From Streptomyces mirabilis (GTDB taxonomy: Bacteria; Actinomycetota; Actinomycetes; Streptomycetales; Streptomycetaceae), in NCBI RefSeq assembly GCF_039503195.1, contig NZ_JBCJKP010000001.1:6386001-6450000 (forward strand): 64,000 bases of DNA, in the 5' to 3' direction. Position 1 is the first letter of the stretch. Each line of letters begins with the position of its first letter. The position numbers and the translations under genes were made by a program. Below, in pieces: positions 1 through 64,000 of the stretch. The notes under the pieces were generated by a model, which saw only the letters and a list, made by a program, of their open reading frames with translations, did no database searches and had not been told where the DNA came from.

Positions 1-1
1 C

Positions 2-589
2 ATGGGCTCGGAGACCGTCCCCGGCCTGATCCGCGCCTTCCGCGCCGATCACCCCCGGGTCCGCTTCAGCCTCGTCCAGAACTACGGCGAGGCGATGCTG
101 GAGGGACTGCGCTCGGGCGAGCTGGACCTGTGCCTCACCTCGCCGGTGCCGGACGCGCCCGACCTGGTGGGCCGCCTCCTCGACGAGCAGAAGCTCCGGC
201 TCGTCGTCCCGGCCGACCACCGCCTCGCCGCCCGCAAGCGCATCCGCCTCGCCGAGGCCGCCGACGAGACCTTCGTGACCCTCGAACCCGGCTACGGCAT
301 GCGCCGCATCACCGACGACCTCTGTCAGGAGGCCGGTTTCAAGCCCCGCATCGCCTTCGAGGGCGAGGAGGCCGAGACCCTACGGGGCCTGGTGGCCGCC
401 GGCCTCGGAGTCGCCCTCCTGCCTCCGCCGGCCGTGCCCCGCCCAGGGGTGGTCGAACTGACGGTCACGGCCCCGAGAGCGGTCCGCGAGATCGGAGTGG
501 CATGGCTGGACGGCCACCCGGACACCCCACCGGTGGCCGCCTTCAAAAGGTTCCTACTGTCGCGAAGGGGCCATCTGCTGCCCGACTAG
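2..589 (+). CDS. LysR-family transcriptional regulator, C-terminal part (5' end outside window)
   Basis: This is the effector-binding half of a LysR-type regulator. The 195 visible residues match the periplasmic-binding-protein-like LysR substrate domain: an opening of the type 'G(S)xTVPGLIRAFRADHPRVRFSL', then 'GELDLCLTSP', then 'VAAGLGVALLPPP' near the end. A full LysR protein is about 300 residues with an N-terminal winged helix, so roughly 100 residues lie before base 1 and the ATG at position 2 is probably internal. The effector is unknown. The gene is followed by a GC-rich intergenic repeat and converges on the hydrolase-like gene at 689-1450, so nothing here identifies its target. Confidence 0.85.
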   Translation: MGSETVPGLIRAFRADHPRVRFSLVQNYGEAMLEGLRSGELDLCLTSPVPDAPDLVGRLLDEQKLRLVVPADHRLAARKRIRLAEAADETFVTLEPGYGMRRITDDLCQEAGFKPRIAFEGEEAETLRGLVAAGLGVALLPPPAVPRPGVVELTVTAPRAVREIGVAWLDGHPDTPPVAAFKRFLLSRRGHLLPD

Positions 590-594
590 GGGCA

Positions 595-650
595 CCAGGA
601 GCGCCCCTTCAGGGGCGCGGGGCTCTGACATATGCGGCTCCGCCGCGTGG
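595..650. repeat. Dispersed GC-rich intergenic repeat (copy a)
   Basis: Between two convergent genes lies a version of a repeat also seen near 4.3, 13.4, 18.1, 40.3 and 50.4 kb. Its core here is CTTCAGGGGCGCGGGG, followed by a segment whose complement reads GGGGGCTGGTCGCGCC. Part of it can fold (GCGCCCCTTCAGGGGCGC), so it may also act as a terminator. That function is inferred. Confidence 0.6.
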
Positions 651-688
651 GCGCGACCAGCCCCCACGCACCCGCAGACACCAACAAC

Positions 689-1450
689 CTAACGACGCAA
701 CGCCCGCCCGAAGCCGGAGGCAAGCGGCATCCGCAACCCCAACGGCGGCGGCGCGGCCAGCGCGTCCTCCAGAGGGCGCGACACCCCGTGTCCGAACAAC
801 GCCCCCATCACGAAGTCCTCCGCCAGCGCGTGCACTTCGGACCGGTACTGGTGCAACCCGTGCCCGTCGGAGTGGACCTCGAACCGGCAGATGTCCCGGT
901 TGGACTTCTTCGCCCGCGCCGCGAGCCGGAAGGACAACTCCGGGTCGGTGCGCTCGTCGTTGGTGCCGTGCACGATCAGCACGCGCCGCCCGGCGAGCTG
1001 CTTCACCGGTTCGGGTGGCGCCGCCACGTCGTCCTCGGGCAGCCAGGGGGCGAGCGCCAGAACGGAGTTGACGGCCGTGTGCCCGGCCGCGCGCAGCGCC
1101 GCGCGGCCTCCCATGCCCACACCGGCGAGGCACACCGGCACGTCCCCGTAGCGGCGTACGACCTCGTCGGCGGCCCAGGACGCGTCGTTCGCGAGGTGCG
1201 CCTCGCTGCCGTTCCAGCCGCGGAAGCGGTAGTGCACGACATGGGTGGCCAGGCCTTCCGCGTGTCCCGCGCGCATGAGCCGGCGGCCGAGCGCGCGTAC
1301 GGAGGCGGTCGCCCACATCGGGGACGGTCTGCGCGCGGAGACCTCGTCGCCGCCCGGGAGCAGCAGAACCACTCCGCTGACGGCCGTCGGCTCCGGGCCG
1401 ATCGTCCTCCCCAGCCGGGCGCTGCGAACCGGCGTCGCTTGCTGTGCCAT
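689..1450 (-). CDS. Alpha/beta-hydrolase-fold protein lacking the nucleophile serine
   Basis: The 253-residue protein has the alpha/beta hydrolase outline: an oxyanion-side strand 'VVLLLPGG' (residues 27-34), a predicted nucleophile elbow, an acid-loop Asp165 in 'HGTNDE', and a late His197 in 'SDGHG'. The elbow reads G-V-G-M-G at residues 110-114, so the position that is normally Ser, Cys or Asp is Gly112. It resembles the dienelactone hydrolase group in overall layout. Either it has lost hydrolytic activity and acts as a binding protein, or another residue serves as nucleophile. It is transcribed away from adenosine deaminase, and the 112-bp gap between them holds a palindromic operator. A role linked to nucleosides is possible but not shown. 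Confidence 0.75.
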   Translation of the reverse strand: MAQQATPVRSARLGRTIGPEPTAVSGVVLLLPGGDEVSARRPSPMWATASVRALGRRLMRAGHAEGLATHVVHYRFRGWNGSEAHLANDASWAADEVVRRYGDVPVCLAGVGMGGRAALRAAGHTAVNSVLALAPWLPEDDVAAPPEPVKQLAGRRVLIVHGTNDERTDPELSFRLAARAKKSNRDICRFEVHSDGHGLHQYRSEVHALAEDFVMGALFGHGVSRPLEDALAAPPPLGLRMPLASGFGRALRR

Positions 1451-1534
1451 GACAGAACAGTGTCAGAAGTGACGGTGTACGCCACCCGTCCGCGTGGTCA
1501 CCGTTACGTATCGACGGACGCCGCGACAAGAGAT

Positions 1535-1546
1535 CTACGCGCGTAG
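1535..1546. promoter_or_regulatory. Palindromic operator CTACGCGCGTAG upstream of add
   Basis: A perfect 12-bp palindrome lies 16 bp before the adenosine deaminase ATG and inside the divergent gap to the hydrolase-like gene. The identical sequence occurs 19 bp before deoC (13248-13259) and 19 bp before purine nucleoside phosphorylase (19085-19096). The constant position and shared pathway argue for binding by one repressor, probably overlapping the transcription start or the ribosome-binding region. The regulator is not identified. Confidence 0.75.
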
Positions 1547-1562
1547 GGGCTACAGTGCGAAA

Positions 1563-2717
1563 ATGACGAGCCAGATCCAGAACACCCCGAGCTCGGAACA
1601 GATCCGCCGGGCACCCAAGGTCCTGCTGCACGATCACCTCGACGGGGGCCTGCGCCCCGGGACGATCGTCGAACTCGCCCAGGAGACCGGCTATTCCGGG
1701 CTCCCCGAGACCGACCCCGACAAACTCGGCGTCTGGTTCCGCGAGGCCGCCGACTCCGGGTCCCTGGAGCGGTACCTGGAGACCTTCGCCCACACCTGTG
1801 CCGTCATGCAGACGCGTGAGGCGCTGGTGCGGGTCGCCGCCGAGTGCGCCGAGGATCTCGCCGAGGACGGGGTCGTCTACGCCGAGGTGCGCTACGCGCC
1901 CGAGCAGCACCTGGAGACCGGACTCACCCTCGAAGAGGTCGTCGAGGCCGTCAACGAGGGCTTCCGGGAGGGTGAACGGCGTGCCCGGGACAACGGCCAC
2001 CGCATCCGGGTCGGCGCCCTGCTGACCGCCATGCGGCACGCGGCCCGTGCCCTGGAGATCGCCGAACTGGCCAACCGCTACCGCGACCTGGGTGTGGTGG
2101 GCTTCGACATCGCGGGCGCCGAGGCGGGCTTCCCGCCCACCCGTCACCTCGACGCCTTCGAGTACCTCAAGCGCGAGAACAACCACTTCACCATCCACGC
2201 CGGCGAGGCCTTCGGGCTCCCCTCCATCTGGCAGGCGCTCCAGTGGTGCGGTGCGGACCGGCTCGGCCACGGTGTGCGGATCATCGACGACATCCAGGTC
2301 GCGGCGGACGGCTCGGTGAAGCTCGGACGGCTGGCCTCGTACGTCCGTGACAAGCGCGTCCCGCTGGAACTGTGCCCCAGCTCCAACCTCCAGACCGGCG
2401 CCGCCGACTCCTACGCGGAGCACCCGATCGGTCTGCTGCGGCGCCTGCACTTCCGGGCGACCGTGAACACGGACAATCGGCTCATGTCGGGGACGAGCAT
2501 GTCGCGTGAATTCGAGCACCTGGTCGAGGCGTTCGGTTATTCGCTCGATGATATCCAGTGGTTCTCTGTCAATGCTATGAAGTCAGCATTCATTCCTTTC
2601 GATGAACGACTGGCCATGATCAATGACGTGATCAAGCCTGGATATGCAGAGCTCAAGTCCGAATGGCTGTTCCAGCAGACCGCCTCCACCAGGGGTTCCT
2701 TGAAGGAACAGGGCTGA
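1563..2717 (+). CDS. add: Adenosine deaminase
   Basis: Hydrolytic deamination of adenosine or deoxyadenosine to inosine or deoxyinosine plus ammonia, in the cytoplasm. The 384-residue protein carries the zinc-site HxH at His23/His25 ('HDHLDGG'), His212 with catalytic Glu215 in 'HAGEA', His236 in 'GHGVRI' and Asp304 in 'NTDNR'. Length fits the family (about 340-400). The ATG at 1563 is preferred to the upstream in-frame GTG at 1494 because the palindromic operator at 1535-1546 would otherwise lie inside the gene. The last third differs from the rest: from about codon 323 to 363 many codons end in A or T (GGT, TAT, GAT, AAT, TCA, GCA, ATT), unlike the first 320 codons. No terminator is clear before the next gene. 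Confidence 0.95.
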
Positions 2718-2858
2718 TCGAAGGAGCGAAAAGCGGCCGGGTCTTCACTTGTTCTCCATGACTCGGCTGCTTTCCGATGTTTGCGGAGGGTGGCTCTGCG
2801 TGTTTACGTTTTTGGACCGCTCACATCCCCGTCACACGGATCCAAGGACGCATTCAAT

Positions 2859-3212
2859 ATGAAGCAGTCTGCTGCCAAGACCCTCGGTGTCGCCGCTCTC
2901 GGTGCCGCATTCGCCGCCGTCGGCGCGGGCGCCGCGAACGCCGCCCCGGCCGTGCCGGACGCCTCCCAGGCGCTGGACACCGTTACCCAGACGCTGCCCG
3001 CGCAGAACGCCGCGGCGGCGCTCCCGGGTGCGGGAGAGGCGCTCGCCCACGGGCAGGGCGCGCTCGGCGCGGGGGTGGCCGCGGCCCAGCCCGCCGTCGC
3101 GAAGGTCCTTGCCGACGGTCCGGCGGCGCCGTTGGCCGGTCTGCTCGGGGGGCTGCCGCTGCAGGGCCTGCCGACGCACGGTCTGCCGGTGAACGGGCTG
3201 CCGATCGGCTGA
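2859..3212 (+). CDS. Small secreted Ala/Pro/Gly-rich protein
   Basis: The 117-residue protein starts with a signal peptide: basic 'MKQSAAK', a hydrophobic Ala/Gly/Val stretch, and a likely cleavage site at 'ANAAP' near residues 25-29. The mature part is low-complexity, rich in Ala, Gln and Leu, and ends in repeats of the type 'GLPxxGLPVNGLPIG'. The start is supported by AAGGA about 10 bp upstream. A similar architecture is seen in the protein at 9477-9884, suggesting two members of a Streptomyces family of small exported proteins of unknown function. Longer in-frame starts (for example 2781) would bury the signal peptide. No catalytic motif is visible. Confidence 0.75.
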   Translation: MKQSAAKTLGVAALGAAFAAVGAGAANAAPAVPDASQALDTVTQTLPAQNAAAALPGAGEALAHGQGALGAGVAAAQPAVAKVLADGPAAPLAGLLGGLPLQGLPTHGLPVNGLPIG

Positions 3213-3252
3213 CGCCTTCCGCTTGTTTCGGTCCTTCGCCCGTACGAACGCC

Positions 3253-3285
3253 GGTGGGGCGCACCCTGATGGGGTGCGCCCCACC
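3253..3285. terminator. Perfect 14-bp stem-loop between convergent genes
   Basis: GGTGGGGCGCACCC, a five-base loop and its exact complement lie between the stop codons of the secreted protein (+) and the PspC gene (-). There is no U-tract, as is usual for Streptomyces terminators. It could serve both strands. Confidence 0.75.
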
Positions 3286-3315
3286 GACGTGTCATGCCCT
3301 GAGCCGGGCCGGGGG

Positions 3316-3516
3316 TCACCAGGCCGTGCGGGCCTTGTCCTCGGAGGGGAACAGGATCCACAGCGCTATGTAGAGCAGGAACTGCGGGCCCGGGAGCAGG
3401 CAGGAGAGAACGAAGATCACGCGCATCGTGGTCGCGGAGGTGCCGAAGCGCCGCGCCAGCGCTGCGCACACTCCGCCGATCATGCGGCCGTTGGTGGGGC
3501 GGGCAAGGGCGGTCAT
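3316..3516 (-). CDS. PspC-domain small membrane protein
   Basis: The 66 residues are almost entirely a PspC domain: 'LARPTNGRMIGGVCAALARRF' at the N-terminus, then one membrane helix 'FVLSCLLPGPQFLLYIALWILF' (about 35-56) and a short charged tail. PspC proteins act in phage-shock or membrane-stress responses and in some anti-sigma or kinase modules; here there is no psp operon, so the role is unknown. The ATG at 3516 has AAGGAG six bases upstream on the minus strand, which rejects longer in-frame starts. Downstream it converges on the small secreted gene, with a terminator between. Confidence 0.85.
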   Translation of the reverse strand: MTALARPTNGRMIGGVCAALARRFGTSATTMRVIFVLSCLLPGPQFLLYIALWILFPSEDKARTAW

Positions 3517-3646
3517 GATGGCTCCTTCGTGAACCGTGGCGGGATGCCGGGGTGTTGGGACATCGACGTCGTCTTCGGCGTCTTCTTCGATGTCTCCGGC
3601 TTCGACGTCTTCAACGCTACGGTGACGAAGGGGGCGAAGCGTCGCT

Positions 3647-4165
3647 CTATGGGGCGATGCCGACCCTGGGAATCGTCGGGGTCCGACCCTGAGCCGTGTC
3701 CTCCCGGGGGAGGGCCGCGCGGCGCCGGGTCTCGGCCCGGCGGCGGAACCTGACCCTGGCGGCCGGCACGATCGCGAGATGGGCCAGGGCGACGCCGACC
3801 GTGTTGAGCAGCAGGGAGTCGACATCCACGACCTGGCCGGGAACGCCGGTCTGCAGCAGTTCGATGCCCAGCGAGATCAGGGCGCCGGCGGCGACCGTGC
3901 GGACGAGGGAGCCGAGCGGGGACGCCGTCAGCCTGCCGCCGGCCATGGGGAGCAGGACGCCGAGTGGGGCGAGCAGGCCGAGGCCATGGCCTATCCGGCG
4001 GGCGGCTTCCGCCGGGCCCAGCGCGAGATCGGCTCTGATGCCGGCGAACGGGCGGAGGTTGGCGGGGCTCACCCAGGGGACGTCCAGGGGACGCAGGGTG
4101 ATCCAGGCGACGAGCGCGAGATGTGCGACGAGGAGGAGAGCTCCTGTCGCACGGACGCGGGTCAC
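3647..4165 (-). CDS. VanZ-like membrane protein
   Basis: The 172-residue protein has four or five hydrophobic segments and the VanZ-family pattern: 'ALVAWITLRPLD' near the start, 'RIGHGLGLLAPLGVLLP' at 58-73, 'SLGIELLQTGVPGQVVDVDSLLLNTVG' at 98-123. The last motif, with 'ELLQ...RxxDxxDxLxNxxG' spacing, is diagnostic. VanZ proteins are named from teicoplanin resistance, but most Streptomyces members have no known function. The GTG at 4165 is chosen because the hydrophobic N-terminal segment begins right after it and a GAAGG-type site precedes it. The C-terminal 40 residues are Arg-rich and cytoplasmic. It is 296 bp downstream of the afsQ lipoprotein on the same strand and probably separately transcribed. 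Confidence 0.8.
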   Translation of the reverse strand: MTRVRATGALLLVAHLALVAWITLRPLDVPWVSPANLRPFAGIRADLALGPAEAARRIGHGLGLLAPLGVLLPMAGGRLTASPLGSLVRTVAAGALISLGIELLQTGVPGQVVDVDSLLLNTVGVALAHLAIVPAARVRFRRRAETRRRAALPREDTAQGRTPTIPRVGIAP

Positions 4166-4312
4166 GGCGCTGCCGCCGCCTTCGCCTTGACGTTGCACGC
4201 CTCCCAAGACGCGGGGGTCGGCAGGATCGGTTCCGGGTTGTTGGTGAGCTTGGGGCCGAGGGGTGAGGGATGCGCCACACGTACGGGGCGGAGCGGGGCG
4301 GCTCGGCGCGCG

Positions 4313-4460
4313 CATAGGGGTGTGGCCGTGGGGCGGTGGGGGCCGGGTCGCGCGGTTCCCAGCGCGCCTGAGCCCGGGGCTTCGCCCCGTATCCCTGCCC
4401 GTGCGTAGGCGCTCGTCCGCGGGCCGGTGGGGATGGATCGCGCGGTTCCCCGCGCGCCTG
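4313..4460. repeat. Dispersed GC-rich intergenic repeat, tandem double copy (copy b)
   Basis: Most of the 296-bp gap between VanZ and the afsQ lipoprotein consists of two imperfect copies of a unit containing GTCGCGCGGTTCCCnGCGCG, near 4350 and near 4440. The same unit recurs at 13.4, 18.0 and 40.3 kb. No gene is seen in the gap. Confidence 0.6.
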
Positions 4461-4461
4461 A

Positions 4462-5109
4462 CTACGCGCCGGAGATCGGTGTGGACGGAGGGGACTTGGT
4501 GGTGGGGTTGGCGCGCACGTCGGTGGGGCACTCGTAGCTGCGCAGCGGGGTGGCGTCGGGGCCACCGAGGATGACCGAACCGTCGTCCCGCGCGGCGGCG
4601 GAGTCGGAGAAGGTGCAGATGATCTGGGCGAGGGCGGCGGAGGTCAGGTCCTGAGGAGGGGTGCTGAGGCGGAGCGCGTCCTCGGGGTCCTTGGGCCGAG
4701 GCCCGCTCACCGTCATCCCGCCCCGCACGTCGGTCGTGTAGCCGGCCTGCTGCTCGGGCGTGGAGGGCGTCTCGGCGAGCTCGTCGAGGAGCCCCTGCGC
4801 CACCAGAACCCGCCGCACGCCCTCCGCCGTACCGTCGGGAATCCGCACGGACCGGTCGACCGTCACCAGTTGCCCGGAGCAGATCAGGAAGACCTGCACC
4901 GGGATGCCGCGCGAGGACTGGGTGGTGATGTCCTGGCCGGACAGCGCGCACGGGACCCGGGACGGCGCCGGACCGAAGTCCGTCGGGACCTGGGTGGAGC
5001 GGATACCGCAGCCCGCGAGCAGGACGGCGAGGAGGGGGAGCGAGAGGAGGGAGAGAGAGGCGAGAGGCGTCCGTCGGCGCCCGCCTCGGCCTCGTACCAA
5101 GGTCGTCAT
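4462..5109 (-). CDS. Lipoprotein of the afsQ cluster
   Basis: The 215-residue protein has a lipoprotein signal with lipobox 'VLLAGC' (Cys34). The rest contains a GerMN-like region: 'PVQVFLICSGQLVTVDRSVRI' and 'VRRVLVAQGLLDEL'. The start ATG overlaps the stop of the kinase gene by 4 bp (ATGA), so it is the third gene of the operon response regulator - kinase - lipoprotein. In S. coelicolor the corresponding gene (often called afsQ3) is thought to be a surface partner of the AfsQ kinase. Role inferred: extracytoplasmic sensing or accessory binding protein. Four Cys besides the lipid-anchored one could form disulfides. Confidence 0.8.
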   Translation of the reverse strand: MTTLVRGRGGRRRTPLASLSLLSLPLLAVLLAGCGIRSTQVPTDFGPAPSRVPCALSGQDITTQSSRGIPVQVFLICSGQLVTVDRSVRIPDGTAEGVRRVLVAQGLLDELAETPSTPEQQAGYTTDVRGGMTVSGPRPKDPEDALRLSTPPQDLTSAALAQIICTFSDSAAARDDGSVILGGPDATPLRSYECPTDVRANPTTKSPPSTPISGA

Positions 5110-6683
5110 CCGGCGCTGCCCTCCGTACCGTTCCCGTTCCGTCCGCGCTCGCGCTCGTCGTCGGCGAGCAGCTCCGACGCGTCCTGGGGGAGGCGGAGCG
5201 TGAAGACGGCGCCCCCCTTGGGCGTGTTGGCCGCGGTGATCTCGCCGCCGTGGATGTGCGCGTTCTCCAGGGCGATGGACAGGCCCAGACCGCTGCCCTC
5301 GGAGCGGGGGCGGGAGGCGCTCGCCTTGTAGAAGCGGTCGAAGACGTGCGGGAGGACGTCCTCGGGGATGCCGGGCCCGTGGTCCTGGACCTCGATGAGA
5401 AGGTCGTCGGCCTCCACGCGGACCGAGACACGGACCGGGCTGCCGCCGTGCTTGAGCGCGTTGCCGATGAGGTTCGCGAGGATCACGTCCAGGCGGCGCG
5501 GGTCGAGGCGCGCCATGATGCCGCGCTCGGCGTCCAGGTCGACGGCGTCCAGCCAGGCGCGCGCGTCTATGCACGCGGTGATCTGGTCGGCGATGTCCAC
5601 GTCGTCGAGGACCAGCCGGGCGGTGCCCGCGTCGAAGCGGGTGACCTCCATGAGGTTCTCGACGAGGTCGTTGAGGCGGCGGGTCTCGCTGACGACCAGC
5701 CGGACGGCCGGTTCGATCATCGGGTCGACGCTGCCGGTCTCCGCGTCGAGTTCCTCTTCCAGGATCTCCGTCACGGCGGTGATCGCGGTGAGCGGCGTAC
5801 GGAGTTCGTGGGACATGTCCGCCACGAAGCGGCGGGACGCCTCCTCGCGGGCGCTCATGTCGGCCACGCGCTTCTCCAGGGACTCCGCGGTGTGGTTGAA
5901 CGTACGGGAGAGGTCCGCGAGTTCGTCCGTACCCGAGACGCGCAGCCGGGTGTCGAGCTTGCCCTCGCCCAGACGGCGGGCCGCGATGCCGAGGCGGTGC
6001 ACCGGCTTGAGGACCGTCGTCGCGGCGGCCTGGGCGAGCAGCGCCGAGCCGATCAGGGCCAGGCCGGTCGCGATGCCCAGTGACCAGGCCAGCGAGTTGA
6101 GGTCCTTGGCCTCGGGCTCCAGGGACTTGAGCATGTAGCCGGTCGTCGTCCCGCCGATCACCTTCGCGCCGCCCACCAGGTACGGCTTGTCGTGGTCGGT
6201 GACGCGCTGCCAGTACAGGTGATAGGCCGACTTGTTGTTCGAGGAGAGCGGCTGCTCCTTGTTCACGGCCTTCTGGAGGGACTTGGGTACGTCGTCCAGC
6301 GTGAAGGTGTCCAGCGCGGAGTTGCCGATGACCTTCTTGCCGTTGCCGTCCTGGGCGACGAGGAGCACGCTGAAGCGCTGGCTGCTGTTGGCCATCTGGC
6401 CCGCCGTGCGCTGCAGTTCGTCCTGCGCCGGGTGCACCGGCAGCATGCTCGCGTGGTTGCGCATCTCCTGCTGGAAGTCGCGCAGCACCGCGTCCTGCGT
6501 ACGCGTCAGCACGGCCTCGCGGTTGAGCCAGTACGCGATGCCCGACGCCGACACGGCGGCCGTGAGCGCGACGAGTCCGAACACCACGACCAGCCGCAGT
6601 CTCAGGCTCGTGAAGCGCAACCCCGCCAGGATCGCCCGGCGCGCCGCGGCCCAGCCGCGGAGCTCGTCGTGCGGTGGGGTCAC
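5106..6683 (-). CDS. afsQ2: Sensor histidine kinase AfsQ2
   Basis: The 525-residue membrane kinase has TM1 at about 31-52, an extracytoplasmic sensor of about 145 residues, TM2 at about 199-221, a HAMP linker (222-275), the H-box 'ADMSHELRTPLTAI' with phospho-acceptor His292, an N-box 'NLIGNALKHGG' (404-414), and G-boxes 'DHGPGIP' and 'GSGLGLSIA'. It should autophosphorylate and pass phosphate to AfsQ1. The GTG at 6683 overlaps the AfsQ1 stop by 4 bp and the gene overlaps the lipoprotein start by 4 bp, giving tight translational coupling. AfsQ1/Q2 are known in S. coelicolor to control antibiotic production, nitrogen metabolism and development. The assignment rests on sequence plus the adjoining sigQ. 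Confidence 0.9.
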   Translation of the reverse strand: MTPPHDELRGWAAARRAILAGLRFTSLRLRLVVVFGLVALTAAVSASGIAYWLNREAVLTRTQDAVLRDFQQEMRNHASMLPVHPAQDELQRTAGQMANSSQRFSVLLVAQDGNGKKVIGNSALDTFTLDDVPKSLQKAVNKEQPLSSNNKSAYHLYWQRVTDHDKPYLVGGAKVIGGTTTGYMLKSLEPEAKDLNSLAWSLGIATGLALIGSALLAQAAATTVLKPVHRLGIAARRLGEGKLDTRLRVSGTDELADLSRTFNHTAESLEKRVADMSAREEASRRFVADMSHELRTPLTAITAVTEILEEELDAETGSVDPMIEPAVRLVVSETRRLNDLVENLMEVTRFDAGTARLVLDDVDIADQITACIDARAWLDAVDLDAERGIMARLDPRRLDVILANLIGNALKHGGSPVRVSVRVEADDLLIEVQDHGPGIPEDVLPHVFDRFYKASASRPRSEGSGLGLSIALENAHIHGGEITAANTPKGGAVFTLRLPQDASELLADDERERGRNGNGTEGSAG

Positions 6684-7366
6684 TGAGGAGTGTCCAGTCG
6701 GTAGCCGACTCCGCGGACCGTACGGATCAGGGTGGGCGAGGACGGAACGTCCTCGATCTTCGCGCGCAGCCGCTGGACACACGCGTCCACCAGCCGCGAG
6801 TCGCCCAGGTAGTCGTGCTCCCACACCAGCCGCAGCAACTGCTGGCGGGACAGCGCCTGTCCGGGCCGGCGGCTCAGCTCCAGGAGCAGCCGCAGCTCGG
6901 TGGGTGTCAGCTGCAGATCCTCGCCGTTCTTGGTGACCGTCATGGCCGCACGGTCGATGACGAGGGAACCGAACGTCGCCGAGTCGTTGGCCTCACGCTC
7001 CCCGCGCCGCAGCACGGCCCTGATACGGGCGTCGAGCACCCGCCCCTGCACGGGCTTGACGACATAGTCGTCGGCGCCGGACTCGAGTCCGACCACGACG
7101 TCGATGTCGTCGCTGCGCGCGGTCAGCAGAATGATCGGCAGCTGGTCCGTGCGCCGGATGCGCCGGCACACCTCGAACCCGTCGATGCCGGGCAGCATCA
7201 CGTCCAGCACGATCAGATCCGGCCGCTGCTCACGCAACAGTTTCAGACCGTCCTCGCCGGTGGCAGCGGTGGCCACCCGGTGTCCCTGGCGCGTCAAAGA
7301 GAGCTCCAGGGCCGTCCGGATGGCGTCGTCGTCCTCGATCAGCAACAGGGAAGGCACGAACGTCAT
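6680..7366 (-). CDS. afsQ1: Response regulator AfsQ1 (OmpR/PhoB type)
   Basis: Receiver domain (about 5-118) with acidic pocket 'EDDD' (11-14), phospho-acceptor Asp55 in 'LIVLDVMLPG', Thr/Ala switch 'LLTARS' and Lys104 in 'YVVKP'; then a winged-helix DNA-binding domain (about 130-225) ending 'RTVRGVGYRLD'. With the ATG at 7366 the protein is 228 residues. A GTG three codons later (7357) gives 225 residues and puts the phospho-Asp at position 52, matching how AfsQ1 is usually numbered. Neither start has a strong ribosome site. The gene is divergent from sigQ across a 300-bp gap containing GTGAC repeats that fit the AfsQ1 consensus. Confidence 0.93.
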   Translation of the reverse strand: MTFVPSLLLIEDDDAIRTALELSLTRQGHRVATAATGEDGLKLLREQRPDLIVLDVMLPGIDGFEVCRRIRRTDQLPIILLTARSDDIDVVVGLESGADDYVVKPVQGRVLDARIRAVLRRGEREANDSATFGSLVIDRAAMTVTKNGEDLQLTPTELRLLLELSRRPGQALSRQQLLRLVWEHDYLGDSRLVDACVQRLRAKIEDVPSSPTLIRTVRGVGYRLDTPQ

Positions 7367-7473
7367 TCTGGCCCATGGCGAGGGACTCTTTCGACAGTTG
7401 GAGCGCTCCCACCCATCTCTCGCACAGAAGGGGGCGCCCGAAGGGCGTCCGCGTAGCCGTACCGCTCTCCTCT

Positions 7474-7535
7474 GTGACCGCGCTGTGATCGTGCCGTGAC
7501 GCGTCTGGGGAGGGGCCCTGTGACAGGTCTGTGAC
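7474..7535 (+). promoter_or_regulatory. Array of AfsQ1-type GTGAC direct repeats upstream of sigQ
   Basis: The published AfsQ1 consensus is GTnAC-n6-GTnAC. In this divergent gap there is GTGAC (7474) - 6 bp - GTGAT (7485) - 6 bp - GTGAC (7496), then GTGAC (7520) - 6 bp - GTGAC (7531). The second pair is a perfect match; the first set is three half-sites on an 11-bp period with one mismatch. The array lies 132-193 bp before the sigQ ATG and 108-169 bp before afsQ1, so it could regulate both. Confidence 0.75.
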
Positions 7536-7666
7536 AGTCGGCGGACACGGCCATGAAGTGGCCCGGGCAAGCTTTTCGACACAAGCAAGAGAGCACGACG
7601 GCAAGACGGCAACACAGCACGACGGAACGAACAGAAGAACCGGAACTCCACGACGGGGGGCGCGAG

Positions 7667-8419
7667 ATGAACACGCTGCACAGCACCAGCACTAGCGCAG
7701 TTGTCACGCGGCTCCACGACGTCAGGGGTTCGGAGAAGTCCGGTGCCGTGAGCGGGCGGGGGTGCGCTCGCGGCACCGGGCGTCAGCACACCACGTACAT
7801 GACGGTGGTTGACGCCTTCACGGGGGAGAACGGCGGTAACGGGGGAGCTCACGGGGGAGCCGCGTACAGGGAGGCCACGGGGGAACGTCGCTCGGTGTCG
7901 GAGGCGGAGTTCACCGCCTACGTCCAGGAGCGCCGCGCCTCCCTGTACGCAACCGCCTACCACCTGACCGGGGACCGCTTCGAGGCCGAGGACCTGCTGC
8001 AGAGCGCGCTGTTCTCGACGTACCGGGCCTGGGACCGGATCAGTGACAAGGCCGCGGTCGGGGGCTACCTCCGCCGCACCATGACCAATCTGCACATCAG
8101 CGCGTGGCGCCGCCGCAAGCTGAACGAGTACCCGACCGAGGAACTGCCGGAGACCGCCGGTGACACGGACGCGATGCGCGGCACCGAGCTGCGCGCCGTG
8201 CTGTGGCAGGCGCTGGCCCGGCTGCCCGAACTCCAGCGCACCATGCTGGTCCTTCGTTACTACGAGGGCCGCACGGACCCGGAGATCGCGGAGATCCTCG
8301 ACATCAGTGTCGGCACGGTGAAGTCGAGCATCTGGCGGTCGCTGCGCCGGATGCGTGAGGACGAGGTCCTCAGCTTCGGCCGTGACGAGGAGGAGTCCTT
8401 CGGGGAGCTCGTCGCCTGA
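7667..8419 (+). CDS. sigQ: ECF-type RNA polymerase sigma factor SigQ
   Basis: The 250-residue protein has a variable, low-complexity N-terminus of about 75 residues, then sigma region 2 ('RRASLYATAYHLTGDRFEAEDLLQ', 'STYRAWDRI') and region 4 ('LPELQRTMLVLRYYEGRTDPEIAEILDISVGTVKSSIWR'). It belongs to the ECF SigE-like group. Divergent placement next to afsQ1-afsQ2 identifies it as SigQ, known in S. coelicolor to be an AfsQ1 target with an antagonistic effect on antibiotic production. The ATG at 7667 follows a run of six G; in-frame upstream codons from 7553 would run through the regulatory region. No anti-sigma gene adjoins it. A terminator follows. Confidence 0.88.
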   Translation: MNTLHSTSTSAVVTRLHDVRGSEKSGAVSGRGCARGTGRQHTTYMTVVDAFTGENGGNGGAHGGAAYREATGERRSVSEAEFTAYVQERRASLYATAYHLTGDRFEAEDLLQSALFSTYRAWDRISDKAAVGGYLRRTMTNLHISAWRRRKLNEYPTEELPETAGDTDAMRGTELRAVLWQALARLPELQRTMLVLRYYEGRTDPEIAEILDISVGTVKSSIWRSLRRMREDEVLSFGRDEEESFGELVA

Positions 8420-8524
8420 AGGTCTGTGGGGAGCGGGGCAACCGGTGGTACCGGTTGGTACGGGGGAGCAGTACCGGGGGGAAAGCCAACGGGGTCGGGG
8501 GACCCCTGAGGAGCACGGGGGAAA

Positions 8525-8571
8525 CGAGAAAAGGTCCGGGCGGACGGGGGGTCCGCCTGGGCCTCTTTTCG
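8525..8571 (+). terminator. Stem-loop terminator after sigQ
   Basis: An imperfect hairpin pairs CGAGAAAAGGTCCGGGCGGAC with GTCCGCCTGGGCCTCTTTTCG around a GGGGG loop, about 105 bp after the sigQ stop. It also lies just after the convergent uridine kinase-like gene. Confidence 0.75.
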
Positions 8572-8628
8572 CGTTCTGGCCCCTCGCGGTGGGTGGCCTC
8601 TTCGCGTGTCCCGGCGCAGGGCCCCTGA

Positions 8629-9288
8629 CTACGCCGGTGCCGTGCAGCGTCCGGCGGCCGCCGCGGCCAGTCGGCCCAGGGCCTCGTCCTTGTCGCAGGG
8701 GTGGGCGCCCAGCGCGCTCTGCCGGGCCACGATCGAACGTTCGGCGCGCATCAGGCGCCAGCCGCGGCGCAGCAGGAACGGGACCGACTTGCGGCCCTCC
8801 CGCAGATCCCGCAGGAAACGGCGACGGAACGTGGTCAGCGGGCCGCGGGACAGACACAGCGCGTCGGCCAGCATCCCCAGCTCCCGGCAGCGCTCGACGA
8901 TCTCGGCGGCGAAGATGCCCTCCGCGATGAACAGCGGTGTCCGCTCGATGTGCAGCGCCTCCGCGCCGGTACGGGCGCTCAGCCCGATGTCGTAGACGGG
9001 AACGGTCGTGCGTCCCGTACGGCACAGCTCCTCGATCGCCGCGACCGCGATGTCCGCGTCCCACGACTGCGGATGGTCCCAGTCGATGTCGGAGCTGCCC
9101 TCGACCTGGGGGAGCGTCGGGTCGGTGCCCTCTTTGTAGAAGTCGTCGAGGCGGAGCACGGGAAGTCCGGAGGCGGCCGCGAGAAGGGACTTTCCAGAGC
9201 CGGAGGGGCCGCAGAGCAGCACCACACGGGTCGGTATCGGAGGATGGGAACCCAATTCTCTGTACCTTCTGTGACTCGGCCGGGCCAC
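8629..9288 (-). CDS. Uridine kinase-like P-loop protein
   Basis: The 219-residue cytoplasmic protein has a P-loop 'GPSGSGKS' (27-34), 'LRLDDFYKEG' (the uridine kinase / phosphoribulokinase Asp-Asp-Phe-Tyr motif) and 'FIAEGIFAAEIV', matching the uridine kinase family that phosphorylates uridine or cytidine with ATP or GTP. The middle 'DWDHPQSWD' is also typical. Start is a GTG at 9288; the ribosome site is weak. The location next to nucleoside catabolic genes suits a pyrimidine salvage role, but activity on another small substrate cannot be excluded. It is divergent from the small secreted gene. Confidence 0.8.
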   Translation of the reverse strand: MARPSHRRYRELGSHPPIPTRVVLLCGPSGSGKSLLAAASGLPVLRLDDFYKEGTDPTLPQVEGSSDIDWDHPQSWDADIAVAAIEELCRTGRTTVPVYDIGLSARTGAEALHIERTPLFIAEGIFAAEIVERCRELGMLADALCLSRGPLTTFRRRFLRDLREGRKSVPFLLRRGWRLMRAERSIVARQSALGAHPCDKDEALGRLAAAAAGRCTAPA

Positions 9289-9476
9289 GCCGCGCTTCGG
9301 CAGGCCTCCGGAACATTATCCCGAAGGATTATCGGGGTTACGTCCGTATGCCTGTTGACCCGCACAGGGGAATCCGCCGCCATCGCCGCCCGGAACGGCA
9401 TCCGGGTCAACTACTCTGCGTGCGAATCCCGTTGCTCTCCGCCCGCATTCGTTACGTTCACCGAAGAGGACACCCG

Positions 9477-9884
9477 ATGGCGCGACACGCACACCAGCAG
9501 ACCCCCCTGGCCCGCACCACCACGCGCATCGCCGTCGCGCTCGGGGTGGTCGCCGCCGGTGCGGCCGCCGCGAGTCCGGCCGTCGCGGCCCCCGCCGTGG
9601 ATCTGACGCGCACCCAGCCCACCTCGCTGGGCAACCTCGACCCGCAGGCGGGCCTGGGGGTCCTGACCGGCTCGGTGGGATACGTCACCGGTCCGATCGC
9701 CGGCCTCAAGCCCAACCCGCTCGCCGGCACGGGGGTCGACCCGCTCGACAACGGGGTGGGCACCCAGCTCGCGGACTTCAAGCCGCTGACCTCGCGGGCC
9801 CTGACGGGGCCGCTGGCGCAGGCGCGGTCGGTGGGGAGCGTGCCGGTGGTGGGGCAGGCGTTGGGGTCGCTGGGGGGTGCGTGA
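9477..9884 (+). CDS. Small secreted protein
   Basis: The 135-residue protein has a long signal peptide (Arg/His-rich start, hydrophobic 'AVALGVVAAGAAAASPAVAAPA', cleavage near residue 40). The mature region is rich in Leu, Gly and Pro with repeated 'LxPxxGLGVL' and 'GxVPVVGQALGSLGG' patterns. The overall layout resembles the secreted protein at 2859-3212, and the two may be paralogues. GAAGAGGA about 8 bp upstream supports the ATG at 9477. No enzymatic motif is visible; function unknown. Confidence 0.75.
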   Translation: MARHAHQQTPLARTTTRIAVALGVVAAGAAAASPAVAAPAVDLTRTQPTSLGNLDPQAGLGVLTGSVGYVTGPIAGLKPNPLAGTGVDPLDNGVGTQLADFKPLTSRALTGPLAQARSVGSVPVVGQALGSLGGA

Positions 9885-9895
9885 GTCTCCCCGTG

Positions 9896-9922
9896 CCCCG
9901 TGCCCCGTCCCGGGGCACGGGG
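9896..9922. terminator. Perfect 12-bp stem-loop between convergent genes
   Basis: CCCCGTGCCCCG, a 3-base loop and CGGGGCACGGGG lie between the secreted protein stop (+) and the end of the short aldehyde dehydrogenase (-). It probably ends transcription from both sides. Confidence 0.75.
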
Positions 9923-9928
9923 AAACGC

Positions 9929-10837
9929 TCAGTAGGACGAGCCGGAGGCGCCGAGCGCGCCCGTCGGGTGCCAGACCGTCTTCGTCTCCAGGAAGGCCGT
10001 CAGGCGCTCGATGCCGGGCGTCCGTGAATAATCCACAGCCTGTGGACGGACGACCCGCTTCAGGTTGTCGGCCGCGGCGATCTCCAGCTCCTTCGCCAGT
10101 ACGTCGTCCGCGCCCGCGAGGTCGATCGCGTTGACGTCCTGGTGCGCGGCGAGGGGCGCCGCGATCTCCGCCGTCTTTCCGGAGAGGACGTTGACGACAC
10201 CGCCCGGAAGGTCGGAGGTCGCCAGCACCTCGCCCAGCGACAGCGCCGGGAGCGGGGACTTCTCGCTCGCGATCACGATCACCGTGTTGCCGGTCGCGAT
10301 CACCGGGGCGATCACCGAGACCAGGCCCAGGAAGGACGACTCCTGGGGCGCGAGGACGGTGACGACGCCCGTCGGCTCCGGGGTGGACAGGTTGAAGAAG
10401 GGACCCGCGACCGGGTTGCCGCCGCCCACCACCTGGGCGATCTTGTCGGTCCAGCCCGCGTACCAGACCCAGCGGTCGATCGTCGCGTCGACGACCGCGC
10501 CAGCCTTGGACTTCGACAGGCCCTCCGCGTCCGCGACCTCACGGACGAACTGGTCCTTGCGGCCCTCCAGCATCTCGGCGACGCGGTAGAGGATCTGACC
10601 GCGGTTGTACGCCGTCGCGCCGGACCAGCCGCCGAACGCCTTACGGGCGGCGACCACCGCGTCACGGGCGTCCTTGCGGGAGGAGAGCGGCGCGTTGGCC
10701 AGCCACTTGCCCTTGGAGTCGGTCACCTCGTACACCCGGCCGCTCTCGGAACGCGGGAACTTCCCACCCACGTACAGCTTGTAGGTCTTGAAGACGCTCA
10801 GTCGCTGCTGCTCGGTCTTGTCGGTCTTCTCAGACAT
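9929..10837 (-). CDS. Truncated aldehyde dehydrogenase-fold protein without active site
   Basis: The 302-residue protein aligns with the N-terminal NAD-binding half of aldehyde dehydrogenases ('LYVGGKFPRSESGRVYEVTD', 'RGQILYRVAEMLEGRK', 'PEPTGVVTVLAPQESSFLGLVSVIAPVIATGNTVIV') and then jumps to a typical ALDH C-terminal tail ('LTAFLETKTVWHP'). Family length is about 480. The catalytic Asn region reads PQESS instead of PWNFP, the coenzyme-binding Lys is Ala190, and the segment with the catalytic Glu and Cys is absent. It follows the complete ALDH with an 8-bp overlap (start 10837 inside the previous gene). Inferred role: a non-catalytic partner or structural subunit. A degenerate remnant is unlikely because the frame and codon use are intact. 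Confidence 0.8.
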   Translation of the reverse strand: MSEKTDKTEQQRLSVFKTYKLYVGGKFPRSESGRVYEVTDSKGKWLANAPLSSRKDARDAVVAARKAFGGWSGATAYNRGQILYRVAEMLEGRKDQFVREVADAEGLSKSKAGAVVDATIDRWVWYAGWTDKIAQVVGGGNPVAGPFFNLSTPEPTGVVTVLAPQESSFLGLVSVIAPVIATGNTVIVIASEKSPLPALSLGEVLATSDLPGGVVNVLSGKTAEIAAPLAAHQDVNAIDLAGADDVLAKELEIAAADNLKRVVRPQAVDYSRTPGIERLTAFLETKTVWHPTGALGASGSSY

Positions 10838-12272
10838 CGAGGTACGCCTCCAGGCCGTGGCGACCGCCCTCGCGGCCGAAGCCCGACTCCTTGTAACCGC
10901 CGAACGGCGAGGTCGGGTCGAACTTGTTGAACGTGTTGGACCAGATGACGCCCGCGCGCAGCTTGCTCGCGACGGCGAGGATCCGGGAGCCCTTCTCGGT
11001 CCAGATGCCGGCGGAGAGGCCGTACTGGGAGTTGTTGGCCTTGGCGACGGCCTCGTCGGGGGTCCGGAAGGTGAGGACGGACAGGACCGGGCCGAAGATC
11101 TCGTCGCGCGCGATGGTGTGCGCCTGGGTGACGTTCGTGAAGAGCGTCGGGGCGAACCAGTAGCCGGAGGAGGGGAGTGCACAGGCCGGGGACCAGCGCT
11201 CGGCACCCTCGGCCTCGCCCTGTTCGACGAGCGAGGTGATACGGGACAGCTGCTCGGCGGAGTTGATCGCGCCGATGTCCGTGTTCTTGTCCAGGGGGTC
11301 GCCGAGGCGGAGGGTGGACAGGCGGCGCTTGAGCGAGTCCAGCAGCTCGTCGTGGATCGACTCCTGGACGAGGAGACGGGAGCCCGCGCAGCAGACCTGG
11401 CCCTGGTTGAAGAAGATGCCGGTGACGACGCCCTCGACGGCCTGGTCGATGGGGGCGTCGTCGAAGACGATGTTCGCGCCCTTGCCGCCGAGTTCGAGGG
11501 TGACCTTCTTGTCCGTGCCCGCGACCTGGCGGGCGATCGCCTTGCCGACGGCGGTGGAGCCGGTGAAGGCCACCTTGTTCACGTCGGGGTGCTCGACGAG
11601 CGCGGCGCCCGCGTCGCCGTATCCCGGGAGGATGTTGACGACGCCCTTGGGCAGGCCCGCCTGGCGGCAGATGTCCGCGAAGAACAGGGCGGACAGGGGG
11701 GTCGTCTCGGCGGGCTTGAGGACGACCGTGTTGCCGGTCGCCAACGCCGGGGCGATCTTCCACGCCAGCATCAGGAGGGGGAAGTTCCAGGGGATGACCT
11801 GGCCCGCGACGCCCAGCGGGCGGGGGTTCGCGCCGAAGCCGGCGTGGTCGAGCTTGTCGGCCCAGCCCGCGTAGTAGAAGAAGTGCGCGGCGACCAGGGG
11901 GAGGTCGGCGTCGCGGGTCTCCTTGATCGGCTTGCCGTTGTCCAGGGTCTCCAGGACGGCGAGCTCGCGGCTGCGCTCCTGGATGATCCGGGCGATGCGG
12001 AAGAGGTACTTGGCGCGCTCGGAGCCCGGCAGGGCCGACCACTTCTCGAAGGCCCTGCGGGCGGCCTTCACGGCGCGGTCCACGTCCTCCGCGCCCGCCT
12101 GGGCGACCTCGGACAGGACCTCTTCGGTGGAGGGGGAGACGGTCTTGAAGACCTTGCCGTCCGCCGCCTCGGTGAACTCGCCGTCGATGAACAGGCCGTA
12201 GGAGGGCGCGATGTCGACGACGGAGCGGGACTCGGGCGCCGGTGCGTACTCGAATGCGGATGCGGATGCCAT
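10830..12272 (-). CDS. NAD(P)-dependent aldehyde dehydrogenase
   Basis: Oxidises an aldehyde to the acid in the cytoplasm. All catalytic landmarks are present in 480 residues: Asn163 in 'PWNFP', Lys186 in 'VLKPAE', 'FTGSTAVGK' (237-244), general-base Glu260 in 'LELGGKG', and catalytic Cys294 in 'GQVCCAG'. It sits 5 bp after deoC in an operon; because DeoC releases acetaldehyde, acetaldehyde is the likely physiological substrate (inferred). It is followed by an overlapping ALDH paralogue without an active site. The operator before deoC should control all three genes. Confidence 0.92.
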   Translation of the reverse strand: MASASAFEYAPAPESRSVVDIAPSYGLFIDGEFTEAADGKVFKTVSPSTEEVLSEVAQAGAEDVDRAVKAARRAFEKWSALPGSERAKYLFRIARIIQERSRELAVLETLDNGKPIKETRDADLPLVAAHFFYYAGWADKLDHAGFGANPRPLGVAGQVIPWNFPLLMLAWKIAPALATGNTVVLKPAETTPLSALFFADICRQAGLPKGVVNILPGYGDAGAALVEHPDVNKVAFTGSTAVGKAIARQVAGTDKKVTLELGGKGANIVFDDAPIDQAVEGVVTGIFFNQGQVCCAGSRLLVQESIHDELLDSLKRRLSTLRLGDPLDKNTDIGAINSAEQLSRITSLVEQGEAEGAERWSPACALPSSGYWFAPTLFTNVTQAHTIARDEIFGPVLSVLTFRTPDEAVAKANNSQYGLSAGIWTEKGSRILAVASKLRAGVIWSNTFNKFDPTSPFGGYKESGFGREGGRHGLEAYLDV

Positions 12273-12277
12273 GGTGA

Positions 12278-13228
12278 TCAGTCCACCGTCACGTAGTCGG
12301 GGCCGGAGTAGCGGCCGGTGGCCAGTTTCTGACGCTGCATCAGCAGGTCGTTCAGGAGCGAGGAGGCGCCGAAGCGGAACCAGTGGTTGTCCAGCCAGTC
12401 CGCGCCCGCGGTCTCGTTCACCAGGACCAGGAACTTGATGGCGTCCTTGGTGGTGCGGATGCCGCCGGCGGGCTTCACGCCGACCTGGACGCCGGTCTGG
12501 GCGCGGAAGTCGCGGACCGCCTCCAGCATGAGGAGCGTGTTCGCCGGGGTCGCGTTGACGGCGACCTTGCCGGTCGAGGTCTTGATGAAGTCCGCGCCCG
12601 CCAGCATGCCGAGCCAGCTCGCGCGGCGGATGTTGTCGTACGTCGAGAGCTCGCCGGTCTCGAAGATGACCTTCAGGCGGGCACTGGTCCCGCAGGCCTC
12701 CTTCACGGCGGTGATCTCGTCGTACACCTTCATGTACTTGCCCGCGAGGAACGCCCCGCGGTCGATGACCATGTCGATCTCGTCGGCGCCGGCGGCGACC
12801 GCGTCGTGTACGTCGGCGAGCTTCACGTCGAGGGCCGCGCGGCCGGCCGGGAAGGCGGTGGCGACCGAGGCGACCTTCACGCCGGAGCCGGCGACGGCGT
12901 CCTTGGCGGTGGCCACCATGTCGGGGTACACGCAGACGGCCGCGGTGGTGGGCGTCGTACGGTCCGTGGGGTCGGGGTGGACCGCCTTGGCGCCGAGCGC
13001 CCGGACCTTGCCCGGGGTGTCCGCGCCTTCCAGCGTCGTCAGGTCGACCATCGAGATGGCGAGGTCGATGGCGTACGCCTTCGCGGTCGTCTTGATGGAA
13101 CGGGTGCCGAGCGAGGCGGCGCGCGCCTCCAGGCCGACCGTGTCGACGCCGGGGAGCCCGTGGAGGAAGCGGCGCAGCGTGCTGTCCGACGCGGTTACGT
13201 CGCCGAGTGCGGGTGCAGTGGTGGGCAT
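12278..13228 (-). CDS. deoC: Deoxyribose-phosphate aldolase
   Basis: Cleaves 2-deoxyribose 5-phosphate to glyceraldehyde 3-phosphate and acetaldehyde. In the 316-residue protein the Schiff-base Lys216 lies in 'ADFIKTSTGK', the second Lys252 in 'VKPAGGIRT', and Asp152 in 'DEIDMVID'. A C-terminal extension of about 35 residues ('FRFGASSLLNDLL...') is found in the longer DeoC subgroup. The ATG at 13228 is preferred; a GTG two codons upstream is possible. A perfect CTACGCGCGTAG palindrome lies 19 bp upstream. It is the first gene of an operon with two aldehyde dehydrogenase-fold proteins, which fits disposal of acetaldehyde. Confidence 0.95.
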   Translation of the reverse strand: MPTTAPALGDVTASDSTLRRFLHGLPGVDTVGLEARAASLGTRSIKTTAKAYAIDLAISMVDLTTLEGADTPGKVRALGAKAVHPDPTDRTTPTTAAVCVYPDMVATAKDAVAGSGVKVASVATAFPAGRAALDVKLADVHDAVAAGADEIDMVIDRGAFLAGKYMKVYDEITAVKEACGTSARLKVIFETGELSTYDNIRRASWLGMLAGADFIKTSTGKVAVNATPANTLLMLEAVRDFRAQTGVQVGVKPAGGIRTTKDAIKFLVLVNETAGADWLDNHWFRFGASSLLNDLLMQRQKLATGRYSGPDYVTVD

Positions 13229-13247
13229 GGTCACGAGCTGAGCATAT

Positions 13248-13259
13248 CTACGCGCGTAG
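13248..13259. promoter_or_regulatory. Palindromic operator CTACGCGCGTAG upstream of deoC
   Basis: Exact copy of the 12-bp palindrome at 1535-1546 and 19085-19096, placed 19 bp before the deoC ATG. A repressor bound here would control the deoC-ALDH-ALDH operon. Confidence 0.75.
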
Positions 13260-13327
13260 CGGCTGTACACCCCCGGGGGCGGGTGTGGGGCAGTGCACGC
13301 CCGGACATCTCCCGCCGCCCCCAGACT

Positions 13328-13527
13328 CCCCCAAGCTCTCGGCTTCGCTCGAGCAGGGGGACTCCATCATCCCAGGGGGCTCCGCCCCTTCGACTCCGCC
13401 GGGGGTTCGCCTGCACCGGTCAGCCGTCCGCCCCTGGATCCCCGCATCGCCCGAATGGTTCGCCCTCGAACGCCGGGGGGCCGGGCTTTCAGGGGCGCGG
13501 GGAACTGCGCGATCAGCCCTTGTCCAC
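13328..13527. repeat. Composite dispersed intergenic repeat (copy c)
   Basis: This segment fills most of the 394-bp gap between deoC and the PH-domain gene. It contains CTCTCGGCTTCGCTCGA, 'GGGGGACTCCATCATCC', CCTCGAACGCCGGGG and CAGGGGCGCGGGGAACTGCG in that order. The region at 18029-18209 carries the same four blocks in reverse complement order. No coding region is supported in this gap. Confidence 0.7.
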
Positions 13528-13622
13528 CCGTAGACGAACGAATCCCCGCCCGCCCGCGGCGACGCGGCGGCGTGGGCGGGGGTGAAGGAAGTGTTCAGGA
13601 GGCGTCGGGCAGAATCGGAGGC

Positions 13623-14264
13623 ATGACGACCCCGGATGACCAGCCACCCGCGCCGGACGCCCCGCGACCCGAGTCGCAGGACCGGATCTACCGGTCGCAC
13701 GCCGGTATCGCCGGCGGCGTACTGCTGCTCGCCATCACGGGCTGGCTCGGCATCGACGCGCTGGTCACCGGCCACGGCCGCACCCCCTGGCTGGCACTCG
13801 CCGCGCTGATCCTCCTGGTTCCGCTGGTGGCCGCCTTCACCTTGCGCCCCGCCGTCTACGCCAACGAGGACCGGCTGCGCGTGCGTAACCCGTTCCGTGT
13901 CGTCGTGCTGCCCTGGAGCAAGGTCGCCTCCCTGCGCTCCGGGTACTCCAACGAGGTGGTCGACGCCGAGGGCGCCAAGTTCCAGCTCTGGGCGATCCCC
14001 GTCTCGCTGCGCGCCCGCAAGGCCGCGGCCCGACGGCAGGCGCGCAACGCCGCAGCCGACAGCAGCGGCCGTACCTCCTCGGTGGCGAGCGGGCCCACCC
14101 GTTCGCACTCCGACCAGGTCATGGACGACCTGCGCGAACTCGCCGAGGCCCGGGCGGCCTCGGCGGGCGCGCAGGGCGAGGTGAGCGTGCGGTGGGCGTA
14201 CGAGGTCATGGCTCCCGCGCTCGCGGGGGCCGTGGTCCTGGTGATCCTGCTGGCGGTGGGGTGA
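13623..14264 (+). CDS. PH-domain membrane protein
   Basis: The 213-residue protein has two N-terminal membrane helices (about 28-46 and 54-74), then a bacterial PH-like (bPH) domain ('AVYANEDRLRVRNPFRVVVLPWSKVASLRSGYSNEVVDAEGAKFQLWAIP', about 77-125), a charged low-complexity linker (130-190) and a C-terminal membrane helix ('ALAGAVVLVILLAVG'). Such proteins are common in actinobacteria and have no assigned function. The ATG is 9 bp after GGAGG-like sequence. It stands alone between repeat sequence upstream and decayed gene fragments downstream. Confidence 0.82.
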   Translation: MTTPDDQPPAPDAPRPESQDRIYRSHAGIAGGVLLLAITGWLGIDALVTGHGRTPWLALAALILLVPLVAAFTLRPAVYANEDRLRVRNPFRVVVLPWSKVASLRSGYSNEVVDAEGAKFQLWAIPVSLRARKAAARRQARNAAADSSGRTSSVASGPTRSHSDQVMDDLRELAEARAASAGAQGEVSVRWAYEVMAPALAGAVVLVILLAVG

Positions 14265-14289
14265 CGCCAGGACGGCGCGGCGGACCGGT

Positions 14290-14500
14290 GTCCGTCGTCG
14301 CGCAGCGCCGACCCTGACCCATCGCCCCCAACGAGTCGTCGGCCGGGGCGGTGCCGGGGGGCAGGGCGAAGGTCAGGGTGCAGGTGGTCGTGGTGGCGAC
14401 CCGTCGGACCGCAGGTCGCCGTCGAGGCGACGGTGCTGTCCGGGGCGCCGAAGGGGCCGTGGTAGAGCGTGGCGTTGACCTGCTGGAGACCGGACGGGTC
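14290..14500 (-). pseudogene. Decayed fragment of a small secreted protein gene
   Basis: On the minus strand, two stretches with plausible protein-like composition can be read: one with 'LQQVNATLYHGPFGAPDSTV' and one with 'TTTTCTLTFALPPGTAPADD'. They lie in different frames, offset by one base near 14400, and no start codon with a ribosome site is seen. This looks like a frameshifted remnant. The family is not recognised. Confidence 0.35.
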
Positions 14501-14730
14501 GGCCGTACCGGAACTACGGCGAGTGCCGTGCGGCGTTCGAGTGCTTGTGCGCCGACATCGGGAAATTACCCGGCGCGGTGCACCACACCGCGGAAGGCGG
14601 TGGATGGGTCTGGCGGCTGCGTGACGGCAACGGCGGCGCCGTGGCCGTGTCCTCGCGTGCCTACGAGCGGTACTCGACGCGCCGGGCCGCCTACGAACGT
14701 TTCCGGTTCTCCTGGCCGAGCTCGGTCGGG
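14479..14730 (+). pseudogene. Remnant of a DUF1508-like gene
   Basis: An open frame beginning just after a stop at 14476-14478 encodes 'YRNYGECRAAFECLCADIGK', then 'GGGWVWRLRDGNGGAVAVSS' and 'YERYSTRRAAYERFR'. This resembles the one-domain DUF1508 / YegP-like proteins ('W.WRL...NG..VA.S...Y..R..A'). No ATG or GTG precedes the conserved part; only a TTG at 14545 is available, which would remove the first third. Downstream the frame runs into low-complexity sequence to 14844. Probably a pseudogene; a TTG-started short protein is possible. Confidence 0.4.
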
Positions 14731-14890
14731 TGGGGTGGTCCCGTGGGACGAGGCCGAGGGATGGGGCGAGCCGAGTGGGGGGCCCGAGTGATGGGGCGAC
14801 CCCGAGCGAACGGACGGGGCATGCGACAGCCCAACTCCCCGTGAAGCGCGAGACGTTCGAATCCAGGTGTGGTGCCGTACGGACGCCGGC

Positions 14891-16222
14891 TCAGGGCGCG
14901 CTCGGCCACACCAGCGCCATGTACGCGCTCCAGTACGCCGAACTCAGCAGCGCCGCGGTCACGGCGAGGACCCGGAAGCGGGCTGAGGCGCGGGACAGAT
15001 GGAGGGCCAGCGGGAGCAGGAGCGGGAAGCCGGGCAGGAGGAAGCGGGCACGGGGGAAGTAGACGCCGCCGCTGCCCAGCACGATCAGCAGCAGGACACC
15101 GGTGAAGACCAGCAGAGGGAGCGGCTGCCGGTCCCAGGCCCCCAGGGCGTAGAGGACCACGGACACGATCAGCGTGAGCGTCACCATCACCAGGAACAGC
15201 TCCGGCCTGGAGTCGTTCGCGAGGACCTCCCGCACACGGCGCAGGGTCTCCGCGCCGCCGTCCCAGTCGTTGTGCCACAGCCGCTGCACGGCGAAGTACC
15301 CGTCCCATCGGCCCAGGCGCACGCCCACCCAGCCGACGTAGGCGAACCAGCCCGCCGGGGCGAGGGCCGCGGCCGCGAGGACGCGGGGCGAGAAGCGGTG
15401 CCGCAGGGAGAGCAGGGCCGTGACGGTGACCGCGGCCGCCGCCGCGATGCCCGTCGGGCGGGTCAGGCCCGACAACGACGCCAGGGTGCCCGCCCAGAGC
15501 CAGCGGCCGGTGAGCACCGCGTACAGCGACCAGGCGGCGAACGCCGTGAAGAGGGACTCGGTGTAACCCATCCACTGGACCTGGCCGACCGGAAGGGCCG
15601 CCCACAGGAACGTCAGCAGCAGGGCCACGCGCCGGCCGTGGAGATGGTGGCCGACGGCGAAGACCCCCCACGCGGCGAGGAAGGAGGCGACGATCGAGAT
15701 CGCCAGGCCCGTCGTGGCGCGCGTACCCGGGGTCAGGACCGCGGCCGCCTTGACCAGCAACGGGTACAGCGGGAAGAACGCGAGGTTGTTCGCGTCGTAC
15801 CGGGTGCCCAGGTGGTGGGTGTAGCCGTGCTGGGCGATGCCCAGATACCAGTCCGCGTCCCACTGCGTGGCCAGGACGGGCCACACGCCGTGGTGTTGAT
15901 GGTGCGCCCACTGGGTGAGGAACAGCAGACTCACGAGGCGTACGGCCCCGTAGGCGAGCAGGGCGGGGGCCGCCCGGCGCAGCTGGGTGCGGAAGGCGCA
16001 CAGGGTGCCTGTGCGCGCCCACGTGCTGGTGCCCGTACTGGTGTTCGTGTTCGTGGTCGCGGGGAATTCGCCGGGAGCGTTCCGGGGTGGGGAGGATGTC
16101 GGCCGGGAGGCGGTCGAGGACACGCGGCAGCTCCTGGGGCTCGGCGGTGCGCTACCGCCAACCGTTCCTCGGTCGGATGGTGGCGCACCGGAGCGCTGCG
16201 TCAACTGCCGGGCGGAATTCAC
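14891..16222 (-). CDS. Polytopic membrane protein, PIG-V-like mannosyltransferase family
   Basis: The 443-residue protein has a Ser/Thr/Pro-rich N-terminal region of about 75 residues and then roughly ten hydrophobic helices. Motifs recall the GPI mannosyltransferase 2 (PIG-V) family: 'TQWDADWYLGIAQHGY' soon after the first helix, 'LAFFPLYPLLVKAAA', and 'WMGYTESLFTAFAAWSLYAV'. The Asp in 'WDADWY' is the likely catalytic acid of this GT-C-type fold. Bacterial members are presumed to move sugars from lipid-linked donors to outer-face acceptors; the substrate is unknown. The start is uncertain: the ATG at 16222 adds a disordered tail absent from many relatives, but no better start is seen nearer the first helix. 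Confidence 0.75.
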   Translation of the reverse strand: MNSARQLTQRSGAPPSDRGTVGGSAPPSPRSCRVSSTASRPTSSPPRNAPGEFPATTNTNTSTGTSTWARTGTLCAFRTQLRRAAPALLAYGAVRLVSLLFLTQWAHHQHHGVWPVLATQWDADWYLGIAQHGYTHHLGTRYDANNLAFFPLYPLLVKAAAVLTPGTRATTGLAISIVASFLAAWGVFAVGHHLHGRRVALLLTFLWAALPVGQVQWMGYTESLFTAFAAWSLYAVLTGRWLWAGTLASLSGLTRPTGIAAAAAVTVTALLSLRHRFSPRVLAAAALAPAGWFAYVGWVGVRLGRWDGYFAVQRLWHNDWDGGAETLRRVREVLANDSRPELFLVMVTLTLIVSVVLYALGAWDRQPLPLLVFTGVLLLIVLGSGGVYFPRARFLLPGFPLLLPLALHLSRASARFRVLAVTAALLSSAYWSAYMALVWPSAP

Positions 16223-16266
16223 CCGTACGTGGCTGGGTGCTGGACTCGGGCCCTCGCGAAGGCGCC

Positions 16267-16322
16267 GGATCCGAGGCGCCGGATCCGAGACGCGGGATCC
16301 GAGGCGCGGGATCCGAGACGCG
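16267..16322 (+). repeat. Four tandem 14-bp repeats (GGATCCGAGrCGCs)
   Basis: Units starting at 16267, 16281, 16295 and 16309 read GGATCCGAGGCGCC, GGATCCGAGACGCG, GGATCCGAGGCGCG and GGATCCGAGACGCG. A fifth, degenerate unit (GGATCAGATG) runs into the phosphomutase stop codon. The array lies directly 3' of that gene and its copy number is likely to vary between strains. Confidence 0.85.
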
Positions 16323-16325
16323 GGA

Positions 16326-17957
16326 TCAGATGCCGGCCACCGCCGACAGGTCCCGCTTGATCCCCGCGAGCAGCTCGGCGGCCTTCGCGTGGGCCGTGGG
16401 CAGCTCGGCGTGCGAGCCCACCGGGACCACGACCTCCAGGTAGCACTTCAGCTTCGGCTCGGTGCCGCTGGGGCGGACGATGACGCGGGCGCCGGCCAGC
16501 GTGTACCGCAGCCCGTCGGTCGGCGGAAGCGTGTCCGTGCCCTTCGTCAGGTCCTCGGACCTGGTGATGGGCAGGCCCGCCAGCTCCGTCGGGGGCTGCT
16601 CGCGCAGCCGGCCCATCGCGTTCGCGATGACCGACAGGTCCTCCACGCGGACCGCGAGCTGGTCGGTGGCGTGCAGACCGTGTGCCACGGCGATGTCGTC
16701 GAGGAGATCGAGGAGGGTGCGGCCCGCCTCCTTCAGCTCGGAGGCGAGTTCCGTGATGAGCAGGGCCGCGGTGATGCCGTCCTTGTCGCGTACGCCGTCC
16801 GGGTCGACGCAGTACCCGAGCGCCTCCTCGTAGCCGTAGCGCAGGCCCTCCACCCGGGCGATCCACTTGAAGCCGGTGAGCGTCTCCTCGTAGGGGAGGC
16901 CCGCCTTCTCGGCGATCCGGCCGAGGAGGGAGGAGGAGACGATCGACTCCGCGAAGGTGCCGCGCGCGCCGCGGTTCACCAGGTGCTGGGCGAGCAGCGC
17001 GCCGACCTCGTCGCCGCGCAGCATGCGCCAGTCGGCACCGTCCCTGACGGCCACCGCGCAACGGTCCGCGTCCGGGTCGTTGGCGATGATCAGGTCGGGT
17101 CCGGTCTCGCGGGCCTTCGCGAAGGCCAGGTCCATCGCGCCGGGCTCTTCCGGGTTGGGGAAGGCGACGGTGGGAAAGTCGGGGTCCGGTTCCGCCTGCT
17201 CGGCGACGAGCACGGGCTCCGGGAAGCCGGCCCGGGCGAAGGCGGCGAGCAGGACGTCCTTGCCGACACCGTGCATCGCCGTGTAGACGGTGCGGGCGGT
17301 GCGGGGGGAGCCCTGGGCGAGGACGGCGTCCGTACGGGCCAGGTAGGCGTTCAGGACGCCCTCGTCGAGGGTCTCCCAGCCGGAGTCCGGGCGGGGGACG
17401 TCGGCGAGGCTGCCGACGGCGGCGATCTCGGCGGCGATCTCGGCGTCCGCAGGGGGGACGATCTGCGAACCGTCGCCCAGGTAGACCTTGTAGCCGTTGT
17501 CGCGGGGCGGGTTGTGGCTGGCGGTGACCTCCACGCCGGCCACGGCGCCGAGATGCCGTATGGCGTACGCCAGGACGGGCGTCGGCAGGGGGCGGGGGAG
17601 GACGGCGGCGCGCAGGCCCGCGCCCGTCATCACCGCGGCGGTGTCGCGGGCGAAGTCGGCGGACTTGTGGCGGGCGTCGTAGCCGATGACGACGAGGCCG
17701 TCCGTCTCGCCCTGCTTCCTGAGGTACGCGGCCAGGCCGGCGGCGGCACGGATGACCACCGCGCGGTTCATGCGCATCGGGCCCGCGCCGAGTTCGCCCC
17801 GGAGGCCGGCGGTGCCGAACTGGAGGGTGCCACTGAAGCGTGCGGTGAGCTCGGGGACGTCCTTGGCGGCGATGAGCTCGGCGAGTTCCTCGCGGGTTTC
17901 CGGGTCGGGGTCCTCGGCGAGCCACGCCTCGGCCCGTGCGATGAGTTCGTCCTGCAC
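16326..17957 (-). CDS. Alpha-D-phosphohexomutase family protein, PGM2-like (probable phosphopentomutase)
   Basis: The 543-residue cytoplasmic enzyme has the four-domain phosphohexomutase layout: 'FGTAGLRGELGAGPMRMN' (47-64), phosphoserine loop 'TASHNPPRDNGYKVY' with Ser147, metal loop 'DPDADR' (Asp294/296/298), a sugar-binding loop 'GFKW' and a C-terminal phosphate loop 'RPSGTEPKLK'. Usually annotated phosphomannomutase, but the N-terminal signature and length are closest to the PGM2 branch, whose studied members interconvert ribose 1-phosphate and ribose 5-phosphate. No deoB-type mutase occurs in the window, and the gene lies 277 bp downstream of purine nucleoside phosphorylase on the same strand. 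A phosphopentomutase role is therefore inferred. ATG at 17957. Confidence 0.85.
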   Translation of the reverse strand: MQDELIARAEAWLAEDPDPETREELAELIAAKDVPELTARFSGTLQFGTAGLRGELGAGPMRMNRAVVIRAAAGLAAYLRKQGETDGLVVIGYDARHKSADFARDTAAVMTGAGLRAAVLPRPLPTPVLAYAIRHLGAVAGVEVTASHNPPRDNGYKVYLGDGSQIVPPADAEIAAEIAAVGSLADVPRPDSGWETLDEGVLNAYLARTDAVLAQGSPRTARTVYTAMHGVGKDVLLAAFARAGFPEPVLVAEQAEPDPDFPTVAFPNPEEPGAMDLAFAKARETGPDLIIANDPDADRCAVAVRDGADWRMLRGDEVGALLAQHLVNRGARGTFAESIVSSSLLGRIAEKAGLPYEETLTGFKWIARVEGLRYGYEEALGYCVDPDGVRDKDGITAALLITELASELKEAGRTLLDLLDDIAVAHGLHATDQLAVRVEDLSVIANAMGRLREQPPTELAGLPITRSEDLTKGTDTLPPTDGLRYTLAGARVIVRPSGTEPKLKCYLEVVVPVGSHAELPTAHAKAAELLAGIKRDLSAVAGI

Positions 17958-18028
17958 GTCGGGTGAACCTCTCTGTTTGTGCTGCCCTTGCTTGTGTACC
18001 CGGCCAGGGGGTGGGTGTGTCGGCTGCG

Positions 18029-18209
18029 GGCCGGTGGGGCCGGTCGCGCAGTTCCCCGCGCCCCTGAAGGGGTGCTGCGCGCACCCTCCAGCCCGTCCGG
18101 CGTTCGAGGACGAGGCCCTTCACGCCGATGGGGGTCTGGGCCGGAGCCCCCAGTTTGAGGATGATGGGGGTGCCCCCTGGTCGAGCGAAGCCGAGAGCGC
18201 GGGGGAGGG
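18029..18209. repeat. Composite dispersed intergenic repeat, inverted relative to copy c (copy d)
   Basis: In the 277-bp gap between purine nucleoside phosphorylase and the phosphomutase lie GTCGCGCAGTTCCCCGCGCC, CCGGCGTTCGAGGACG, a 'GGATGATGGGGGTG' block and TCGAGCGAAGCCGAGAG. These are the complements, in reverse order, of the blocks in 13328-13527. Together the two copies bracket a 4.5-kb segment. Confidence 0.7.
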
Positions 18210-18234
18210 CAGGGGCGGCGGGGGCGATCGAGCC

Positions 18235-19065
18235 CTACAGGCGGTCCAGGACCTGGGTGAGCAGGGAGCCCATGCGGGTCGCGGAGTCGCGGCCCGCCTG
18301 GAGGACCTCCTCGTGGTTGAGAGGCTCGCCCGTCATACCGGCGGCGAGGTTGGTGACGAGGGAGATGCCGAGGACCTCCGCACCGGCCTCACGCGCCGCG
18401 ATCGCCTCGAGAACCGTCGACATGCCGACGAGGTCCGCGCCGAGGACACGAGCCATCCGGATCTCGGCCGGCGTCTCGTAGTGCGGCCCGGTGAACTGCG
18501 CGTAGACGCCCTCCTCCAGGGTGGGGTCGACCTCCTTGCAGAGGGCGCGCAGCCGCGGCGAGTACAGGTCGGTCAGGTCGACGAAGTTCGCCCCGACGAT
18601 CGGGGACGTCGCCGTCAGGTTGATGTGGTCGCTGATCAGCACCGGCTGGCCGGGGCGCATGTCCGCGCGCAGGCCACCGCAGCCGTTCGTGAGCACGATG
18701 GTCTTGCAGCCCGCGGCGACGGCGGTACGCACGCCGTGCGCGACGGCGGCGACCCCGCGGCCCTCGTAGTAGTGGGTGCGGCCGAGGAAGACCAGGGCCC
18801 GCTTGTCACCGACCTTGTACGAGCGGATCTTGCCGCCGTGCCCCTCGACCGCCGGCGGGGGGAACCCGGGCAGCTCGGTGACCTGGAACTCGGCCTCGGG
18901 GGTGCCGAGGGCGTCCACGGCCGGAGCCCAGCCGGAGCCCATCACGAGCGCGACGTCGTGGGTCTCGGCGCCCGTGAGCTCCCGCAGGCGGGTGGCGGCG
19001 GCGTCGGCGGCGGCGTGGGGGTCGCCCTGGATGTCGTCCGGAAGAAGAGATGCGTTCACGCGCAT
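18235..19065 (-). CDS. Purine nucleoside phosphorylase (trimeric type)
   Basis: Phosphorolysis of purine (deoxy)nucleosides to base plus (deoxy)ribose 1-phosphate. The 276-residue protein has the low-molecular-weight PNP signatures 'MGSGWAP' (42-48), 'GRTHYYEG' (95-102), 'NGCGGLR', '[10 protein letters not shown]' with Glu197, and 'SLVTNLAAG' with Asn239, the residue associated with 6-oxopurine preference (inosine, guanosine). That fits adenosine deaminase acting first. ATG at 19065 is preceded 19 bp upstream by the CTACGCGCGTAG palindrome; a GTG two codons in is an alternative. The phosphomutase follows on the same strand. Confidence 0.93.
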
Positions 19066-19084
19066 GAGGGTAGCTGGTCCAGGC

Positions 19085-19096
19085 CTACGCGCGTAG
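19085..19096. promoter_or_regulatory. Palindromic operator CTACGCGCGTAG upstream of purine nucleoside phosphorylase
   Basis: Third exact copy of the 12-bp palindrome, 19 bp before the start codon, the same spacing as at deoC. The rest of the 157-bp gap to the next gene shows no other feature. Confidence 0.75.
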
Positions 19097-19222
19097 ATGA
19101 CGGAGGTCACGGTCTTGCGATCGTTGTCTTGTCGTTTCCGACGAAGGGGTGGGAACGCGGTGGGCCGGCGCTCCCCACCAGGGGTGCCCCCGGCAGGGCC
19201 GCCCGGGGCGCGGAAGGGCCCC

Positions 19223-19660
19223 TCAGCAGGGACGCTTGCGCAGTTCCATCACATAGTCGTGGGGCGCGCCCGCCGACTCCGCCGCGTCGGCGATCTCACC
19301 GAGGTAGCGCGCGGAGGGGAGTCCGCCCTCGTACCCGTTCAGTACGTACACCCACGCGGGTTCCTCGCCCTCCAGTGTGTGCACCCGTACGCGCATCCGG
19401 CGATAGATGTCGAGGCCCACGCCCTCCCAGCGGTCCATGGAGTCCTCGTCCAGGGGGGCGATGTCGTACAGCGCCACGAAGACCTGCGAGCGGGGGGCCT
19501 CCACGAGGGTCACCAGCGCGCCTTCCCAGCCCATGTGCTCGCCCCCGAACGTCAGCCGCCAGCCGTTCAGCCAGCCCGTGGCGCGCAGCGGCGAGTGCGG
19601 GGCGCGGCGCGTCATGAGCCGCGGGTCGAGATTGCCGGCGTACGCGGCGTAGAGCGACAT
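19223..19660 (-). CDS. Gamma-glutamylcyclotransferase-like protein
   Basis: The 145-residue protein opens '[16 protein letters not shown]', the 'YG(S/N)NL' substrate loop of the gamma-glutamylcyclotransferase (GGCT) fold, followed by '[20 protein letters not shown]' and '[21 protein letters not shown]', where the Glu/Asp-rich turn corresponds to the catalytic acidic region. Family enzymes form pyroglutamate from gamma-glutamyl compounds, but the real substrate is unknown for actinobacterial members. The ATG at 19660 is chosen because the conserved motif starts there; longer frames upstream are low-complexity. It is divergent from the LpdA-type flavoprotein. Confidence 0.8.
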
Positions 19661-19803
19661 GAGGTCGAGGGTACGGCAGGGAACACACGAGCCTCTTGCG
19701 TAACAGAACGCATAAGCGCATAACGGAGGAGCACATAACGGAAGGGGCTCGGATGGGGGCGGGCGCGGCCCCCGGGCGGAAGCATCTTGAAGCGTGCGGG
19801 ACA

Positions 19804-21252
19804 ATGGAGTACGTGACTCGGATCGTGATCATCGGTGGCGGACCCGGCGGATATGAGGCGGCGCTGGTTGCCGCCCAGCTCGGCGCGGAGGTGACCGTCG
19901 TCGACTGCGACGGTCTGGGCGGGGCGTCGGTGCTCACCGACTGCGTGCCGTCGAAGACCCTTATCGCGACGGCCGAGGTGATGACCACCTTCGACTCGTC
20001 GTACGAGGAGCTGGGGATCATCGTCGCCGACGACACCCCTCCCGCGGAGCAGGCGGCCCGGGTCGTCGGCGTCGACCTCGGGAAGGTCAACCGGCGTGTG
20101 AAGCGGCTCGCGCTCGCGCAGTCGCACGACATCACGGCCTCCGTGACGCGGGCCGGCGCGCGGGTGCTGCGCGGGCGTGGGCGACTGGAAGGCATGCAGT
20201 CCCTGGACGGCTCGCGCAAGGTCGTCGTACGGGCCGCGGACGGGACCGAGGAGACGCTCGTCGCCGACGCGGTGCTGATCGCGACCGGCGGGCATCCGCG
20301 TGAGCTGCCCGACGCGCAGCCGGACGGCGAGCGGATTCTGAACTGGACGCAGGTCTACGACCTCGACGAGCTCCCGGAGGAGCTCATCGTCGTCGGTTCC
20401 GGTGTCACCGGTGCCGAGTTCGCCGGCGCCTACCAGGCGCTCGGGTCGCGCGTCACGCTCGTCTCCAGCCGCGACCGCGTGCTGCCGGGCGAGGACCCGG
20501 ACGCCGCCGCGGTGCTGGAGGACGTGTTCCGGCGCCGTGGCATGAACGTCATGGCCCGCTCCCGCGCCGAGTCCGCCAAGCGCGTCGGCGACCGGGTCGA
20601 GGTCACGCTCTCCGACGGCCGGGTCATCAGCGGCTCGCACTGTCTGATGGCCGTCGGCGCCATCCCGAACAGCAGCGGAATGGGTCTGGAGGAGGCCGGG
20701 GTCAGGGTCAGGGACTCCGGGCACATCTGGACCGACAAGGTCTCCAGGACCACCGCCCCGGGTGTGTACGCCGCCGGTGACGTGACGGGCGTCTTCGCCC
20801 TCGCCTCCGTCGCGGCGATGCAGGGACGCATCGCCATGTACCACTTCCTGGGCGACGCGGTCGCTCCGCTGAACCTGAAGACCGTCTCGTCCAACGTCTT
20901 CACCGACCCCGAGATCGCCACCGTCGGCTACTCGCAGGCCGACGTGGACGCGGGCAAGATCGACGCCCGGGTCGTCAAGCTGCCCCTGCTGCGCAACCCC
21001 CGCGCCAAGATGCAGGGCATCCGGGACGGCTTCGTCAAGATCTTCTGCCGCCCCGGCACCGGGATCATCGTCGGTGGCGTGGTCGTCGCGCCGCGCGCCT
21101 CGGAACTGATCCATCCCATCTCGATCGCGGTCGACAACAATCTGACGGTCGAACAGATCGCGAACGCGTTCACCGTCTATCCCTCCCTTTCGGGCTCGAT
21201 CGCCGAGGTCGCACGGCAGTTGCACACCCGCAAGGCGGGCGACGAAGGCTGA
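19804..21252 (+). CDS. LpdA-type flavoprotein (NAD(P)H:quinone reductase-like), not a true lipoamide dehydrogenase
   Basis: The 482-residue FAD protein has an N-terminal dinucleotide fold 'VIIGGGPGGYEAAL' (8-21), a second 'IVVGSGVTGAEFAG' and 'GVYAAGDVTG' for FAD. In lipoamide dehydrogenases the redox disulfide is C-x4-C; here Ser42 replaces the first Cys and only Cys47 remains ('SVLTDCVPSK'). The C-terminal His-Glu active site is also missing, with 'YPSLSGSIAEVARQL' in place of 'HAHPTLSE'. This is the pattern of mycobacterial LpdA (Rv3303c), which reduces quinones rather than dihydrolipoamide. ATG at 19804 or GTG three codons later. It probably is monocistronic and precedes the DeoR gene by 167 bp. 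Confidence 0.85.
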   Translation: MEYVTRIVIIGGGPGGYEAALVAAQLGAEVTVVDCDGLGGASVLTDCVPSKTLIATAEVMTTFDSSYEELGIIVADDTPPAEQAARVVGVDLGKVNRRVKRLALAQSHDITASVTRAGARVLRGRGRLEGMQSLDGSRKVVVRAADGTEETLVADAVLIATGGHPRELPDAQPDGERILNWTQVYDLDELPEELIVVGSGVTGAEFAGAYQALGSRVTLVSSRDRVLPGEDPDAAAVLEDVFRRRGMNVMARSRAESAKRVGDRVEVTLSDGRVISGSHCLMAVGAIPNSSGMGLEEAGVRVRDSGHIWTDKVSRTTAPGVYAAGDVTGVFALASVAAMQGRIAMYHFLGDAVAPLNLKTVSSNVFTDPEIATVGYSQADVDAGKIDARVVKLPLLRNPRAKMQGIRDGFVKIFCRPGTGIIVGGVVVAPRASELIHPISIAVDNNLTVEQIANAFTVYPSLSGSIAEVARQLHTRKAGDEG

Positions 21253-21419
21253 CGCCCCACCCCGACTTCCCGCTGGTCACGGGGAGTTGTCGACCATTCG
21301 TACGGCATAGGCGGAGCGAGTAGGCGCGTATACCACTTCACGTACTGCCATGCGAACAACTTCTGTTATTCGGCGCAAACTGCTGAAAGCAGACGGTCGT
21401 TGGGGTTACTGTCAGTTTC

Positions 21420-22382
21420 GTGTTCGCTGCAGAACGTCGCCAATTGATCCTCGAAATGGTGCGAGCGAACGGGGCCGTGTCGCTCCGTGAGCTCGCCCGC
21501 GTCGTCCAGACCTCCGAAGTGACCGTACGGCGGGACGTGCGCGCACTGGAGGCAGAAGGACTCCTCGACCGCCGGCATGGCGGTGCGGTATTGCCGGGCG
21601 GGTTCACGCGGGAGTCCGGCTTTCCGCAGAAATCGCATCTCGCGACCGCCGAGAAGACGGCCATCGCCGATCTCGCCGCGGGTCTCGTCGAAGAGGGCGA
21701 GGCCATCGTGGTGGGCGCGGGCACCACTACGCAGGAGCTGGCGCGCCGGCTCGCGCGGGTGCCCGGGCTGACCGTCGTCACCAACTCCCTGCTGGTGGCA
21801 CAGGCGCTGGCCCATGCCAACCGCGTCGAGGTCGTGATGACCGGCGGCACCCTGCGCGGTTCCAACTACGCCCTGGTCGGCAGCGGCGCCGAGCAGTCCC
21901 TCCAGGGGCTGCGGGTCTCGCGGGCCTTCCTCTCCGGCAGTGGGCTCACCGCCGAGCGCGGGCTGTCCACCTCCAACATGCTGTCGGCGTCCGTCGACCG
22001 CGCGTTGGTGCAGGCCGCCGCGGAGGTCGTCGTCCTCGCCGACCACACCAAGCTCGGCACCGACACCATGTTCCAGACGGTGCCGACCGATCTGATCACC
22101 CGCCTGGTCACGGACGAGCCGCCGGCGCATGACGACCGTGCGGTCACCGAACTGCAGGCCCTGGCGGACCAGGGCGTGCAGATCGCGGTGGCCGGGCAGT
22201 CGGGCGGCGGCACGGGAGGGGATGCGGTCCCGACGGGGCGCCAGCCGCGCCGGGACATGCCCCTCCCCGGTCCGCGCCGCGGCCAGGTGCCGGGTGCGGG
22301 ACCGCAGTTGCGCAGCGCTACCGTCCTGGGCGAGCAGTCCCCGGGAGAGCGGGCGCGAGTGGCGGATTTGCGCCGCCGCTGA
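21420..22382 (+). CDS. DeoR-family transcriptional regulator
   Basis: The 320-residue protein has an N-terminal DeoR winged helix ('RRQLILEMVRANGAVSLREL', 'VTVRRDVRALEAEGLLDRRHGGAV', about 5-58), then a DeoR C-terminal sensor domain (about 75-235) with 'VVGAGTTTQELA', 'TNSLLVAQAL', 'MTGGTLRGSNYALVG' and 'VVLADHTKLG'. The C-terminal 70 residues are extra, Gly/Pro/Arg-rich and probably disordered. DeoR proteins usually sense phosphosugars, so this gene is a plausible but unproven regulator of the nearby nucleoside genes. A degenerate palindrome (9 of 12 matches to CTACGCGCGTAG) lies at 21320-21331, about 90 bp upstream. Start is a GTG. Confidence 0.88.
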   Translation: MFAAERRQLILEMVRANGAVSLRELARVVQTSEVTVRRDVRALEAEGLLDRRHGGAVLPGGFTRESGFPQKSHLATAEKTAIADLAAGLVEEGEAIVVGAGTTTQELARRLARVPGLTVVTNSLLVAQALAHANRVEVVMTGGTLRGSNYALVGSGAEQSLQGLRVSRAFLSGSGLTAERGLSTSNMLSASVDRALVQAAAEVVVLADHTKLGTDTMFQTVPTDLITRLVTDEPPAHDDRAVTELQALADQGVQIAVAGQSGGGTGGDAVPTGRQPRRDMPLPGPRRGQVPGAGPQLRSATVLGEQSPGERARVADLRRR

Positions 22383-22587
22383 CCGACTCGACCGGCGTGC
22401 ACCCCCATGGGCCGTATGGCGTACGCCGGGCACCCTCCCCTCGGCCATCCCCCCCGCCGCGCTACGGGGAAGCGGCCCAGCTCACGGCGTATGGGTGCGG
22501 TTTGTCCGCATGCGTCCCGGCTTGCGACGGCTCCTCGTCCACCCGCAACCTGTCCCTGACACGGCGACGGGAGGCGGTGACGCACAG

Positions 22588-23802
22588 GTGAACGACGGAT
22601 CGCGCCGTTCGCACCGGCGACGGATGCGGTACGTCGTCCTGGGGAGCCGGTCCGCCCGCGGGTCCGCCCGCGGGGTGAGGGCGGTGGCACGGGCCCGTAC
22701 GTCGGGGACGGCGGTGCGGCGTGCCGCGGAGCGCGACGACGTTCCGGTGAACCAGGGGCTGCGGGTGGCCGCGGCGTACGCATGGCGGCTGCTGGTGCTC
22801 GGGGTGGCCGTGTACGCGGCCTTCAAGATCCTGGGCCGGTTGCAACTGGTCGCCGTGGCGCTGTTCCTCGCGCTGGTGGTGACCTCGGTGCTGCGTCCCC
22901 TGGCCGATCTGCTGGCGCGGCGCATGCCCCGGTCCCTGGCCGTCGTGGTGAGCGTCGTGGGCAGTCTGGTGCTGATGCTCGGGCTGCTGGCGCTGGTCGG
23001 CAGCCAGGTCGCGGGCGAGTCGGACCAGTTGGGGCAGCAGTTCGCCGGGGGCATCGCGCGGATCCAGCGGTGGCTGGAAGGCCCTCCCTTCCGCGTGCGC
23101 CATACCGTGCTGTCTAACCTTCAGGGCAAGGTGACGACGTACGTCAAGGAGCACCGCTCCACAGTGATCAGCAGCGCGCTCAGCGGTGCCGGGCGGGCGG
23201 TGGAGGTGCTGACCGGAGCGGTGCTCGCGCTGTTCTGCTCGCTGTTCTTCATCCACTCCGGAGACAGGTTCTGGCACTGGTTCCAGGGCCTGCTGCCCGA
23301 GAGCGCCCGGGATCCCTGGGGCCGTGCAGGACGGGTCGCGTGGCGGACGTTCGCCGGGTACACCCGCGGCATCATCATCGTGGCCGCCACCAACGCCGTA
23401 CTGGTCGGGATCGCCCTGTTCGCGCTGCGCGTGCCGCTGGCCCTGCCGTTGATGCTGCTGGAGTTCTTCGCCGCGTTCATCCCGCTGGTGGGCTCGCCCA
23501 TCGCGCTGGCCGTGGCCACGGTCGTCGCGCTGGCCTCACGGGGGCCGGTCATCGCGCTCGTGGTGCTCGCCATGATCGTGGTCGTCGGCCAGATCGAGGG
23601 TCATGTCCTGCACCCGCTCGTGCTGAGCTGGGCGGTCCGGCTGCATCCGGTGGTCGTGGCCCTGTCCGTCATCTCGGGCGGCATCCTCGCCGGTGTGATC
23701 GGCGCGGTGGTCGCCGTCCCGATGGTGTCGGTCGCCTGGTCCGTGATCAGCGAGATCCGAACCCGCCCCGCCCCGGACCATCCCGGCCGCGCACCTGCCT
23801 GA
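22588..23802 (+). CDS. AI-2E family (TqsA/YtrL-like) membrane transporter
   Basis: The roughly 404-residue protein has an N-terminal basic region of 45 residues, then seven or eight hydrophobic helices with the AI-2E transporter pattern: paired helices 'LVAVALFLALVVTSVLRPLADLLARRMPRSLAV', an amphipathic mid region, 'GLLPESARD' near the centre, 'AGYTRGIIIVAATNAVLVGIAL', and the family block 'EFFAAFIPLVGSPIALAVATVVAL...GQIEGHVLHPLVLSWAVRLHPVVVAL'. Members export small molecules or ions; the substrate is unknown. The GTG at 22588, 13 bp after GGGAGG, is the best-supported start; the ATG at 22624 is an alternative. Confidence 0.82.
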   Translation: MNDGSRRSHRRRMRYVVLGSRSARGSARGVRAVARARTSGTAVRRAAERDDVPVNQGLRVAAAYAWRLLVLGVAVYAAFKILGRLQLVAVALFLALVVTSVLRPLADLLARRMPRSLAVVVSVVGSLVLMLGLLALVGSQVAGESDQLGQQFAGGIARIQRWLEGPPFRVRHTVLSNLQGKVTTYVKEHRSTVISSALSGAGRAVEVLTGAVLALFCSLFFIHSGDRFWHWFQGLLPESARDPWGRAGRVAWRTFAGYTRGIIIVAATNAVLVGIALFALRVPLALPLMLLEFFAAFIPLVGSPIALAVATVVALASRGPVIALVVLAMIVVVGQIEGHVLHPLVLSWAVRLHPVVVALSVISGGILAGVIGAVVAVPMVSVAWSVISEIRTRPAPDHPGRAPA

Positions 23803-24186
23803 GGCGACGAATTCTCCGGCCTGCGGCCGGGAGAGATGGTCGGTGGGTCGCGGCTGGCGGAGATGGTGTGCGGGCTACGGCAGGGAGGATGGTCTGCGGC
23901 CTGCCGCTGGGAGAGGCGGTCCGTGGGTCGGGGGTCGGGAGGGCGGTCTGCGGGCCGCCGCCATCAGCGAGGTGCGGGTCCGGCGCGGGCATGAGCGAGG
24001 TGCGGGTCCGGCGCGGGCCGGACCGTCTCGGTCGCCCGCCCGGCGCGGGCCGGATCTTCCCGGCCGCTCGCCCGGCTGAGGCGACGATTTCCCTGGGCTC
24101 CGGCCTCCGGTCCCCGGGCTCCGGCTCGGACGGATTGGCTGTGGCTCGGCCTAGGGGTAAGCGATCCGGTCGTTGCCGGAGACGGC
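23803..24186. other. Low-complexity intergenic region with a 25-bp direct repeat
   Basis: No convincing gene lies in this stretch. It contains degenerate repeats around GGAGATGGTnTGCGGG and, at 23966-23990 and 23994-24018, two perfect copies of a 25-bp sequence beginning AGCGAGGTGCGGGTCC, three bases apart. It may be the remains of a repetitive coding region. Confidence 0.5.
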
Positions 24187-24228
24187 GAAGCGCCCGGCGG
24201 ACCGATTGTTCGGTTCGGCGGGCGCTTC
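24187..24228 (-). terminator. Stem-loop terminator after accA2
   Basis: GAAGCGCCCGGCGGACCGA pairs with TCGGTTCGGCGGGCGCTTC with two mismatches, about 22 bp after the accA2 stop codon. Confidence 0.75.
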
Positions 24229-24249
24229 GGATGTCGTACGACCTAGTCG

Positions 24250-26022
24250 TCAGTCCTTGATCTCACAGATCGCGGCGCCGGACGTGATGGACGCGCCGAC
24301 CTCCGCGCTCAGGCCCTTGATGGTGCCGGAGCGGTGGGCGTTGAGGGGCTGTTCCATCTTCATGGCCTCCAGGACGACGACGAGGTCGCCCTCCTTGACC
24401 TCCTGGCCCTCCTCGACCGCGACCTTGACGATCGTGCCCTGCATGGGCGAGGCGAGCGTGTCACCGGAGGCGACCGGGCCGGACTTCTTGGCCGCGCGGC
24501 GCTTGGGCTTGGCGCCGGCGGCGAGGCCGGTGCGGGCGAGGGACATGCCCAGCGAGGACGGCAGCGAGACCTCGAGGCGCTTGCCGCCGACCTCGACGAC
24601 GACCGTCTCGCGGCCCGGCTCCTCGTCGGTCTCCGTGTCCGCGGGGGCCGTGAACGCGGGGATCTCGTTGGCGAACTCGGTCTCGATCCAGCGGGTGTGG
24701 ACCGTGAACGGGTCGGTGGAACCGGTCAGTTCGGGAGCGAATGCCGGGTCCTTGACGACCGCGCGGTGGAACGGGATGGCGGTCGCCATGCCCTCGACCT
24801 GGAACTCCTCGAGGGCGCGGGCGGCGCGCTGGAGCGCCTGCTCGCGGGTGGCGCCGGTGACGATCAGCTTGGCGAGCAGGGAGTCCCAGGCCGGGCCGAT
24901 CACGCTGCCGGACTCGACGCCCGCGTCCAGGCGCACACCCGGACCCGACGGCGGGGCGAACAGCGTCACCGTGCCGGGGGCGGGCAGGAAGTTGCGTCCC
25001 GGGTCTTCGCCGTTGATGCGGAACTCGAAGGAGTGGCCGCGCAGGGCGGGGTCGCCGTAGCCGAGTTCCTCGCCGTCGGCGATGCGGAACATCTCGCGGA
25101 CGAGGTCGATGCCGGCGACTTCCTCGGTGACGGGGTGCTCGACCTGGAGGCGGGTGTTGACCTCGAGGAAGGAGATCGTGCCGTCCATGCCGACGAGGAA
25201 CTCCACGGTGCCGGCGCCGACGTAGCCGGCTTCCTTGAGGATCGCCTTGGAGGAGGAGTACAGCTCCGCCACCTGGTCGTCCGACAGGAACGGCGCGGGC
25301 GCCTCCTCCACCAGCTTCTGGTGGCGGCGCTGGAGGGAGCAGTCGCGGGTGGAGACGACGACGACGTTGCCGTGGGTGTCGGCCAGGCACTGGGTCTCGA
25401 CGTGGCGGGGCTTGTCGAGGTAGCGCTCGACGAAGCACTCGCCGCGGCCGAACGCGGCCACCGCCTCACGCACGGCGGAGTCGTACAGCTCGGGGACCTC
25501 TTCGAGGGTGCGGGCGACCTTCAGGCCGCGTCCGCCGCCGCCGAAGGCCGCCTTGATCGCGATGGGCAGCCCGTGCTCCCGCGCGAAGGCGACGACCTCG
25601 TCGGCGCCGGACACCGGGTCGGGGGTGCCCGCCACCAGCGGCGCACCCGCGCGCTGGGCGATGTGGCGGGCGGCGACCTTGTCGCCGAGGTCGCGGATGG
25701 CCTGCGGGGGCGGGCCGATCCAGGTCAGGCCGGCGTCCAGGACCGCCTGGGCGAACTCGGCGTTCTCCGACAGGAAGCCGTAGCCCGGGTGGATGGCGTC
25801 CGCGCCGGAGTCCTTGGCGGCCTGGAGGACCTTGGCGATGTCCAGGTAGCTGGTGGCGGGGGTGTCACCGCCCAAAGCGAACGCCTCGTCCGCCGCCCGG
25901 ACATGCAGAGCGTCCCTGTCTGGTTCCGCATACACGGCAACGCTCGCGATCCCGGCATCCCGGCACGCCCGGGCCACGCGGACAGCGATTTCGCCACGGT
26001 TGGCGATGAGCACCTTGCGCAC
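24250..26022 (-). CDS. accA2: Acyl-CoA carboxylase alpha subunit (biotin carboxylase-BCCP)
   Basis: Carboxylates its own biotin with ATP and bicarbonate and hands CO2 to the beta subunit. The 590-residue protein has a biotin carboxylase region (1-450) with '[16 protein letters not shown]', the ATP-grasp loop '[12 protein letters not shown]', '[17 protein letters not shown]' and '[14 protein letters not shown]', then a linker and a BCCP domain (about 515-590) with biotin-accepting Lys555 in 'EAMKM'. Matches Streptomyces AccA2, which serves acetyl- and propionyl-CoA carboxylases. The GTG at 26022 has AAGGAGG 8 bp upstream. It is separate from the pccB-accE operon by several genes. Confidence 0.95.
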
Positions 26023-26377
26023 GATGGCTCCCTCCTTGAAACAAGCCGAGTTTAGGGACTGCCGACACGACCTTTCGACCCGTCCCCAATGGTGAGCTTG
26101 CCCACACGGAGCGTGATTCGAGGCTCGCTCGACCCGCGAGATCCCTTGTCACACCGCGGTACGCAGGAATCCTTGGCTGAACCCTAGCCCTCCTGTGTGG
26201 CCAAGGTCTCTGTGAGGCCGTGCTGCGACGCACAGCGTTTCTTTGTGGAGTCCCTACGAATGGCCCAACGATTCTTTGCCCGCGGCCGAACCCTTGTCCC
26301 GGCGTTTACCCGTTAGTAGCGTGCGGGAGGTCTCGAACATACTTGGGGTAACAGCACTCGGAAGTGGGTGGGGACCG
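26023..26377. other. Divergent promoter region between accA2 and a membrane protein gene
   Basis: The 355-bp gap holds no supported gene. It must carry both promoters. A possible promoter for the plus-strand gene is TTGTCC (26294) with TAGCGT (26317) at a 17-bp spacing; this is a weak match and no operator palindrome stands out. Confidence 0.4.
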
Positions 26378-26923
26378 GTGGCGCGCAGACCGGTGGCGTG
26401 GGTGGCGGCGATCGTGCTTTTCGTGGAGGCGATCGGCATTGCGCTGCTGAACTGGTTCCTCGGCGTGGTCGTCGACCGCCAGGACATGTCTCTGGCGGGT
26501 CTCGACTCGAACATGATGTCCGTCTCGTCCAAGGTCGGGGGGCTGGTCTTCGGCCTCTACTTCGCGCTGTGCGGCGTCGCCGCGCTGCTCGTCGCGGTGC
26601 GCGACCGCGCCCCGGGTCTCTTCGGCCGCATCCTGCTGATCAGCGCCGCCGTGGTGCACGGTCTGCTCGGCGCGTTCACGGTGGGCCTGGTGGGCTGGGG
26701 CGCGTTCGTGTTCATGATGGTGGCGCTCGGGCTGATCGTGTTCACTCTGTTGGCCTTCGACCGCGGCGCGGGTCCCGCCGACGCCGCGCCGGGCGACGGC
26801 GCGGGCGGCAAGGACGGCAACGGAGGCGCGGACGGGGACGCGAACGGAGACACGAACGGTGGTACGGACGGAGGTACGGGGGGATCCCCGGTCACGGCGC
26901 CCCCGACACCGAGCGTGTCCTGA
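26378..26923 (+). CDS. Four-helix membrane protein with Gly/Asp/Asn-rich tail
   Basis: The 181-residue protein has four predicted membrane helices (about 5-28, 45-70, 80-100 and 103-125), with 'NWFLGVVVDRQDMSLAGLDS' between the first two, and a cytoplasmic tail of about 50 residues dominated by Gly, Asp, Asn and Thr. No family function is known. The GTG at 26378 is chosen because the first helix starts there and GGGG lies upstream; longer frames lack coding character. Its stop codon directly abuts the maf stop codon on the other strand, with no intergenic base. Confidence 0.75.
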   Translation: MARRPVAWVAAIVLFVEAIGIALLNWFLGVVVDRQDMSLAGLDSNMMSVSSKVGGLVFGLYFALCGVAALLVAVRDRAPGLFGRILLISAAVVHGLLGAFTVGLVGWGAFVFMMVALGLIVFTLLAFDRGAGPADAAPGDGAGGKDGNGGADGDANGDTNGGTDGGTGGSPVTAPPTPSVS

Positions 26924-27544
26924 TCACTTCTCCCGCGGGGTCCACAACTCCGTGATGCCCACGCCCAGTTCGGCCAGCAGGCGACGCACCAGCGGCAGGG
27001 AGATGCCGATGACGTTGCCGTGGTCGCCGTCGATGCCCTCGACGAAGGGGGCCGAGCGGCCGTCGAGCGTGAAGGCCCCGGCGACGTGGAGCGGCTCGCC
27101 CGAGGCGACGTACGCGGCGATCTCGGCGTCGGTCGGGTCGCCGAAGCGGACCACCGTGGACGCGGTCCCCGACGCGTAGCGCTTGGCGGCCGTGTCGTAG
27201 ACGCAGTGCCCCGTCTGGAGGGTGCCGGCCCGGCCGCGCATCGCCTTCCAGCGGGCGGTGGCCTCCTCGGCGTCCGCGGGCTTGCCCAGCGCCTCGCCGT
27301 CCAGGTCGAGGACCGAGTCGCAGCCGATCACCAGGGCGCCCTGGACCTCGGGCCGGGCGGCCACGACGGAGGCCTTGGCCTCGGCCAGGGCGAGCGCGAG
27401 TTCGGCGGGGGTCGGGGCGGAGACGGCGTCCTCGTCGACGCCGCTCACGATGACCTCGGGGTCGAGTCCGGCCTGGCGCAGCAGGCCGAGCCGGGCGGGG
27501 GACTGCGAGGCGAGCACGAGGCGGCGGCGCGGCTGATCAGTCAT
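26924..27544 (-). CDS. maf: Maf-family nucleotide pyrophosphatase
   Basis: Maf proteins hydrolyse non-canonical or modified nucleoside triphosphates and are linked to septum control. The 206-residue protein has the N-terminal signature '[19 protein letters not shown]', the '[18 protein letters not shown]' block with catalytic Asp in 'CDS', '[10 protein letters not shown]' and a late '[15 protein letters not shown]'. The sequence follows the Maf fold throughout, with a normal length. It lies in the acyl-CoA carboxylase locus, downstream of mmpB, as in other Streptomyces. ATG at 27544. Confidence 0.92.
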
Positions 27545-27591
27545 GCGGTCAGGGTATCGGCGTGGGCGTGTCGTCCCCCGTCGCCCTGTCG

Positions 27592-27633
27592 CACCTCGCG
27601 CCGATCACCTCGCGCCGATCACACGGCGTCGAT
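27592..27633. repeat. Three tandem 14-bp units between maf and mmpB
   Basis: CACCTCGCGCCGAT occurs twice in tandem (27592, 27606) and a third, degenerate unit CACACGGCGTCGAT follows, ending at the mmpB stop codon. Confidence 0.6.
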
Positions 27634-27761
27634 CACATCACTCCGAGGACGATCATCGCGAGCAGCATGGCCAACGCCATGAGAAGGCCGAGCCGCCGCA
27701 ACATCTCCTGCATGTCGCGAAGTTCCTTGGGCGGCTCGTTCTCCGGGTCGGACCACAGCAT
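27633..27761 (-). CDS. mmpB: Small morphogenic membrane protein MmpB
   Basis: A 42-codon gene too short for most gene callers. The product starts 'MLWSDPENEPPKELRDMQEM', then 'LRRLGLLMALAMLLAMI' and ends 'VLGVM', so a short charged cytoplasmic N-terminus is followed by one membrane helix (about 22-42). Sequence and position match the conserved Streptomyces protein MmpB of the accA2-pccB region, implicated in morphogenesis. The ATG at 27761 has GAAGG just upstream. The gene runs toward maf and away from the SGNH hydrolase; the 163-bp divergent gap contains a 16-bp palindrome and a 26-bp inverted duplication. Confidence 0.8.
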   Translation of the reverse strand: MLWSDPENEPPKELRDMQEMLRRLGLLMALAMLLAMIVLGVM

Positions 27762-27797
27762 GCCTTCGATCGTGCGGCGGCGAGGGCGCCGACCGCC

Positions 27798-27813
27798 TGA
27801 GTACGCGTACTCA
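27798..27813. promoter_or_regulatory. 16-bp perfect palindrome TGAGTACGCGTACTCA upstream of mmpB
   Basis: A perfect inverted repeat 36 bp upstream of the mmpB start codon, in the divergent gap to the SGNH hydrolase. It has the size and symmetry of a dimeric regulator site. No second copy was noticed in the window. The regulator is unknown. Confidence 0.6.
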
Positions 27814-27830
27814 ACTTGCCCTCGACCCGA

Positions 27831-27911
27831 TTAAACGGGTCCAGGGTTCCTTTAGTACGCGTCCGCCTGCTACGGTCATGGCGTCACTAAAGGAACTCTG
27901 GTCCCTTTTAG
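27831..27911. promoter_or_regulatory. 26-bp inverted duplication upstream of the SGNH hydrolase
   Basis: Two copies of a 26-bp element face each other: 27886-27911 on the plus strand and 27831-27856 on the minus strand. Both begin ACTAAAGGAAC, continue with CTGG and end in CCCKTTTAR; they differ at 4 of 26 positions. Each is itself an imperfect palindrome (CTAAAGGAAC...GTCCCTTTTAG). The 29-bp spacer and the position, ending 13 bp before the hydrolase GTG, suggest tandem operator sites that overlap the promoter and ribosome site. Confidence 0.7.
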
Positions 27912-27924
27912 GGAGGCAGTCGCC

Positions 27925-29061
27925 GTGTTCACCACCGCCTGGACCGCATCGCCCCAGCTCCCCGCCGTGGGCTTCACCCCCAACTGGTCCCAGGAGGGCT
28001 TCTGGCGCCAGTCCCTGCGCCAGGTCGTCCGCATCGGGGCGGGCGGCGGCCGGGTTCGTATACGACTGTCGAACGCGTACGGCACCTCGCCGCTGCGGAT
28101 CGCCGGGGCCACCGTGGCCCGTGCGGGCGAGGGGGCCGGTGTCGAGCCCGGCTCACTGCGGCGGCTCACCTTCGAGGGAGCCGGGGGCGTCGAGATCCCG
28201 GCACGCGGACAGATCGCCAGCGACCCCGCCGAACTCGTGGTGGAGGCCCTGGAGTCCGTGACCGTCACCCTGCACCTCGACGCCGCCACCGGGCCCGCGA
28301 CCTTCCACGCCCAGGCCTTCGCGACGAGCCATCGGGGCGGAGGTGACCGCCTCGACGACCTCGACGGCGACGGATTCGGCGAGACGAGCGAGTCCTGGTA
28401 CTTCCTGTCGGCCGTCGAGGTCGACGCGGGCCGTACGGACGGTGTCGTGCTCTTCGGGGACTCCATCGTGGACGGGTTCGGCTCGACGCCGGGCGCGAAC
28501 CGCCGCTGGTCGGACGCGCTCGCCGAGCGCACGGGGCGACCCGTGCTGGGCGCGGGCATCGGCGGGAACCTGCTGCTGAACGACTCCGCCTGGTACGGGG
28601 AGAAGGGCGTCCGGCGGTTCGGGCGGGACGTTCTCGAACAGGCCGGGGTCGAGGCGGTCGTCGTGCTGCTGGGGCTCAACGACATCGGGTTCAGCGAGAC
28701 GGACGAACAGCCGACGTACAAGCCCGCGCCGGTGGTGGAGGCCGATGAACTCATCGACGGGTACCGGGAGTTGATACGGCAGGCTCGGGGGCGGGGGCGG
28801 GGGCTGCGGGCGATCGGGGCGACGCTGCTCCCCTTCGGGGGGTCCGATCACTGGGGGGAGCGGGCGGCGAAGGTGAGCCGTGAGGTGAACGGGTGGATTC
28901 TCGGGGCGGGGGAGTGGGACGCGGTGGTGGACCTCAACGGGGTGTTGGCCGATCCGGAGGATCCGGATCGCCTACGGGGTGTGTACGACTTCGGCGATCA
29001 CCTGCACCCCAATGACGCCGGGTACGAGGTGATGGCCGAGGAGGTGGCGGAGTGCTTCTAG
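27925..29061 (+). CDS. SGNH/GDSL-family hydrolase
   Basis: The 378-residue protein has an N-terminal jelly-roll-like region (about 1-160) followed by an SGNH hydrolase domain: block I 'LFGDSIVDG' with nucleophile Ser, block II Gly in 'GAGIGGN', block III Asn in 'LLGLNDIG', and block V 'DHLHPNDAGYEVMA' with Asp and His. It should be an esterase or lipase acting on a carbohydrate or lipid ester. No signal peptide is seen, so it is probably cytoplasmic. GTG start with GGGAGG 9 bp upstream. It is inserted in the opposite direction within the acyl-CoA carboxylase locus; its stop codon and that of accE share the bases CTAG. Confidence 0.88.
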   Translation: MFTTAWTASPQLPAVGFTPNWSQEGFWRQSLRQVVRIGAGGGRVRIRLSNAYGTSPLRIAGATVARAGEGAGVEPGSLRRLTFEGAGGVEIPARGQIASDPAELVVEALESVTVTLHLDAATGPATFHAQAFATSHRGGGDRLDDLDGDGFGETSESWYFLSAVEVDAGRTDGVVLFGDSIVDGFGSTPGANRRWSDALAERTGRPVLGAGIGGNLLLNDSAWYGEKGVRRFGRDVLEQAGVEAVVVLLGLNDIGFSETDEQPTYKPAPVVEADELIDGYRELIRQARGRGRGLRAIGATLLPFGGSDHWGERAAKVSREVNGWILGAGEWDAVVDLNGVLADPEDPDRLRGVYDFGDHLHPNDAGYEVMAEEVAECF

Positions 29062-29264
29062 GCGGGCCAGTACGTCCGCGTCCATGCCGTGGGGCCCGGC
29101 TGGGGCAGGTGCTGGGCGGCTATGCGGGACGGGTCCGACCAGGAGTCCCGGGTGCCGGGCGCGCCGGGTGGCGTGGTGGCCGCCGCGGCGCGCGCTCGGA
29201 CCACCGCCAGAGCGGCGGCCAGCTCCTCCGGGGTCGGATTGCCCCGTACGACCTTGATCGTCAT
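29058..29264 (-). CDS. accE: Acyl-CoA carboxylase epsilon subunit
   Basis: The 68-residue protein opens 'MTIKVVRGNPTPEELAAALAVVRARAAA', the conserved amphipathic region of actinobacterial carboxylase epsilon subunits, followed by a Pro-rich middle and a C-terminal aromatic end 'TAWTRTYWPA'. In S. coelicolor the epsilon subunits bind the alpha-beta complex and raise its activity. The gene starts 24 bp after the pccB stop on the same strand, in an operon. A weak GGGAGC site precedes the ATG. It ends on the same CTAG that closes the convergent SGNH hydrolase gene. Confidence 0.9.
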   Translation of the reverse strand: MTIKVVRGNPTPEELAAALAVVRARAAAATTPPGAPGTRDSWSDPSRIAAQHLPQPGPTAWTRTYWPA

Positions 29265-29288
29265 GTCTGCTCCCAAGGGTCCGGGGTT

Positions 29289-30881
29289 CTAGAGCGGGAT
29301 GTTGCCGTGCTTCTTCGGAGGGAGTGATTCCCGCTTCGTACGCAGCTGACGCAGGCCCCGTACGACGTGGGAGCGGGTGTCGGACGGCATGATCACCGCG
29401 TCGATGTAGCCGCGCTCGGCCGCGGTGTAGGGGTTGAGGAGGGTGTCCTCGTACTCCTGGATCAGGCGGGCCCGGGTGGCGTCCTGGTCCTCGGCGGTGG
29501 CGATCGTGCGACGGTGCAGGATGTTCACCGCGCCCTGCGCGCCCATCACCGCGATCTGGGCGGTCGGCCAGGCGAGGTTGAGGTCCGCGCCCAGGTGCTT
29601 GGAGCCCATGACGTCGTAGGCGCCGCCGAAGGCCTTGCGGGTGATGACCGTGATGAGCGGGACGGTCGCCTCGGCGTACGCGTAGATCAGCTTGGCGCCG
29701 CGACGGATGATGCCCGTGTGCTCCTGGTCGACGCCCGGGAGGAAGCCGGGGACGTCCACGAAGGTGATGACGGGGACGTTGAAGGCGTCGCAGGTGCGCA
29801 CGAAGCGGGCCGCCTTCTCGGACGCGTCGATGTCCAGACAGCCGGCGAACTGCATCGGCTGGTTGGCGACGATGCCCACCGGGTGGCCCTCGACCCGTCC
29901 GAAGCCGGTGAGGATGTTCGGCGCGAACAGCGCCTGGGTCTCGAAGAACTCGGCGTCGTCCAGGATGTGTTCGATCACCGCGTGCATGTCGTACGGCTGG
30001 TTCGCGCTGTCCGGCACGATCACGTCCAGCTCGCGGTCCTCGTCCGTGAGCGCGAGGTCCGCCTCCTCGGGGAAGACCGGGGGCTCACTGAGGTTGTTGG
30101 ACGGCAGGTACGACAGCAGCTGCTTGACGTACTCGATGGCGTCCTTCTCGTCGCCCGCCATGTGGTGGGCCACACCCGACACCGCGTTGTGGGTGCGCGC
30201 GCCGCCGAGCTCCTCGAAGCCGACGTCCTCGCCCGTCACCGTCTTGATGACGTCCGGCCCCGTGATGAACATGTGCGAGGTCTGGTCGACCATGACCGTG
30301 AAGTCGGTGATCGCGGGGGAGTACACCGCGCCGCCCGCGCAGGGGCCGACGACGAGCGAGATCTGCGGGATGACGCCGGAGGCGTGGGTGTTGCGGCGGA
30401 AGATCTCGCCGTACATGCCGAGCGCGCTGACGCCCTCCTGGATGCGGGCGCCGCCGGAGTCGTTGATGCCGATGACCGGACAGCCGGTCTTCAGCGCGAA
30501 GTCCATCACCTTCATGATCTTCTGGCCGAAGACCTCGCCCAGGGCGCCGCCGAAGACGGTGAAGTCCTGGGAGAAGACGGCGACGGGACGGCCGTCGACC
30601 ATGCCGTAGCCGGTGACGACACCATCGCCGTAGGGCCGGTTGTTCTCCATGCCGAAGTCGGTCGAGCGGTGCTGCGCGAACTCGTCCAGCTCGACGAACG
30701 AGCCTTCGTCGATCAGCAGCTCGATCCGCTCACGGGCCGTCAGCTTGCCCTTGGCGTGCTGCTTTTCGACAGCGCGTGCCGAGCCGGCGTGCGTCGCTTC
30801 CTGGACGCGGCGCCGCAGGTCCGCGAGTTTGCCCGCGGTCGTGTGGATGTCGGGGTGGTGCAGCTCTTCCGGCTCGGACAT
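29289..30881 (-). CDS. pccB: Propionyl-CoA carboxylase beta subunit (carboxyltransferase)
   Basis: The 530-residue carboxyltransferase transfers CO2 from biotin to propionyl-CoA, giving methylmalonyl-CoA for polyketides and odd-chain metabolism. N-terminal carboxyltransferase half with '[18 protein letters not shown]' and oxyanion Gly-Gly in '[12 protein letters not shown]' (179-190); C-terminal half with 'VDVPGFLPG' and '[11 protein letters not shown]'. The Asp423 in the last motif corresponds to the residue shown in S. coelicolor PccB (Asp422) to favour propionyl-CoA over acetyl-CoA. The ATG starts 131 bp from birA, which is divergent. It is followed by accE. Confidence 0.95.
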
Positions 30882-31012
30882 CGGGATGCGGCTCCCTGCC
30901 TGCTCAGTGCGAATATGAGGGTGATGTGCTCAGGGGGTTGCTACTGACTCGTAGGGTAGTGGTGTCGATACCGTTCGGCAGTGCGGCGTTTACCACACCT
31001 AGGGTGGGTTGC

Positions 31013-31879
31013 ATGACGCCGCGAGATGCTTCAGACGCGAACGACAACCGGTGGTCCGACCTGGACCGTCCACCGCTGAACGGGACCGCCCTGCGCCGGG
31101 CACTGGTCCGCGAGGGCGGGCTCTGGGGTGATGTCCGGGTCACGCCGCGCACCGGGTCCACCAACTCCGACCTCGTGGCCCTCGCCACGGACGAGAAGGC
31201 CGACGAGGGCGTCGTCCTCGTCGCGGAGGAGCAGAACGCCGGGCGGGGCCGTCTGGACCGCCAGTGGACGGCACCGGCCCGCTCGGGCCTGTTCTTCTCC
31301 GTACTGCTGAGGCCCACCGGGGTTCCCGTCGAGCGCTGGGGCTGGCTCCCGCTGCTCACCGGGGTCGCGGTGGCCACGGCCCTGTCCAAGGTGGCGGGTG
31401 TCGACACGGCGCTCAAGTGGCCCAACGACCTGCTGGTCACGGTGGGCGGCGAGGAGCGCAAGACGGGCGGCATCCTCGCCGAGCGCGCCGGGAACGACGC
31501 GGTCGTCGTCGGCATCGGAATCAATGTCACCCTGCGCGAGGACGAACTCCCCGTGCCCGGCGCGGGCTCCCTCGCCCTCGCGGGCGCCACGACCACGGAC
31601 CGTGACACGGTGCTTCGGGCCGTGCTGCGCTCCCTGGAGCAGTGGTACGAGAAGTGGCGGTCCGCGGGTGGCGACCCCGCCGCCTCCGGTCTCCAGGAGA
31701 CGTATGCCGCGGGATGCGCGACCCTCGGAAGGGTGGTGCGTGCCGAACTGCCCGGCGGCACGTCGATCACCGGGGAAGCGGTGGCGGTCGACGGGGACGG
31801 GCGTCTGGTCCTGGCCACGGAGGAGGGCGTACAGCAGCCGGTGGGAGCGGGGGACATCGTTCATCTGCGGCCGGCGTGA
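31013..31879 (+). CDS. birA: Biotin-[acetyl-CoA-carboxylase] ligase
   Basis: Attaches biotin to the carboxylase carrier domains such as AccA2. The 288-residue protein has the biotin-AMP loop 'GRGRLDRQW' (77-85), 'GLFFSVLLRP', 'KWPNDLLV' with the catalytic Lys, and 'GIGINV'; a small SH3-like C-terminal domain follows. There is no N-terminal winged helix, so it is the monofunctional class and does not itself repress transcription. Divergent from pccB, which links carboxylase synthesis and biotinylation. The ATG at 31013 has no strong Shine-Dalgarno and may be leaderless or nearly so. Confidence 0.92.
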   Translation: MTPRDASDANDNRWSDLDRPPLNGTALRRALVREGGLWGDVRVTPRTGSTNSDLVALATDEKADEGVVLVAEEQNAGRGRLDRQWTAPARSGLFFSVLLRPTGVPVERWGWLPLLTGVAVATALSKVAGVDTALKWPNDLLVTVGGEERKTGGILAERAGNDAVVVGIGINVTLREDELPVPGAGSLALAGATTTDRDTVLRAVLRSLEQWYEKWRSAGGDPAASGLQETYAAGCATLGRVVRAELPGGTSITGEAVAVDGDGRLVLATEEGVQQPVGAGDIVHLRPA

Positions 31880-32039
31880 GCCGAGGAGGTCGGTGGACCG
31901 TACTGAGCGGTGGGGCCCGGAACCGATCGTGGTGCCGAGCTCCGACCGGGCGTACGAGTCAGGAGTGAGCCAGCGCACACCTGCCGTAGAGTTGAGCGCG
32001 GTCGATCCCTGACCACGGCAGATCGGAAGGGCAGCAGGC

Positions 32040-33326
32040 GTGACCGTCGACGACACGGGCTCCGGCACGGGTGCACACCCCGCCCCCGACGGTGAGCCGG
32101 GGCGTACCGCCGGGCCGGTCACCGACCCGGCGCCCGCGCGCGTCGACACGAACGGTGACATGGCCGGCGAGAGGACCGTCGGGCCGACCGGTGAGACGAC
32201 CGGGCGGATGGACGGACAGAGCCGCTTGGACGCGCAGAACCGGATGGACGAGGAGTCCGTCGACTCCGGCGAGGACCCCCTCGCGCTGCGCCTCGAAACG
32301 CTCATCCTCGGCGCCGAGCGCCGCTACACCCCCTTCCAGGCCGCCCGCAGCGCAGGCGTCTCCATGGAACTGGCCTCGCGCTTCTGGCGGGCCATGGGCT
32401 TCGCCGACATCGGCCAGGCCAAGGCGCTGACCGAGGCCGACGTGCTGGCGCTGCGGCGCCTCGCCGGTCTCGTCGAGGCGGGCCTGCTGAGCGAGGCGAT
32501 GGCGGTCCAGGTCGCCCGTTCCACCGGGCAGACCACGGCCCGCCTGGCCGAATGGCAGATCGACTCCTTCCTGGAGGGCCTGACCGAGCCCCCCGAACCG
32601 GGCATGACGCGCACCGAGGTCACGTACCCCCTGATCGAGCTGCTCCTGCCCGAGCTGGAGGAGTTCATCGTCTACGTCTGGCGGCGCCAGCTCGCCGCCG
32701 CGACCGGCCGCGTCGTCCAGGCCGGCGACGACGAGGAGATGGTCGACCGCCGCCTCGCCGTCGGCTTCGCGGACCTCGTCGGCTTCACGCGGCTGACGCG
32801 CCGGATGGAGGAGGAGGAACTCGGCGAGCTCGTCGAGGCCTTCGAGACCACCGCCGCCGACCTGGTGGCCGCGCACGGGGGGCGCCTCATCAAGACCCTC
32901 GGTGACGAGGTGCTGTACGCCGCGGACGACGCCGGGATCGCCGCCGAGATCGCGCTGCGCCTCATCGAGACGATGGCCAACGACGAGACGATGCCGGAGC
33001 TGCGCGTCGGCATCGCCTTCGGCACCGTGACGACCCGCATGGGCGACGTCTTCGGTACGACGGTGAACCTCGCCTCGCGGCTCACGTCGATAGCGCCACG
33101 GGACGCCGTCCTGGTGGACGGCGCCTTCGCGGAGGAACTGATCCGCACCGGGGACGCGCCCGCCTCCGAGGCGGAGGCCGCCGAGGCCGCGGCCACCGCG
33201 GAGAAGGAGGGCGAGGAGCCGCCCGTCTACCGCTTCGCCCTCCAGCCGATGTGGCAGCGTCCCGTCCGCGGCCTCGGTGTGGTCGAACCGTGGCTGCTGG
33301 CCCGCCGAAGCGGCGACCAGCCGTAG
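32040..33326 (+). CDS. cya: Class III adenylate cyclase
   Basis: Makes cAMP from ATP, needed for germination and aerial growth in S. coelicolor. The 428-residue soluble protein has a disordered Gly/Asp/Arg-rich N-terminus (1-85), a helical region (about 90-210) with 'RYTPFQAARSAGVSMELASRFWRAMGFADI', and a cyclase catalytic domain (about 230-370). Metal-binding Asp lies in 'GFADLVGFTRL' and 'TLGDEVLY', and the transition-state Asn/Arg in 'VNLASRL'. GTG start after GGAAGGG. It follows birA by 160 bp on the same strand and may be separately transcribed. Gene order birA-cya is as in S. coelicolor. Confidence 0.93.
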   Translation: MTVDDTGSGTGAHPAPDGEPGRTAGPVTDPAPARVDTNGDMAGERTVGPTGETTGRMDGQSRLDAQNRMDEESVDSGEDPLALRLETLILGAERRYTPFQAARSAGVSMELASRFWRAMGFADIGQAKALTEADVLALRRLAGLVEAGLLSEAMAVQVARSTGQTTARLAEWQIDSFLEGLTEPPEPGMTRTEVTYPLIELLLPELEEFIVYVWRRQLAAATGRVVQAGDDEEMVDRRLAVGFADLVGFTRLTRRMEEEELGELVEAFETTAADLVAAHGGRLIKTLGDEVLYAADDAGIAAEIALRLIETMANDETMPELRVGIAFGTVTTRMGDVFGTTVNLASRLTSIAPRDAVLVDGAFAEELIRTGDAPASEAEAAEAAATAEKEGEEPPVYRFALQPMWQRPVRGLGVVEPWLLARRSGDQP

Positions 33327-33352
33327 GCCCTGGCCCTCAAGCCCTGTTTCCC

Positions 33353-34195
33353 TCAATGGCCTCCGGCGGGGCCCGCCAGATCGTTCACACAGATGCCGAC
33401 GATCGGCACGCACAGACCCGGTGGGTTCTGGGTGGGTGCCGGGGTCGGGGTGTGGGTGGTGGGACTCGGGGCGGGCGTCGGCCGCGTGTGTGGCTGCGAC
33501 GGTACGACGACGGGCGCGGTCGGGATGCCGGTCGTGTCGGGCACGCTCCCCACGGGGGCGCTCGCCCGGGCGGACGGGATCGTCGCCGTCGCCGAGGGCG
33601 AGGCGGCCGTCGGCGGTGCCGTGGGCGCCGGGCTCACGCCCGAGGTCGGGGTCGCGCTCGCCCCGCCCTGCGCGCCGGTCGAACCCGGGGACGCCGGATG
33701 CGCGGAGGGCACGGCCCAGACGGTCGGCGCGGCGTCGAGCGCCTCGTCCGTGGCGACCCCGGGCCTCGGCTCGGCCTCCGTGTTCCCGCTCCCGCCGCCG
33801 ACCACCGACTCCGGCGCCATCCGCGCCAGACTCAACGCCCCCGCGGCCAGCGCGAGGCCACCCACGGCGAACAGCGCCCGCCGGGGCCGCGGCTTACGGT
33901 GCCGCCCCCGGCCGCCGCGCTCGCGGAGCGGACCGACCGCCTCGCCCTCCGCGAGGCTCGCGGAGGCGCCGGAGGCGGGTGCGGGGTCCGCCGCCGGGCG
34001 ACCGGCGGGCGTGCGGTCGCCCCCCACGGGGCGGGCCGCGGGCCGGGGCGCGGGGCGGGTTGCCGTGCCGCCGGGTTCACGCGTGCCCGGGGGAACCGGT
34101 ACGCGCCAGGCCGTGGGCGGGGAGTACGGGGTGAGTGGAGAGTCCGTCGGTGTTCTCGACGGCCTCGTCACGTCTGTCGTCGTGCCGTTCGTCAT
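33353..34195 (-). CDS. Membrane-anchored Pro/Ala/Thr-rich protein
   Basis: The 280-residue protein has a cytoplasmic Pro/Arg-rich N-terminal region (about 1-105), one membrane helix ('RRALFAVGGLALAAGALSLA', about 107-128), and an extracellular Ala/Pro/Thr/Ser-rich stalk with 'TPTPAPTQNPPG', ending 'LCVPIVGICVNDLAGPAGGH'. The two Cys in the last segment could form a small disulfide loop. The ATG at 34195 is preferred over the ATG two codons upstream because GGGGAGGG directly abuts the first one and lies 6 bp from the second. It converges on the cyclase gene with only 26 bp between. Function unknown. Confidence 0.72.
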   Translation of the reverse strand: MTNGTTTDVTRPSRTPTDSPLTPYSPPTAWRVPVPPGTREPGGTATRPAPRPAARPVGGDRTPAGRPAADPAPASGASASLAEGEAVGPLRERGGRGRHRKPRPRRALFAVGGLALAAGALSLARMAPESVVGGGSGNTEAEPRPGVATDEALDAAPTVWAVPSAHPASPGSTGAQGGASATPTSGVSPAPTAPPTAASPSATATIPSARASAPVGSVPDTTGIPTAPVVVPSQPHTRPTPAPSPTTHTPTPAPTQNPPGLCVPIVGICVNDLAGPAGGH

Positions 34196-34415
34196 GGTCA
34201 TCCCTCCCCGATGTGCCCGCGCCCCCCGAAGCACCGGGTGGTGCGCAGGTTATGCGCGTTTTGCGGGCGTGGGGCGGGAGTTGGGCGGGATGTCACTCGA
34301 ACGGGGAGCGCGGGGCGAGGGGAGGGCAGGGGACGGGTTTCGCCGGGCGGGGGTGGCTGCGATGATCGGAGGCGTCGGGAGTTAACCCGCGTTAACCGTT
34401 CACCGGGAGGGTGTC

Positions 34416-35222
34416 ATGGCGGAGCAAGGGGACGAGCGGCGGTTCGGGGAGTTCGTCGTCGTACGGCGGCACGCGTACGTCGCGGAGCTCGCCCTCGACC
34501 GGCCGAAGGCCATGAACGCCGTGTCCACGGACATGGCCCGCTCCATCACGGCCGCCTGCGAGGCGCTCGGCGGCGCGCGCGACGTACGCGTGGTCGTGCT
34601 GACCTCCACCGCCGAGCGCGCCTTCTGCGTCGGCGCCGACCTGAAGGAGCGCAACTCCTTCAGCGATGCCGACCTGGTCCGCCAGCGCCCCGTCGCACGG
34701 GCCGCGTACACCGGCGTCCTGGAGCTGCCGATGCCGACGATCGCCGCCGTGCACGGCTTCGCGCTCGGTGGCGGCTTCGAGCTCGCCCTGTCGTGCGACC
34801 TGATCGTGGCCGACCGTACGGCGGTGCTCGGGCTGCCCGAGGTGTCGGTCGGGGTGATTCCCGGAGGCGGCGGTACGCAGCTGCTGCCGCGGCGGGTCGG
34901 GGCGGCCCGCGCGGCCGAGCTGATCTTCTCGGCACGGCGGCTGGAGGCGGGCGAGGCGAGGGAGCTGGGCCTCGTCGACGAACTCGTGGACGCGGGCCAG
35001 GACCGCGGTGAAGCCCTCGCGCTCGCCGCCCGCATCGCCGCCAACTCCCCCGTCGGACTGCGCGCCGCCAAGCGTGCGCTGCGGCTCGGGCACGGGCTCG
35101 ACCTGCGCGCGGGCCTGGAGGTGGAGGACGCGGCCTGGCGGTCCGTCGCCTTCTCGGGGGACCGCGCGGAGGGAGTCGCCGCGTTCAACGAGAAGCGCCC
35201 GCCGCAGTGGCCGGGGGAGTAG
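34416..35222 (+). CDS. Enoyl-CoA hydratase/isomerase family protein
   Basis: The 268-residue crotonase-fold protein has the CoA/oxyanion motif 'AFCVGADLKER' (70-78), 'AVHGFALGGGFELALSCDL' with catalytic-type Glu122, and 'PEVSVGVIPGGGGTQ' with Glu142, so both acid/base residues needed for hydration are present. It is expected to hydrate 2-enoyl-CoA in fatty-acid or branched-chain degradation. ATG at 34416 follows GGGAGG. The GGDEF gene is next, about 100 bp downstream on the same strand. Confidence 0.9.
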   Translation: MAEQGDERRFGEFVVVRRHAYVAELALDRPKAMNAVSTDMARSITAACEALGGARDVRVVVLTSTAERAFCVGADLKERNSFSDADLVRQRPVARAAYTGVLELPMPTIAAVHGFALGGGFELALSCDLIVADRTAVLGLPEVSVGVIPGGGGTQLLPRRVGAARAAELIFSARRLEAGEARELGLVDELVDAGQDRGEALALAARIAANSPVGLRAAKRALRLGHGLDLRAGLEVEDAAWRSVAFSGDRAEGVAAFNEKRPPQWPGE

Positions 35223-35323
35223 CCCCCCACGCTTTCCGGTGCCCTCCGGCAGGTACGGCCACTCGGACCCCTGTTCGCCTCACCAATATCCCGAATCGTC
35301 GTGAATATCCCTAGCCTGGAGTG

Positions 35324-36562
35324 ATGGGTGAGGACAGACGGCTGAGGGCCGTGGTGGAGCTGGCGCAGGGGATGGCGGCGGCACGCACCCCACGCGAGTC
35401 CTGGCGGGCCGCGGCGCTCGGCGCCTGCCACGCGCTCGCCGGGAGCTTCGCCGCGCTCTCCGTGTGGGAGCGCGAGCTCGGCCGGCTGCGGGTCCTGGCG
35501 AACGTGGGCGAACGCGCGCCGGACGAGGAGGAGTTCCCGGACGGCGAGGCCTACCCCGTGCACCAGTTCCCGGAGATCACCGAGTTCCTGCACGAGCGCT
35601 GGGCCGGGGGAGGTGGCCCGAACGCCTGGGTGGAGACCGCCGACGGGCCGGCGGCCGGTCCCGTCGGCTACTGCCATCTGGGGGCACCTCCCGGTGTTGG
35701 CCGGGGGAGGGTCGCCGCCCTGCGCCGGCGCCGCCGCGGCTGCTGCGTCGTCGCCCCGATCGTGCTGCACGGGCGGGCGTGGGGCGAGCTGTACGTGGCC
35801 CGTCCGGTCACGGCACCCGTCTTCGACCGGGCCGACGCGGACTTCGCGACCGTGCTGGCCTCCGTCGTCGCCGCCGGGCTCGCCCAGACCGAGCGCCTGG
35901 AGGAGGCCCGGCGCCTCGCGTTCACGGACGCCCTCACCGGACTCGCCAACCGCCGCGCGGTCGACGTACGCCTGGACGAGGCCATCGAGCTGCACCGGCA
36001 GGAAGGGGCCGCGGTCAGCCTCGTCGTCTGTGACCTCAACGGACTCAAGAACGTCAACGACACCCGCGGGCACGCCGTCGGCGACCGGCTCCTGGAGCGG
36101 TTCGGATCGGTGCTGTCGCTGTGCGGGGCGATGCTCCCGGGCACGCTCGCCGCCCGCCTCGGCGGTGACGAGTTCTGCCTGCTCGCGGTCGGCCCGCCGG
36201 CCGACGAGGTCGTCCGCATCGCGGACGAACTCTGCCGCCGCGCCGCCGAGTTGGAGCTGGGGGAGGGGGTGGCGTGCGGGGTCGCCTCGACCGCGGACCC
36301 GATCGGTCCGGTGCGCTCGGCACGGCGGCTCTTCCGGCTGGCCGACGCCGCCCAGTACCGCGCGAAGGCCGTACGGGCCGCGAAGCCCGTCGTCGCCGGG
36401 CGCGAGGGCCCCGACGACCCGGTCGTGCGTCTCGCCGACGCGCCCTCCCCGGCGCGGGGGAACGCCGCCGCTTCCGTGGGCGTCACGAGCACCCCCGCCC
36501 CTGAGTCCGCGCGGGCGTGTGTGACGTACGTCGAAGTAAGGGGTCAACCGCCCACCCACTAG
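35324..36562 (+). CDS. GAF-GGDEF diguanylate cyclase
   Basis: Makes cyclic di-GMP from two GTP. The 412-residue soluble protein has an N-terminal GAF-like domain (about 20-190) interrupted by a loop with five consecutive Arg, then 'TDALTGLANRRAVD' and a GGDEF domain with the intact A-site 'RLGGDEF' (280-284) and metal-binding 'CDLNGLKNVND'. The autoinhibitory RxxD five residues before GGDEF is absent (the residues are T-L-A-A). GTG at 35321 and ATG at 35324 are both possible; upstream sequence lacks a good ribosome site and suggests a near-leaderless message. It lies before hutH and overlaps nothing. Relative of the S. coelicolor GGDEF protein found at the same place. Confidence 0.9.
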   Translation: MGEDRRLRAVVELAQGMAAARTPRESWRAAALGACHALAGSFAALSVWERELGRLRVLANVGERAPDEEEFPDGEAYPVHQFPEITEFLHERWAGGGGPNAWVETADGPAAGPVGYCHLGAPPGVGRGRVAALRRRRRGCCVVAPIVLHGRAWGELYVARPVTAPVFDRADADFATVLASVVAAGLAQTERLEEARRLAFTDALTGLANRRAVDVRLDEAIELHRQEGAAVSLVVCDLNGLKNVNDTRGHAVGDRLLERFGSVLSLCGAMLPGTLAARLGGDEFCLLAVGPPADEVVRIADELCRRAAELELGEGVACGVASTADPIGPVRSARRLFRLADAAQYRAKAVRAAKPVVAGREGPDDPVVRLADAPSPARGNAAASVGVTSTPAPESARACVTYVEVRGQPPTH

Positions 36563-36597
36563 TGACATCATCGAATTCACTGCGTACGCTCCTGAAT

Positions 36598-38142
36598 ATG
36601 GATATGCACACTGTGGTGGTGGGGACGTCCGGAGTGACCGCGTCCGACGTACTCGCCGTGGCGCGCGGCGGCGCCCGGATCGAGCTCTCCGAAGAGGCGG
36701 TGGCGGCCCTCGCCGCGGCCCGCGAGATCGTGGACGCGCTGGCCGCCAAGCCGGAGCCGGTCTACGGCGTCTCCACCGGGTTCGGCGCCCTCGCGAGTCG
36801 GCACATCAGCCCGGAGCTGCGCGCCCAGCTGCAGCGCAACATCGTCCGCTCGCACGCCGCCGGCATGGGCCCGCGCGTGGAGCGCGAGGTCGTCCGCGCG
36901 CTGATGTTCCTGCGGCTCAAGACCGTCTGCTCCGGGCACACCGGTGTGCGGCCCGAGGTCGCCCAGACCATGGCAGACATCCTCAACGCCCGGATCACCC
37001 CGGTCGTCCACGAGTACGGCTCGCTCGGCTGCTCCGGCGACCTGGCCCCGCTCTCCCACTGCGCGCTGACGCTGATGGGCGAGGGTGACGCCGAGGGTCC
37101 CGACGGTGTCGTACGGCCCGCGGGCGAGCTGCTCGCCGAGGCCGGCATCACCCCCGTCGAACTGCGCGAGAAGGAGGGCCTCGCCCTTCTCAACGGCACC
37201 GACGGCATGCTCGGCATGCTGGTCATGGCCCTCGCCGACCTGGAGACGCTCTACAAGTCGGCCGACGTCACCGCCGCGCTCTCCCTCGAAGCGCTCCTCG
37301 GCACGGACAAGGTGCTCGCCCCCGAGCTGCACGCCATCCGCCCGCACCCGGGACAGAGCGCCAGCGCCGCCAACATGCTGGCCGTCCTGAAGGGCTCGGA
37401 GCTGACCGGCCACCACCAGGACGGCGCCCCGCGCGTCCAGGACGCCTACTCCGTGCGCTGCGCCCCGCAGGTCGCGGGCGCCGGACGCGACACGCTCGCG
37501 CACGCCCGGCTCGTCGCCGAGCGCGAGCTCGCCTCCGCCGTGGACAACCCGGTCGTGCTGCCCGACGGCCGCGTCGAGTCGAACGGCAACTTCCACGGCG
37601 CCCCGGTCGCCTACGTCCTCGACTTCCTCGCCATCGCCGCCGCCGACCTCGGCTCGATCGCCGAGCGCCGCACCGACCGGCTGCTCGACAAGAACCGCTC
37701 GCACGGTCTGCCGCCGTTCCTCGCGGACGACGCGGGCGTCGACTCGGGCCTGATGATCGCCCAGTACACCCAGGCGGCGCTGGTGAGCGAGATGAAGCGC
37801 CTCGCCGTACCGGCGTCCGCGGACTCCATCCCCTCCTCCGCCATGCAGGAGGACCACGTCTCCATGGGCTGGTCGGCCGCGCGCAAGCTGCGCACCGCGG
37901 TGGACAACCTGACCCGTATCGTCGCGATCGAGCTGTACGCGGCCACCCGCGCGATCGAACTGCGCGAGGGGCTGACCCCGGCCCCCGCCTCGCAGGCCGT
38001 CATCGAGGCCGTCCGCGCGGCCGGCGTCCAGGGCCCGGGCCCCGACCGCTTCCTCGCCCCGGACCTGGAGGCGGCGGACGCGTTCGTGCGCGGCGGCCGG
38101 GTGGTGGCGGCGGTGGAGCCGGTGACCGGACCGCTGGCCTGA
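36598..38142 (+). CDS. hutH: Histidine ammonia-lyase
   Basis: Eliminates ammonia from L-histidine to give urocanate, the first step of histidine utilisation. The 514-residue protein shows the family motif '[14 protein letters not shown]'; the MIO prosthetic group is usually formed from Ala-Ser-Gly, here Cys-Ser-Gly as in S. griseus HutH. '[11 protein letters not shown]', 'GLALLNGTD' and '[13 protein letters not shown]' are also typical. The ATG at 36598 gives a start like S. griseus HutH; an ATG two codons later is an alternative, and upstream frame to 36517 is overlap with the GGDEF gene. The other hut genes are absent from the window. A strong terminator follows. Confidence 0.95.
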
Positions 38143-38151
38143 CCGGAGCGC

Positions 38152-38186
38152 CTTCGGGCCGCCGCTGTCACAGGGGCGGCCCGAAG
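38152..38186 (+). terminator. Terminator after hutH
   Basis: CTTCGGGCCGCC and GGCGGCCCGAAG form a perfect 12-bp stem with an 11-base loop, 10 bp after the hutH stop. Confidence 0.85.
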
Positions 38187-38335
38187 TGTGCTACTGTCTC
38201 ATTGATACGTTTTTGGTACCCATTTACTTTGTGCGCCTGATCGGAATCCTCCGCAGGCGCGTTTTGTTTTACCGGCATCTCCGGCTTTTCCCGGTGCATC
38301 TCCGGATTGGGGCCCTACCTATTCAGGAGAAAAAC
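38187..38335 (+). promoter_or_regulatory. AT-rich upstream region and long leader of the cold-shock gene
   Basis: About 150 bp between the hutH terminator and the cold-shock ATG have clearly lower GC than the surroundings, with ATTGATACGTTTTTGG, TTTTGTTTTACC and a final TTCAGGAGAAAAAC carrying the ribosome site. Cold-shock mRNAs typically carry long structured leaders; the exact start site is not visible. TACTGT at about 38191 could be a -10 element. Confidence 0.55.
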
Positions 38336-38539
38336 ATGGCAACTGGCACCGTGAAGTGGTTCAACTCGGAAAAGGGCTTCGGCTTCATCGAGCAGGACGG
38401 CGGCGGCCCCGACGTCTTCGCCCACTACTCCAACATCGCCAGCTCCGGCTTCCGTGAGCTGCTGGAGGGCCAGAAGGTCTCGTTCGACGTCGCGCAGGGC
38501 CAGAAGGGCCTGCAGGCGGAGAACATCATCCCCGCCTGA
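38336..38539 (+). CDS. Cold-shock protein (CspA family)
   Basis: The 67-residue protein is a single cold-shock domain: RNP1-type 'KGFGFIEQ' and RNP2-type 'VFAHYSNI', with start '[16 protein letters not shown]'. It binds single-stranded RNA or DNA as a chaperone. AGGAGA precedes the ATG by 6 bp. The DEAD-box helicase follows after a terminator, a common pairing in RNA remodelling at low temperature. Confidence 0.95.
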
Positions 38540-38560
38540 TTTCGGGGACGCGCTTTTCCA

Positions 38561-38599
38561 GAGCCGGGGCCCGCACCTTCGGGGTGCGGGTCCCGGCTC
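38561..38599 (+). terminator. Stem-loop with UUCG loop after the cold-shock gene
   Basis: GAGCCGGGGCCCGCACC, a TTCG loop and GGTGCGGGTCCCGGCTC form a 17-bp stem with one mismatch, 22 bp after the stop codon. It separates the cold-shock gene from the helicase gene, allowing partial read-through. Confidence 0.85.
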
Positions 38600-38674
38600 G
38601 TGCTGTGAGTGCTTGTCAGTTGCGAGCGCTGTGCGTGCAGTCCGTGGGGCCCAGGAAGGAAATCCAGATCCAGC

Positions 38675-40297
38675 ATGACTCGATCCGAACGTCCCGTCCG
38701 TAAGCGGCCGGCAAACGCACGAGGTGGCGCCCAGACCGGCGGCTTCGCGAAGGGCGCGGGCCGCGGCGGCGGCCGTGGCACCGGTAAGGGCCCGGTCCGC
38801 AAGGCCGTGGCGCCGCAGGAGTTCTCCCTGCCCGAGACCATCACCCCGGCGCTGCCCGCCGTCGACTCCTTCGACGCGCTCGACATGCCGGCGGCCCTCA
38901 CCAAGACCCTCGCCGCGCAGGGCGTCACCGAGCCCTTCCCGATCCAGGGCGCGACGCTGCCCAACTCCCTCGCCGGACGCGACGTCCTCGGCCGTGGCCG
39001 CACCGGCTCCGGCAAGACGCTCGCCTTCGGACTGGCCCTGCTGGCCCGTACGGCGGGTCGCCGGGCGGAGTCGAAGGCGCCGCTCGCGCTCGTCCTCGTC
39101 CCCACGCGCGAACTCGCCCAGCAGGTCGACGACGCGCTCACGCCGTACGCGACCGCGGTCAACCTGCGCGTGGCCACGGCCGTCGGCGGGATGTCGATCG
39201 GCCGGCAGGCCGGCACGCTGCGGCGCGGCGCCGAGGTGCTCGTGGCCACCCCCGGGCGGCTCAAGGACCTCATCGAGCGCGGCGACTGCGTCCTCGACCA
39301 GGTCGCGATCACGGTCCTCGACGAGGCCGACCAGATGGCCGACATGGGCTTCATGCCGCAGGTCACCGCGCTGCTCAAGCAGGTCGAGCCGGGCGGTCAG
39401 CGACTGCTCTTCTCGGCCACGCTCGACAAGAACATCGACCGGCTCGTGAAGATGTTCCTCACGGACCCCGTGGTGCACTCCGTCGACCCCTCGGCGGGTG
39501 CGGTGACCACCATGGAGCACCACGTGCTCCACGTCGCCGACGAGACCGACAAGAAGGCCGTCGCCCTGCGGATCGCGGCGCGCGACGGCCGGGTGATCCT
39601 CTTCGTCGACACCAAGCGCGGCGCCGACCGGTTCACCAAGCGGCTGCTCGCGAGCGGTGTCCGGGCGTCCGCGCTGCACGGCGGGCGCAGCCAGCCGCAG
39701 CGCAACCGCACCCTGGACCAGTTCAAGAACGGTCAGGTCACCGCGCTCGTCGCCACCAACGTCGCGGCGCGCGGCATCCACATCGACGACCTCGACCTCG
39801 TGGTCAACGTCGACCCGCCGACCGACCACAAGGACTACCTGCACCGCGGCGGACGTACCGCCCGGGCCGGTGAGTCCGGCAGCGTCGTCACCCTCGTACT
39901 GCCCGAGCAGCGGCGGGAGATGACGCGGCTGATGGCCGACGCCGGCATCACCCCGCGCACGGCGCGGATCGCGTCCAGCGACGAGGAGCTCGCCCGCCTC
40001 ACCGGCGCCCGTGAGCCCTCCGGCGTCCCGATCGTCATCGAGGTGCCGCAGCAGCCCGAACAGCCGAAGAAGCGGTCACGGCCGCGGGTCGGAGGCGGCG
40101 CGAGGCGTCCGGCCGGAACGGGCGCGGGTTCGGAGTCGCAGGGCCGTCAGCCGCGGCGTGCCGCCGGCGGTACGGCCGGTGGCGGTACGGGTGGCGGTAC
40201 CGGGGGCGCGGGTCGCTCCGGTGGTCGTGGGCGTGCTCCGCAGCAGCGGCGTACGGAGCGTGGCGGGCAGGGCGGCGGCGGGCGTCGCGCGGCGTAG
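38675..40297 (+). CDS. DEAD-box RNA helicase
   Basis: ATP-dependent RNA unwinding. The 540-residue protein has a basic Gly/Arg N-terminal tail (1-45), then RecA-like domain 1 with Q-motif-like 'FPIQGATLPNSLAGRDVL', Walker A 'GRTGSGKT', 'PTRELAQQ', 'VLDEADQM' and 'FSAT', and domain 2 with 'ALHGGRSQPQRNRTL', 'VATNVAARGIH' and 'HRGGRTARAGE'. The C-terminal 75 residues are Gly/Arg/Ala-rich with RGG-like repeats, suited to RNA binding. The ATG at 38675 has AGGAAGGA about 8 bp upstream. Confidence 0.93.
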   Translation: MTRSERPVRKRPANARGGAQTGGFAKGAGRGGGRGTGKGPVRKAVAPQEFSLPETITPALPAVDSFDALDMPAALTKTLAAQGVTEPFPIQGATLPNSLAGRDVLGRGRTGSGKTLAFGLALLARTAGRRAESKAPLALVLVPTRELAQQVDDALTPYATAVNLRVATAVGGMSIGRQAGTLRRGAEVLVATPGRLKDLIERGDCVLDQVAITVLDEADQMADMGFMPQVTALLKQVEPGGQRLLFSATLDKNIDRLVKMFLTDPVVHSVDPSAGAVTTMEHHVLHVADETDKKAVALRIAARDGRVILFVDTKRGADRFTKRLLASGVRASALHGGRSQPQRNRTLDQFKNGQVTALVATNVAARGIHIDDLDLVVNVDPPTDHKDYLHRGGRTARAGESGSVVTLVLPEQRREMTRLMADAGITPRTARIASSDEELARLTGAREPSGVPIVIEVPQQPEQPKKRSRPRVGGGARRPAGTGAGSESQGRQPRRAAGGTAGGGTGGGTGGAGRSGGRGRAPQQRRTERGGQGGGGRRAA

Positions 40298-40355
40298 CCC
40301 GGTTCGTCTGTGTCCGCGGGCCGGTGGGGGCTGGTCGCGCGGTTCCCCGCGCCCA

Positions 40356-40410
40356 GTTCCCCGCGCCCCTGGGAGCGCCCCCGCGGGCGCGCTCCCAGGG
40401 GCGCGGGAAC
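40356..40410. terminator. Long stem-loop between convergent genes, within a dispersed repeat (copy e)
   Basis: GTTCCCCGCGCCCCTGGGAG and CTCCCAGGGGCGCGGGAAC form a stem of about 21 bp. It lies between the helicase stop (40297) and the end of the DUF2625 gene (40414). The flanking 40316-40355 carries the dispersed-repeat block GTCGCGCGGTTCCCCGCGCC. Confidence 0.8.
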
Positions 40411-40413
40411 TTC

Positions 40414-41151
40414 TCAGTAGTCGAAGTTGCCCAGGAAGCCCGGGTCGATCTTGTCGAGTTCCAGGCCGGTGCCTCGGTGGAGGTCCATGAGATCCGACAT
40501 GTGGATGGCACGGCGGCGGGCCGCGGGAAGGTCGCGGCGGTTGGCGGCCGTCCACAGGACCGGGTCGAAGGTGATCCCGTGGGAGCCCGGCATGGGCCCC
40601 GTCTCGGCGCGCCAGCCGGGCCAGCGCAGGGTGTCGTAGAACTGCTCTATGCCCCCTTCGTCCAGGAGCCAGTTGAGCCAGTCCGCGTGGCCCACGCCGA
40701 GCGCGTCCCAGCGCAGCGAGTCCGGCGCGAAGTACAGCACCTCGCCGGGACCGCCGGGGCGGTTCATCTGCGCGGGGTCGGGTCCGTTGACCACGAAGAC
40801 GCCGCCGAGGACGTCATGGGCGATGACGAGCCCGCCCTCCGGCCGCCATGCCGGGTCGAACCGCTCGGGGAGGTCGTTGATCTCGGCGAAGCTCGGCGTC
40901 CCCGCAGGCGCGTCGTCGTCGGGGCTGCCGTAGATGCGCAGCCAGCCGCTGTCCAGCAGTACCCCGCCGCAGTTGAGCACGAAGGAGCCGAGCGAGGAGC
41001 GCGCGGTGGCTTGCAGTTGCAGCAGGGATCCACGGGCCTGCGCCGGGTCCACCGGCAGCACATCCATGGACACCCTGCTGTTGGAGATCGCCTCGGAGAG
41101 GAGCGGCCATGCCGGCTCCTCGACATCAGTCAGCTCGGTCAGGTCTCGCAT
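40414..41151 (-). CDS. DUF2625 family protein
   Basis: The 245-residue cytoplasmic protein opens 'MRDLTELTDVEEPAWPLLSE', then 'SLLQLQATARSSLGSFVLNCGGVLLDSGWLRIYGSP' and 'GLVIAHDVLGGVFVVNGPD', 'GEVLYFAPDSLRWDALGVGHADWLNWLL' and 'FYDTLRWPGW', all hallmarks of DUF2625. The fold resembles SUKH-type immunity-like proteins in other annotations, but no function is established. ATG at 41151, weak ribosome site. The LAXTG surface protein gene ends 35 bp upstream on the same strand, so they may be co-transcribed. Confidence 0.82.
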   Translation of the reverse strand: MRDLTELTDVEEPAWPLLSEAISNSRVSMDVLPVDPAQARGSLLQLQATARSSLGSFVLNCGGVLLDSGWLRIYGSPDDDAPAGTPSFAEINDLPERFDPAWRPEGGLVIAHDVLGGVFVVNGPDPAQMNRPGGPGEVLYFAPDSLRWDALGVGHADWLNWLLDEGGIEQFYDTLRWPGWRAETGPMPGSHGITFDPVLWTAANRRDLPAARRRAIHMSDLMDLHRGTGLELDKIDPGFLGNFDY

Positions 41152-41186
41152 GGGTATCCCGTGGGTTCCGGGCCGGAGCGTCGCGC

Positions 41187-41567
41187 TCAGAAGGCCGCCG
41201 TGCGCTCCCGGCGCACCGAGTAGGTCACAAAGCCGGCGCCGAGGCCCAGGAAAAGGGTTCCGCCGACGACGTACGGCGTCGTGTCGACGCTTCCGGTGTC
41301 GGCGAGCCGGGTCCCGCTGTCCTGCGACCCGGTGGTGTCGGAGCCCGTGTCGTTCGCTCCGGCGTCGCTCGCGTCGGCGGCGCCCGGCTGGGTGTCGCCG
41401 GACTCGGTGGAGGCCTGCAGCGCGGTTCTCGACGTGGTGTTCGTCGACATGTTGCTGTGCTGAGCAGGCTTTTCCGGGGTCGCGTTGGCGGACGGGACGA
41501 ACCACAGGGCCCCCAGAAGGGTTCCCGCTGCGGTGGCGGTCAGCAACGAGCGACGAGCGGCGGACAC
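41187..41567 (-). CDS. Sortase-anchored surface protein with LAXTG motif
   Basis: The 126-residue protein has a signal peptide ('ARRSLLTATAAGTLLGALWF', cleavage near 'ANATP'), a Ser/Thr/Asp/Ala-rich mature part, and a C-terminal sorting signal: 'RLADTGS', a hydrophobic stretch ('TPYVVGGTLFLGLGAGFVTY') and basic 'VRRER'. LADTG fits the LAXTG pentapeptide used by class E sortases of high-GC Gram-positives. The GTG at 41567 is chosen because the signal peptide begins there; AGGGG lies 12 bp upstream. No sortase is encoded in the window. Confidence 0.8.
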   Translation of the reverse strand: MSAARRSLLTATAAGTLLGALWFVPSANATPEKPAQHSNMSTNTTSRTALQASTESGDTQPGAADASDAGANDTGSDTTGSQDSGTRLADTGSVDTTPYVVGGTLFLGLGAGFVTYSVRRERTAAF

Positions 41568-41677
41568 GTAATATCGATCCCCTTGTGGCGCTGGCGAATT
41601 GGCCGTGTGGGCCGATGCTAATGAAAGGCGCGGGTCGTGGGAAAGTCGTGGGAGCCACGGGCCGTACGCTCCGTCCC

Positions 41678-42025
41678 ATGAGTACTCCTGAGACATCACG
41701 ATTTGTCCGGCTTCGCGTGGAGCTGGTGTTGGAAGTCGACGACGCGGACGCCGTCACCAAGGCCGCGTTGCGCCGCATCGCGGACGACTCCGGCATGCCG
41801 GCCGACGAGCGGACCCACGCCGAGAACGCAGTGACGGAAGACACTGCCGAGGCCCTGGCCTATCTCGTAGACCCGTTCGACCTGGTCAGCGAGGTGCCCG
41901 GGGTCGACCTCGCCCAGGCCTCCTGGAGCAGCGAGCCGATCGACTACGACCCCGATTCGCCGGAATGGGACCTCGACGAGGATGATGGCGGCGAGGATGA
42001 CGACGAGGAAGTCGGAGTCGGCTGA
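41678..42025 (+). CDS. Small acidic conserved protein
   Basis: The 115-residue protein reads 'RFVRLRVELVLEVDDADAVTKAALRRIADD' at the start and ends in a tail of Asp and Glu ('DLDEDDGGEDDDEEVGVG'). No signal peptide or membrane helix. Function unknown; the ferredoxin-like alternation of strands and helices in the first half could be a small dimerisation domain. It is divergent from the surface protein gene and followed by a hairpin, so it is a single-gene unit. Confidence 0.7.
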   Translation: MSTPETSRFVRLRVELVLEVDDADAVTKAALRRIADDSGMPADERTHAENAVTEDTAEALAYLVDPFDLVSEVPGVDLAQASWSSEPIDYDPDSPEWDLDEDDGGEDDDEEVGVG

Positions 42026-42045
42026 CGCCTCTTGGGGAAAACGTG

Positions 42046-42073
42046 ACCCCGGGTGGCAACCGCTGCCCGGGGT
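42046..42073 (+). terminator. Stem-loop after the acidic protein gene
   Basis: ACCCCGGGTGGC and GCTGCCCGGGGT pair with two internal mismatches around AACC, 20 bp after the stop codon. Confidence 0.65.
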
Positions 42074-42302
42074 TCTGTCGTCTCCGACGACGCACCGACC
42101 ACCTCCGCACCAGAATTCGGTCCGGCTGTCGGTACCACTCGATCGGGGTCCGGCTCGGGTCGATTCGGTTGACGCCGTGGGCCGACGTGGTGTTACCCAC
42201 ACCTCAGAAGTATAAGGAATGGGACGAACCGGTCGTAGCGTTGATGGTTCGAACGGGGCTCATGTGGTTCCAGGTGATTTGGCGACGATGGAGAAGCGTG
42301 TG

Positions 42303-43553
42303 ATGACGGACAGTAAGCGGCGCAAGGGTCTGATGGCCGCGTCCGCACTGCTCGGCGGAGTGCTGGTGCTCTCTGCGTGCAGCAGCGGGGGTGGCAGCAA
42401 GGCCAGCGCCTCGGACGGCGAGACCTCGCAGGCCCAGGCCGATGCGGCGGCGGCCAAGAAGAGCTCGCAGGCCCAGATCAAGATCACGCCCGCGGACGGT
42501 TCCGACAACGCCTCCATCAACAACGCCGCGGCGGTCACCGTGAGCAAGGGCACGCTCACGGCCGTCACCATGACGACCGAGTCGGGCACGCCGGTGTCCG
42601 GTCAGATATCCGCCGACAAGAAGAGCTGGAAGCCCGCCTCCCCGCTCGACCGCGCCACCACGTACAAGGTGGCCGCCGAGGCCACCGACTCCGCGGGCCT
42701 CGTCGCCCACGAGAACGCCTCGTTCACCACGGTCTCCCCGGCGAACAGCTTCATAGGCAACTTCACGCCTGAGGACGGTTCCACCGTCGGCGTCGGCATG
42801 CCGGTCTCGATCAACTTCAACAAGGCGATCACGAACAAGGCCGCCGTGCAGAAGGGGATCACCGTCTCCTCCAGCAGCGGCCAGGAGGTCGTCGGCCACT
42901 GGTTCAACGCCAACCGCCTCGACTTCCGTCCCGAGAACTACTGGACCGGCGGCTCCACCGTCACCCTCAAGCTCAACCTGGACGGCGTCCAGGGCGCGAG
43001 CGGTGTCTACGGCGTGCAGCAGAAGACGGTCACCTTCAAGATCGGCCGCAACCAGGTCTCGATCGTCGACGCGCAGAGCAAGACCATGAAGGTCACGCAG
43101 GACGGCAAGACGATCAAGACGATCCCGATCTCCTCGGGATCCCCGGAGCACAAGACGTACCAGGGCCAGATGGTGATCTCCGAGAAGTTCAAGGAGACCC
43201 GGATGAACGGCTCGACGGTCGGCTTCACGAAGACCGACGGCAAGGGCGAGTACGACATCAAGGACGTGCCGCACGCCATGCGTCTGTCGAACTCCGGCAC
43301 CTTCATCCACGGCAACTACTGGGGCGCGAAGTCCATCTTCGGCGCGGTGAACACCAGCCACGGCTGTGTGGGTCTGTCCGACACCAAGGGTGCGGGCGAC
43401 CCGAACACGCCCGCGGCCTGGTTCTACGACCACTCGCTGATCGGTGACGTCGTGGTCGTCAAGAACACCGGTGACAAGACCATCGCCCCGGACAACGGCC
43501 TCAACGGCTGGAACCTGAGCTGGTCCGCCTGGAAGGCCGGCTCGGCCGCCTGA
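42303..43553 (+). CDS. L,D-transpeptidase lipoprotein (LdtMt2-like)
   Basis: Forms 3-3 crosslinks in peptidoglycan outside the membrane. The 416-residue protein has a lipoprotein signal with lipobox 'LVLSACSS', a Ser/Ala/Lys-rich linker, two immunoglobulin-like domains (about 65-270) and a YkuD catalytic domain (about 275-395) with 'GTFIHGNYWGAKSIFGAVNTSHGCVGLS', where His and Cys of 'SHGCVG' are catalytic. The ATG at 42303 has GGAGAAG 6 bp upstream, which rejects the ATG at 42288 and longer frames. Intergenic sequence upstream has no clear operator. A strong terminator follows. Confidence 0.92.
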   Translation: MTDSKRRKGLMAASALLGGVLVLSACSSGGGSKASASDGETSQAQADAAAAKKSSQAQIKITPADGSDNASINNAAAVTVSKGTLTAVTMTTESGTPVSGQISADKKSWKPASPLDRATTYKVAAEATDSAGLVAHENASFTTVSPANSFIGNFTPEDGSTVGVGMPVSINFNKAITNKAAVQKGITVSSSSGQEVVGHWFNANRLDFRPENYWTGGSTVTLKLNLDGVQGASGVYGVQQKTVTFKIGRNQVSIVDAQSKTMKVTQDGKTIKTIPISSGSPEHKTYQGQMVISEKFKETRMNGSTVGFTKTDGKGEYDIKDVPHAMRLSNSGTFIHGNYWGAKSIFGAVNTSHGCVGLSDTKGAGDPNTPAAWFYDHSLIGDVVVVKNTGDKTIAPDNGLNGWNLSWSAWKAGSAA

Positions 43554-43573
43554 TCGCGCCGCAATCCCTCGTT

Positions 43574-43619
43574 CGCCGATGGCGGCGGTGGCCCTCACGG
43601 GTCGCCGCCGCCATCGGCG
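43574..43619 (+). terminator. Perfect 15-bp stem-loop after the L,D-transpeptidase gene
   Basis: CGCCGATGGCGGCGG and its exact complement CCGCCGCCATCGGCG flank a 16-base loop, 20 bp after the stop codon. Confidence 0.85.
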
Positions 43620-43734
43620 TTCTCACAGCCTTCAGGGACCGCCCACAGGTGAACTTCCGGGCTGCCACAGCCTTCTCATCCTTCTCTTATGCGGGGCTTA
43701 TCGCGCCATCACGCGCCGTACCTAGCTTTCCGCC

Positions 43735-45216
43735 ATGTTCTTCACCTACCTGAGGCGCGAACTGCGCCGCCGCAGGAAGGCGGCGCTCGTCGTCGCCTCC
43801 GGACTCGCCCTGGGCATCGCCCTGGTCATCGTGGTCAGCTCCGTGTCGTCCGGCATGGAGAAGGCGCAGGGCAAGGTCCTCCAGTCGCTGTACGGACTGG
43901 GTACGGACATGACCGTCACCAAGGCGGCGGCGCCGGCGACGAGCACCGGCCAGCGTCCGCGCTTCAACTTCGACGCGAACGACAACGGCTCCACCAAGGA
44001 GCAGAGCAGCGACCGCGTCATGGTGCAGGGCTTCCAGACCCTGGCCGCCTCCACGGTCACCAAGGTCGACTCCCAGAAGGGCGTCGCGGACTCCGTCGGC
44101 GGACTGAGCCTCCAGGTCATCAGGATCGACGGCCAGTTCACGCGGGGTCAGTTCCAGCAGAACCAGAACAGCGGCACCGGCCAGAGGGGCGGGCGCCCGG
44201 ACGCCCAGCAGTCCCCGCAGGGTCGTGTCGAGGGCGGCGGCGCCAACTTCGACGTCAACAACTACTCGGTGTACGGCACCGACGTCACCAAGCCCGCCCT
44301 CGGCCCGCTGACCTCCTCGAAGATCACCAGCGGTCGTACGTTCCAGACGTCCGAGACCGATGCCAAGGTGGTCGTCGCCGACGTCTCGTACGCCAAGGAG
44401 AAGAAGCTCAAGGTCGGTTCCACCGTCACCATCAAGAGCGTCAAGTACAAGGTCATCGGCATCGCCACGCCCGACAGCGGTGACGCGGCGGCCAACCTCT
44501 ACATCCCGCTCAAGCAGGCCCAGACGCTCAGCGGCTCCAAGGACAAGGTCACCACGATCTACGTCAAGGCGTCGGACTCGCAGCAGATCTCCAGCGTGAA
44601 GAGCACCATCCAGAAGAACATCTCGGGGACGACGGTCACCACCTCCGCCGACCTCGCGTCCACCGTCTCCGGCTCCCTCTCCACCGCCTCCAGCCTCGCG
44701 TCGAACGTCGGCAAGTGGCTGTCCATCGCGGTGCTCGTGGCCGCGTTCCTGGTCGCCGGCCTGCTCACCTCCTCCGCCGTCTCCCGGCGCGTGCGCGAGT
44801 TCGGCACCCTCAAGGCGCTCGGCTGGAAGTCGGGCCGGGTGACCCGGCAGGTCGTCGGCGAGGCCATGGTCAACGGTCTGGTCGGCGGCGCCCTCGGTAT
44901 CGCGATCGGTCTCGCGGGCGCCTACGTCGTCACCGAGATCAGCCCCACCCTGCAGGCGCAGGTGGGCGGTTCGGGCGGCGGCGGAGGCCAGGGCGGCCCC
45001 GGCGGCGGGCGCGGCTTCGGCGGTCCCGGCTTCGGCGGTCCCGGCCGGCAGGCCGCGGCCAAGGCCCTCGACGTCGCGCTCACCGCGCCCGTCAGCCTCG
45101 GCACCATCGTCGGCGCGGTGGCCCTCGCCATCACCGGTGGTCTGATCGCCGGCGCCTTCGGCGGCTGGCGTGCCTCCCGACTCCGCCCCGCGGACGCCCT
45201 GCGCCGCGTCGAATAG
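43735..45216 (+). CDS. MacB/FtsX-type ABC transporter permease
   Basis: The 493-residue protein has an N-terminal membrane helix ('AALVVASGLALGIALVIVVSSVSSG', 16-40), a large extracytoplasmic domain (about 45-325) with Gln/Asn-rich insertions, then three C-terminal helices. 'SSAVSRRVREFGTLKALGWKSGRVTRQVVGEAMVNGLVGG' after the second helix is the FtsX/MacB coupling region, and 'GGWRASRLRPADALRRVE' ends the protein. A Gly-rich insert ('GGSGGGGGQGGPGGGRGFGG') lies before the last helices. Probably a half-transporter that dimerises with the next gene's ATPase and exports a compound or lipoprotein. The start has no clear ribosome site and may be leaderless. Confidence 0.88.
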   Translation: MFFTYLRRELRRRRKAALVVASGLALGIALVIVVSSVSSGMEKAQGKVLQSLYGLGTDMTVTKAAAPATSTGQRPRFNFDANDNGSTKEQSSDRVMVQGFQTLAASTVTKVDSQKGVADSVGGLSLQVIRIDGQFTRGQFQQNQNSGTGQRGGRPDAQQSPQGRVEGGGANFDVNNYSVYGTDVTKPALGPLTSSKITSGRTFQTSETDAKVVVADVSYAKEKKLKVGSTVTIKSVKYKVIGIATPDSGDAAANLYIPLKQAQTLSGSKDKVTTIYVKASDSQQISSVKSTIQKNISGTTVTTSADLASTVSGSLSTASSLASNVGKWLSIAVLVAAFLVAGLLTSSAVSRRVREFGTLKALGWKSGRVTRQVVGEAMVNGLVGGALGIAIGLAGAYVVTEISPTLQAQVGGSGGGGGQGGPGGGRGFGGPGFGGPGRQAAAKALDVALTAPVSLGTIVGAVALAITGGLIAGAFGGWRASRLRPADALRRVE

Positions 45217-45230
45217 GCCCAGCCCCTCTC

Positions 45231-45282
45231 AAGGGGGTGCCCGACATCGCCCACTGCTGCTCGCTGTACCGGGCACCCCCTT
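45231..45282 (+). promoter_or_regulatory. 13-bp stem-loop between permease and ATPase genes
   Basis: AAGGGGGTGCCCG and CGGGCACCCCCTT are exact complements separated by 26 bases, within the 88-bp gap inside an operon. It could attenuate or stabilise one segment of the message. Confidence 0.6.
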
Positions 45283-45304
45283 CACCTCATCCAGGAGTTG
45301 CACC

Positions 45305-45988
45305 ATGTACGAACTCAGAGGCGTCACCAAGCGCTATACCCGGGGCAAGGAGACGGTCGACGCGCTCGCGGGGGTCGACCTGACCATCGCGGACGGCGAC
45401 CGGCTCGTCATCCAGGGCCCCACCGGTGGCGGAAAATCCACCCTTCTCCAGATGCTCGGCGGTCTCGACCGGCCCACCGAGGGCAGTGTCGAACTCGACG
45501 GCACGGACATGGCCAAACTGTCCGAGGCGAAGCTCACCAAAGTACGCAGCGAGAACATCGGATTCGTCTTTCAGAGCTTCAACCTGATTCCCACGCTCAC
45601 CGCCCAGGAAAACGTGGAGACCGCCCTCGTACCCCTCGGTGTGAAGGTGAAGGAACGGCGGCAACGGGCCGCCGACGCACTGGAGTCGGTGGGACTCGCC
45701 GAGCGGCTCGGGCATCTGCCCGCCGAGCTCTCCGGTGGCCAGCAGCAGCGTGTCGCGATCGCCCGCGCCCTGGTCAAGCAGCCGAAGGTGCTGCTCGCCG
45801 ACGAGCCCACCGGCAACCTCGACGAGTCCATGCGCGACGAGATCATGGAGGTGCTCGAGGCCATGTGGAAGGAGCACGGGCTCACTTTCATCATGGTTAC
45901 GCACGATTCCTCGATCGCGAAGAAGGCCCCGCGCCTCGCGACGATTCGCAAGGGGAAGATCTCCGTCAAGGAAAACGCGGGTGCTTAA
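45305..45988 (+). CDS. MacB/LolD-type ABC transporter ATP-binding protein
   Basis: The 227-residue ATPase has Walker A 'GPTGGGKST' (with three Gly before Lys), Q-loop 'FVFQSFNLIPTLTAQENV', signature 'LSGGQQQR', Walker B 'VLLADEP', D-loop 'GNLDESM' and H-switch 'MVTHDSS'. The 'SFNLIPTLTAQENVE' segment is characteristic of MacB/LolD-type ATPases, matching the permease before it. ATG at 45305 preceded by CAGGAG. A terminator-like hairpin follows about 80 bp downstream. Confidence 0.93.
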   Translation: MYELRGVTKRYTRGKETVDALAGVDLTIADGDRLVIQGPTGGGKSTLLQMLGGLDRPTEGSVELDGTDMAKLSEAKLTKVRSENIGFVFQSFNLIPTLTAQENVETALVPLGVKVKERRQRAADALESVGLAERLGHLPAELSGGQQQRVAIARALVKQPKVLLADEPTGNLDESMRDEIMEVLEAMWKEHGLTFIMVTHDSSIAKKAPRLATIRKGKISVKENAGA

Positions 45989-46070
45989 AGAAGCGCAAAA
46001 GGAGCGTGCGGGGGCTTAGCGGAACAACTCCGTCAACTCTTCACCCTCACCCCGCTATTGAGGGGACGAT

Positions 46071-46105
46071 CACCCCCCGGGCATACTTTCGTATTCCGGG
46101 GGGTG
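46071..46105 (+). terminator. Stem-loop after the ABC operon
   Basis: CACCCCCCGG...CATAC and GTAT...CCGGGGGGTG pair around TTTC. It lies 80 bp after the ATPase stop and about 75 bp before the protease start. Confidence 0.65.
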
Positions 46106-46179
46106 TACGTGCATGCGTACGAGGCTTCCCCCGACCGGATGAACGGGGATTCGTCCGGACCTGATCTCCAGGGGGAGAC

Positions 46180-49100
46180 TTGCGCAGACAAGTGAAAAGA
46201 GCGTGCGCGGCGACCATCGCCATGGCGGCGTCGGTGGCGCTGGCGGCGGGTATGACCAGCCCGGCGTCGGCGCGAGCGGAGCAGCGCACCGCGGGCGTGT
46301 CCGCGGCCGGGAAAGCGGCCGGGATCACGGCCAAGCACCGCATCACCCTGATCACCGGTGACCGCGTGGTCGTCGACGCCAAGGGGCGCGTCGTCGGCTT
46401 CGAGCGGGCCAAGGGCCGCGAGCACGTGCCCGTGCAGATCCGCAAGGCCGACGGCCACACGCTGGTGGTGCCGGCCGACGCCCAGGCGCTGATAGCCGGC
46501 GGCAAGCTCGACCGGCGGCTCTTCGATGTCACCGAGCTCAACAAGGCGGCGGTCCGCAAGTCCCAGCAGCGGGGCCTGAAGGTGATCGTCGGCTACCGGG
46601 GAGCCGCGGCGGCCGCCAAGGCCGAGGTCCGCGACGCCGGCACGCTCCGCAGGAGCCTCAAGGCCCTGAACGCGGACGCGGTGCAGACGCCGCAGCGGGA
46701 CGCGGCCGAGCTGTGGTCCGCGGTCACCGACGACGGGAAGACGGCCTCCGGCATCGCGCACGTCTGGCTGGACGGCGTCCGCAAGGCGAGCCTCGACACG
46801 TCCGTGCCGCAGATCGGCGCCCCCACGGCATGGGCGGCCGGATACGACGGGAAGGGCGTCAAGATCGCCGTCCTGGACACCGGCGTCGACGCGAGCCACC
46901 CGGACCTCAAGACCCAGGTGATCGAGTCCAAGAACTTCTCCACCGCCGCCGACGCCACCGACCACTTCGGCCACGGCACCCACGTCGCGTCCATCGCGGC
47001 GGGCACCGGCGCCAAGTCGGGCGGCAAGTACAAGGGTGTCGCGCCCGGCGCGAAGATCCTCAACGGCAAGGTCCTCGACGACACCGGCAGCGGCGACGAC
47101 TCGGGCATCCTCGCGGGCATGGAGTGGGCGGCCGAGCAGGGCGCCGACATCGTGAACCTGAGCCTGGGCGGCCAGGACACCCCCGACATCGACCCGTTGG
47201 AGGCCGAGGTCAACAAGCTCTCGGCCGAGAAGGGCATCCTCTTCGCGATCGCGGCGGGCAACGAGGGCCCCGAGTCGATCGGCTCCCCCGGCAGCGCGGA
47301 CGCCGCGCTCACCGTCGGCGCCGTCGACGGCAACGACAAGCTCGCGGACTTCTCCAGCACCGGTCCGCGCGTCGGCGACAGCGCCATCAAGCCGGACGTC
47401 ACCGCGCCCGGCGTGGACATCACGGCGGCGGCGGCCCCGGGCAGTGTCATCGACCAGGAAGTCGGCGAGAAGCCGGCGGGCTACCTGACCATTTCCGGTA
47501 CGTCGATGGCGACCCCGCACGTCGCGGGCGCCGCGGCCATCCTCAAGCAGGAACACCCGGACTGGACGTACACCGAGCTCAAGAGTGCGCTGACGGGCTC
47601 CGCGAAGGGCGGCAAGTACACGCCGTTCCAGCAGGGTTCGGGCCGGATCGCCGTCGACAAGGCGATCAAGCAGACCGTGATCGCCGACCCGTCCTCGGTG
47701 AGCTTCGGCGTGGCGCAGTGGCCGCACACCGACGACACGGCGACGACCAAGCAGCTGACGTACCGCAACCTGGGTACGAAGGACGTCACCCTGACCCTGG
47801 CCATCTCCGCGACCAACCCCAAGGGCCAGGCGGCTCCGGCGGGCTTCTTCGCGCTCGGCGCCAAGACGGTCACCGTCCCGGCCGGCGGCAAGGCCTCCGT
47901 CGACGTCACCTCGAACACGAAGCTCGGGGGAACCCTCGACGGCGCGTACTCGGCGTACGTGACGGCGAGCGGCGGCGGCCAGGCCGTGCGCACGGCCGTC
48001 GCGGTCGAGCGCGAGGTGGAGTCGTACGACGTCACCCTCAAGTACGTCAACCGTGCCGGTGAGACGCCCACCCACCTCACCGACCTTGCGGGCTACTCCG
48101 GCGTCGGCGAGGCCAGGGACTACACGTCGCAGAGCACGGCCGACACCGCGACCCTGCGCGTTCCCAAGGGCAAGTACGTGCTCAACTCCCTCTTCGTGAA
48201 GGACCTGGTCCAGGCGAAGGGCGGGGTCGACTGGCTGATCCAGCCCCGGCTGAGCGTCACCGGGAACACCACGGTGACCCTCGACGCGCGTACGGCCAAG
48301 GGCGCCGACATCACGGTGCCGGACGCGGGGGCGAAGCCGCTGTCGGCACTCGTCAACTACTTCGACGACACCACCGGCATCGGCATCGGCATCGGCCTGG
48401 CCTCCTTCCAGGACGTGCGCGTGGCGCACGTCGGCGCGGCGGTCTCCTCCGGCCTCTTCCAGAGCTGGTCCGGACAGTGGACCAAGGGTGCGGGCACCGA
48501 GTACGACACCTTCACCGGCACCAGGACCACCCAGCTCCAGGGCGCGCACGTCAAGCACTACAAGGCGAGCGAGCTGGCCAAGGTGAAGGCGAACCTCGGG
48601 GCCGCGGCCTCCGGCAAGACGGGCGCGGTCACCGCGTACGGCTTCCTGCCCGACGACGACAGCATGAGCGTCGGGGTCCCCCAGACGCTGCCGGCCTCGC
48701 GCACGCTGTACGTGTCGACCGGTGAGAAGGTCCAGTGGGCGTTCGACCTCGAGCAGGACGCGGGCGTCGACGCCACCGGGACCCCGATCATCGACGCCTA
48801 CTACACGGACGACTACCCGCAGACCCTCATGGCGGGCAAGAGCTACACGAGGACGTACAACACGGCCGTCTTCGGTCCGAAGATCAACGCGGACTACGGC
48901 GTCTTCCGGGACGGCAACAGCATCTCGGGCTACCTGCCGCTGTTCGCCGACGGGAGCGGTCACCCCGGCTCCTCGCTGTACACCTCCGTGACGACGACGC
49001 TGTACCGCAACGGCGCGAAGGTGGCCTCGAACGACGACCCGCTCGTCGGGATGAAGGAGTTCAAGGTCCCGGCCGCCGAGGCCACCTACAAGCTCACGAC

Positions 49101-49494
49101 CTCGGTCAAGCGCACGGTGAAGGTCGCCGCGGCCTCCACGCGGATCGACGTCAGCTGGACCTTCAAGTCCAAGAAGGCCGACTTCGCCAAGCTGCCCACC
49201 TCCACGGTCCGCTTCAACGCCACCACCGGCCTCGACAGCCGTGTCGCGGCCGGCAAGACGGTCACGATCCCGGTCTCCGTGCAGGGCTCGGCCGCGGGCA
49301 GGAACCTCAAGTCGCTGTACGTCTACGTCTCGTACGACTACGGCCAGACCTGGAAGATGCTCAAGGTCAAGAACGGCAAGATCACCGTCAAGAACCCGGC
49401 GAAGGGGATGGGCATCTCCTTCCACGCGAAGATCACCGACAAGCAGGGCAACAAGTCGACGGTCTCGATCTACAACGCGTACTACGGAAAGTGA
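46180..49494 (+). CDS. Secreted subtilisin-like serine protease (S8), large
   Basis: The 1104-residue secreted protease has a signal peptide ('MRRQVKRACAATIAMAASVALAAGM', cleavage near residue 32), an inhibitor-like propeptide region (50-205) and a S8 catalytic domain (about 215-485) with Asp233 in 'AVLDTGVD', His265 in 'FGHGTHVA', Asn361 in 'AAGNEG' and Ser442 in 'SGTSMATPH'. The remaining 600 residues are beta-rich accessory domains. Start is a TTG at 46180 after GGGGGAG 5 bp upstream. The protein is expected to degrade extracellular substrates. A terminator follows. Confidence 0.92.
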   Translation: MRRQVKRACAATIAMAASVALAAGMTSPASARAEQRTAGVSAAGKAAGITAKHRITLITGDRVVVDAKGRVVGFERAKGREHVPVQIRKADGHTLVVPADAQALIAGGKLDRRLFDVTELNKAAVRKSQQRGLKVIVGYRGAAAAAKAEVRDAGTLRRSLKALNADAVQTPQRDAAELWSAVTDDGKTASGIAHVWLDGVRKASLDTSVPQIGAPTAWAAGYDGKGVKIAVLDTGVDASHPDLKTQVIESKNFSTAADATDHFGHGTHVASIAAGTGAKSGGKYKGVAPGAKILNGKVLDDTGSGDDSGILAGMEWAAEQGADIVNLSLGGQDTPDIDPLEAEVNKLSAEKGILFAIAAGNEGPESIGSPGSADAALTVGAVDGNDKLADFSSTGPRVGDSAIKPDVTAPGVDITAAAAPGSVIDQEVGEKPAGYLTISGTSMATPHVAGAAAILKQEHPDWTYTELKSALTGSAKGGKYTPFQQGSGRIAVDKAIKQTVIADPSSVSFGVAQWPHTDDTATTKQLTYRNLGTKDVTLTLAISATNPKGQAAPAGFFALGAKTVTVPAGGKASVDVTSNTKLGGTLDGAYSAYVTASGGGQAVRTAVAVEREVESYDVTLKYVNRAGETPTHLTDLAGYSGVGEARDYTSQSTADTATLRVPKGKYVLNSLFVKDLVQAKGGVDWLIQPRLSVTGNTTVTLDARTAKGADITVPDAGAKPLSALVNYFDDTTGIGIGIGLASFQDVRVAHVGAAVSSGLFQSWSGQWTKGAGTEYDTFTGTRTTQLQGAHVKHYKASELAKVKANLGAAASGKTGAVTAYGFLPDDDSMSVGVPQTLPASRTLYVSTGEKVQWAFDLEQDAGVDATGTPIIDAYYTDDYPQTLMAGKSYTRTYNTAVFGPKINADYGVFRDGNSISGYLPLFADGSGHPGSSLYTSVTTTLYRNGAKVASNDDPLVGMKEFKVPAAEATYKLTTSVKRTVKVAAASTRIDVSWTFKSKKADFAKLPTSTVRFNATTGLDSRVAAGKTVTIPVSVQGSAAGRNLKSLYVYVSYDYGQTWKMLKVKNGKITVKNPAKGMGISFHAKITDKQGNKSTVSIYNAYYGK

Positions 49495-49530
49495 TCCGTA
49501 GCGCGGCCACGTGAAGTGTGCCGATAGCGA

Positions 49531-49565
49531 ACGGCCCGTCGGAGGAGCAGCTTCCGGCGGGCCGT
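49531..49565 (+). terminator. Stem-loop after the protease gene
   Basis: ACGGCCCGTCGGA pairs with TCCGGCGGGCCGT (one G-U) around a 9-base loop, 36 bp after the stop codon and just before the globin gene start. Confidence 0.8.
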
Positions 49566-49584
49566 CCGTGTTTCCGTGGGCACC

Positions 49585-50355
49585 ATGACCAACCAGACCG
49601 TGGAGTACGTCCGGTATCGCATTCCCGAGGAGAAGTCCGCGGAGTTCCTGGCCGCCTACACGCGGGCCGCGGCCCAGCTCGCCGCGTCGCCGAGTTGCGT
49701 GGACTACGAGCTGGCGCGCTGCGAGGAGGACTTCGAGCACTTCGTCCTGCGCATCACCTGGACCTCGACCGAGGACCACGTCGAGGGATTCCGGAAGTCG
49801 GAGCTGTTCCCCGCCTTCCTCGCCGAGATCCGGCCCTACATCCCCTACATCGAGGAGATGCGCCACTACACGCCGACGACGGTACGGGGCCCGGGCGCGT
49901 CGGTCCCCACCCTCTACGCCTGGGCCGGGGGCGCCGAGGCCTTCGCCCGCCTCACCGAGGTCTTCTACGACAAGGTCCTCAAGGACGACGTCCTCGCACC
50001 GGTCTTCTCCGGCCTCGCCCCCGAACACGCCGTCCACGTCGCCCTCTGGCTCGGCGAGGTCTTCGGCGGGCCGCCCGCCTACTCCGAGGCCCAGGGCGGC
50101 CATGGCCACATGGTCGCCAAACACCTCGGCAAGAACATCACCGAGGTGCAGCGACGCCGGTGGGTCAACCTGCTCCAGGACGCCGCGGACGACGCGGGCC
50201 TGCCCACGGACGCCGAGTTCCGCTCCGCCTTCCTCGCCTACGCCGAATGGGGCACACGGCTGGCCGTCCACTTCTCCGCCCCGGACGCGACCCCTCCGGG
50301 CGACCAACCGGTACCGAGGTGGACATGGGGAGCGGCCCCGCCGTACCAGCCCTGA
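49585..50355 (+). CDS. Antibiotic-monooxygenase/group II truncated haemoglobin fusion
   Basis: The 256-residue protein has an ABM domain at 1-95 ('YVRYRIPEEKSAEFLAAYTRAAAQL', 'YELARCEEDFEHFVLRITW') joined to a 2/2 globin at about 105-235. The globin has proximal His151 in 'HAVHVALWLGEVFGG', and Trp193 at G8 in 'RRRWVNLL', a group II feature. Such fusions occur in Streptomyces and Frankia; the haem domain could supply or detoxify oxygen or NO for the ABM domain. ATG at 49585; a GTG three codons earlier is also possible. The gene begins 20 bp after the protease terminator and converges on the XRE regulator. Confidence 0.88.
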   Translation: MTNQTVEYVRYRIPEEKSAEFLAAYTRAAAQLAASPSCVDYELARCEEDFEHFVLRITWTSTEDHVEGFRKSELFPAFLAEIRPYIPYIEEMRHYTPTTVRGPGASVPTLYAWAGGAEAFARLTEVFYDKVLKDDVLAPVFSGLAPEHAVHVALWLGEVFGGPPAYSEAQGGHGHMVAKHLGKNITEVQRRRWVNLLQDAADDAGLPTDAEFRSAFLAYAEWGTRLAVHFSAPDATPPGDQPVPRWTWGAAPPYQP

Positions 50356-50382
50356 CCGGGGCTTTCAGGGGCGCGGGCGGGG

Positions 50383-51273
50383 CTACTGGGGCGTCGTCGC
50401 GCCCGCGCGGGTCGCGTCCGTGCCCCAGCTGGCCAGCAACCGCAGCGCCTCCGCAGAGGCGGACCCCGGCTCCGCGTGGTAGGTGACCAGCGACTGTTCG
50501 CTGTCGTCGGGCAGCCGGAACGACTCGTACTGGAGGGAGAGATCACCCACCAGCGGATGCCGCAACCGCTTCACCCCGTGGCTCTTCTCCTTCACGTCGT
50601 GCGTGGCCCACAGCCGCCGGAAGTCCTCGCTCTTCACCGAGAGCTCGCCGACCAGGGCCGAGAGTCGCGGGTCGTCCGGGTGACAGCCCGCGTCCATGCG
50701 CAGCAGACAGACGATGTCGATCGCCTTCTGCTCCCAGTCCACGTACAGATCGCGGTACTCGGGCTTCAGGAACACCAGCCGCGCCCAGTTCCGCTCCTGC
50801 GGCGCCAGCTCCGACCAGTCACCGAACACGGCCGCCGCCATCCGGTTCCAGACCAGGATGTCCGAGCGTCGCCCGCTGATGTACGCGGGGACGCCGTCCA
50901 TCGAGTCCAGCAGCTGCCGCAGCGCGCCCCGTACCTGCTGCGGCCGTGCCGGCTGCCTCTTCTTGTGCGCCTTGGGCTTCGCGAGGTGCGTGAGATGCGC
51001 GTGCTCGGCGTCCGTCAGGCGCAGGGCGCGGGCGATCGCGTCGAGCACCTCCGCCGACACGTTCCGTCCGTTGCCCTGTTCCAGGCGCGTGTAGTACGCC
51101 ACGGACACCCCGGCCAGCTGCGCCAGCTCCTCGCGCCGCAGCCCGGGTACCCGGCGGTGCCGGCCGAAGTCGGGCAGCCCCACGTCCTCCGGCTTCAGCC
51201 GGGCCCGGCGGGTGCGCAGAAACTCGCTGAGCTCGGCACGCCGGTCCAGGGGCGGGGAGGGCTGTTCGTCCAT
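50383..51273 (-). CDS. XRE-family regulator with MmyB-like ligand-binding domain
   Basis: The 296-residue protein has a Cro/C1 helix-turn-helix at about 40-90 ('VPGLRREELAQLAGVSVAYYTRLEQG') and a MmyB-like domain at about 110-290 ('LLDSMDGVPAYISGRRSDILVWNRMAAAVFGDW', 'NWARLVFLKPEYRDLYVDWE'). This class is often divergent from an oxidoreductase that it controls. Here it is divergent from a zinc alcohol dehydrogenase with a 175-bp gap. The ATG at 51273 is supported because the conserved N-terminal 'LRTRRARLKPEDVGLP' follows it closely. Confidence 0.87.
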   Translation of the reverse strand: MDEQPSPPLDRRAELSEFLRTRRARLKPEDVGLPDFGRHRRVPGLRREELAQLAGVSVAYYTRLEQGNGRNVSAEVLDAIARALRLTDAEHAHLTHLAKPKAHKKRQPARPQQVRGALRQLLDSMDGVPAYISGRRSDILVWNRMAAAVFGDWSELAPQERNWARLVFLKPEYRDLYVDWEQKAIDIVCLLRMDAGCHPDDPRLSALVGELSVKSEDFRRLWATHDVKEKSHGVKRLRHPLVGDLSLQYESFRLPDDSEQSLVTYHAEPGSASAEALRLLASWGTDATRAGATTPQ

Positions 51274-51283
51274 ACGTCCAGTA

Positions 51284-51305
51284 TTCACGGTCGTACGCCG
51301 GTGAA
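51284..51305. promoter_or_regulatory. Inverted repeat TTCAC-n12-GTGAA upstream of the XRE gene
   Basis: TTCACGG...CCGGTGAA lies 10-32 bp upstream of the regulator start codon, in the divergent gap to the alcohol dehydrogenase. It could be the regulator's own operator. Only one copy was found. Confidence 0.4.
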
Positions 51306-51448
51306 CCTGACCCCGCCAGTAGTAGGACCAGCGGACGTACGCAAAGCCGTGGCCTGGGTGAAGGCTCTCCGCTGGGGCAGGCTGTACAGCGTGCCCGGCC
51401 GAAGGCAGCGGGGCACAGGACATACCACTCCTTAGGAGAACCCCCGGC

Positions 51449-52489
51449 ATGACCACTGTTGCTGCGTACGCCGCTCCCGCCGCCAAGGCTCCGCTGGAGC
51501 GCACCACCATCGAGCGCCGCCCGGTCGGTGAGTTCGACGTCCTGATCGACATCAAGTTCGCCGGTATCTGCCACTCGGACATCCACCAGGCCCGGGAGGG
51601 CTGGGGCGAGGCGATCTTCCCGATGGTGCCGGGTCACGAGATCGCCGGCATCGTCTCCGAGGTCGGCTCCGGTGTCACCAAGTTCGAGGTCGGCGACCGC
51701 GTGGGCGTCGGCTGTCTCGTCGACTCCTGCCGCGAGTGCGACAACTGCAAGGCCGGCCTGGAGCAGTACTGCACCGGAGGCGGCGTCGGCACGTACAACG
51801 CCCTCGACAAGAACGGCGAGCCGACCTACGGCGGCTACTCCGAGAAGATCGTCGTCGACGAGAACTACACCGTCCGTATCCCCGACGGCATCTCCCTCGA
51901 CGTGGCCGCGCCGCTGCTCTGCGCCGGCATCACCACGTACTCCCCGCTCAAGCACTGGAACGCCGGCCCCGGCAAGAAGGTCGCGATCCTCGGCATGGGA
52001 GGCCTCGGCCACATGGGCGTCAAGATCGCGGACGCGCTCGGTGCCGAGGTGACCGTCCTGTCGCAGTCCCTGCGCAAGAAGGACGACGGGCTGAAGCTGG
52101 GTGCCGACCACTACTACGCCACCAGCGACCCGAAGACCTTCGAGGAACTGCGCGGCACCTTCGACCTGATCCTGTCGACCGTGTCCGCCCCGCTGGACCT
52201 GGACGCCTACCTGTCCCTGCTGAAGACGGACGGCGCCTTCGTGAACGTGGGCGCCCCGGAGGAGCCCGTCAAGCTCAACCTCTTCTCCGTGATCGGCGGT
52301 CGCAAGACCCTCGCCGGTTCCGGTATCGGCGGCATCCAGGAGACCCAGGAGATGCTGGACTTCTGCGCCGAGCACGGCTTCGGTGCCGAGATCGAGCTGA
52401 TCAGCGCGTCCGAGATCAACGACGCCTACGAGCGGGTGCTGGCGAGCGACGTCCGCTACCGCTTCGTGATCGACACCGCCACCATCTAG
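51449..52489 (+). CDS. Zinc-dependent NAD(P) alcohol dehydrogenase (cinnamyl-alcohol type)
   Basis: Reversible aldehyde/alcohol conversion. The 346-residue protein has catalytic zinc ligands Cys41 ('GICHSD'), His63-Glu64 ('GHE') and a later Cys155 region, structural zinc Cys94/97/100/108 ('CRECDNC...C'), and cofactor fold '[13 protein letters not shown]'. It belongs to the CAD/YahK group, which prefers NADPH. ATG at 51449 follows TTAGGAGAA. It is divergent from the XRE regulator and ends at a strong terminator. Confidence 0.92.
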
Positions 52490-52502
52490 TCGCAGGCGTT
52501 CG

Positions 52503-52540
52503 GAGGGCGCCGACCGGTCGTACGACCGGTCGGCGCCCTC
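52503..52540. terminator. Perfect 38-base palindrome between convergent genes
   Basis: GAGGGCGCCGACCGGTCGT and its exact complement meet with no spacer, 13 bp after the alcohol dehydrogenase stop, between it and the end of the iron permease gene. It should stop transcription from both sides. Confidence 0.85.
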
Positions 52541-52570
52541 GGTGTTTCCACCGTGCGTACAGCGATCCCG

Positions 52571-53656
52571 TCAGCGGCGGCCCGACCTGCCCAACAGCCA
52601 GAGCAGATAGGGACCGCCCACCAAGGACGTGAGCGCCCCGACCGGGATCTCCAGCGGCGGCACCAGTGTGCGGGCCACCAGGTCGGCGCCGACCACGATC
52701 AGCGCGCCCGTCAGGGCGGAGGCGGCGAGCGGGAGGTGCGGGGTGCGCGTGAGGCGGCGGGCCAGTTGGGGGCCGGTGAGGGCGACGAAGCCGATCGGGC
52801 CCGCCGCGCCGGTCGCGACCGCGGCGAGCACCACCCCGAGCACGGTCAGGCCGAGCTGGGTGCGCTGCACGCGGACGCCGAGCGCGGCGGCCGTGTCGGC
52901 GTCCAGGCCGAGCGGGCGCAGCGCTCGGCTCGCCCACACCAGGGCGGGCAGCGAGAGGAGGAGGACCCGGGCGAGGGGCCCCGCCTGCTCCCAGCCGCGC
53001 CCGTTCAGACTGCCCGTCAGCCACAGCTTGACCTGCTCGGCGGCGGCCAGTTCGCTGTCGGTGAGGTAGAGCTGGACGACGGCGGAGAGGGCGACACCGA
53101 TGCCCACCCCCGTCAGGACGAACCGGCTCGGCTGCATTCCGTGCCGCCAGGCCAGTACGGACACCAGGGCGGCGGCGGCGAGTCCGCCGGTGACGGCGAC
53201 GGCCGGCAGCGCGCCGGGGGAGGCGACGGTTCCGGCGGCCAGCGCCAGTACGGTCGCGGCGGCGGCCCCGTGCCCGACGCCGATGACGTCCGGGCTGGCC
53301 AGCGGGTTGCGCGTCACGGTCTGTACGAGCGCCCCGGAGAGCCCGAGTGCCGCCCCGACCAGCGCGCCGAGCACGATCCGCGGGACCCGCAGTTCGCCGA
53401 CGACCAGGTCGTAGGGGCCGCCGTGGCCGCGCAGCACCCGCCAGACCTCGCCCGGCGGGACATACGTCTGCCCGACGCACGCCGCGAGCAGCATCACGCC
53501 CGCGAGGAGCAGGAGGAGGACGGTGACGACGACGGCGGCGCGCCGGTGCAGCAGGAGGGAGAGGCGCCGGTGGCGGAGCACGGAGAGCCCGGCCGAGTGC
53601 GGGTACGGGGTGCGGCTCGTGGTGGGCCCGGTGGATGTCGTGGGTGCTGTGGTCAC
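52571..53656 (-). CDS. Iron-siderophore ABC transporter permease (FecCD family), second
   Basis: The 361-residue protein has about nine membrane helices with the FecCD hallmarks 'RVPRIVLGALVGAALGLSGALVQTVTRNPLASPDVIGV' near the start and 'GPIGFVALTGPQLARRLT' before the last helices, including the Gly in the coupling loop. It imports ferric siderophore together with the paired permease. The GTG at 53656 overlaps the upstream permease stop by 4 bp. The N-terminal 38 residues are cytoplasmic and Ser/Arg/Leu-rich. No ATPase gene is present in the operon, so a shared ATPase must be encoded elsewhere. Confidence 0.92.
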   Translation of the reverse strand: MTTAPTTSTGPTTSRTPYPHSAGLSVLRHRRLSLLLHRRAAVVVTVLLLLLAGVMLLAACVGQTYVPPGEVWRVLRGHGGPYDLVVGELRVPRIVLGALVGAALGLSGALVQTVTRNPLASPDVIGVGHGAAAATVLALAAGTVASPGALPAVAVTGGLAAAALVSVLAWRHGMQPSRFVLTGVGIGVALSAVVQLYLTDSELAAAEQVKLWLTGSLNGRGWEQAGPLARVLLLSLPALVWASRALRPLGLDADTAAALGVRVQRTQLGLTVLGVVLAAVATGAAGPIGFVALTGPQLARRLTRTPHLPLAASALTGALIVVGADLVARTLVPPLEIPVGALTSLVGGPYLLWLLGRSGRR

Positions 53657-54687
53657 GAGGCCATGCCCTTGCGTCGGAGGAGTACGACCAGGACCGGCAC
53701 GCCGACCAGCGCGGTCATGACCCCGGCCGGCACTTCCGCCGGGGCGCGTACCACCCGGCCCGCCACGTCCGCGACGAGCAGCAGGGCGGCGCCGAGGAGC
53801 GCGGAGAGGGGAAGGGTCCAGCGGTGGCCGCCGTTGACCAGTCGGCGGGCGAGGTGGGGGACGGCGAGGCCGACGAAGGCGATGGGGCCCGTGGCGGCGA
53901 CCGCGGCCGCGGTGAGCACGGTCGCGCCGAGCGCCGCACAGCCCCGTACGAGCGTGACGCGGTGGCCGAGTGCCCGTGCGGTGTCGTCGCCGAGCGCGAG
54001 TGCGTCCAGGCCGCGGGCGCAGGCCAGCACGAGCAACGCACCGGCGGCGAGGAAGGGCAGCATGCGCCCCACGGTTGCCGCGTCGCGCCCGCTGAGCGCG
54101 CCCACCTGCCAGAACCGGAACTGGTCCAGCGTGGCCGAACTCGAAGTGAGGACCACGGTCGTGGCTCCCGCCGTCATCGCCGACAGGGCGGTGCCGGCGA
54201 GCGCCAGCTTCACCGGGGAGGCGCCGCCGCGTCCGCGCGAGGCGATGGCGTACACGACGCAGGCGGCGAGGACCGCGCCGGTGAAGGCGTACCAGACGTA
54301 CCCGTCGAAGCCGTTCGCCCAGCCGAGCGCGATGGCGAACACGACACCGGCCGCCGCGCCCTGACTGAGCCCGAGGATGCCGGGGTCGGCGAGCGGATTG
54401 CGGGTGACCGCCTGGAGTGCAGCCCCCGAGAGTCCGAGGGCGGCACCGGCGGTCAGTCCGATCGCGGTCCGCGGCACCCGCAGCGACCGTACGACCAGAG
54501 CGTCCGGTGAACTCCCGCCGTGCACCAGCGCGTCGAGGACGGCGGACAGCGGGACGGGGCGGGTGCCGACGGCGAGGCTGAGGGCGGCGGCGGTGACGGC
54601 GAGGAGGAGGGCCACACCCAGCCAGGTCGCACGCCGCGCGCCCGTCGGGGCGGACGTGCGGCGCGCGACGGACGTGGGACCGGTCAC
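53653..54687 (-). CDS. Iron-siderophore ABC transporter permease (FecCD family), first
   Basis: The 344-residue protein has eight or nine helices and the same FecCD signatures: 'RVPRTAIGLTAGAALGLSGAALQAVTRNPLADPGILGL' and 'GPIAFVGLAVPHLARRL'. It is similar in layout to the next permease and forms the heterodimer. The GTG at 54687 overlaps the binding lipoprotein stop by 4 bp (GTGA), the middle gene of three translationally coupled genes under an iron box. Confidence 0.92.
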   Translation of the reverse strand: MTGPTSVARRTSAPTGARRATWLGVALLLAVTAAALSLAVGTRPVPLSAVLDALVHGGSSPDALVVRSLRVPRTAIGLTAGAALGLSGAALQAVTRNPLADPGILGLSQGAAAGVVFAIALGWANGFDGYVWYAFTGAVLAACVVYAIASRGRGGASPVKLALAGTALSAMTAGATTVVLTSSSATLDQFRFWQVGALSGRDAATVGRMLPFLAAGALLVLACARGLDALALGDDTARALGHRVTLVRGCAALGATVLTAAAVAATGPIAFVGLAVPHLARRLVNGGHRWTLPLSALLGAALLLVADVAGRVVRAPAEVPAGVMTALVGVPVLVVLLRRKGMAS

Positions 54688-55745
54688 TTGCCGAGGGTGT
54701 CCGCGAGCTGTCGCACGACGAGCCGGGCGGCGGTGGGGCCGGCGTTGAGGTACCAGGGGTCGTCGTCGACCTTCACCGCGTGCCCGGCCTTGACCGCCTT
54801 CATCGACTTCCACAGGGGCCCGGCGAGCACGCTGCCCGCGTCGGTCCTGGAGGCGTCGCCCTGCACGGAGTAGAAGATCCAGTCCCCGTCCGCGACATCG
54901 ATGCTCTCCGCCCCGATGTCCTGCGAAATCGCCGTGAACTGCTGCGACTTGGGCCGGGAGAGCCCCATGTCGACGGCGATGGAGCCGGTGAACGACGACA
55001 CGCCGAACATCCGCGTCCGGTCCGGCGTGAACCGCACCATGGACACGGCGGGATCGCCGAGCTGCTTCCCCCGCGTGGCGGCGTCGCTCACGATGCCGTC
55101 GAGCAGTTCCTGCGCCTTGTCTCCCTTGCCGACCGCGTCACCGACGAGGAGCAGATCCCGCTTCCAGTTGATGCCGTTGCCGGCCGTCACGACGGTGGGC
55201 GCGATCTTCGACAGCTTCGGGTAGAGGTCGCCGAGCGAGTCGTTGATCAGGATCAGATCGGGCTTGGTGGCGGCGAGCGTCTCCAGGTTGGGCGCGGTGC
55301 GGGTCCCCGCGTCGGTCATGGCCGACAACTGCTTCTTGTACGCGGGGAAGGCGTCGTTCAGATAGTCCGGCGCCGGCCCGGCGTTGTCCGCGCGGGTCGT
55401 CACGGTCGGCACGATGCCCAGGGTCAGCAGGTCGTCCAGCTGACCGGTGCTGAGCGCGGCGATCTTCTTGGGCGCGCTCCTGATCTCCGTCCTGCCCTCG
55501 AAGTGCCCGACGGTCCGAGGGAATTCGCCGTCCTTGGCGCTGCCCGCGCCCATCCCGGCGGCGACGGCGCTGGGGGCGACGGCGGGGCCCTCGGAGGCCC
55601 CGCTCACCAGATTGCGGTCGCCGCTGGAGGTGTTCCTGCTCTGCGCGGAGCCGTTGTCGCCGTCCCCGCTCCCGGACGAACATCCGGCCAGCAGACCGCC
55701 GACGACGGCAACCGCCAGGACGGCCTTCGACCCCAAGGTGCGCAC
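54684..55745 (-). CDS. Iron-siderophore binding lipoprotein (FepB/FecB family)
   Basis: The 353-residue protein has a lipoprotein signal with lipobox 'GGLLAGC' (Cys22), a Ser/Asn/Gly linker, then a type III periplasmic-binding domain (about 75-350): 'KKIAALSTGQLDDLLTLGIVPTVTT', 'APNLETLAATKPDLILINDSLG', 'KLSKIAPTVVTAGN' and C-terminal 'LWKSMKAVKAGHAVKVDDDPWYLNAGPTAA'. It captures ferric siderophore for the two permeases. GTG start at 55745. An iron box (55766-55784) lies 21 bp upstream, so the operon should be repressed by iron-loaded DmdR/IdeR. It is divergent from the multicopper oxidase. Confidence 0.93.
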   Translation of the reverse strand: MRTLGSKAVLAVAVVGGLLAGCSSGSGDGDNGSAQSRNTSSGDRNLVSGASEGPAVAPSAVAAGMGAGSAKDGEFPRTVGHFEGRTEIRSAPKKIAALSTGQLDDLLTLGIVPTVTTRADNAGPAPDYLNDAFPAYKKQLSAMTDAGTRTAPNLETLAATKPDLILINDSLGDLYPKLSKIAPTVVTAGNGINWKRDLLLVGDAVGKGDKAQELLDGIVSDAATRGKQLGDPAVSMVRFTPDRTRMFGVSSFTGSIAVDMGLSRPKSQQFTAISQDIGAESIDVADGDWIFYSVQGDASRTDAGSVLAGPLWKSMKAVKAGHAVKVDDDPWYLNAGPTAARLVVRQLADTLGK

Positions 55746-55765
55746 GAAATACTCCGATCAATCGA

Positions 55766-55784
55766 TGAGGTAAGCCTAACCTTA
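55766..55784. promoter_or_regulatory. Iron box (DmdR1/IdeR type) in the divergent siderophore / multicopper oxidase gap
   Basis: The 19-bp sequence TGAGGTAAGCCTAACCTTA closely matches the DmdR1/IdeR consensus TTAGGTTAGGCTAACCTAA. It is 21 bp upstream of the binding-lipoprotein start and 93 bp upstream of the oxidase start. The same site may affect both genes. Confidence 0.8.
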
Positions 55785-55877
55785 GTCGCTGTTTCGGGGT
55801 GACGGGGTCTGCTCCGATGGGGGACACGCCGTGCCGGGTTCGAGGACATATCAGCGTAAAACGTGTGTTATTCATTC

Positions 55878-57509
55878 ATGCACTCACCTACGCGGCGCAC
55901 CGTGCTCGGTGCCTCGATCGCGGCCGCCGGCTCGGGACTCCTGGCCGGCTGCTCCGGGTCCGACTCTCCCTCCGGACCTGGCTCGCACCCCGGCCCCGGC
56001 GAGCACCAGGGGAGCAGCCACGGCGGCAGACCCTTCGTCCCCAGGGGGCCCAAGGGGTACGTGAACCCGTCCGATCCCGAGGTCCTCGCCGTCGAGAGGA
56101 AACGCGGGTCCGGCCCCGTTCGCTCGTTCAGGCTCACGGCCGCCGAGACCACCCTCGACCTGGGTGGACGGACCGTCAGATCATGGGCGTACGGCGACTC
56201 GCTGCCCGGCAGGGAGGTGCGGATCAAATCGGGCGACATCCTCGATCTCAACCTGACCAACCATCTGCCCGTGTCCACGACACTGCACTCGCACGGTGTC
56301 CGCATGCGCTGCGACATGGACGGAGTACCCGGCCTGACCCAGCACCCCATCAGGCCCGGCGACGACTTCAACTACCGCTTCGCCGTGGACCACCCGGGCA
56401 CGTACTGGCTGCACTCGCACTCGGGGCTGCAGCTCGACCGCGGCCTGTACGCCCCGCTGATCGTCGAGGACCCCAGGGAGCCGTTGTCCTACGACAAGGA
56501 GTGGGTCGTCATCCTGGACGACTGGGTGGACGGCGTGGCCGGCTCCACCCCCGACGGGGTGCTCGCACAGCTGCTCGACGGCAAGGGCATGGCGACGGGC
56601 ATGGGCATGGGTGAGGACGACGAACCCGGGGGCAAGGCCCATGACAAGGCCGCCCACGAGAAGCCCCACGGCCCCTCCCGCGTCCTGCGGAACTCCCACA
56701 GCCGCATCCTGCACAGCGAGGGAGGCAGCGTCGACTACCCGTTCTACCTGGTCAACGGCCGTCTCCCGAAGGCTCCTTCGGTCTTCCGGGCCCGTAAGGG
56801 GGACCGTATCCGGCTGCGGATCATCAACGCCGGCGCCGAAACGGCCTTCCGGGTGGCGCTGGGCGGCCACGAGATGACCATCACGCACACGGACGGCTAC
56901 CCCGTCGAGCACACGCAGACGGACGCGCTGCTGCTCGGCATGGCCGAACGCTACGACGTGCTGATCACCGCCAAGGACGGGGTGTTCCCTCTGGTCGCGC
57001 TCGCCGAGGGCAAGAACGCCAGGGCCCTGGCCGTCCTGCGTACCGGCGGTGGGGACATTCCCCGCCCCTCCGTGCACCCGGACGAACTCGACGGCAAGCT
57101 CGTCCCGGCCAGACGCCTCGTGCCGGACGACTCGGTGGCCCTCACCGACGACGAACCGGACCGCGAGCTGCGCATCAGGCTGACCGGCGGGATGAAGAAG
57201 TTCGACTGGGCCTTCGACCACCGGCCGTACTCCGTCGAGCAACGCCACCCGGTCAGCTACGGCGAACGGATCCGCCTGACCCTCATCAACGCCACCGACA
57301 TGTGGCACCCCATGCACCTGCACGGCCACACCTTCGCCCTCACCGGCTTCGGCGTGGTCGGTGCCCGCAAGGACACCGCCCACGTGGTGCCGCACCACAA
57401 ACTCGTCGTCGACTTCTACGCCGACAACCCGGGCCTGTGGATGCTCCACTGCCACAACCAGTACCACTCGGAGTCCGGCATGATGACGATCCTCGGCTAC
57501 CGGAAGTGA
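55878..57509 (+). CDS. Multicopper oxidase (Tat-exported, lipoprotein-like)
   Basis: The 543-residue protein has a twin-Arg signal 'TRRTVLGASIAAAG' with a lipobox-like 'LLAGC' (Cys25). Copper ligands are visible: 'TLHSHGV', 'YWLHSHSG', 'HPMHLHGHTF' and the type 1/type 3 motif 'HCHNQYHSESGMM' near the C-terminus. A Met/His-rich insert ('GMATGMGMGEDDE', 'AHDKAAHEKPHG', about 230-265) resembles the copper-binding loop of CueO. It oxidises metal ions or phenols; linked position to iron uptake suggests a ferroxidase or cuprous oxidase. ATG at 55878; GTG at 55863 is an alternative. No good ribosome site. Confidence 0.9.
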   Translation: MHSPTRRTVLGASIAAAGSGLLAGCSGSDSPSGPGSHPGPGEHQGSSHGGRPFVPRGPKGYVNPSDPEVLAVERKRGSGPVRSFRLTAAETTLDLGGRTVRSWAYGDSLPGREVRIKSGDILDLNLTNHLPVSTTLHSHGVRMRCDMDGVPGLTQHPIRPGDDFNYRFAVDHPGTYWLHSHSGLQLDRGLYAPLIVEDPREPLSYDKEWVVILDDWVDGVAGSTPDGVLAQLLDGKGMATGMGMGEDDEPGGKAHDKAAHEKPHGPSRVLRNSHSRILHSEGGSVDYPFYLVNGRLPKAPSVFRARKGDRIRLRIINAGAETAFRVALGGHEMTITHTDGYPVEHTQTDALLLGMAERYDVLITAKDGVFPLVALAEGKNARALAVLRTGGGDIPRPSVHPDELDGKLVPARRLVPDDSVALTDDEPDRELRIRLTGGMKKFDWAFDHRPYSVEQRHPVSYGERIRLTLINATDMWHPMHLHGHTFALTGFGVVGARKDTAHVVPHHKLVVDFYADNPGLWMLHCHNQYHSESGMMTILGYRK

Positions 57510-57539
57510 GGCACCAGCCACCGACGGGTTGTCACCTGA

Positions 57540-57700
57540 TCATGCGAAACCCCGCTCGGGGAGGGAGACGCGGTAGCCGCGCAGGCCGCCGAAGTCGATC
57601 GGCGCGTCGAAGCGCTCGCCGAGGACCCGGGCGAGGTGCCCGAGCGGCAGGTGCCTTCCCCGCCCCGAGCCGCGGGCGGGCCCGCCCGCCCACCGCGTCC
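57540..57700 (-). pseudogene. C-terminal fragment of an unidentified gene
   Basis: On the minus strand, 'LPLGHLARVLGERFDAPIDF', 'GGLRGYRVSLPERGFA' and a stop (57540-57542) have good codon composition for a real C-terminus. Upstream the frame decays into Gly/Arg-rich low complexity with no matching start. The family is not recognised. The rest of the 488-bp gap to 57997 holds GC-rich repeats, including three CCGGGGCGA units near 57945, and no other gene. Confidence 0.3.
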
Positions 57701-57997
57701 TCCGTGCATCAGCCGCGGCGCTGCCACCAGCGGCGCTTCGGCTCGGGTGTCGGAGGAAGCGGTTCGGCCGAAGGCCGGGGGAGGGGATGAACACCGCTGC
57801 GCCGACGCACCCTTGACGCAGTCGGCCGACCCGACGGACGCCGCCGTCGCCGGTACGCGCGACCTCGCCGACCACGACGGCCTGCTCCCGGGCACGACTC
57901 CCGGCAGCGACGTCGTGACCCAGGCGTAGCTTGGGACGGCCGGGGCGACCGGGGCGACCGGGGCGTTGTTTCGGGCGGGCACTCTCGGGGAGAGCGG

Positions 57998-58528
57998 ATG
58001 AACGGCTGGGGTCGGCGCGGGGAAAGAGTTCGGGCAGGCCGTCCGGCGGTCATGGTCGTCGTTCTCGTGGCCGCGGGCATCGGGCTGACCTGGTTCGCCG
58101 GAACGCATTTCGCCTACGCCACGGGCCTGGCCGGCACCCCGGGGCATCTCCGGGTCGAAGCGTGCGCCTGGGAACACGTCGGGGGCCACCGGTATCCGCA
58201 CTGCAGTGGCATCTTCCGCTCCTCCGACGGCACCGTCGTCGACCCGAACGCCTCGATCGGCAAGAACCTGCCCGTCGGCGACACGGTCGCGTTGCAGCGG
58301 GTGGCCTCCGGGGGATACGAGCAGACGGGCACCGCGTCCTCGTTCGGCTGGCTGGCGATTTCCCTGCTCGGCCTGATGGTGCTGCTGCTGGGGATTCTGG
58401 TCGTCTGCGGCAAGGGCGGTGCGCGTCGAGTACCGCGCGGGCTGCTGGTGCTGCTCGGTGCGCTGGGCGCCTTGATGCTGCTCAGCGCGTTCATCGGCGG
58501 AGTGGCGGGGATGACCGAGGTGTTCTGA
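57998..58528 (+). CDS. Membrane protein of unknown function, three helices
   Basis: The 176-residue protein has a membrane helix at about 18-40, an extracellular region (about 45-115) containing two Cys ('VEACAWEHVGGHRYPHCSG') likely to form a disulfide, and two C-terminal helices ('LAISLLGLMVLLLGILVV' and 'GLLVLLGALGALMLLSAFIGG'). The ATG at 57998 has GGGGAGAG a few bases upstream. It shows no similarity to a known enzyme. Separate from the ferredoxin operon by 318 bp. Confidence 0.7.
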   Translation: MNGWGRRGERVRAGRPAVMVVVLVAAGIGLTWFAGTHFAYATGLAGTPGHLRVEACAWEHVGGHRYPHCSGIFRSSDGTVVDPNASIGKNLPVGDTVALQRVASGGYEQTGTASSFGWLAISLLGLMVLLLGILVVCGKGGARRVPRGLLVLLGALGALMLLSAFIGGVAGMTEVF

Positions 58529-58572
58529 GGCCCGCCCACATCGTGCGGCCGGTCGGTGTGCGGTCGACGTAT

Positions 58573-58632
58573 TCCTGAATCCCCACCTCCTGAATCCCCA
58601 CCTCCTGAATCCTCACCTCCTGAATCCTCACC
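58573..58632 (+). repeat. Four 15-bp tandem repeats (TCCTGAATCCyCACC)
   Basis: Units begin at 58573, 58588, 58603 and 58618; the first two end CCCCACC and the last two CCTCACC. They are perfect otherwise. They lie in the 318-bp gap before the ferredoxin-P450 operon, about 215 bp from its start. No gene is seen in this gap; it also holds a palindrome at 58756-58767. Confidence 0.85.
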
Positions 58633-58755
58633 GTGCGGACGGCGTGCACGGGGGATACGCTTTTGACGGCAAGGTCAGGTTCTCCGGGCGGTTTTGCAGA
58701 CGCCGAGGCCTCATTCGCGATGATCGATTCTTCCTGCGGAAACCTGCCGACTCCT

Positions 58756-58767
58756 TTCTTCGAAGAA
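58756..58767. promoter_or_regulatory. Palindrome TTCTTCGAAGAA upstream of the P450 operon
   Basis: A 12-bp perfect palindrome 80 bp upstream of the ferredoxin ATG. It could be an operator or a short hairpin. No second copy was noticed. Confidence 0.4.
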
Positions 58768-58846
58768 GGCGTGCCTCGCGCTTCGGACGCCGTAGGAGTG
58801 CTGCCTCAGGACCCGCGGCTTCGCGGTCCCTGCAATGGAGGTCGGG

Positions 58847-59074
58847 ATGAGAGTTGTCGTTGATCTTTCCCGGTGCCAGGGGTATGCGCAGTGCGCGTTC
58901 CTGGCCCCGGACGCGTTCCGGATGCACGGCGAGGAAGCGCTGATGTACTCCTCGAACCCCGACGACGCCCAGCGCCACCAGGTGTTGCGCGCCGCGGCGG
59001 CCTGCCCCCTCCAGGCCATTCTGGTCGACCAGCTGGAGGGCCGGGACGCGCCGGTGGGGACGTCGCCGTCATGA
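58847..59074 (+). CDS. [3Fe-4S]-type ferredoxin
   Basis: The 75-residue protein has three cysteines in the pattern of P450-associated 3Fe-4S ferredoxins: Cys10 and Cys16 in 'SRCQGYAQCAFLAPDAF', and Cys53 in 'CPLQAI'. It delivers electrons to the P450 of the same operon. The ATG at 58847 follows GGAGG by 5 bp, which decides between it and the ATG at 58835. Its stop overlaps the reductase start by 4 bp (ATGA). Confidence 0.92.
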   Translation: MRVVVDLSRCQGYAQCAFLAPDAFRMHGEEALMYSSNPDDAQRHQVLRAAAACPLQAILVDQLEGRDAPVGTSPS

Positions 59075-60462
59075 GCACTGCGGACACCCTGCAGGGGTTC
59101 AAGCGCGACGGCCGCGTCGTGATCGTCGGGGCGTCACTGGCGGGACTGCGCGCCGCGGAGGCCCTGCGCGACGAGGGGTTCACCGGGAAGCTGACCATGA
59201 TCGGTGACGAGCTGGGGGAGCCCTACGACCGCCCCCCACTGTCCAAGCAGGTACTGACCGGATGGGTGCCGGCCGACGGCACCACCCTGCCACGGCGTCG
59301 TGACATCGACGCGGAGTGGCTCCTGGGCGTCCCCGCCGACGGACTGGACCTGGCGAACAACCATGTGCGGCTCGCCGACGGCCGCACGGTGCCCTTCGAC
59401 CGCATGCTGATCTCCACCGGCGTACGGGCCCGGCCCTGGCCCGTCGAGGCCGAGGCGGCCCTGGACGGAGTCTTCGTGGTCCGCACGCGCGAGGACGCGG
59501 CCGGCCTGCAGCGGGCGGTCGCCGCCGGGCCCTCCCGGGTACTGATCATCGGTGCGGGCTTCACCGGCTCCGAGATCGCCTCCGTCTGCCGCGAGCGCGA
59601 CATCCCGGTGACCGTCGCCGAACTCGCGCCGTCCCCACTGGTCGGGGGACTCGGCGCCATGATCGGCGAGATCGCGGCGGACATGCAGCGCGCCCACGGC
59701 GTCGACCTGCGCTGCGGTGTCAAGGTCACCCAGCTGGAGGGCGACGCGCAGGGGCGGGTTCGCCGCGCCCACTTCTCCGACGGCAGTACGGTCGACGCCG
59801 ACGTGGTGGTGGTCGCGCTCGGGGGCATCCGCAACACCGAGTGGCTGCGCGACTCGGGACTGGCGGTGGGCGTATGGGGAGTCGCTTGCGACGCGGGCTG
59901 CCGCGCCTTCGACCTCAACGGCCTGGTCACCGACGACATCTTCGTCGCCGGAGACGTGGCACGCAGCCCCAACCCGATGTACGAGTACCGGTTCATCTCG
60001 CTGGAGCACTGGGCCAACGCCGTGGAGCAGGCCGAGATCGCCGCGCACAACATGGTCAGCACCCAGGCGAACCGCTGGCCGCACCTGTCCATCCCGACGT
60101 TCTGGTCGATCCAGTTCGGCGTCAACATCAAGTCCGTCGGTGTACCGACCTACGCCGACGAGGTCGTCGTCACCCAGGGATCCGTGGCCGACCACCGCTT
60201 TGTCGCCGCATACGGGTACCAGGGGCGCGTCACCGCCGCCGTCAGTTTCAACAACGCGAAGTGGCTGGACCACTACCGGCAGCTGATCGAGAGGGCCGCG
60301 CCCTTCCCGCCCCCCTGCCCCACGCCCGACCAGCCCCTCGACGCGAAACCGGTGCCCGTCGACTTCCCCGGCCCCACCCTGCTCGCCCAGGGCGCCACGG
60401 TGGTCGTCACCGGCCATGACCCCGGCGAGCGGCGCGTCACCGCCATGCGGCAGCACCGCTAG
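59071..60462 (+). CDS. NAD(P)H-dependent ferredoxin reductase (FAD)
   Basis: Transfers electrons from NAD(P)H to the ferredoxin. The 463-residue protein has an FAD-binding fold near residue 15 ('RVVIVGASLAGLRAAEALRD'), an NAD(P) fold ('VLIIGAGFTGSEIASVCRE', about 163-182), and an FAD motif 'DIFVAGDVARSP'. The C-terminal reductase domain has 'FWSIQFGVNIKSVG'. Translationally coupled to ferredoxin, with the P450 37 bp downstream. No homologue of a separate flavodoxin is present. Confidence 0.92.
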   Translation: MSTADTLQGFKRDGRVVIVGASLAGLRAAEALRDEGFTGKLTMIGDELGEPYDRPPLSKQVLTGWVPADGTTLPRRRDIDAEWLLGVPADGLDLANNHVRLADGRTVPFDRMLISTGVRARPWPVEAEAALDGVFVVRTREDAAGLQRAVAAGPSRVLIIGAGFTGSEIASVCRERDIPVTVAELAPSPLVGGLGAMIGEIAADMQRAHGVDLRCGVKVTQLEGDAQGRVRRAHFSDGSTVDADVVVVALGGIRNTEWLRDSGLAVGVWGVACDAGCRAFDLNGLVTDDIFVAGDVARSPNPMYEYRFISLEHWANAVEQAEIAAHNMVSTQANRWPHLSIPTFWSIQFGVNIKSVGVPTYADEVVVTQGSVADHRFVAAYGYQGRVTAAVSFNNAKWLDHYRQLIERAAPFPPPCPTPDQPLDAKPVPVDFPGPTLLAQGATVVVTGHDPGERRVTAMRQHR

Positions 60463-60499
60463 GAGGGAACAGGCAGGACGGAACAGGAGGGAAAGCGAC

Positions 60500-61714
60500 A
60501 TGACCACGACCGAGACGCCCGACATCCTGCCCCGGATCCTCGACTACTCGAACCGGGCCGACCCGTACCCGCTCTACGCCGAGCTGCGCAAGACGCCGGT
60601 GGCCCTGCAGGAGGACGGCAGTTACGTCATCAGCACCTACCGCGAACTCAGCGGCATCCTGCACGACCCGCACCTGAGCTCCGACGTCCGCAACCTGACG
60701 CATCCGATGCCCGCGATGGAGGAACGCGCCACACCGTCGTTCATCAACCTCGACCCGCCCGAGCACGACCGTCTGCGGCGCCTGGCGATGCGTCACTTCG
60801 GCCCCCCGCACACCCCGGGCCTCGTGACCGGCATGGAACCCGACCTGACCGCCATCGTCGCCGGTCTGATCGACGACTTCGCGGGCAAGCAGCGGATCGA
60901 CATCGTCGACGACTTCGCCTATCCGTTCCCCGTCACCGTGATCTGCCACCTGCTCGGTGTGCCGCGCGAGGACGAACCACGGTTCCACGTGTGGGTGAAC
61001 GCCATCATCGACTCGATCGACTTCAACCCCAAGACCGACCCGCAGGAGAAACTGGACAACGGCGTACAGGCCACCAAAGACCTGCGCCACTACCTCGGCG
61101 GACTGCTGGAACAACGCCACGGCCGCCCCGGCGACGACCTCCTGACACGGCTGGCCAACGACGACGGGCCCGACGGGCGGATGACCGACGCCGAGATCGT
61201 CAGCACCGCCAACCTGCTGCTCATCGCCGGCCACGAGACCACCGTCAACCTCATCACCAACGGCATGCTGACGCTGCTGCGCCGCCCTGACGTGCTGCAA
61301 CGTCTGCGCGCCGAACCGGACCTGGTCGTACGGCTGGTCGAGGAACTGCTGCGCTACGAGCCCCCCGTGCACATCATTCCGTGGCGGGCGGCGTACAGCG
61401 ACATCTCCGTCGGTGACACCGTCATCCCCAAGGGCTCGAAGATCATGCTCATGCTCGCCTCGGGCAGCCGCGACCCGGAGCGCTTCCACGATCCCGACCG
61501 CTTCGACCCCGATCGCCGGGACAACCAGCACCTGGGTTTCGGCAGTGGCATCCACCTGTGCTTCGGCGGCCCGATGGCCCGACTGGAAACCCAGATCGCC
61601 CTGACCGCACTGGTACGCCGTCTGGCCGACCCCACCCTGGTGACCGACCCACCCCCGTACCGCCCCAGCCCCGTCCTGCGCGGCCCCATCCACCTGCTCG
61701 TCGACCAGAACTGA
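60500..61714 (+). CDS. Cytochrome P450
   Basis: The 404-residue soluble P450 has the oxygen-binding I-helix 'LLLIAGHETTVNL' (about 240-252), the ExxR region 'VEELLRYEPPV', and haem ligand Cys354 in 'FGSGIHLCFGGP'. A bacterial class I P450. Its ferredoxin and reductase precede it in the same operon, a complete electron chain. The substrate is not deducible from sequence. ATG at 60500 has AGGAGGG 9 bp upstream. The operon lies in the more variable final 7 kb and may be an isolated catabolic or tailoring unit. Confidence 0.94.
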   Translation: MTTTETPDILPRILDYSNRADPYPLYAELRKTPVALQEDGSYVISTYRELSGILHDPHLSSDVRNLTHPMPAMEERATPSFINLDPPEHDRLRRLAMRHFGPPHTPGLVTGMEPDLTAIVAGLIDDFAGKQRIDIVDDFAYPFPVTVICHLLGVPREDEPRFHVWVNAIIDSIDFNPKTDPQEKLDNGVQATKDLRHYLGGLLEQRHGRPGDDLLTRLANDDGPDGRMTDAEIVSTANLLLIAGHETTVNLITNGMLTLLRRPDVLQRLRAEPDLVVRLVEELLRYEPPVHIIPWRAAYSDISVGDTVIPKGSKIMLMLASGSRDPERFHDPDRFDPDRRDNQHLGFGSGIHLCFGGPMARLETQIALTALVRRLADPTLVTDPPPYRPSPVLRGPIHLLVDQN

Positions 61715-61908
61715 CACCGCGTTCGAGCACCGACACGGCGCTCGAGCCCGGCAGGTGGCTGCTCGTGTCGCCCCTCAGCGGTCCGGCGACCGTCCGTTAG
61801 GCTCGCCTCGTCCCACAGGTCCCGATCTTCACGGAGGGCAACACGGCGGGGATCAACCGAGAGCGCCTCGTCAGAACGCTGACCTTCTGGCTGCGTCCCG
61901 CCTTCGCG

Positions 61909-62781
61909 TTGCGGGTCATCAACCGGTTCCAGAAGATCGTGGGTTTCGACCGCTCGATGGCCCTGGCGTCCAGCGCCTTGACGGCATTGGTCCCGCTCTC
62001 CATCCTCCTCGGCGCCGTCCTCGGCAACTTCGTGCACTACGACGCCGCAGAGCGGATCATCAAGCGCTACGACCTCACCGGAGCGGGCGCCACGGCAGTC
62101 AACTCCCTCTTCTCTCCTGCCGAAGGCACCAGTGCGAGCGTGGGCATCTTCGGGGTCGTGTTTCTGACGATCTCGGTGCTGAGTTTCGCGCGAGCCGTGC
62201 AGCGGCTCTTCGAACAGACGTGGGAACTCAAGCCTCTCAGCGTGCGCAACACGCGCAACGGCCTGTGGTGGATCCTCACTCTCGGCGGCTACGGGGTGGT
62301 CGCCGCGACGCTCTCCGCGCTCCTTGGCGGGGGCGCGCTGGGTCTGGCCGCCTCCGTGTGCCAGGTACCGGTGACCGCCGCGTTCCTTGTCTGGAGCGGC
62401 CGGATCCTGTCGGCGAAGCGGATCAGCCGGCTGGACCTGCTCCCCTTCGGCGTCACCGCCGCCGTTCTGACGGTGGCCTACTCGGTGGGCGCGGCCCTCT
62501 ACATGCCGCGCCTCTTCAACTCCTCCGCCGCACGCTACGGGGTGGTCGGCGCCGTCTTCGCGATGATCTCCGGCCTCTTCGCAGCCATGCTCGTCCTGGT
62601 CGCGTCGGCGGCACTGGGACGAGAAGTACGGGACGAGCTCAGCCGGATCCGCCAGGGCCACCGCCCTTCCGACCACGAGGTCCACCGACAGTGGGACAGC
62701 GTCGTCGAGCAGACTCGGTCACGGTGGCGGACGGCACGGGCACAGGTTTCTCATCACCAGGCCAAAGGCCCGAACCACTGA
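61909..62781 (+). CDS. YihY/BrkB-family membrane protein, start unclear
   Basis: The 290-residue region from a TTG at 61909 has six membrane helices and YihY/BrkB motifs ('GFDRSMALASSALTALVPL' and 'RLFEQTWEL'). BrkB proteins are membrane proteins of unknown biochemical role. The frame stays open for 36 codons upstream (to the TAG at 61798) and encodes family-like sequence ('RERLVRTLTFWLRPAFALRV') with good codon use. In that extension there is no ATG, GTG or TTG, but GGAGG (61833) lies 5 bp before an ACG at 61843. The true start may therefore be a non-standard codon. Coordinates here are the conservative minimum. Confidence 0.75.
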   Translation: MRVINRFQKIVGFDRSMALASSALTALVPLSILLGAVLGNFVHYDAAERIIKRYDLTGAGATAVNSLFSPAEGTSASVGIFGVVFLTISVLSFARAVQRLFEQTWELKPLSVRNTRNGLWWILTLGGYGVVAATLSALLGGGALGLAASVCQVPVTAAFLVWSGRILSAKRISRLDLLPFGVTAAVLTVAYSVGAALYMPRLFNSSAARYGVVGAVFAMISGLFAAMLVLVASAALGREVRDELSRIRQGHRPSDHEVHRQWDSVVEQTRSRWRTARAQVSHHQAKGPNH

Positions 62782-62947
62782 GTGAGCGGGGCACTTCCGG
62801 TTGCGGGGGGTGCCCCTACGTCCTTCGTCAAGCTGTCGTGATGATGGCTGGCACGACGGATGAGGTTCAGGGCTCGGGTCGTGAGAGCAACACCCCCGCC
62901 CCGACCGACTGGCGCGGCGAGGAAGTGCTGCCGGGCCCCGCCGTCAC

Positions 62948-63145
62948 GACGACGAGCAAGGGACCGCGTACCTGCACAAGAACCTGCGCACCTACAGCCA
63001 CTACGCGCCGGAACCTGCCGGATCGGCACCGACGAGACGGCCGTCGTCGACCCGAAGCTGCGTGTGCGCGGCGTCAGCGGCCTGCGCGTAGCCGACGCTT
63101 CCGCGCCGCACGCGCGGCCGATCTCCAGCGCCCCCGTTCGTAGCC
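62948..63145 (+). pseudogene. C-terminal remnant of a GMC oxidoreductase
   Basis: The fragment encodes '[13 protein letters not shown]' in one frame and then, after a two-base shift, '[21 protein letters not shown]' and '[10 protein letters not shown]'. These match the C-terminus of choline-dehydrogenase-type GMC oxidoreductases ('HYAGTCRMG...[18 protein letters not shown]'). No upstream domain remains. The rest of the 376-bp gap between the BrkB gene and the phosphotransferase shows nothing else. Confidence 0.75.
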
Positions 63146-63157
63146 GCCCGCACACAC

Positions 63158-64000
63158 CTATGTCGGAAACAGCCATTCCATCGCGGCGAGGCTCTTGTCG
63201 ACGTACTTGCCTTGTTCCGCCTCGATGCCGTGTGCCAGGTCCTCGAAGACACTGCACCTGGCGTAGAACACGGCGCGCTCACTGAGGGCCGCGACGTCGT
63301 TGGCGTCGGTTCGATAGCTGCTGATGGCGGCGCGGGTGGCGGCAGGGCCGAGATCCCGGTAGATCAGCCCGAAGTCATGGGCCGGATCGACGACGGCTGC
63401 ATCGCTCCAGTCGATGATGCCGGTCACCGTCCATGCGACCGGGTCGATGAGAACGTGTTCGATCCCCAGATCGTTGTGGGAGAACGTTGGGATGTATCCA
63501 TCGTGCGGTGGTGCGGCATCCAAGAACGCCTCGACGGGTCGACGGTGCGCCGCCGGTACTTGCCCGGCTACCGTCACATAGTTCTCCGTGGCCTCTTGTC
63601 GCCACTCGGCCAGCGACTGATGGTCCACTTCCACCAGATCGGCCAGCCGTTCGATCGGAACAGCGTGCAGCGCAGTGAGCAGCTCGCCGAGCGTGGCGCC
63701 GATCGTCGTGCCGTGGGCCGATCGCTGGTGCCGCGACATGTCCAACAGCGGCGCGCCGGGGAGCTTGTGGTAGGCCAGACATCCCTGCTCCGCGACCGTG
63801 AACGTCGGTTCGGGGACGGGCAGCGGCGAGATATCGGCGACGGCAGCAAGTACGCGGGCCTCGCGGCCCACCAGCGATGCCCGCCGTGCCAGGTCGGGTT
63901 CCTTGCTGAAGCGCACGATCAGCTCACCGTTGACCTCGTACGCCAGGTTGTCCAGGCCCTCGCCAAGCGGCACAACGGAGTCGATCTGATAGTCGGGCAT
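63158..64000 (-). CDS. Aminoglycoside phosphotransferase-family protein (may continue beyond window)
   Basis: The 280-residue kinase-like fold begins '[33 protein letters not shown]' (nucleotide loop and Lys/Arg), with catalytic loop '[14 protein letters not shown]' and '[17 protein letters not shown]', the DFG-equivalent Asp. The usual Asn of the catalytic loop is replaced by His in 'EHVL', a pattern seen in a subset of this family. Substrate unknown; a resistance role is only one option. The ATG occupies the last three bases of the window, so an earlier start cannot be excluded. Confidence 0.85.

Follow-up and report, generated by a model that had tools for sequence, protein, structure and literature searches.

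A 12-bp palindrome as the probable operator of a purine and nucleoside regulon in Streptomycetaceae

In Escherichia coli, deoC, deoA, cdd and nucleoside import stand under shared repressors, an arrangement that resembles the one described below; there, however, the task is divided between two proteins, DeoR and CytR, which use other operators and leave purine synthesis out. Bacillus subtilis PurR is a regulator of phosphoribosyltransferase fold that reads a different sequence, the PurBox. Like the system presented here, it couples pur genes to the uptake of nucleosides and bases (PMC8789054, in the part of the text available). Another close parallel is E. coli PurR, a LacI-family protein acting through one palindromic operator with a central CG step over de novo purine genes and base transport, although its operator has another sequence and in Streptomycetaceae the genes of nucleoside catabolism share the box. 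PurR orthologues are reported from only three gamma-proteobacterial orders (PMC4052901). Within Streptomyces itself, XdhR is a purine-salvage repressor; it controls xanthine dehydrogenase and actinorhodin regulators, and the available part of the source names none of the genes discussed here as its targets (PMC6627660).

Here we describe a 12-bp palindrome, CTACGCGCGTAG, that is probably the operator of a dimeric Streptomycetaceae repressor governing a purine and nucleoside regulon; the sites, how well they are conserved and where they lie relative to genes are observed, and repression, the dimer and the signal are what we infer. A literature search, to which subscription journals were mostly closed, so that novelty is provisional, found no description of the box or of the regulon. 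By text match, the 12-mer occurs in a DNA-structure review and a GapR paper, and its inner 10-mer in a TelN paper alongside the word Streptomyces.

The window analysed is a stretch of 64,000 nucleotides from Streptomyces mirabilis. It holds CTACGCGCGTAG exactly at 1535-1546 (Box 1, plus strand), 13248-13259 (Box 2, minus strand) and 19085-19096 (Box 3, minus strand), upstream of add, deoC and pnp, respectively; as the box is a palindrome, its strand is that of the gene. Box 1 lies 16 bp from the ATG (1563) of add, adenosine deaminase (1563-2717, plus strand; PF00962, and above the cut-off of the equivalog model NF006847). Box 2 lies 19 bp from the ATG (13228) of deoC, deoxyribose-phosphate aldolase (12278-13228, minus strand; PF01791, TIGR00126). 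An aldehyde dehydrogenase gene (10830-12272, minus strand; PF00171) starts 6 bp after deoC and, judging by this spacing, probably belongs to the same operon. Box 3 precedes pnp, purine-nucleoside phosphorylase (18235-19065, minus strand; PF01048, and TIGR01698 above cut-off), by 19 bp when counted to the ATG at 19065 and by 25 bp when counted to the GTG at 19059; many other genera lack this ATG, and the GTG is common to them. Downstream of pnp, a phosphohexomutase-type gene (16326-17957, minus strand) matches phosphoglucosamine and phosphomannomutase models, all below their cut-offs, and its product is a possible phosphopentomutase partner of pnp.

A preliminary description of this DNA had reported the three exact copies, their distances of 16, 19 and 19 bp to the ATGs, no further copy noticed in the 64 kb and the identities of the three genes; the sequence scan, Pfam and NCBIfam bear all of this out. 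Elsewhere in the window no place comes within one mismatch of CTACGCGCGTAG and three places carry two. Composition and Markov models predict 0.002-0.007 copies in 64 kb. Three copies are reached by 79 12-mers of any kind, CTACGCGCGTAG being the only palindromic one among them. Over the whole 11.14-Mb genome (two contigs) the box occurs exactly four times, against one occurrence of the reversed control and about 0.4-1.2 expected by extrapolation from the composition of the window. Rather than being scattered at random, which would have spoken against a dedicated site, the four copies fall within 30.3 kb (chance of such clustering about 8e-8), and all adjoin nucleoside genes. The fourth lies 11 kb left of the window, between the BMP lipoprotein gene and the ABC ATPase gene of a BMP-type ABC transporter; two BMP genes near it carry the form CTACGCGCGTTA. 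Allowing two mismatches in the genome scan left no excess, with 340 places for the box and 772 for the reversed control, and loose matches alone therefore carry no weight.

Exact copies were found in all 61 sampled genomes of the genus (2-6 each), in 40 of 41 genomes of the family and in 16 of its 17 sampled genera. In a sample of the class, 23 of 197 genomes had one; once the 16 members of the genus are set apart, 7 of 181 remain, and such outside occurrences are apparently chance. Eight sites read from six of those seven genomes showed no nucleoside gene, and at the site in the seventh (G233) a simple gene finder called no gene.

We compared orthologous promoters in G000 and in 20 further genomes, which represent 14 other genera, using stretches around the DeoR gene and orthologues found by blast. 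Conservation at these promoters, which the preliminary description had named as a check on its proposal, extends across the family for add, deoC and pnp. Among 20 add promoters, 18 carry the exact box, one has a single mismatch (G263) and one lacks it (G268); the add gene of G257 was not found within the searched span. All 21 deoC promoters keep it, 8 exactly and 13 with one mismatch. At pnp the box is exact in 15 of 21 promoters and off by one base in 5, and the remaining promoter has two mismatches. The 15 bmp1 promoters found (6 were not found in the span) are looser, with one mismatch in 1 and two in 14. Control palindromes of like make-up (n = 400) gave no exact match and, within one mismatch, a mean of 0.01-0.02 and a maximum of 3 rows per gene. 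At two mismatches their means were 0.21-0.37, with some controls at 18; the case for the bmp rows is therefore made chiefly by the repeated appearance of the one form CTACGCGCGTTA. The mean frequency of the top base within the box is 1.00 for add, 0.95 for deoC, 0.97 for pnp and 0.97 for bmp; the 45 bp upstream give 0.45-0.48 and the 20 bp downstream 0.50-0.87, in rows aligned on the box, which favours it. In these putative promoters the box forms the conserved island.

For its wider targets, eight genomes (G000, G266, G259, G284, G013, G282, G257 and G265) were scanned with the degenerate pattern CTACGCGHRTWN. The pattern itself is little enriched, at 127 distinct places against 99 matches of the reversed control; 56 of the 127 lie at purine or nucleoside genes and 71 at others. 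By genome, the purine and nucleoside share is 9/20 in G000, 8/23 in G266, 8/12 in G259, 8/21 in G284, 8/20 in G013, 5/11 in G282, 4/9 in G257 and 6/11 in G265. For G013 the core was checked separately. Matches inside conserved coding sequence recur too, so recurrence alone is no proof; at the targets listed below, the box stands in front of the gene.

The purSQL genes are preceded by the box in six of the eight scanned genomes and, in exact form, in G191; in G282 and G257 the scan gave no CTACGCGHRTWN match there, and gene or box may differ. A secreted 5'-nucleotidase gene has it in four of the eight, with no match in the other four (gene or box may again differ), a gene for a CpdB-like secreted phosphoesterase in four, and an NCS1 permease gene in two. 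Boxes seen in a single genome of the scan precede purK, purB, deoA and the gene of a lamin-tail secreted protein; forms of one or two mismatches stand at deoA in G256, G282, G287 and G279. One member of each target was checked by Pfam, deoA by NCBIfam on the G000 protein, and the others were named by eye. The CpdB-like protein clears the cut-off for the metallophosphatase domain and narrowly misses that for the 5'-nucleotidase C-terminal domain. We also examined 20 exact sites of the family singly: 13 lie at add, a second add, pnp, deoC, the ABC transporter or purS, and the other seven at a peptidase, a HAD hydrolase, a Tat-type secreted protein, one unclear place and, three times, one uncharacterised secreted family. 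The second add gene, which is unlinked, carries the exact box across codons 3-7 in five genomes that were selected for having the box; one of these genes is confirmed by NCBIfam. Separately, a box-like site occurs in the rpoB leader of all eight genomes and is not explained by the repressor model.

A shared putative operator is thus found before de novo purine genes (purSQL, purK, purB), as in a purine-type regulon, and before deoC, pnp, add, bmp/ABC and deoA, as in a nucleoside-type one. The dedicated repressor of the preliminary description stands in so far as the operator is conserved and its placement fits repression; its restriction to nucleoside catabolism does not, since purSQL, nucleotidase-type genes and a permease also carry the box, and the predicted regulon is wider. 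Some of the targets are under other controls too, for PhoP reportedly controls the extracellular 5'-nucleotidase SCO4152 (PMC7866108, available part) and the DeoC protein (SCO4914) is reported to be lower in an argR mutant (PMC3293853, available part).

As to the protein that reads the box, the first candidate is a LacI-family protein encoded after glnR (G000:C1:5062325-5063344, SCO4158-like); we regard it as a possible but doubtful reader, which would be PurR- or CytR-like and exert weak control on its own gene by way of a half box overlying the -10. LacI operators have a central CG, as the box does. The gene occurs in 41 of 41 family genomes, with orthologues at 66-100% identity and the next listed matches at no more than 42%, and its helix, DDVARLAGTSTAVVSYV, is invariant in 42 rows from 40 genomes (G257 left out). 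Another LacI gene of the same genome has a palindrome, TAACGCGCGTTA, about 60 bp upstream. The half box GCGTAGA overlies the predicted -10 in 32 of the 42 rows; yet the remaining 10 (g91, g94, g99, G268 and G288) lack it in genera where the operator persists, and its TAG is also imposed by the -10 itself. The start region of the gene matches the box at 10 of 12 positions, at best, in 77 of 80 close Streptomyces, a match not kept in other genera. Its gene lies near the 5'-nucleotidase target, at about 11 kb in G000, about 4 kb in G265, about 6 kb in G284 and about 9 kb in G013, though this linkage is loose. Against the NCBIfam PurR model the protein scores 179 bits (cut-off 501), about equal to its RbsR and GalS scores, so family membership does not reveal its ligand. 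The link to SCO4158 rests on position, the neighbour having been read as glnR by eye. SCO4158 is named as the gene downstream of glnR, and a competing role, regulation of glnR, has been suggested for it (PMC9739823, in the part available).

Less likely still is the DeoR-family protein encoded in the window at 21420-22382 (plus strand; PF00455/PF08220), which the preliminary description had put forward as a candidate and which would sense a phosphopentose. In its favour, all 41 of the 41 family genomes have the gene; across 21 of 21 sequences the DNA-binding part does not vary at residues 1-44 and 46-60, while the rest drifts; pnp is present in all 21 stretches, though these were chosen around DeoR; and its only PDB sequence match at E 0.001 is the sensor domain of the deoxyribose operon repressor. 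At 74 bits against a cut-off of 244, it is not an equivalog of E. coli DeoR. The 9-of-12 variant of the box noticed upstream of the gene does exist at 21320-21331 (GTAGGCGCGTAT), but it is not conserved: none of 30 promoters of this gene in the family has a box within two mismatches, the best match having three mismatches in 4, four in 10 and five in 16. Homologues with the same helix, SEVTVRRD, occur in two other families, f17 and f28, and are perhaps paralogues; of six such loci, sugar ABC genes with TGATCG-type repeats lie next to the homologue in three, and the box is near it in none. Five of those six genomes lack an exact box, and the sixth (G168) has one copy, inside an ORF. The absence of a conserved promoter box and the other motifs beside same-helix homologues weaken DeoR as the reader.

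By eye and with a simple gene finder, which may miss genes, the conserved DNA-binding regulators of the cluster are LysR (12 of 20) and, by construction, DeoR; the cluster also holds the gene of a two-component-type sensor kinase. The LysR gene beside add is found in 12 of 20 clusters with a variable DNA-binding part, and we set it aside; LysR operators are expected to be odd-centred. A search with CTACGCGHRTWN for autoregulated regulators in the eight genomes, from which weaker or different box forms would escape, returned one recurrent regulator gene, a MarR gene (two of eight). It neighbours a gene for a GH25 lysozyme and is accompanied by a box variant in G266 and G259; it was rejected because its homologues are only distant in the genera g91, g92 and g94, where the box is kept.

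The layout of the promoters, all of whose -10 elements were predicted by eye from sequence, bears on the mode of action. The box is a perfect 12-bp dyad overlapping the predicted core promoter, either beside the -10 or near the -35. At add, 4 bp separate the box from the predicted -10 TACAGT (1551-1556, plus strand), and the ATG follows after another 6 bp; a TA...T at the same spacing is seen in at least 90% of 19 add promoters, and the transcript is possibly leaderless. At deoC a single base pair separates the box from the predicted -10 TATGCT (13241-13246, minus strand), the arrangement TAGATATGCT being kept in 20 of 21 rows. The 5'-nucleotidase genes have the box, 4 bp, and then TAAAGT, TAAGCT, TAGGCT or TATGCT. 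At pnp, in most rows, and at purS, about 12-14 bp separate the box from a TACCCT-like or a TAGTCT/TACGCT element; for pnp in the window this is TACCCT at 19067-19072 (minus strand), 12 bp after the box, a spacing not kept in g91 and g94.

The position of the box beside a predicted -10 or near a -35 suggests a repressor site. Frequent proximity to the -10 could also be read as an activator site or a fixed promoter element of a sigma factor, which we consider very improbable: the spacing to the predicted -10 varies (1, 4 and about 12-14 bp), and the box is a perfect dyad lying within the expected footprint of RNA polymerase. Lying inside that footprint at distances that vary, the site points to repression and speaks against a sigma element. 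We also set aside a transcribed RNA element, most likely not the case because the box precedes the predicted -10s. Finally, a GC-rich palindrome falling near related genes by chance, to which the sporadic copies outside the family and the lack of enrichment at two mismatches might point, is refuted by the window and 400-palindrome controls and by the exact copies in 16 of 17 family genera. On these comparisons of sequence, the box is real and family-wide, and it is probably the operator of a purine and nucleoside regulon.

We now propose how the repressor would work. Bound to the core promoter, next to the -10 of add, deoC and the 5'-nucleotidase gene and near the -35 of pnp and purS, it would block RNA polymerase as long as there is no change in a purine, nucleoside or phosphopentose signal. 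Release would open a scavenging arm, in which the 5'-nucleotidase and the CpdB-like phosphoesterase would act on outside nucleotides; an import arm, formed by the BMP-ABC transporter and the NCS1 permease; a breakdown arm of add, pnp, deoC and deoA; and a de novo purine arm of purSQL, joined by purK and purB in single genomes.

In the literature available to us in part, the transcriptional control of purine synthesis and nucleoside recycling in Streptomyces looks open. The levels of purines and GTP feed into (p)ppGpp and c-di-GMP and, through them, development and antibiotic output (PMC6627660, in the part available). With an operator defined and its targets listed, the repressor becomes findable. 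As a tentative picture that we hold possible rather than likely, one Streptomycetaceae repressor, possibly the glnR-linked LacI protein, may combine the tasks that in enteric bacteria are divided among PurR, CytR and DeoR; it would unite nucleotide digestion, nucleoside import and breakdown, and purine synthesis under one near-invariant operator, and may even touch the supply of RNA polymerase through the rpoB leader.

A box-like site, GTACGCGCGTAG, lies in the leader directly 5' of rpoB in all eight genomes scanned with the degenerate box pattern (near position 1500 of the fetched stretches L175, L184, L240, L242, L247, L249, L286 and L292), with one further mismatch in genome G284. Because its flank, TGAGTCCGAGCCCTC, is likewise kept in 8/8 genomes, this site may serve some other function.

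The leader of the DeoR gene, the regulator candidate of the preliminary description, has strongly conserved blocks of its own, GAACAACTTCTGTTA and GTTACTGTCAGTTTCGTGTTCGC (window 21350-21440), and these blocks do not contain the box. Of the DeoR homologues from two other families (stretches L298-L305), three are adjoined by sugar ABC genes, and two of these three share a palindrome like TGATCGGANCCGATCA at the -10.

Past the fourth exact genomic copy of the box, 11 kb to the left of the window, ATG, GTG and TTG are absent at the usual spacing from AAGGAG of the ABC ATPase gene (L065:4784-4860), and ATC is a possible start codon. In the same genome, TAACGCGCGTTA is found upstream of a LacI gene other than the glnR-adjacent one (L348:1404-1415), next to an aldo/keto reductase-like gene.

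Box variants also occur at GH25 lysozyme-type genes in three genomes (L162:1500, L276:1500 and L291:1500); they possibly link lysis to nucleoside scavenging, or else arose by chance. Finally, in three genomes of two genera (L069:5052-6803, L071:3244-4962 and L076:5038-5967), the exact box stands upstream of genes whose secreted products belong to one family with no known function, often annotated as "hydrolase" at source. This family is possibly a new enzyme for nucleic-acid scavenging.
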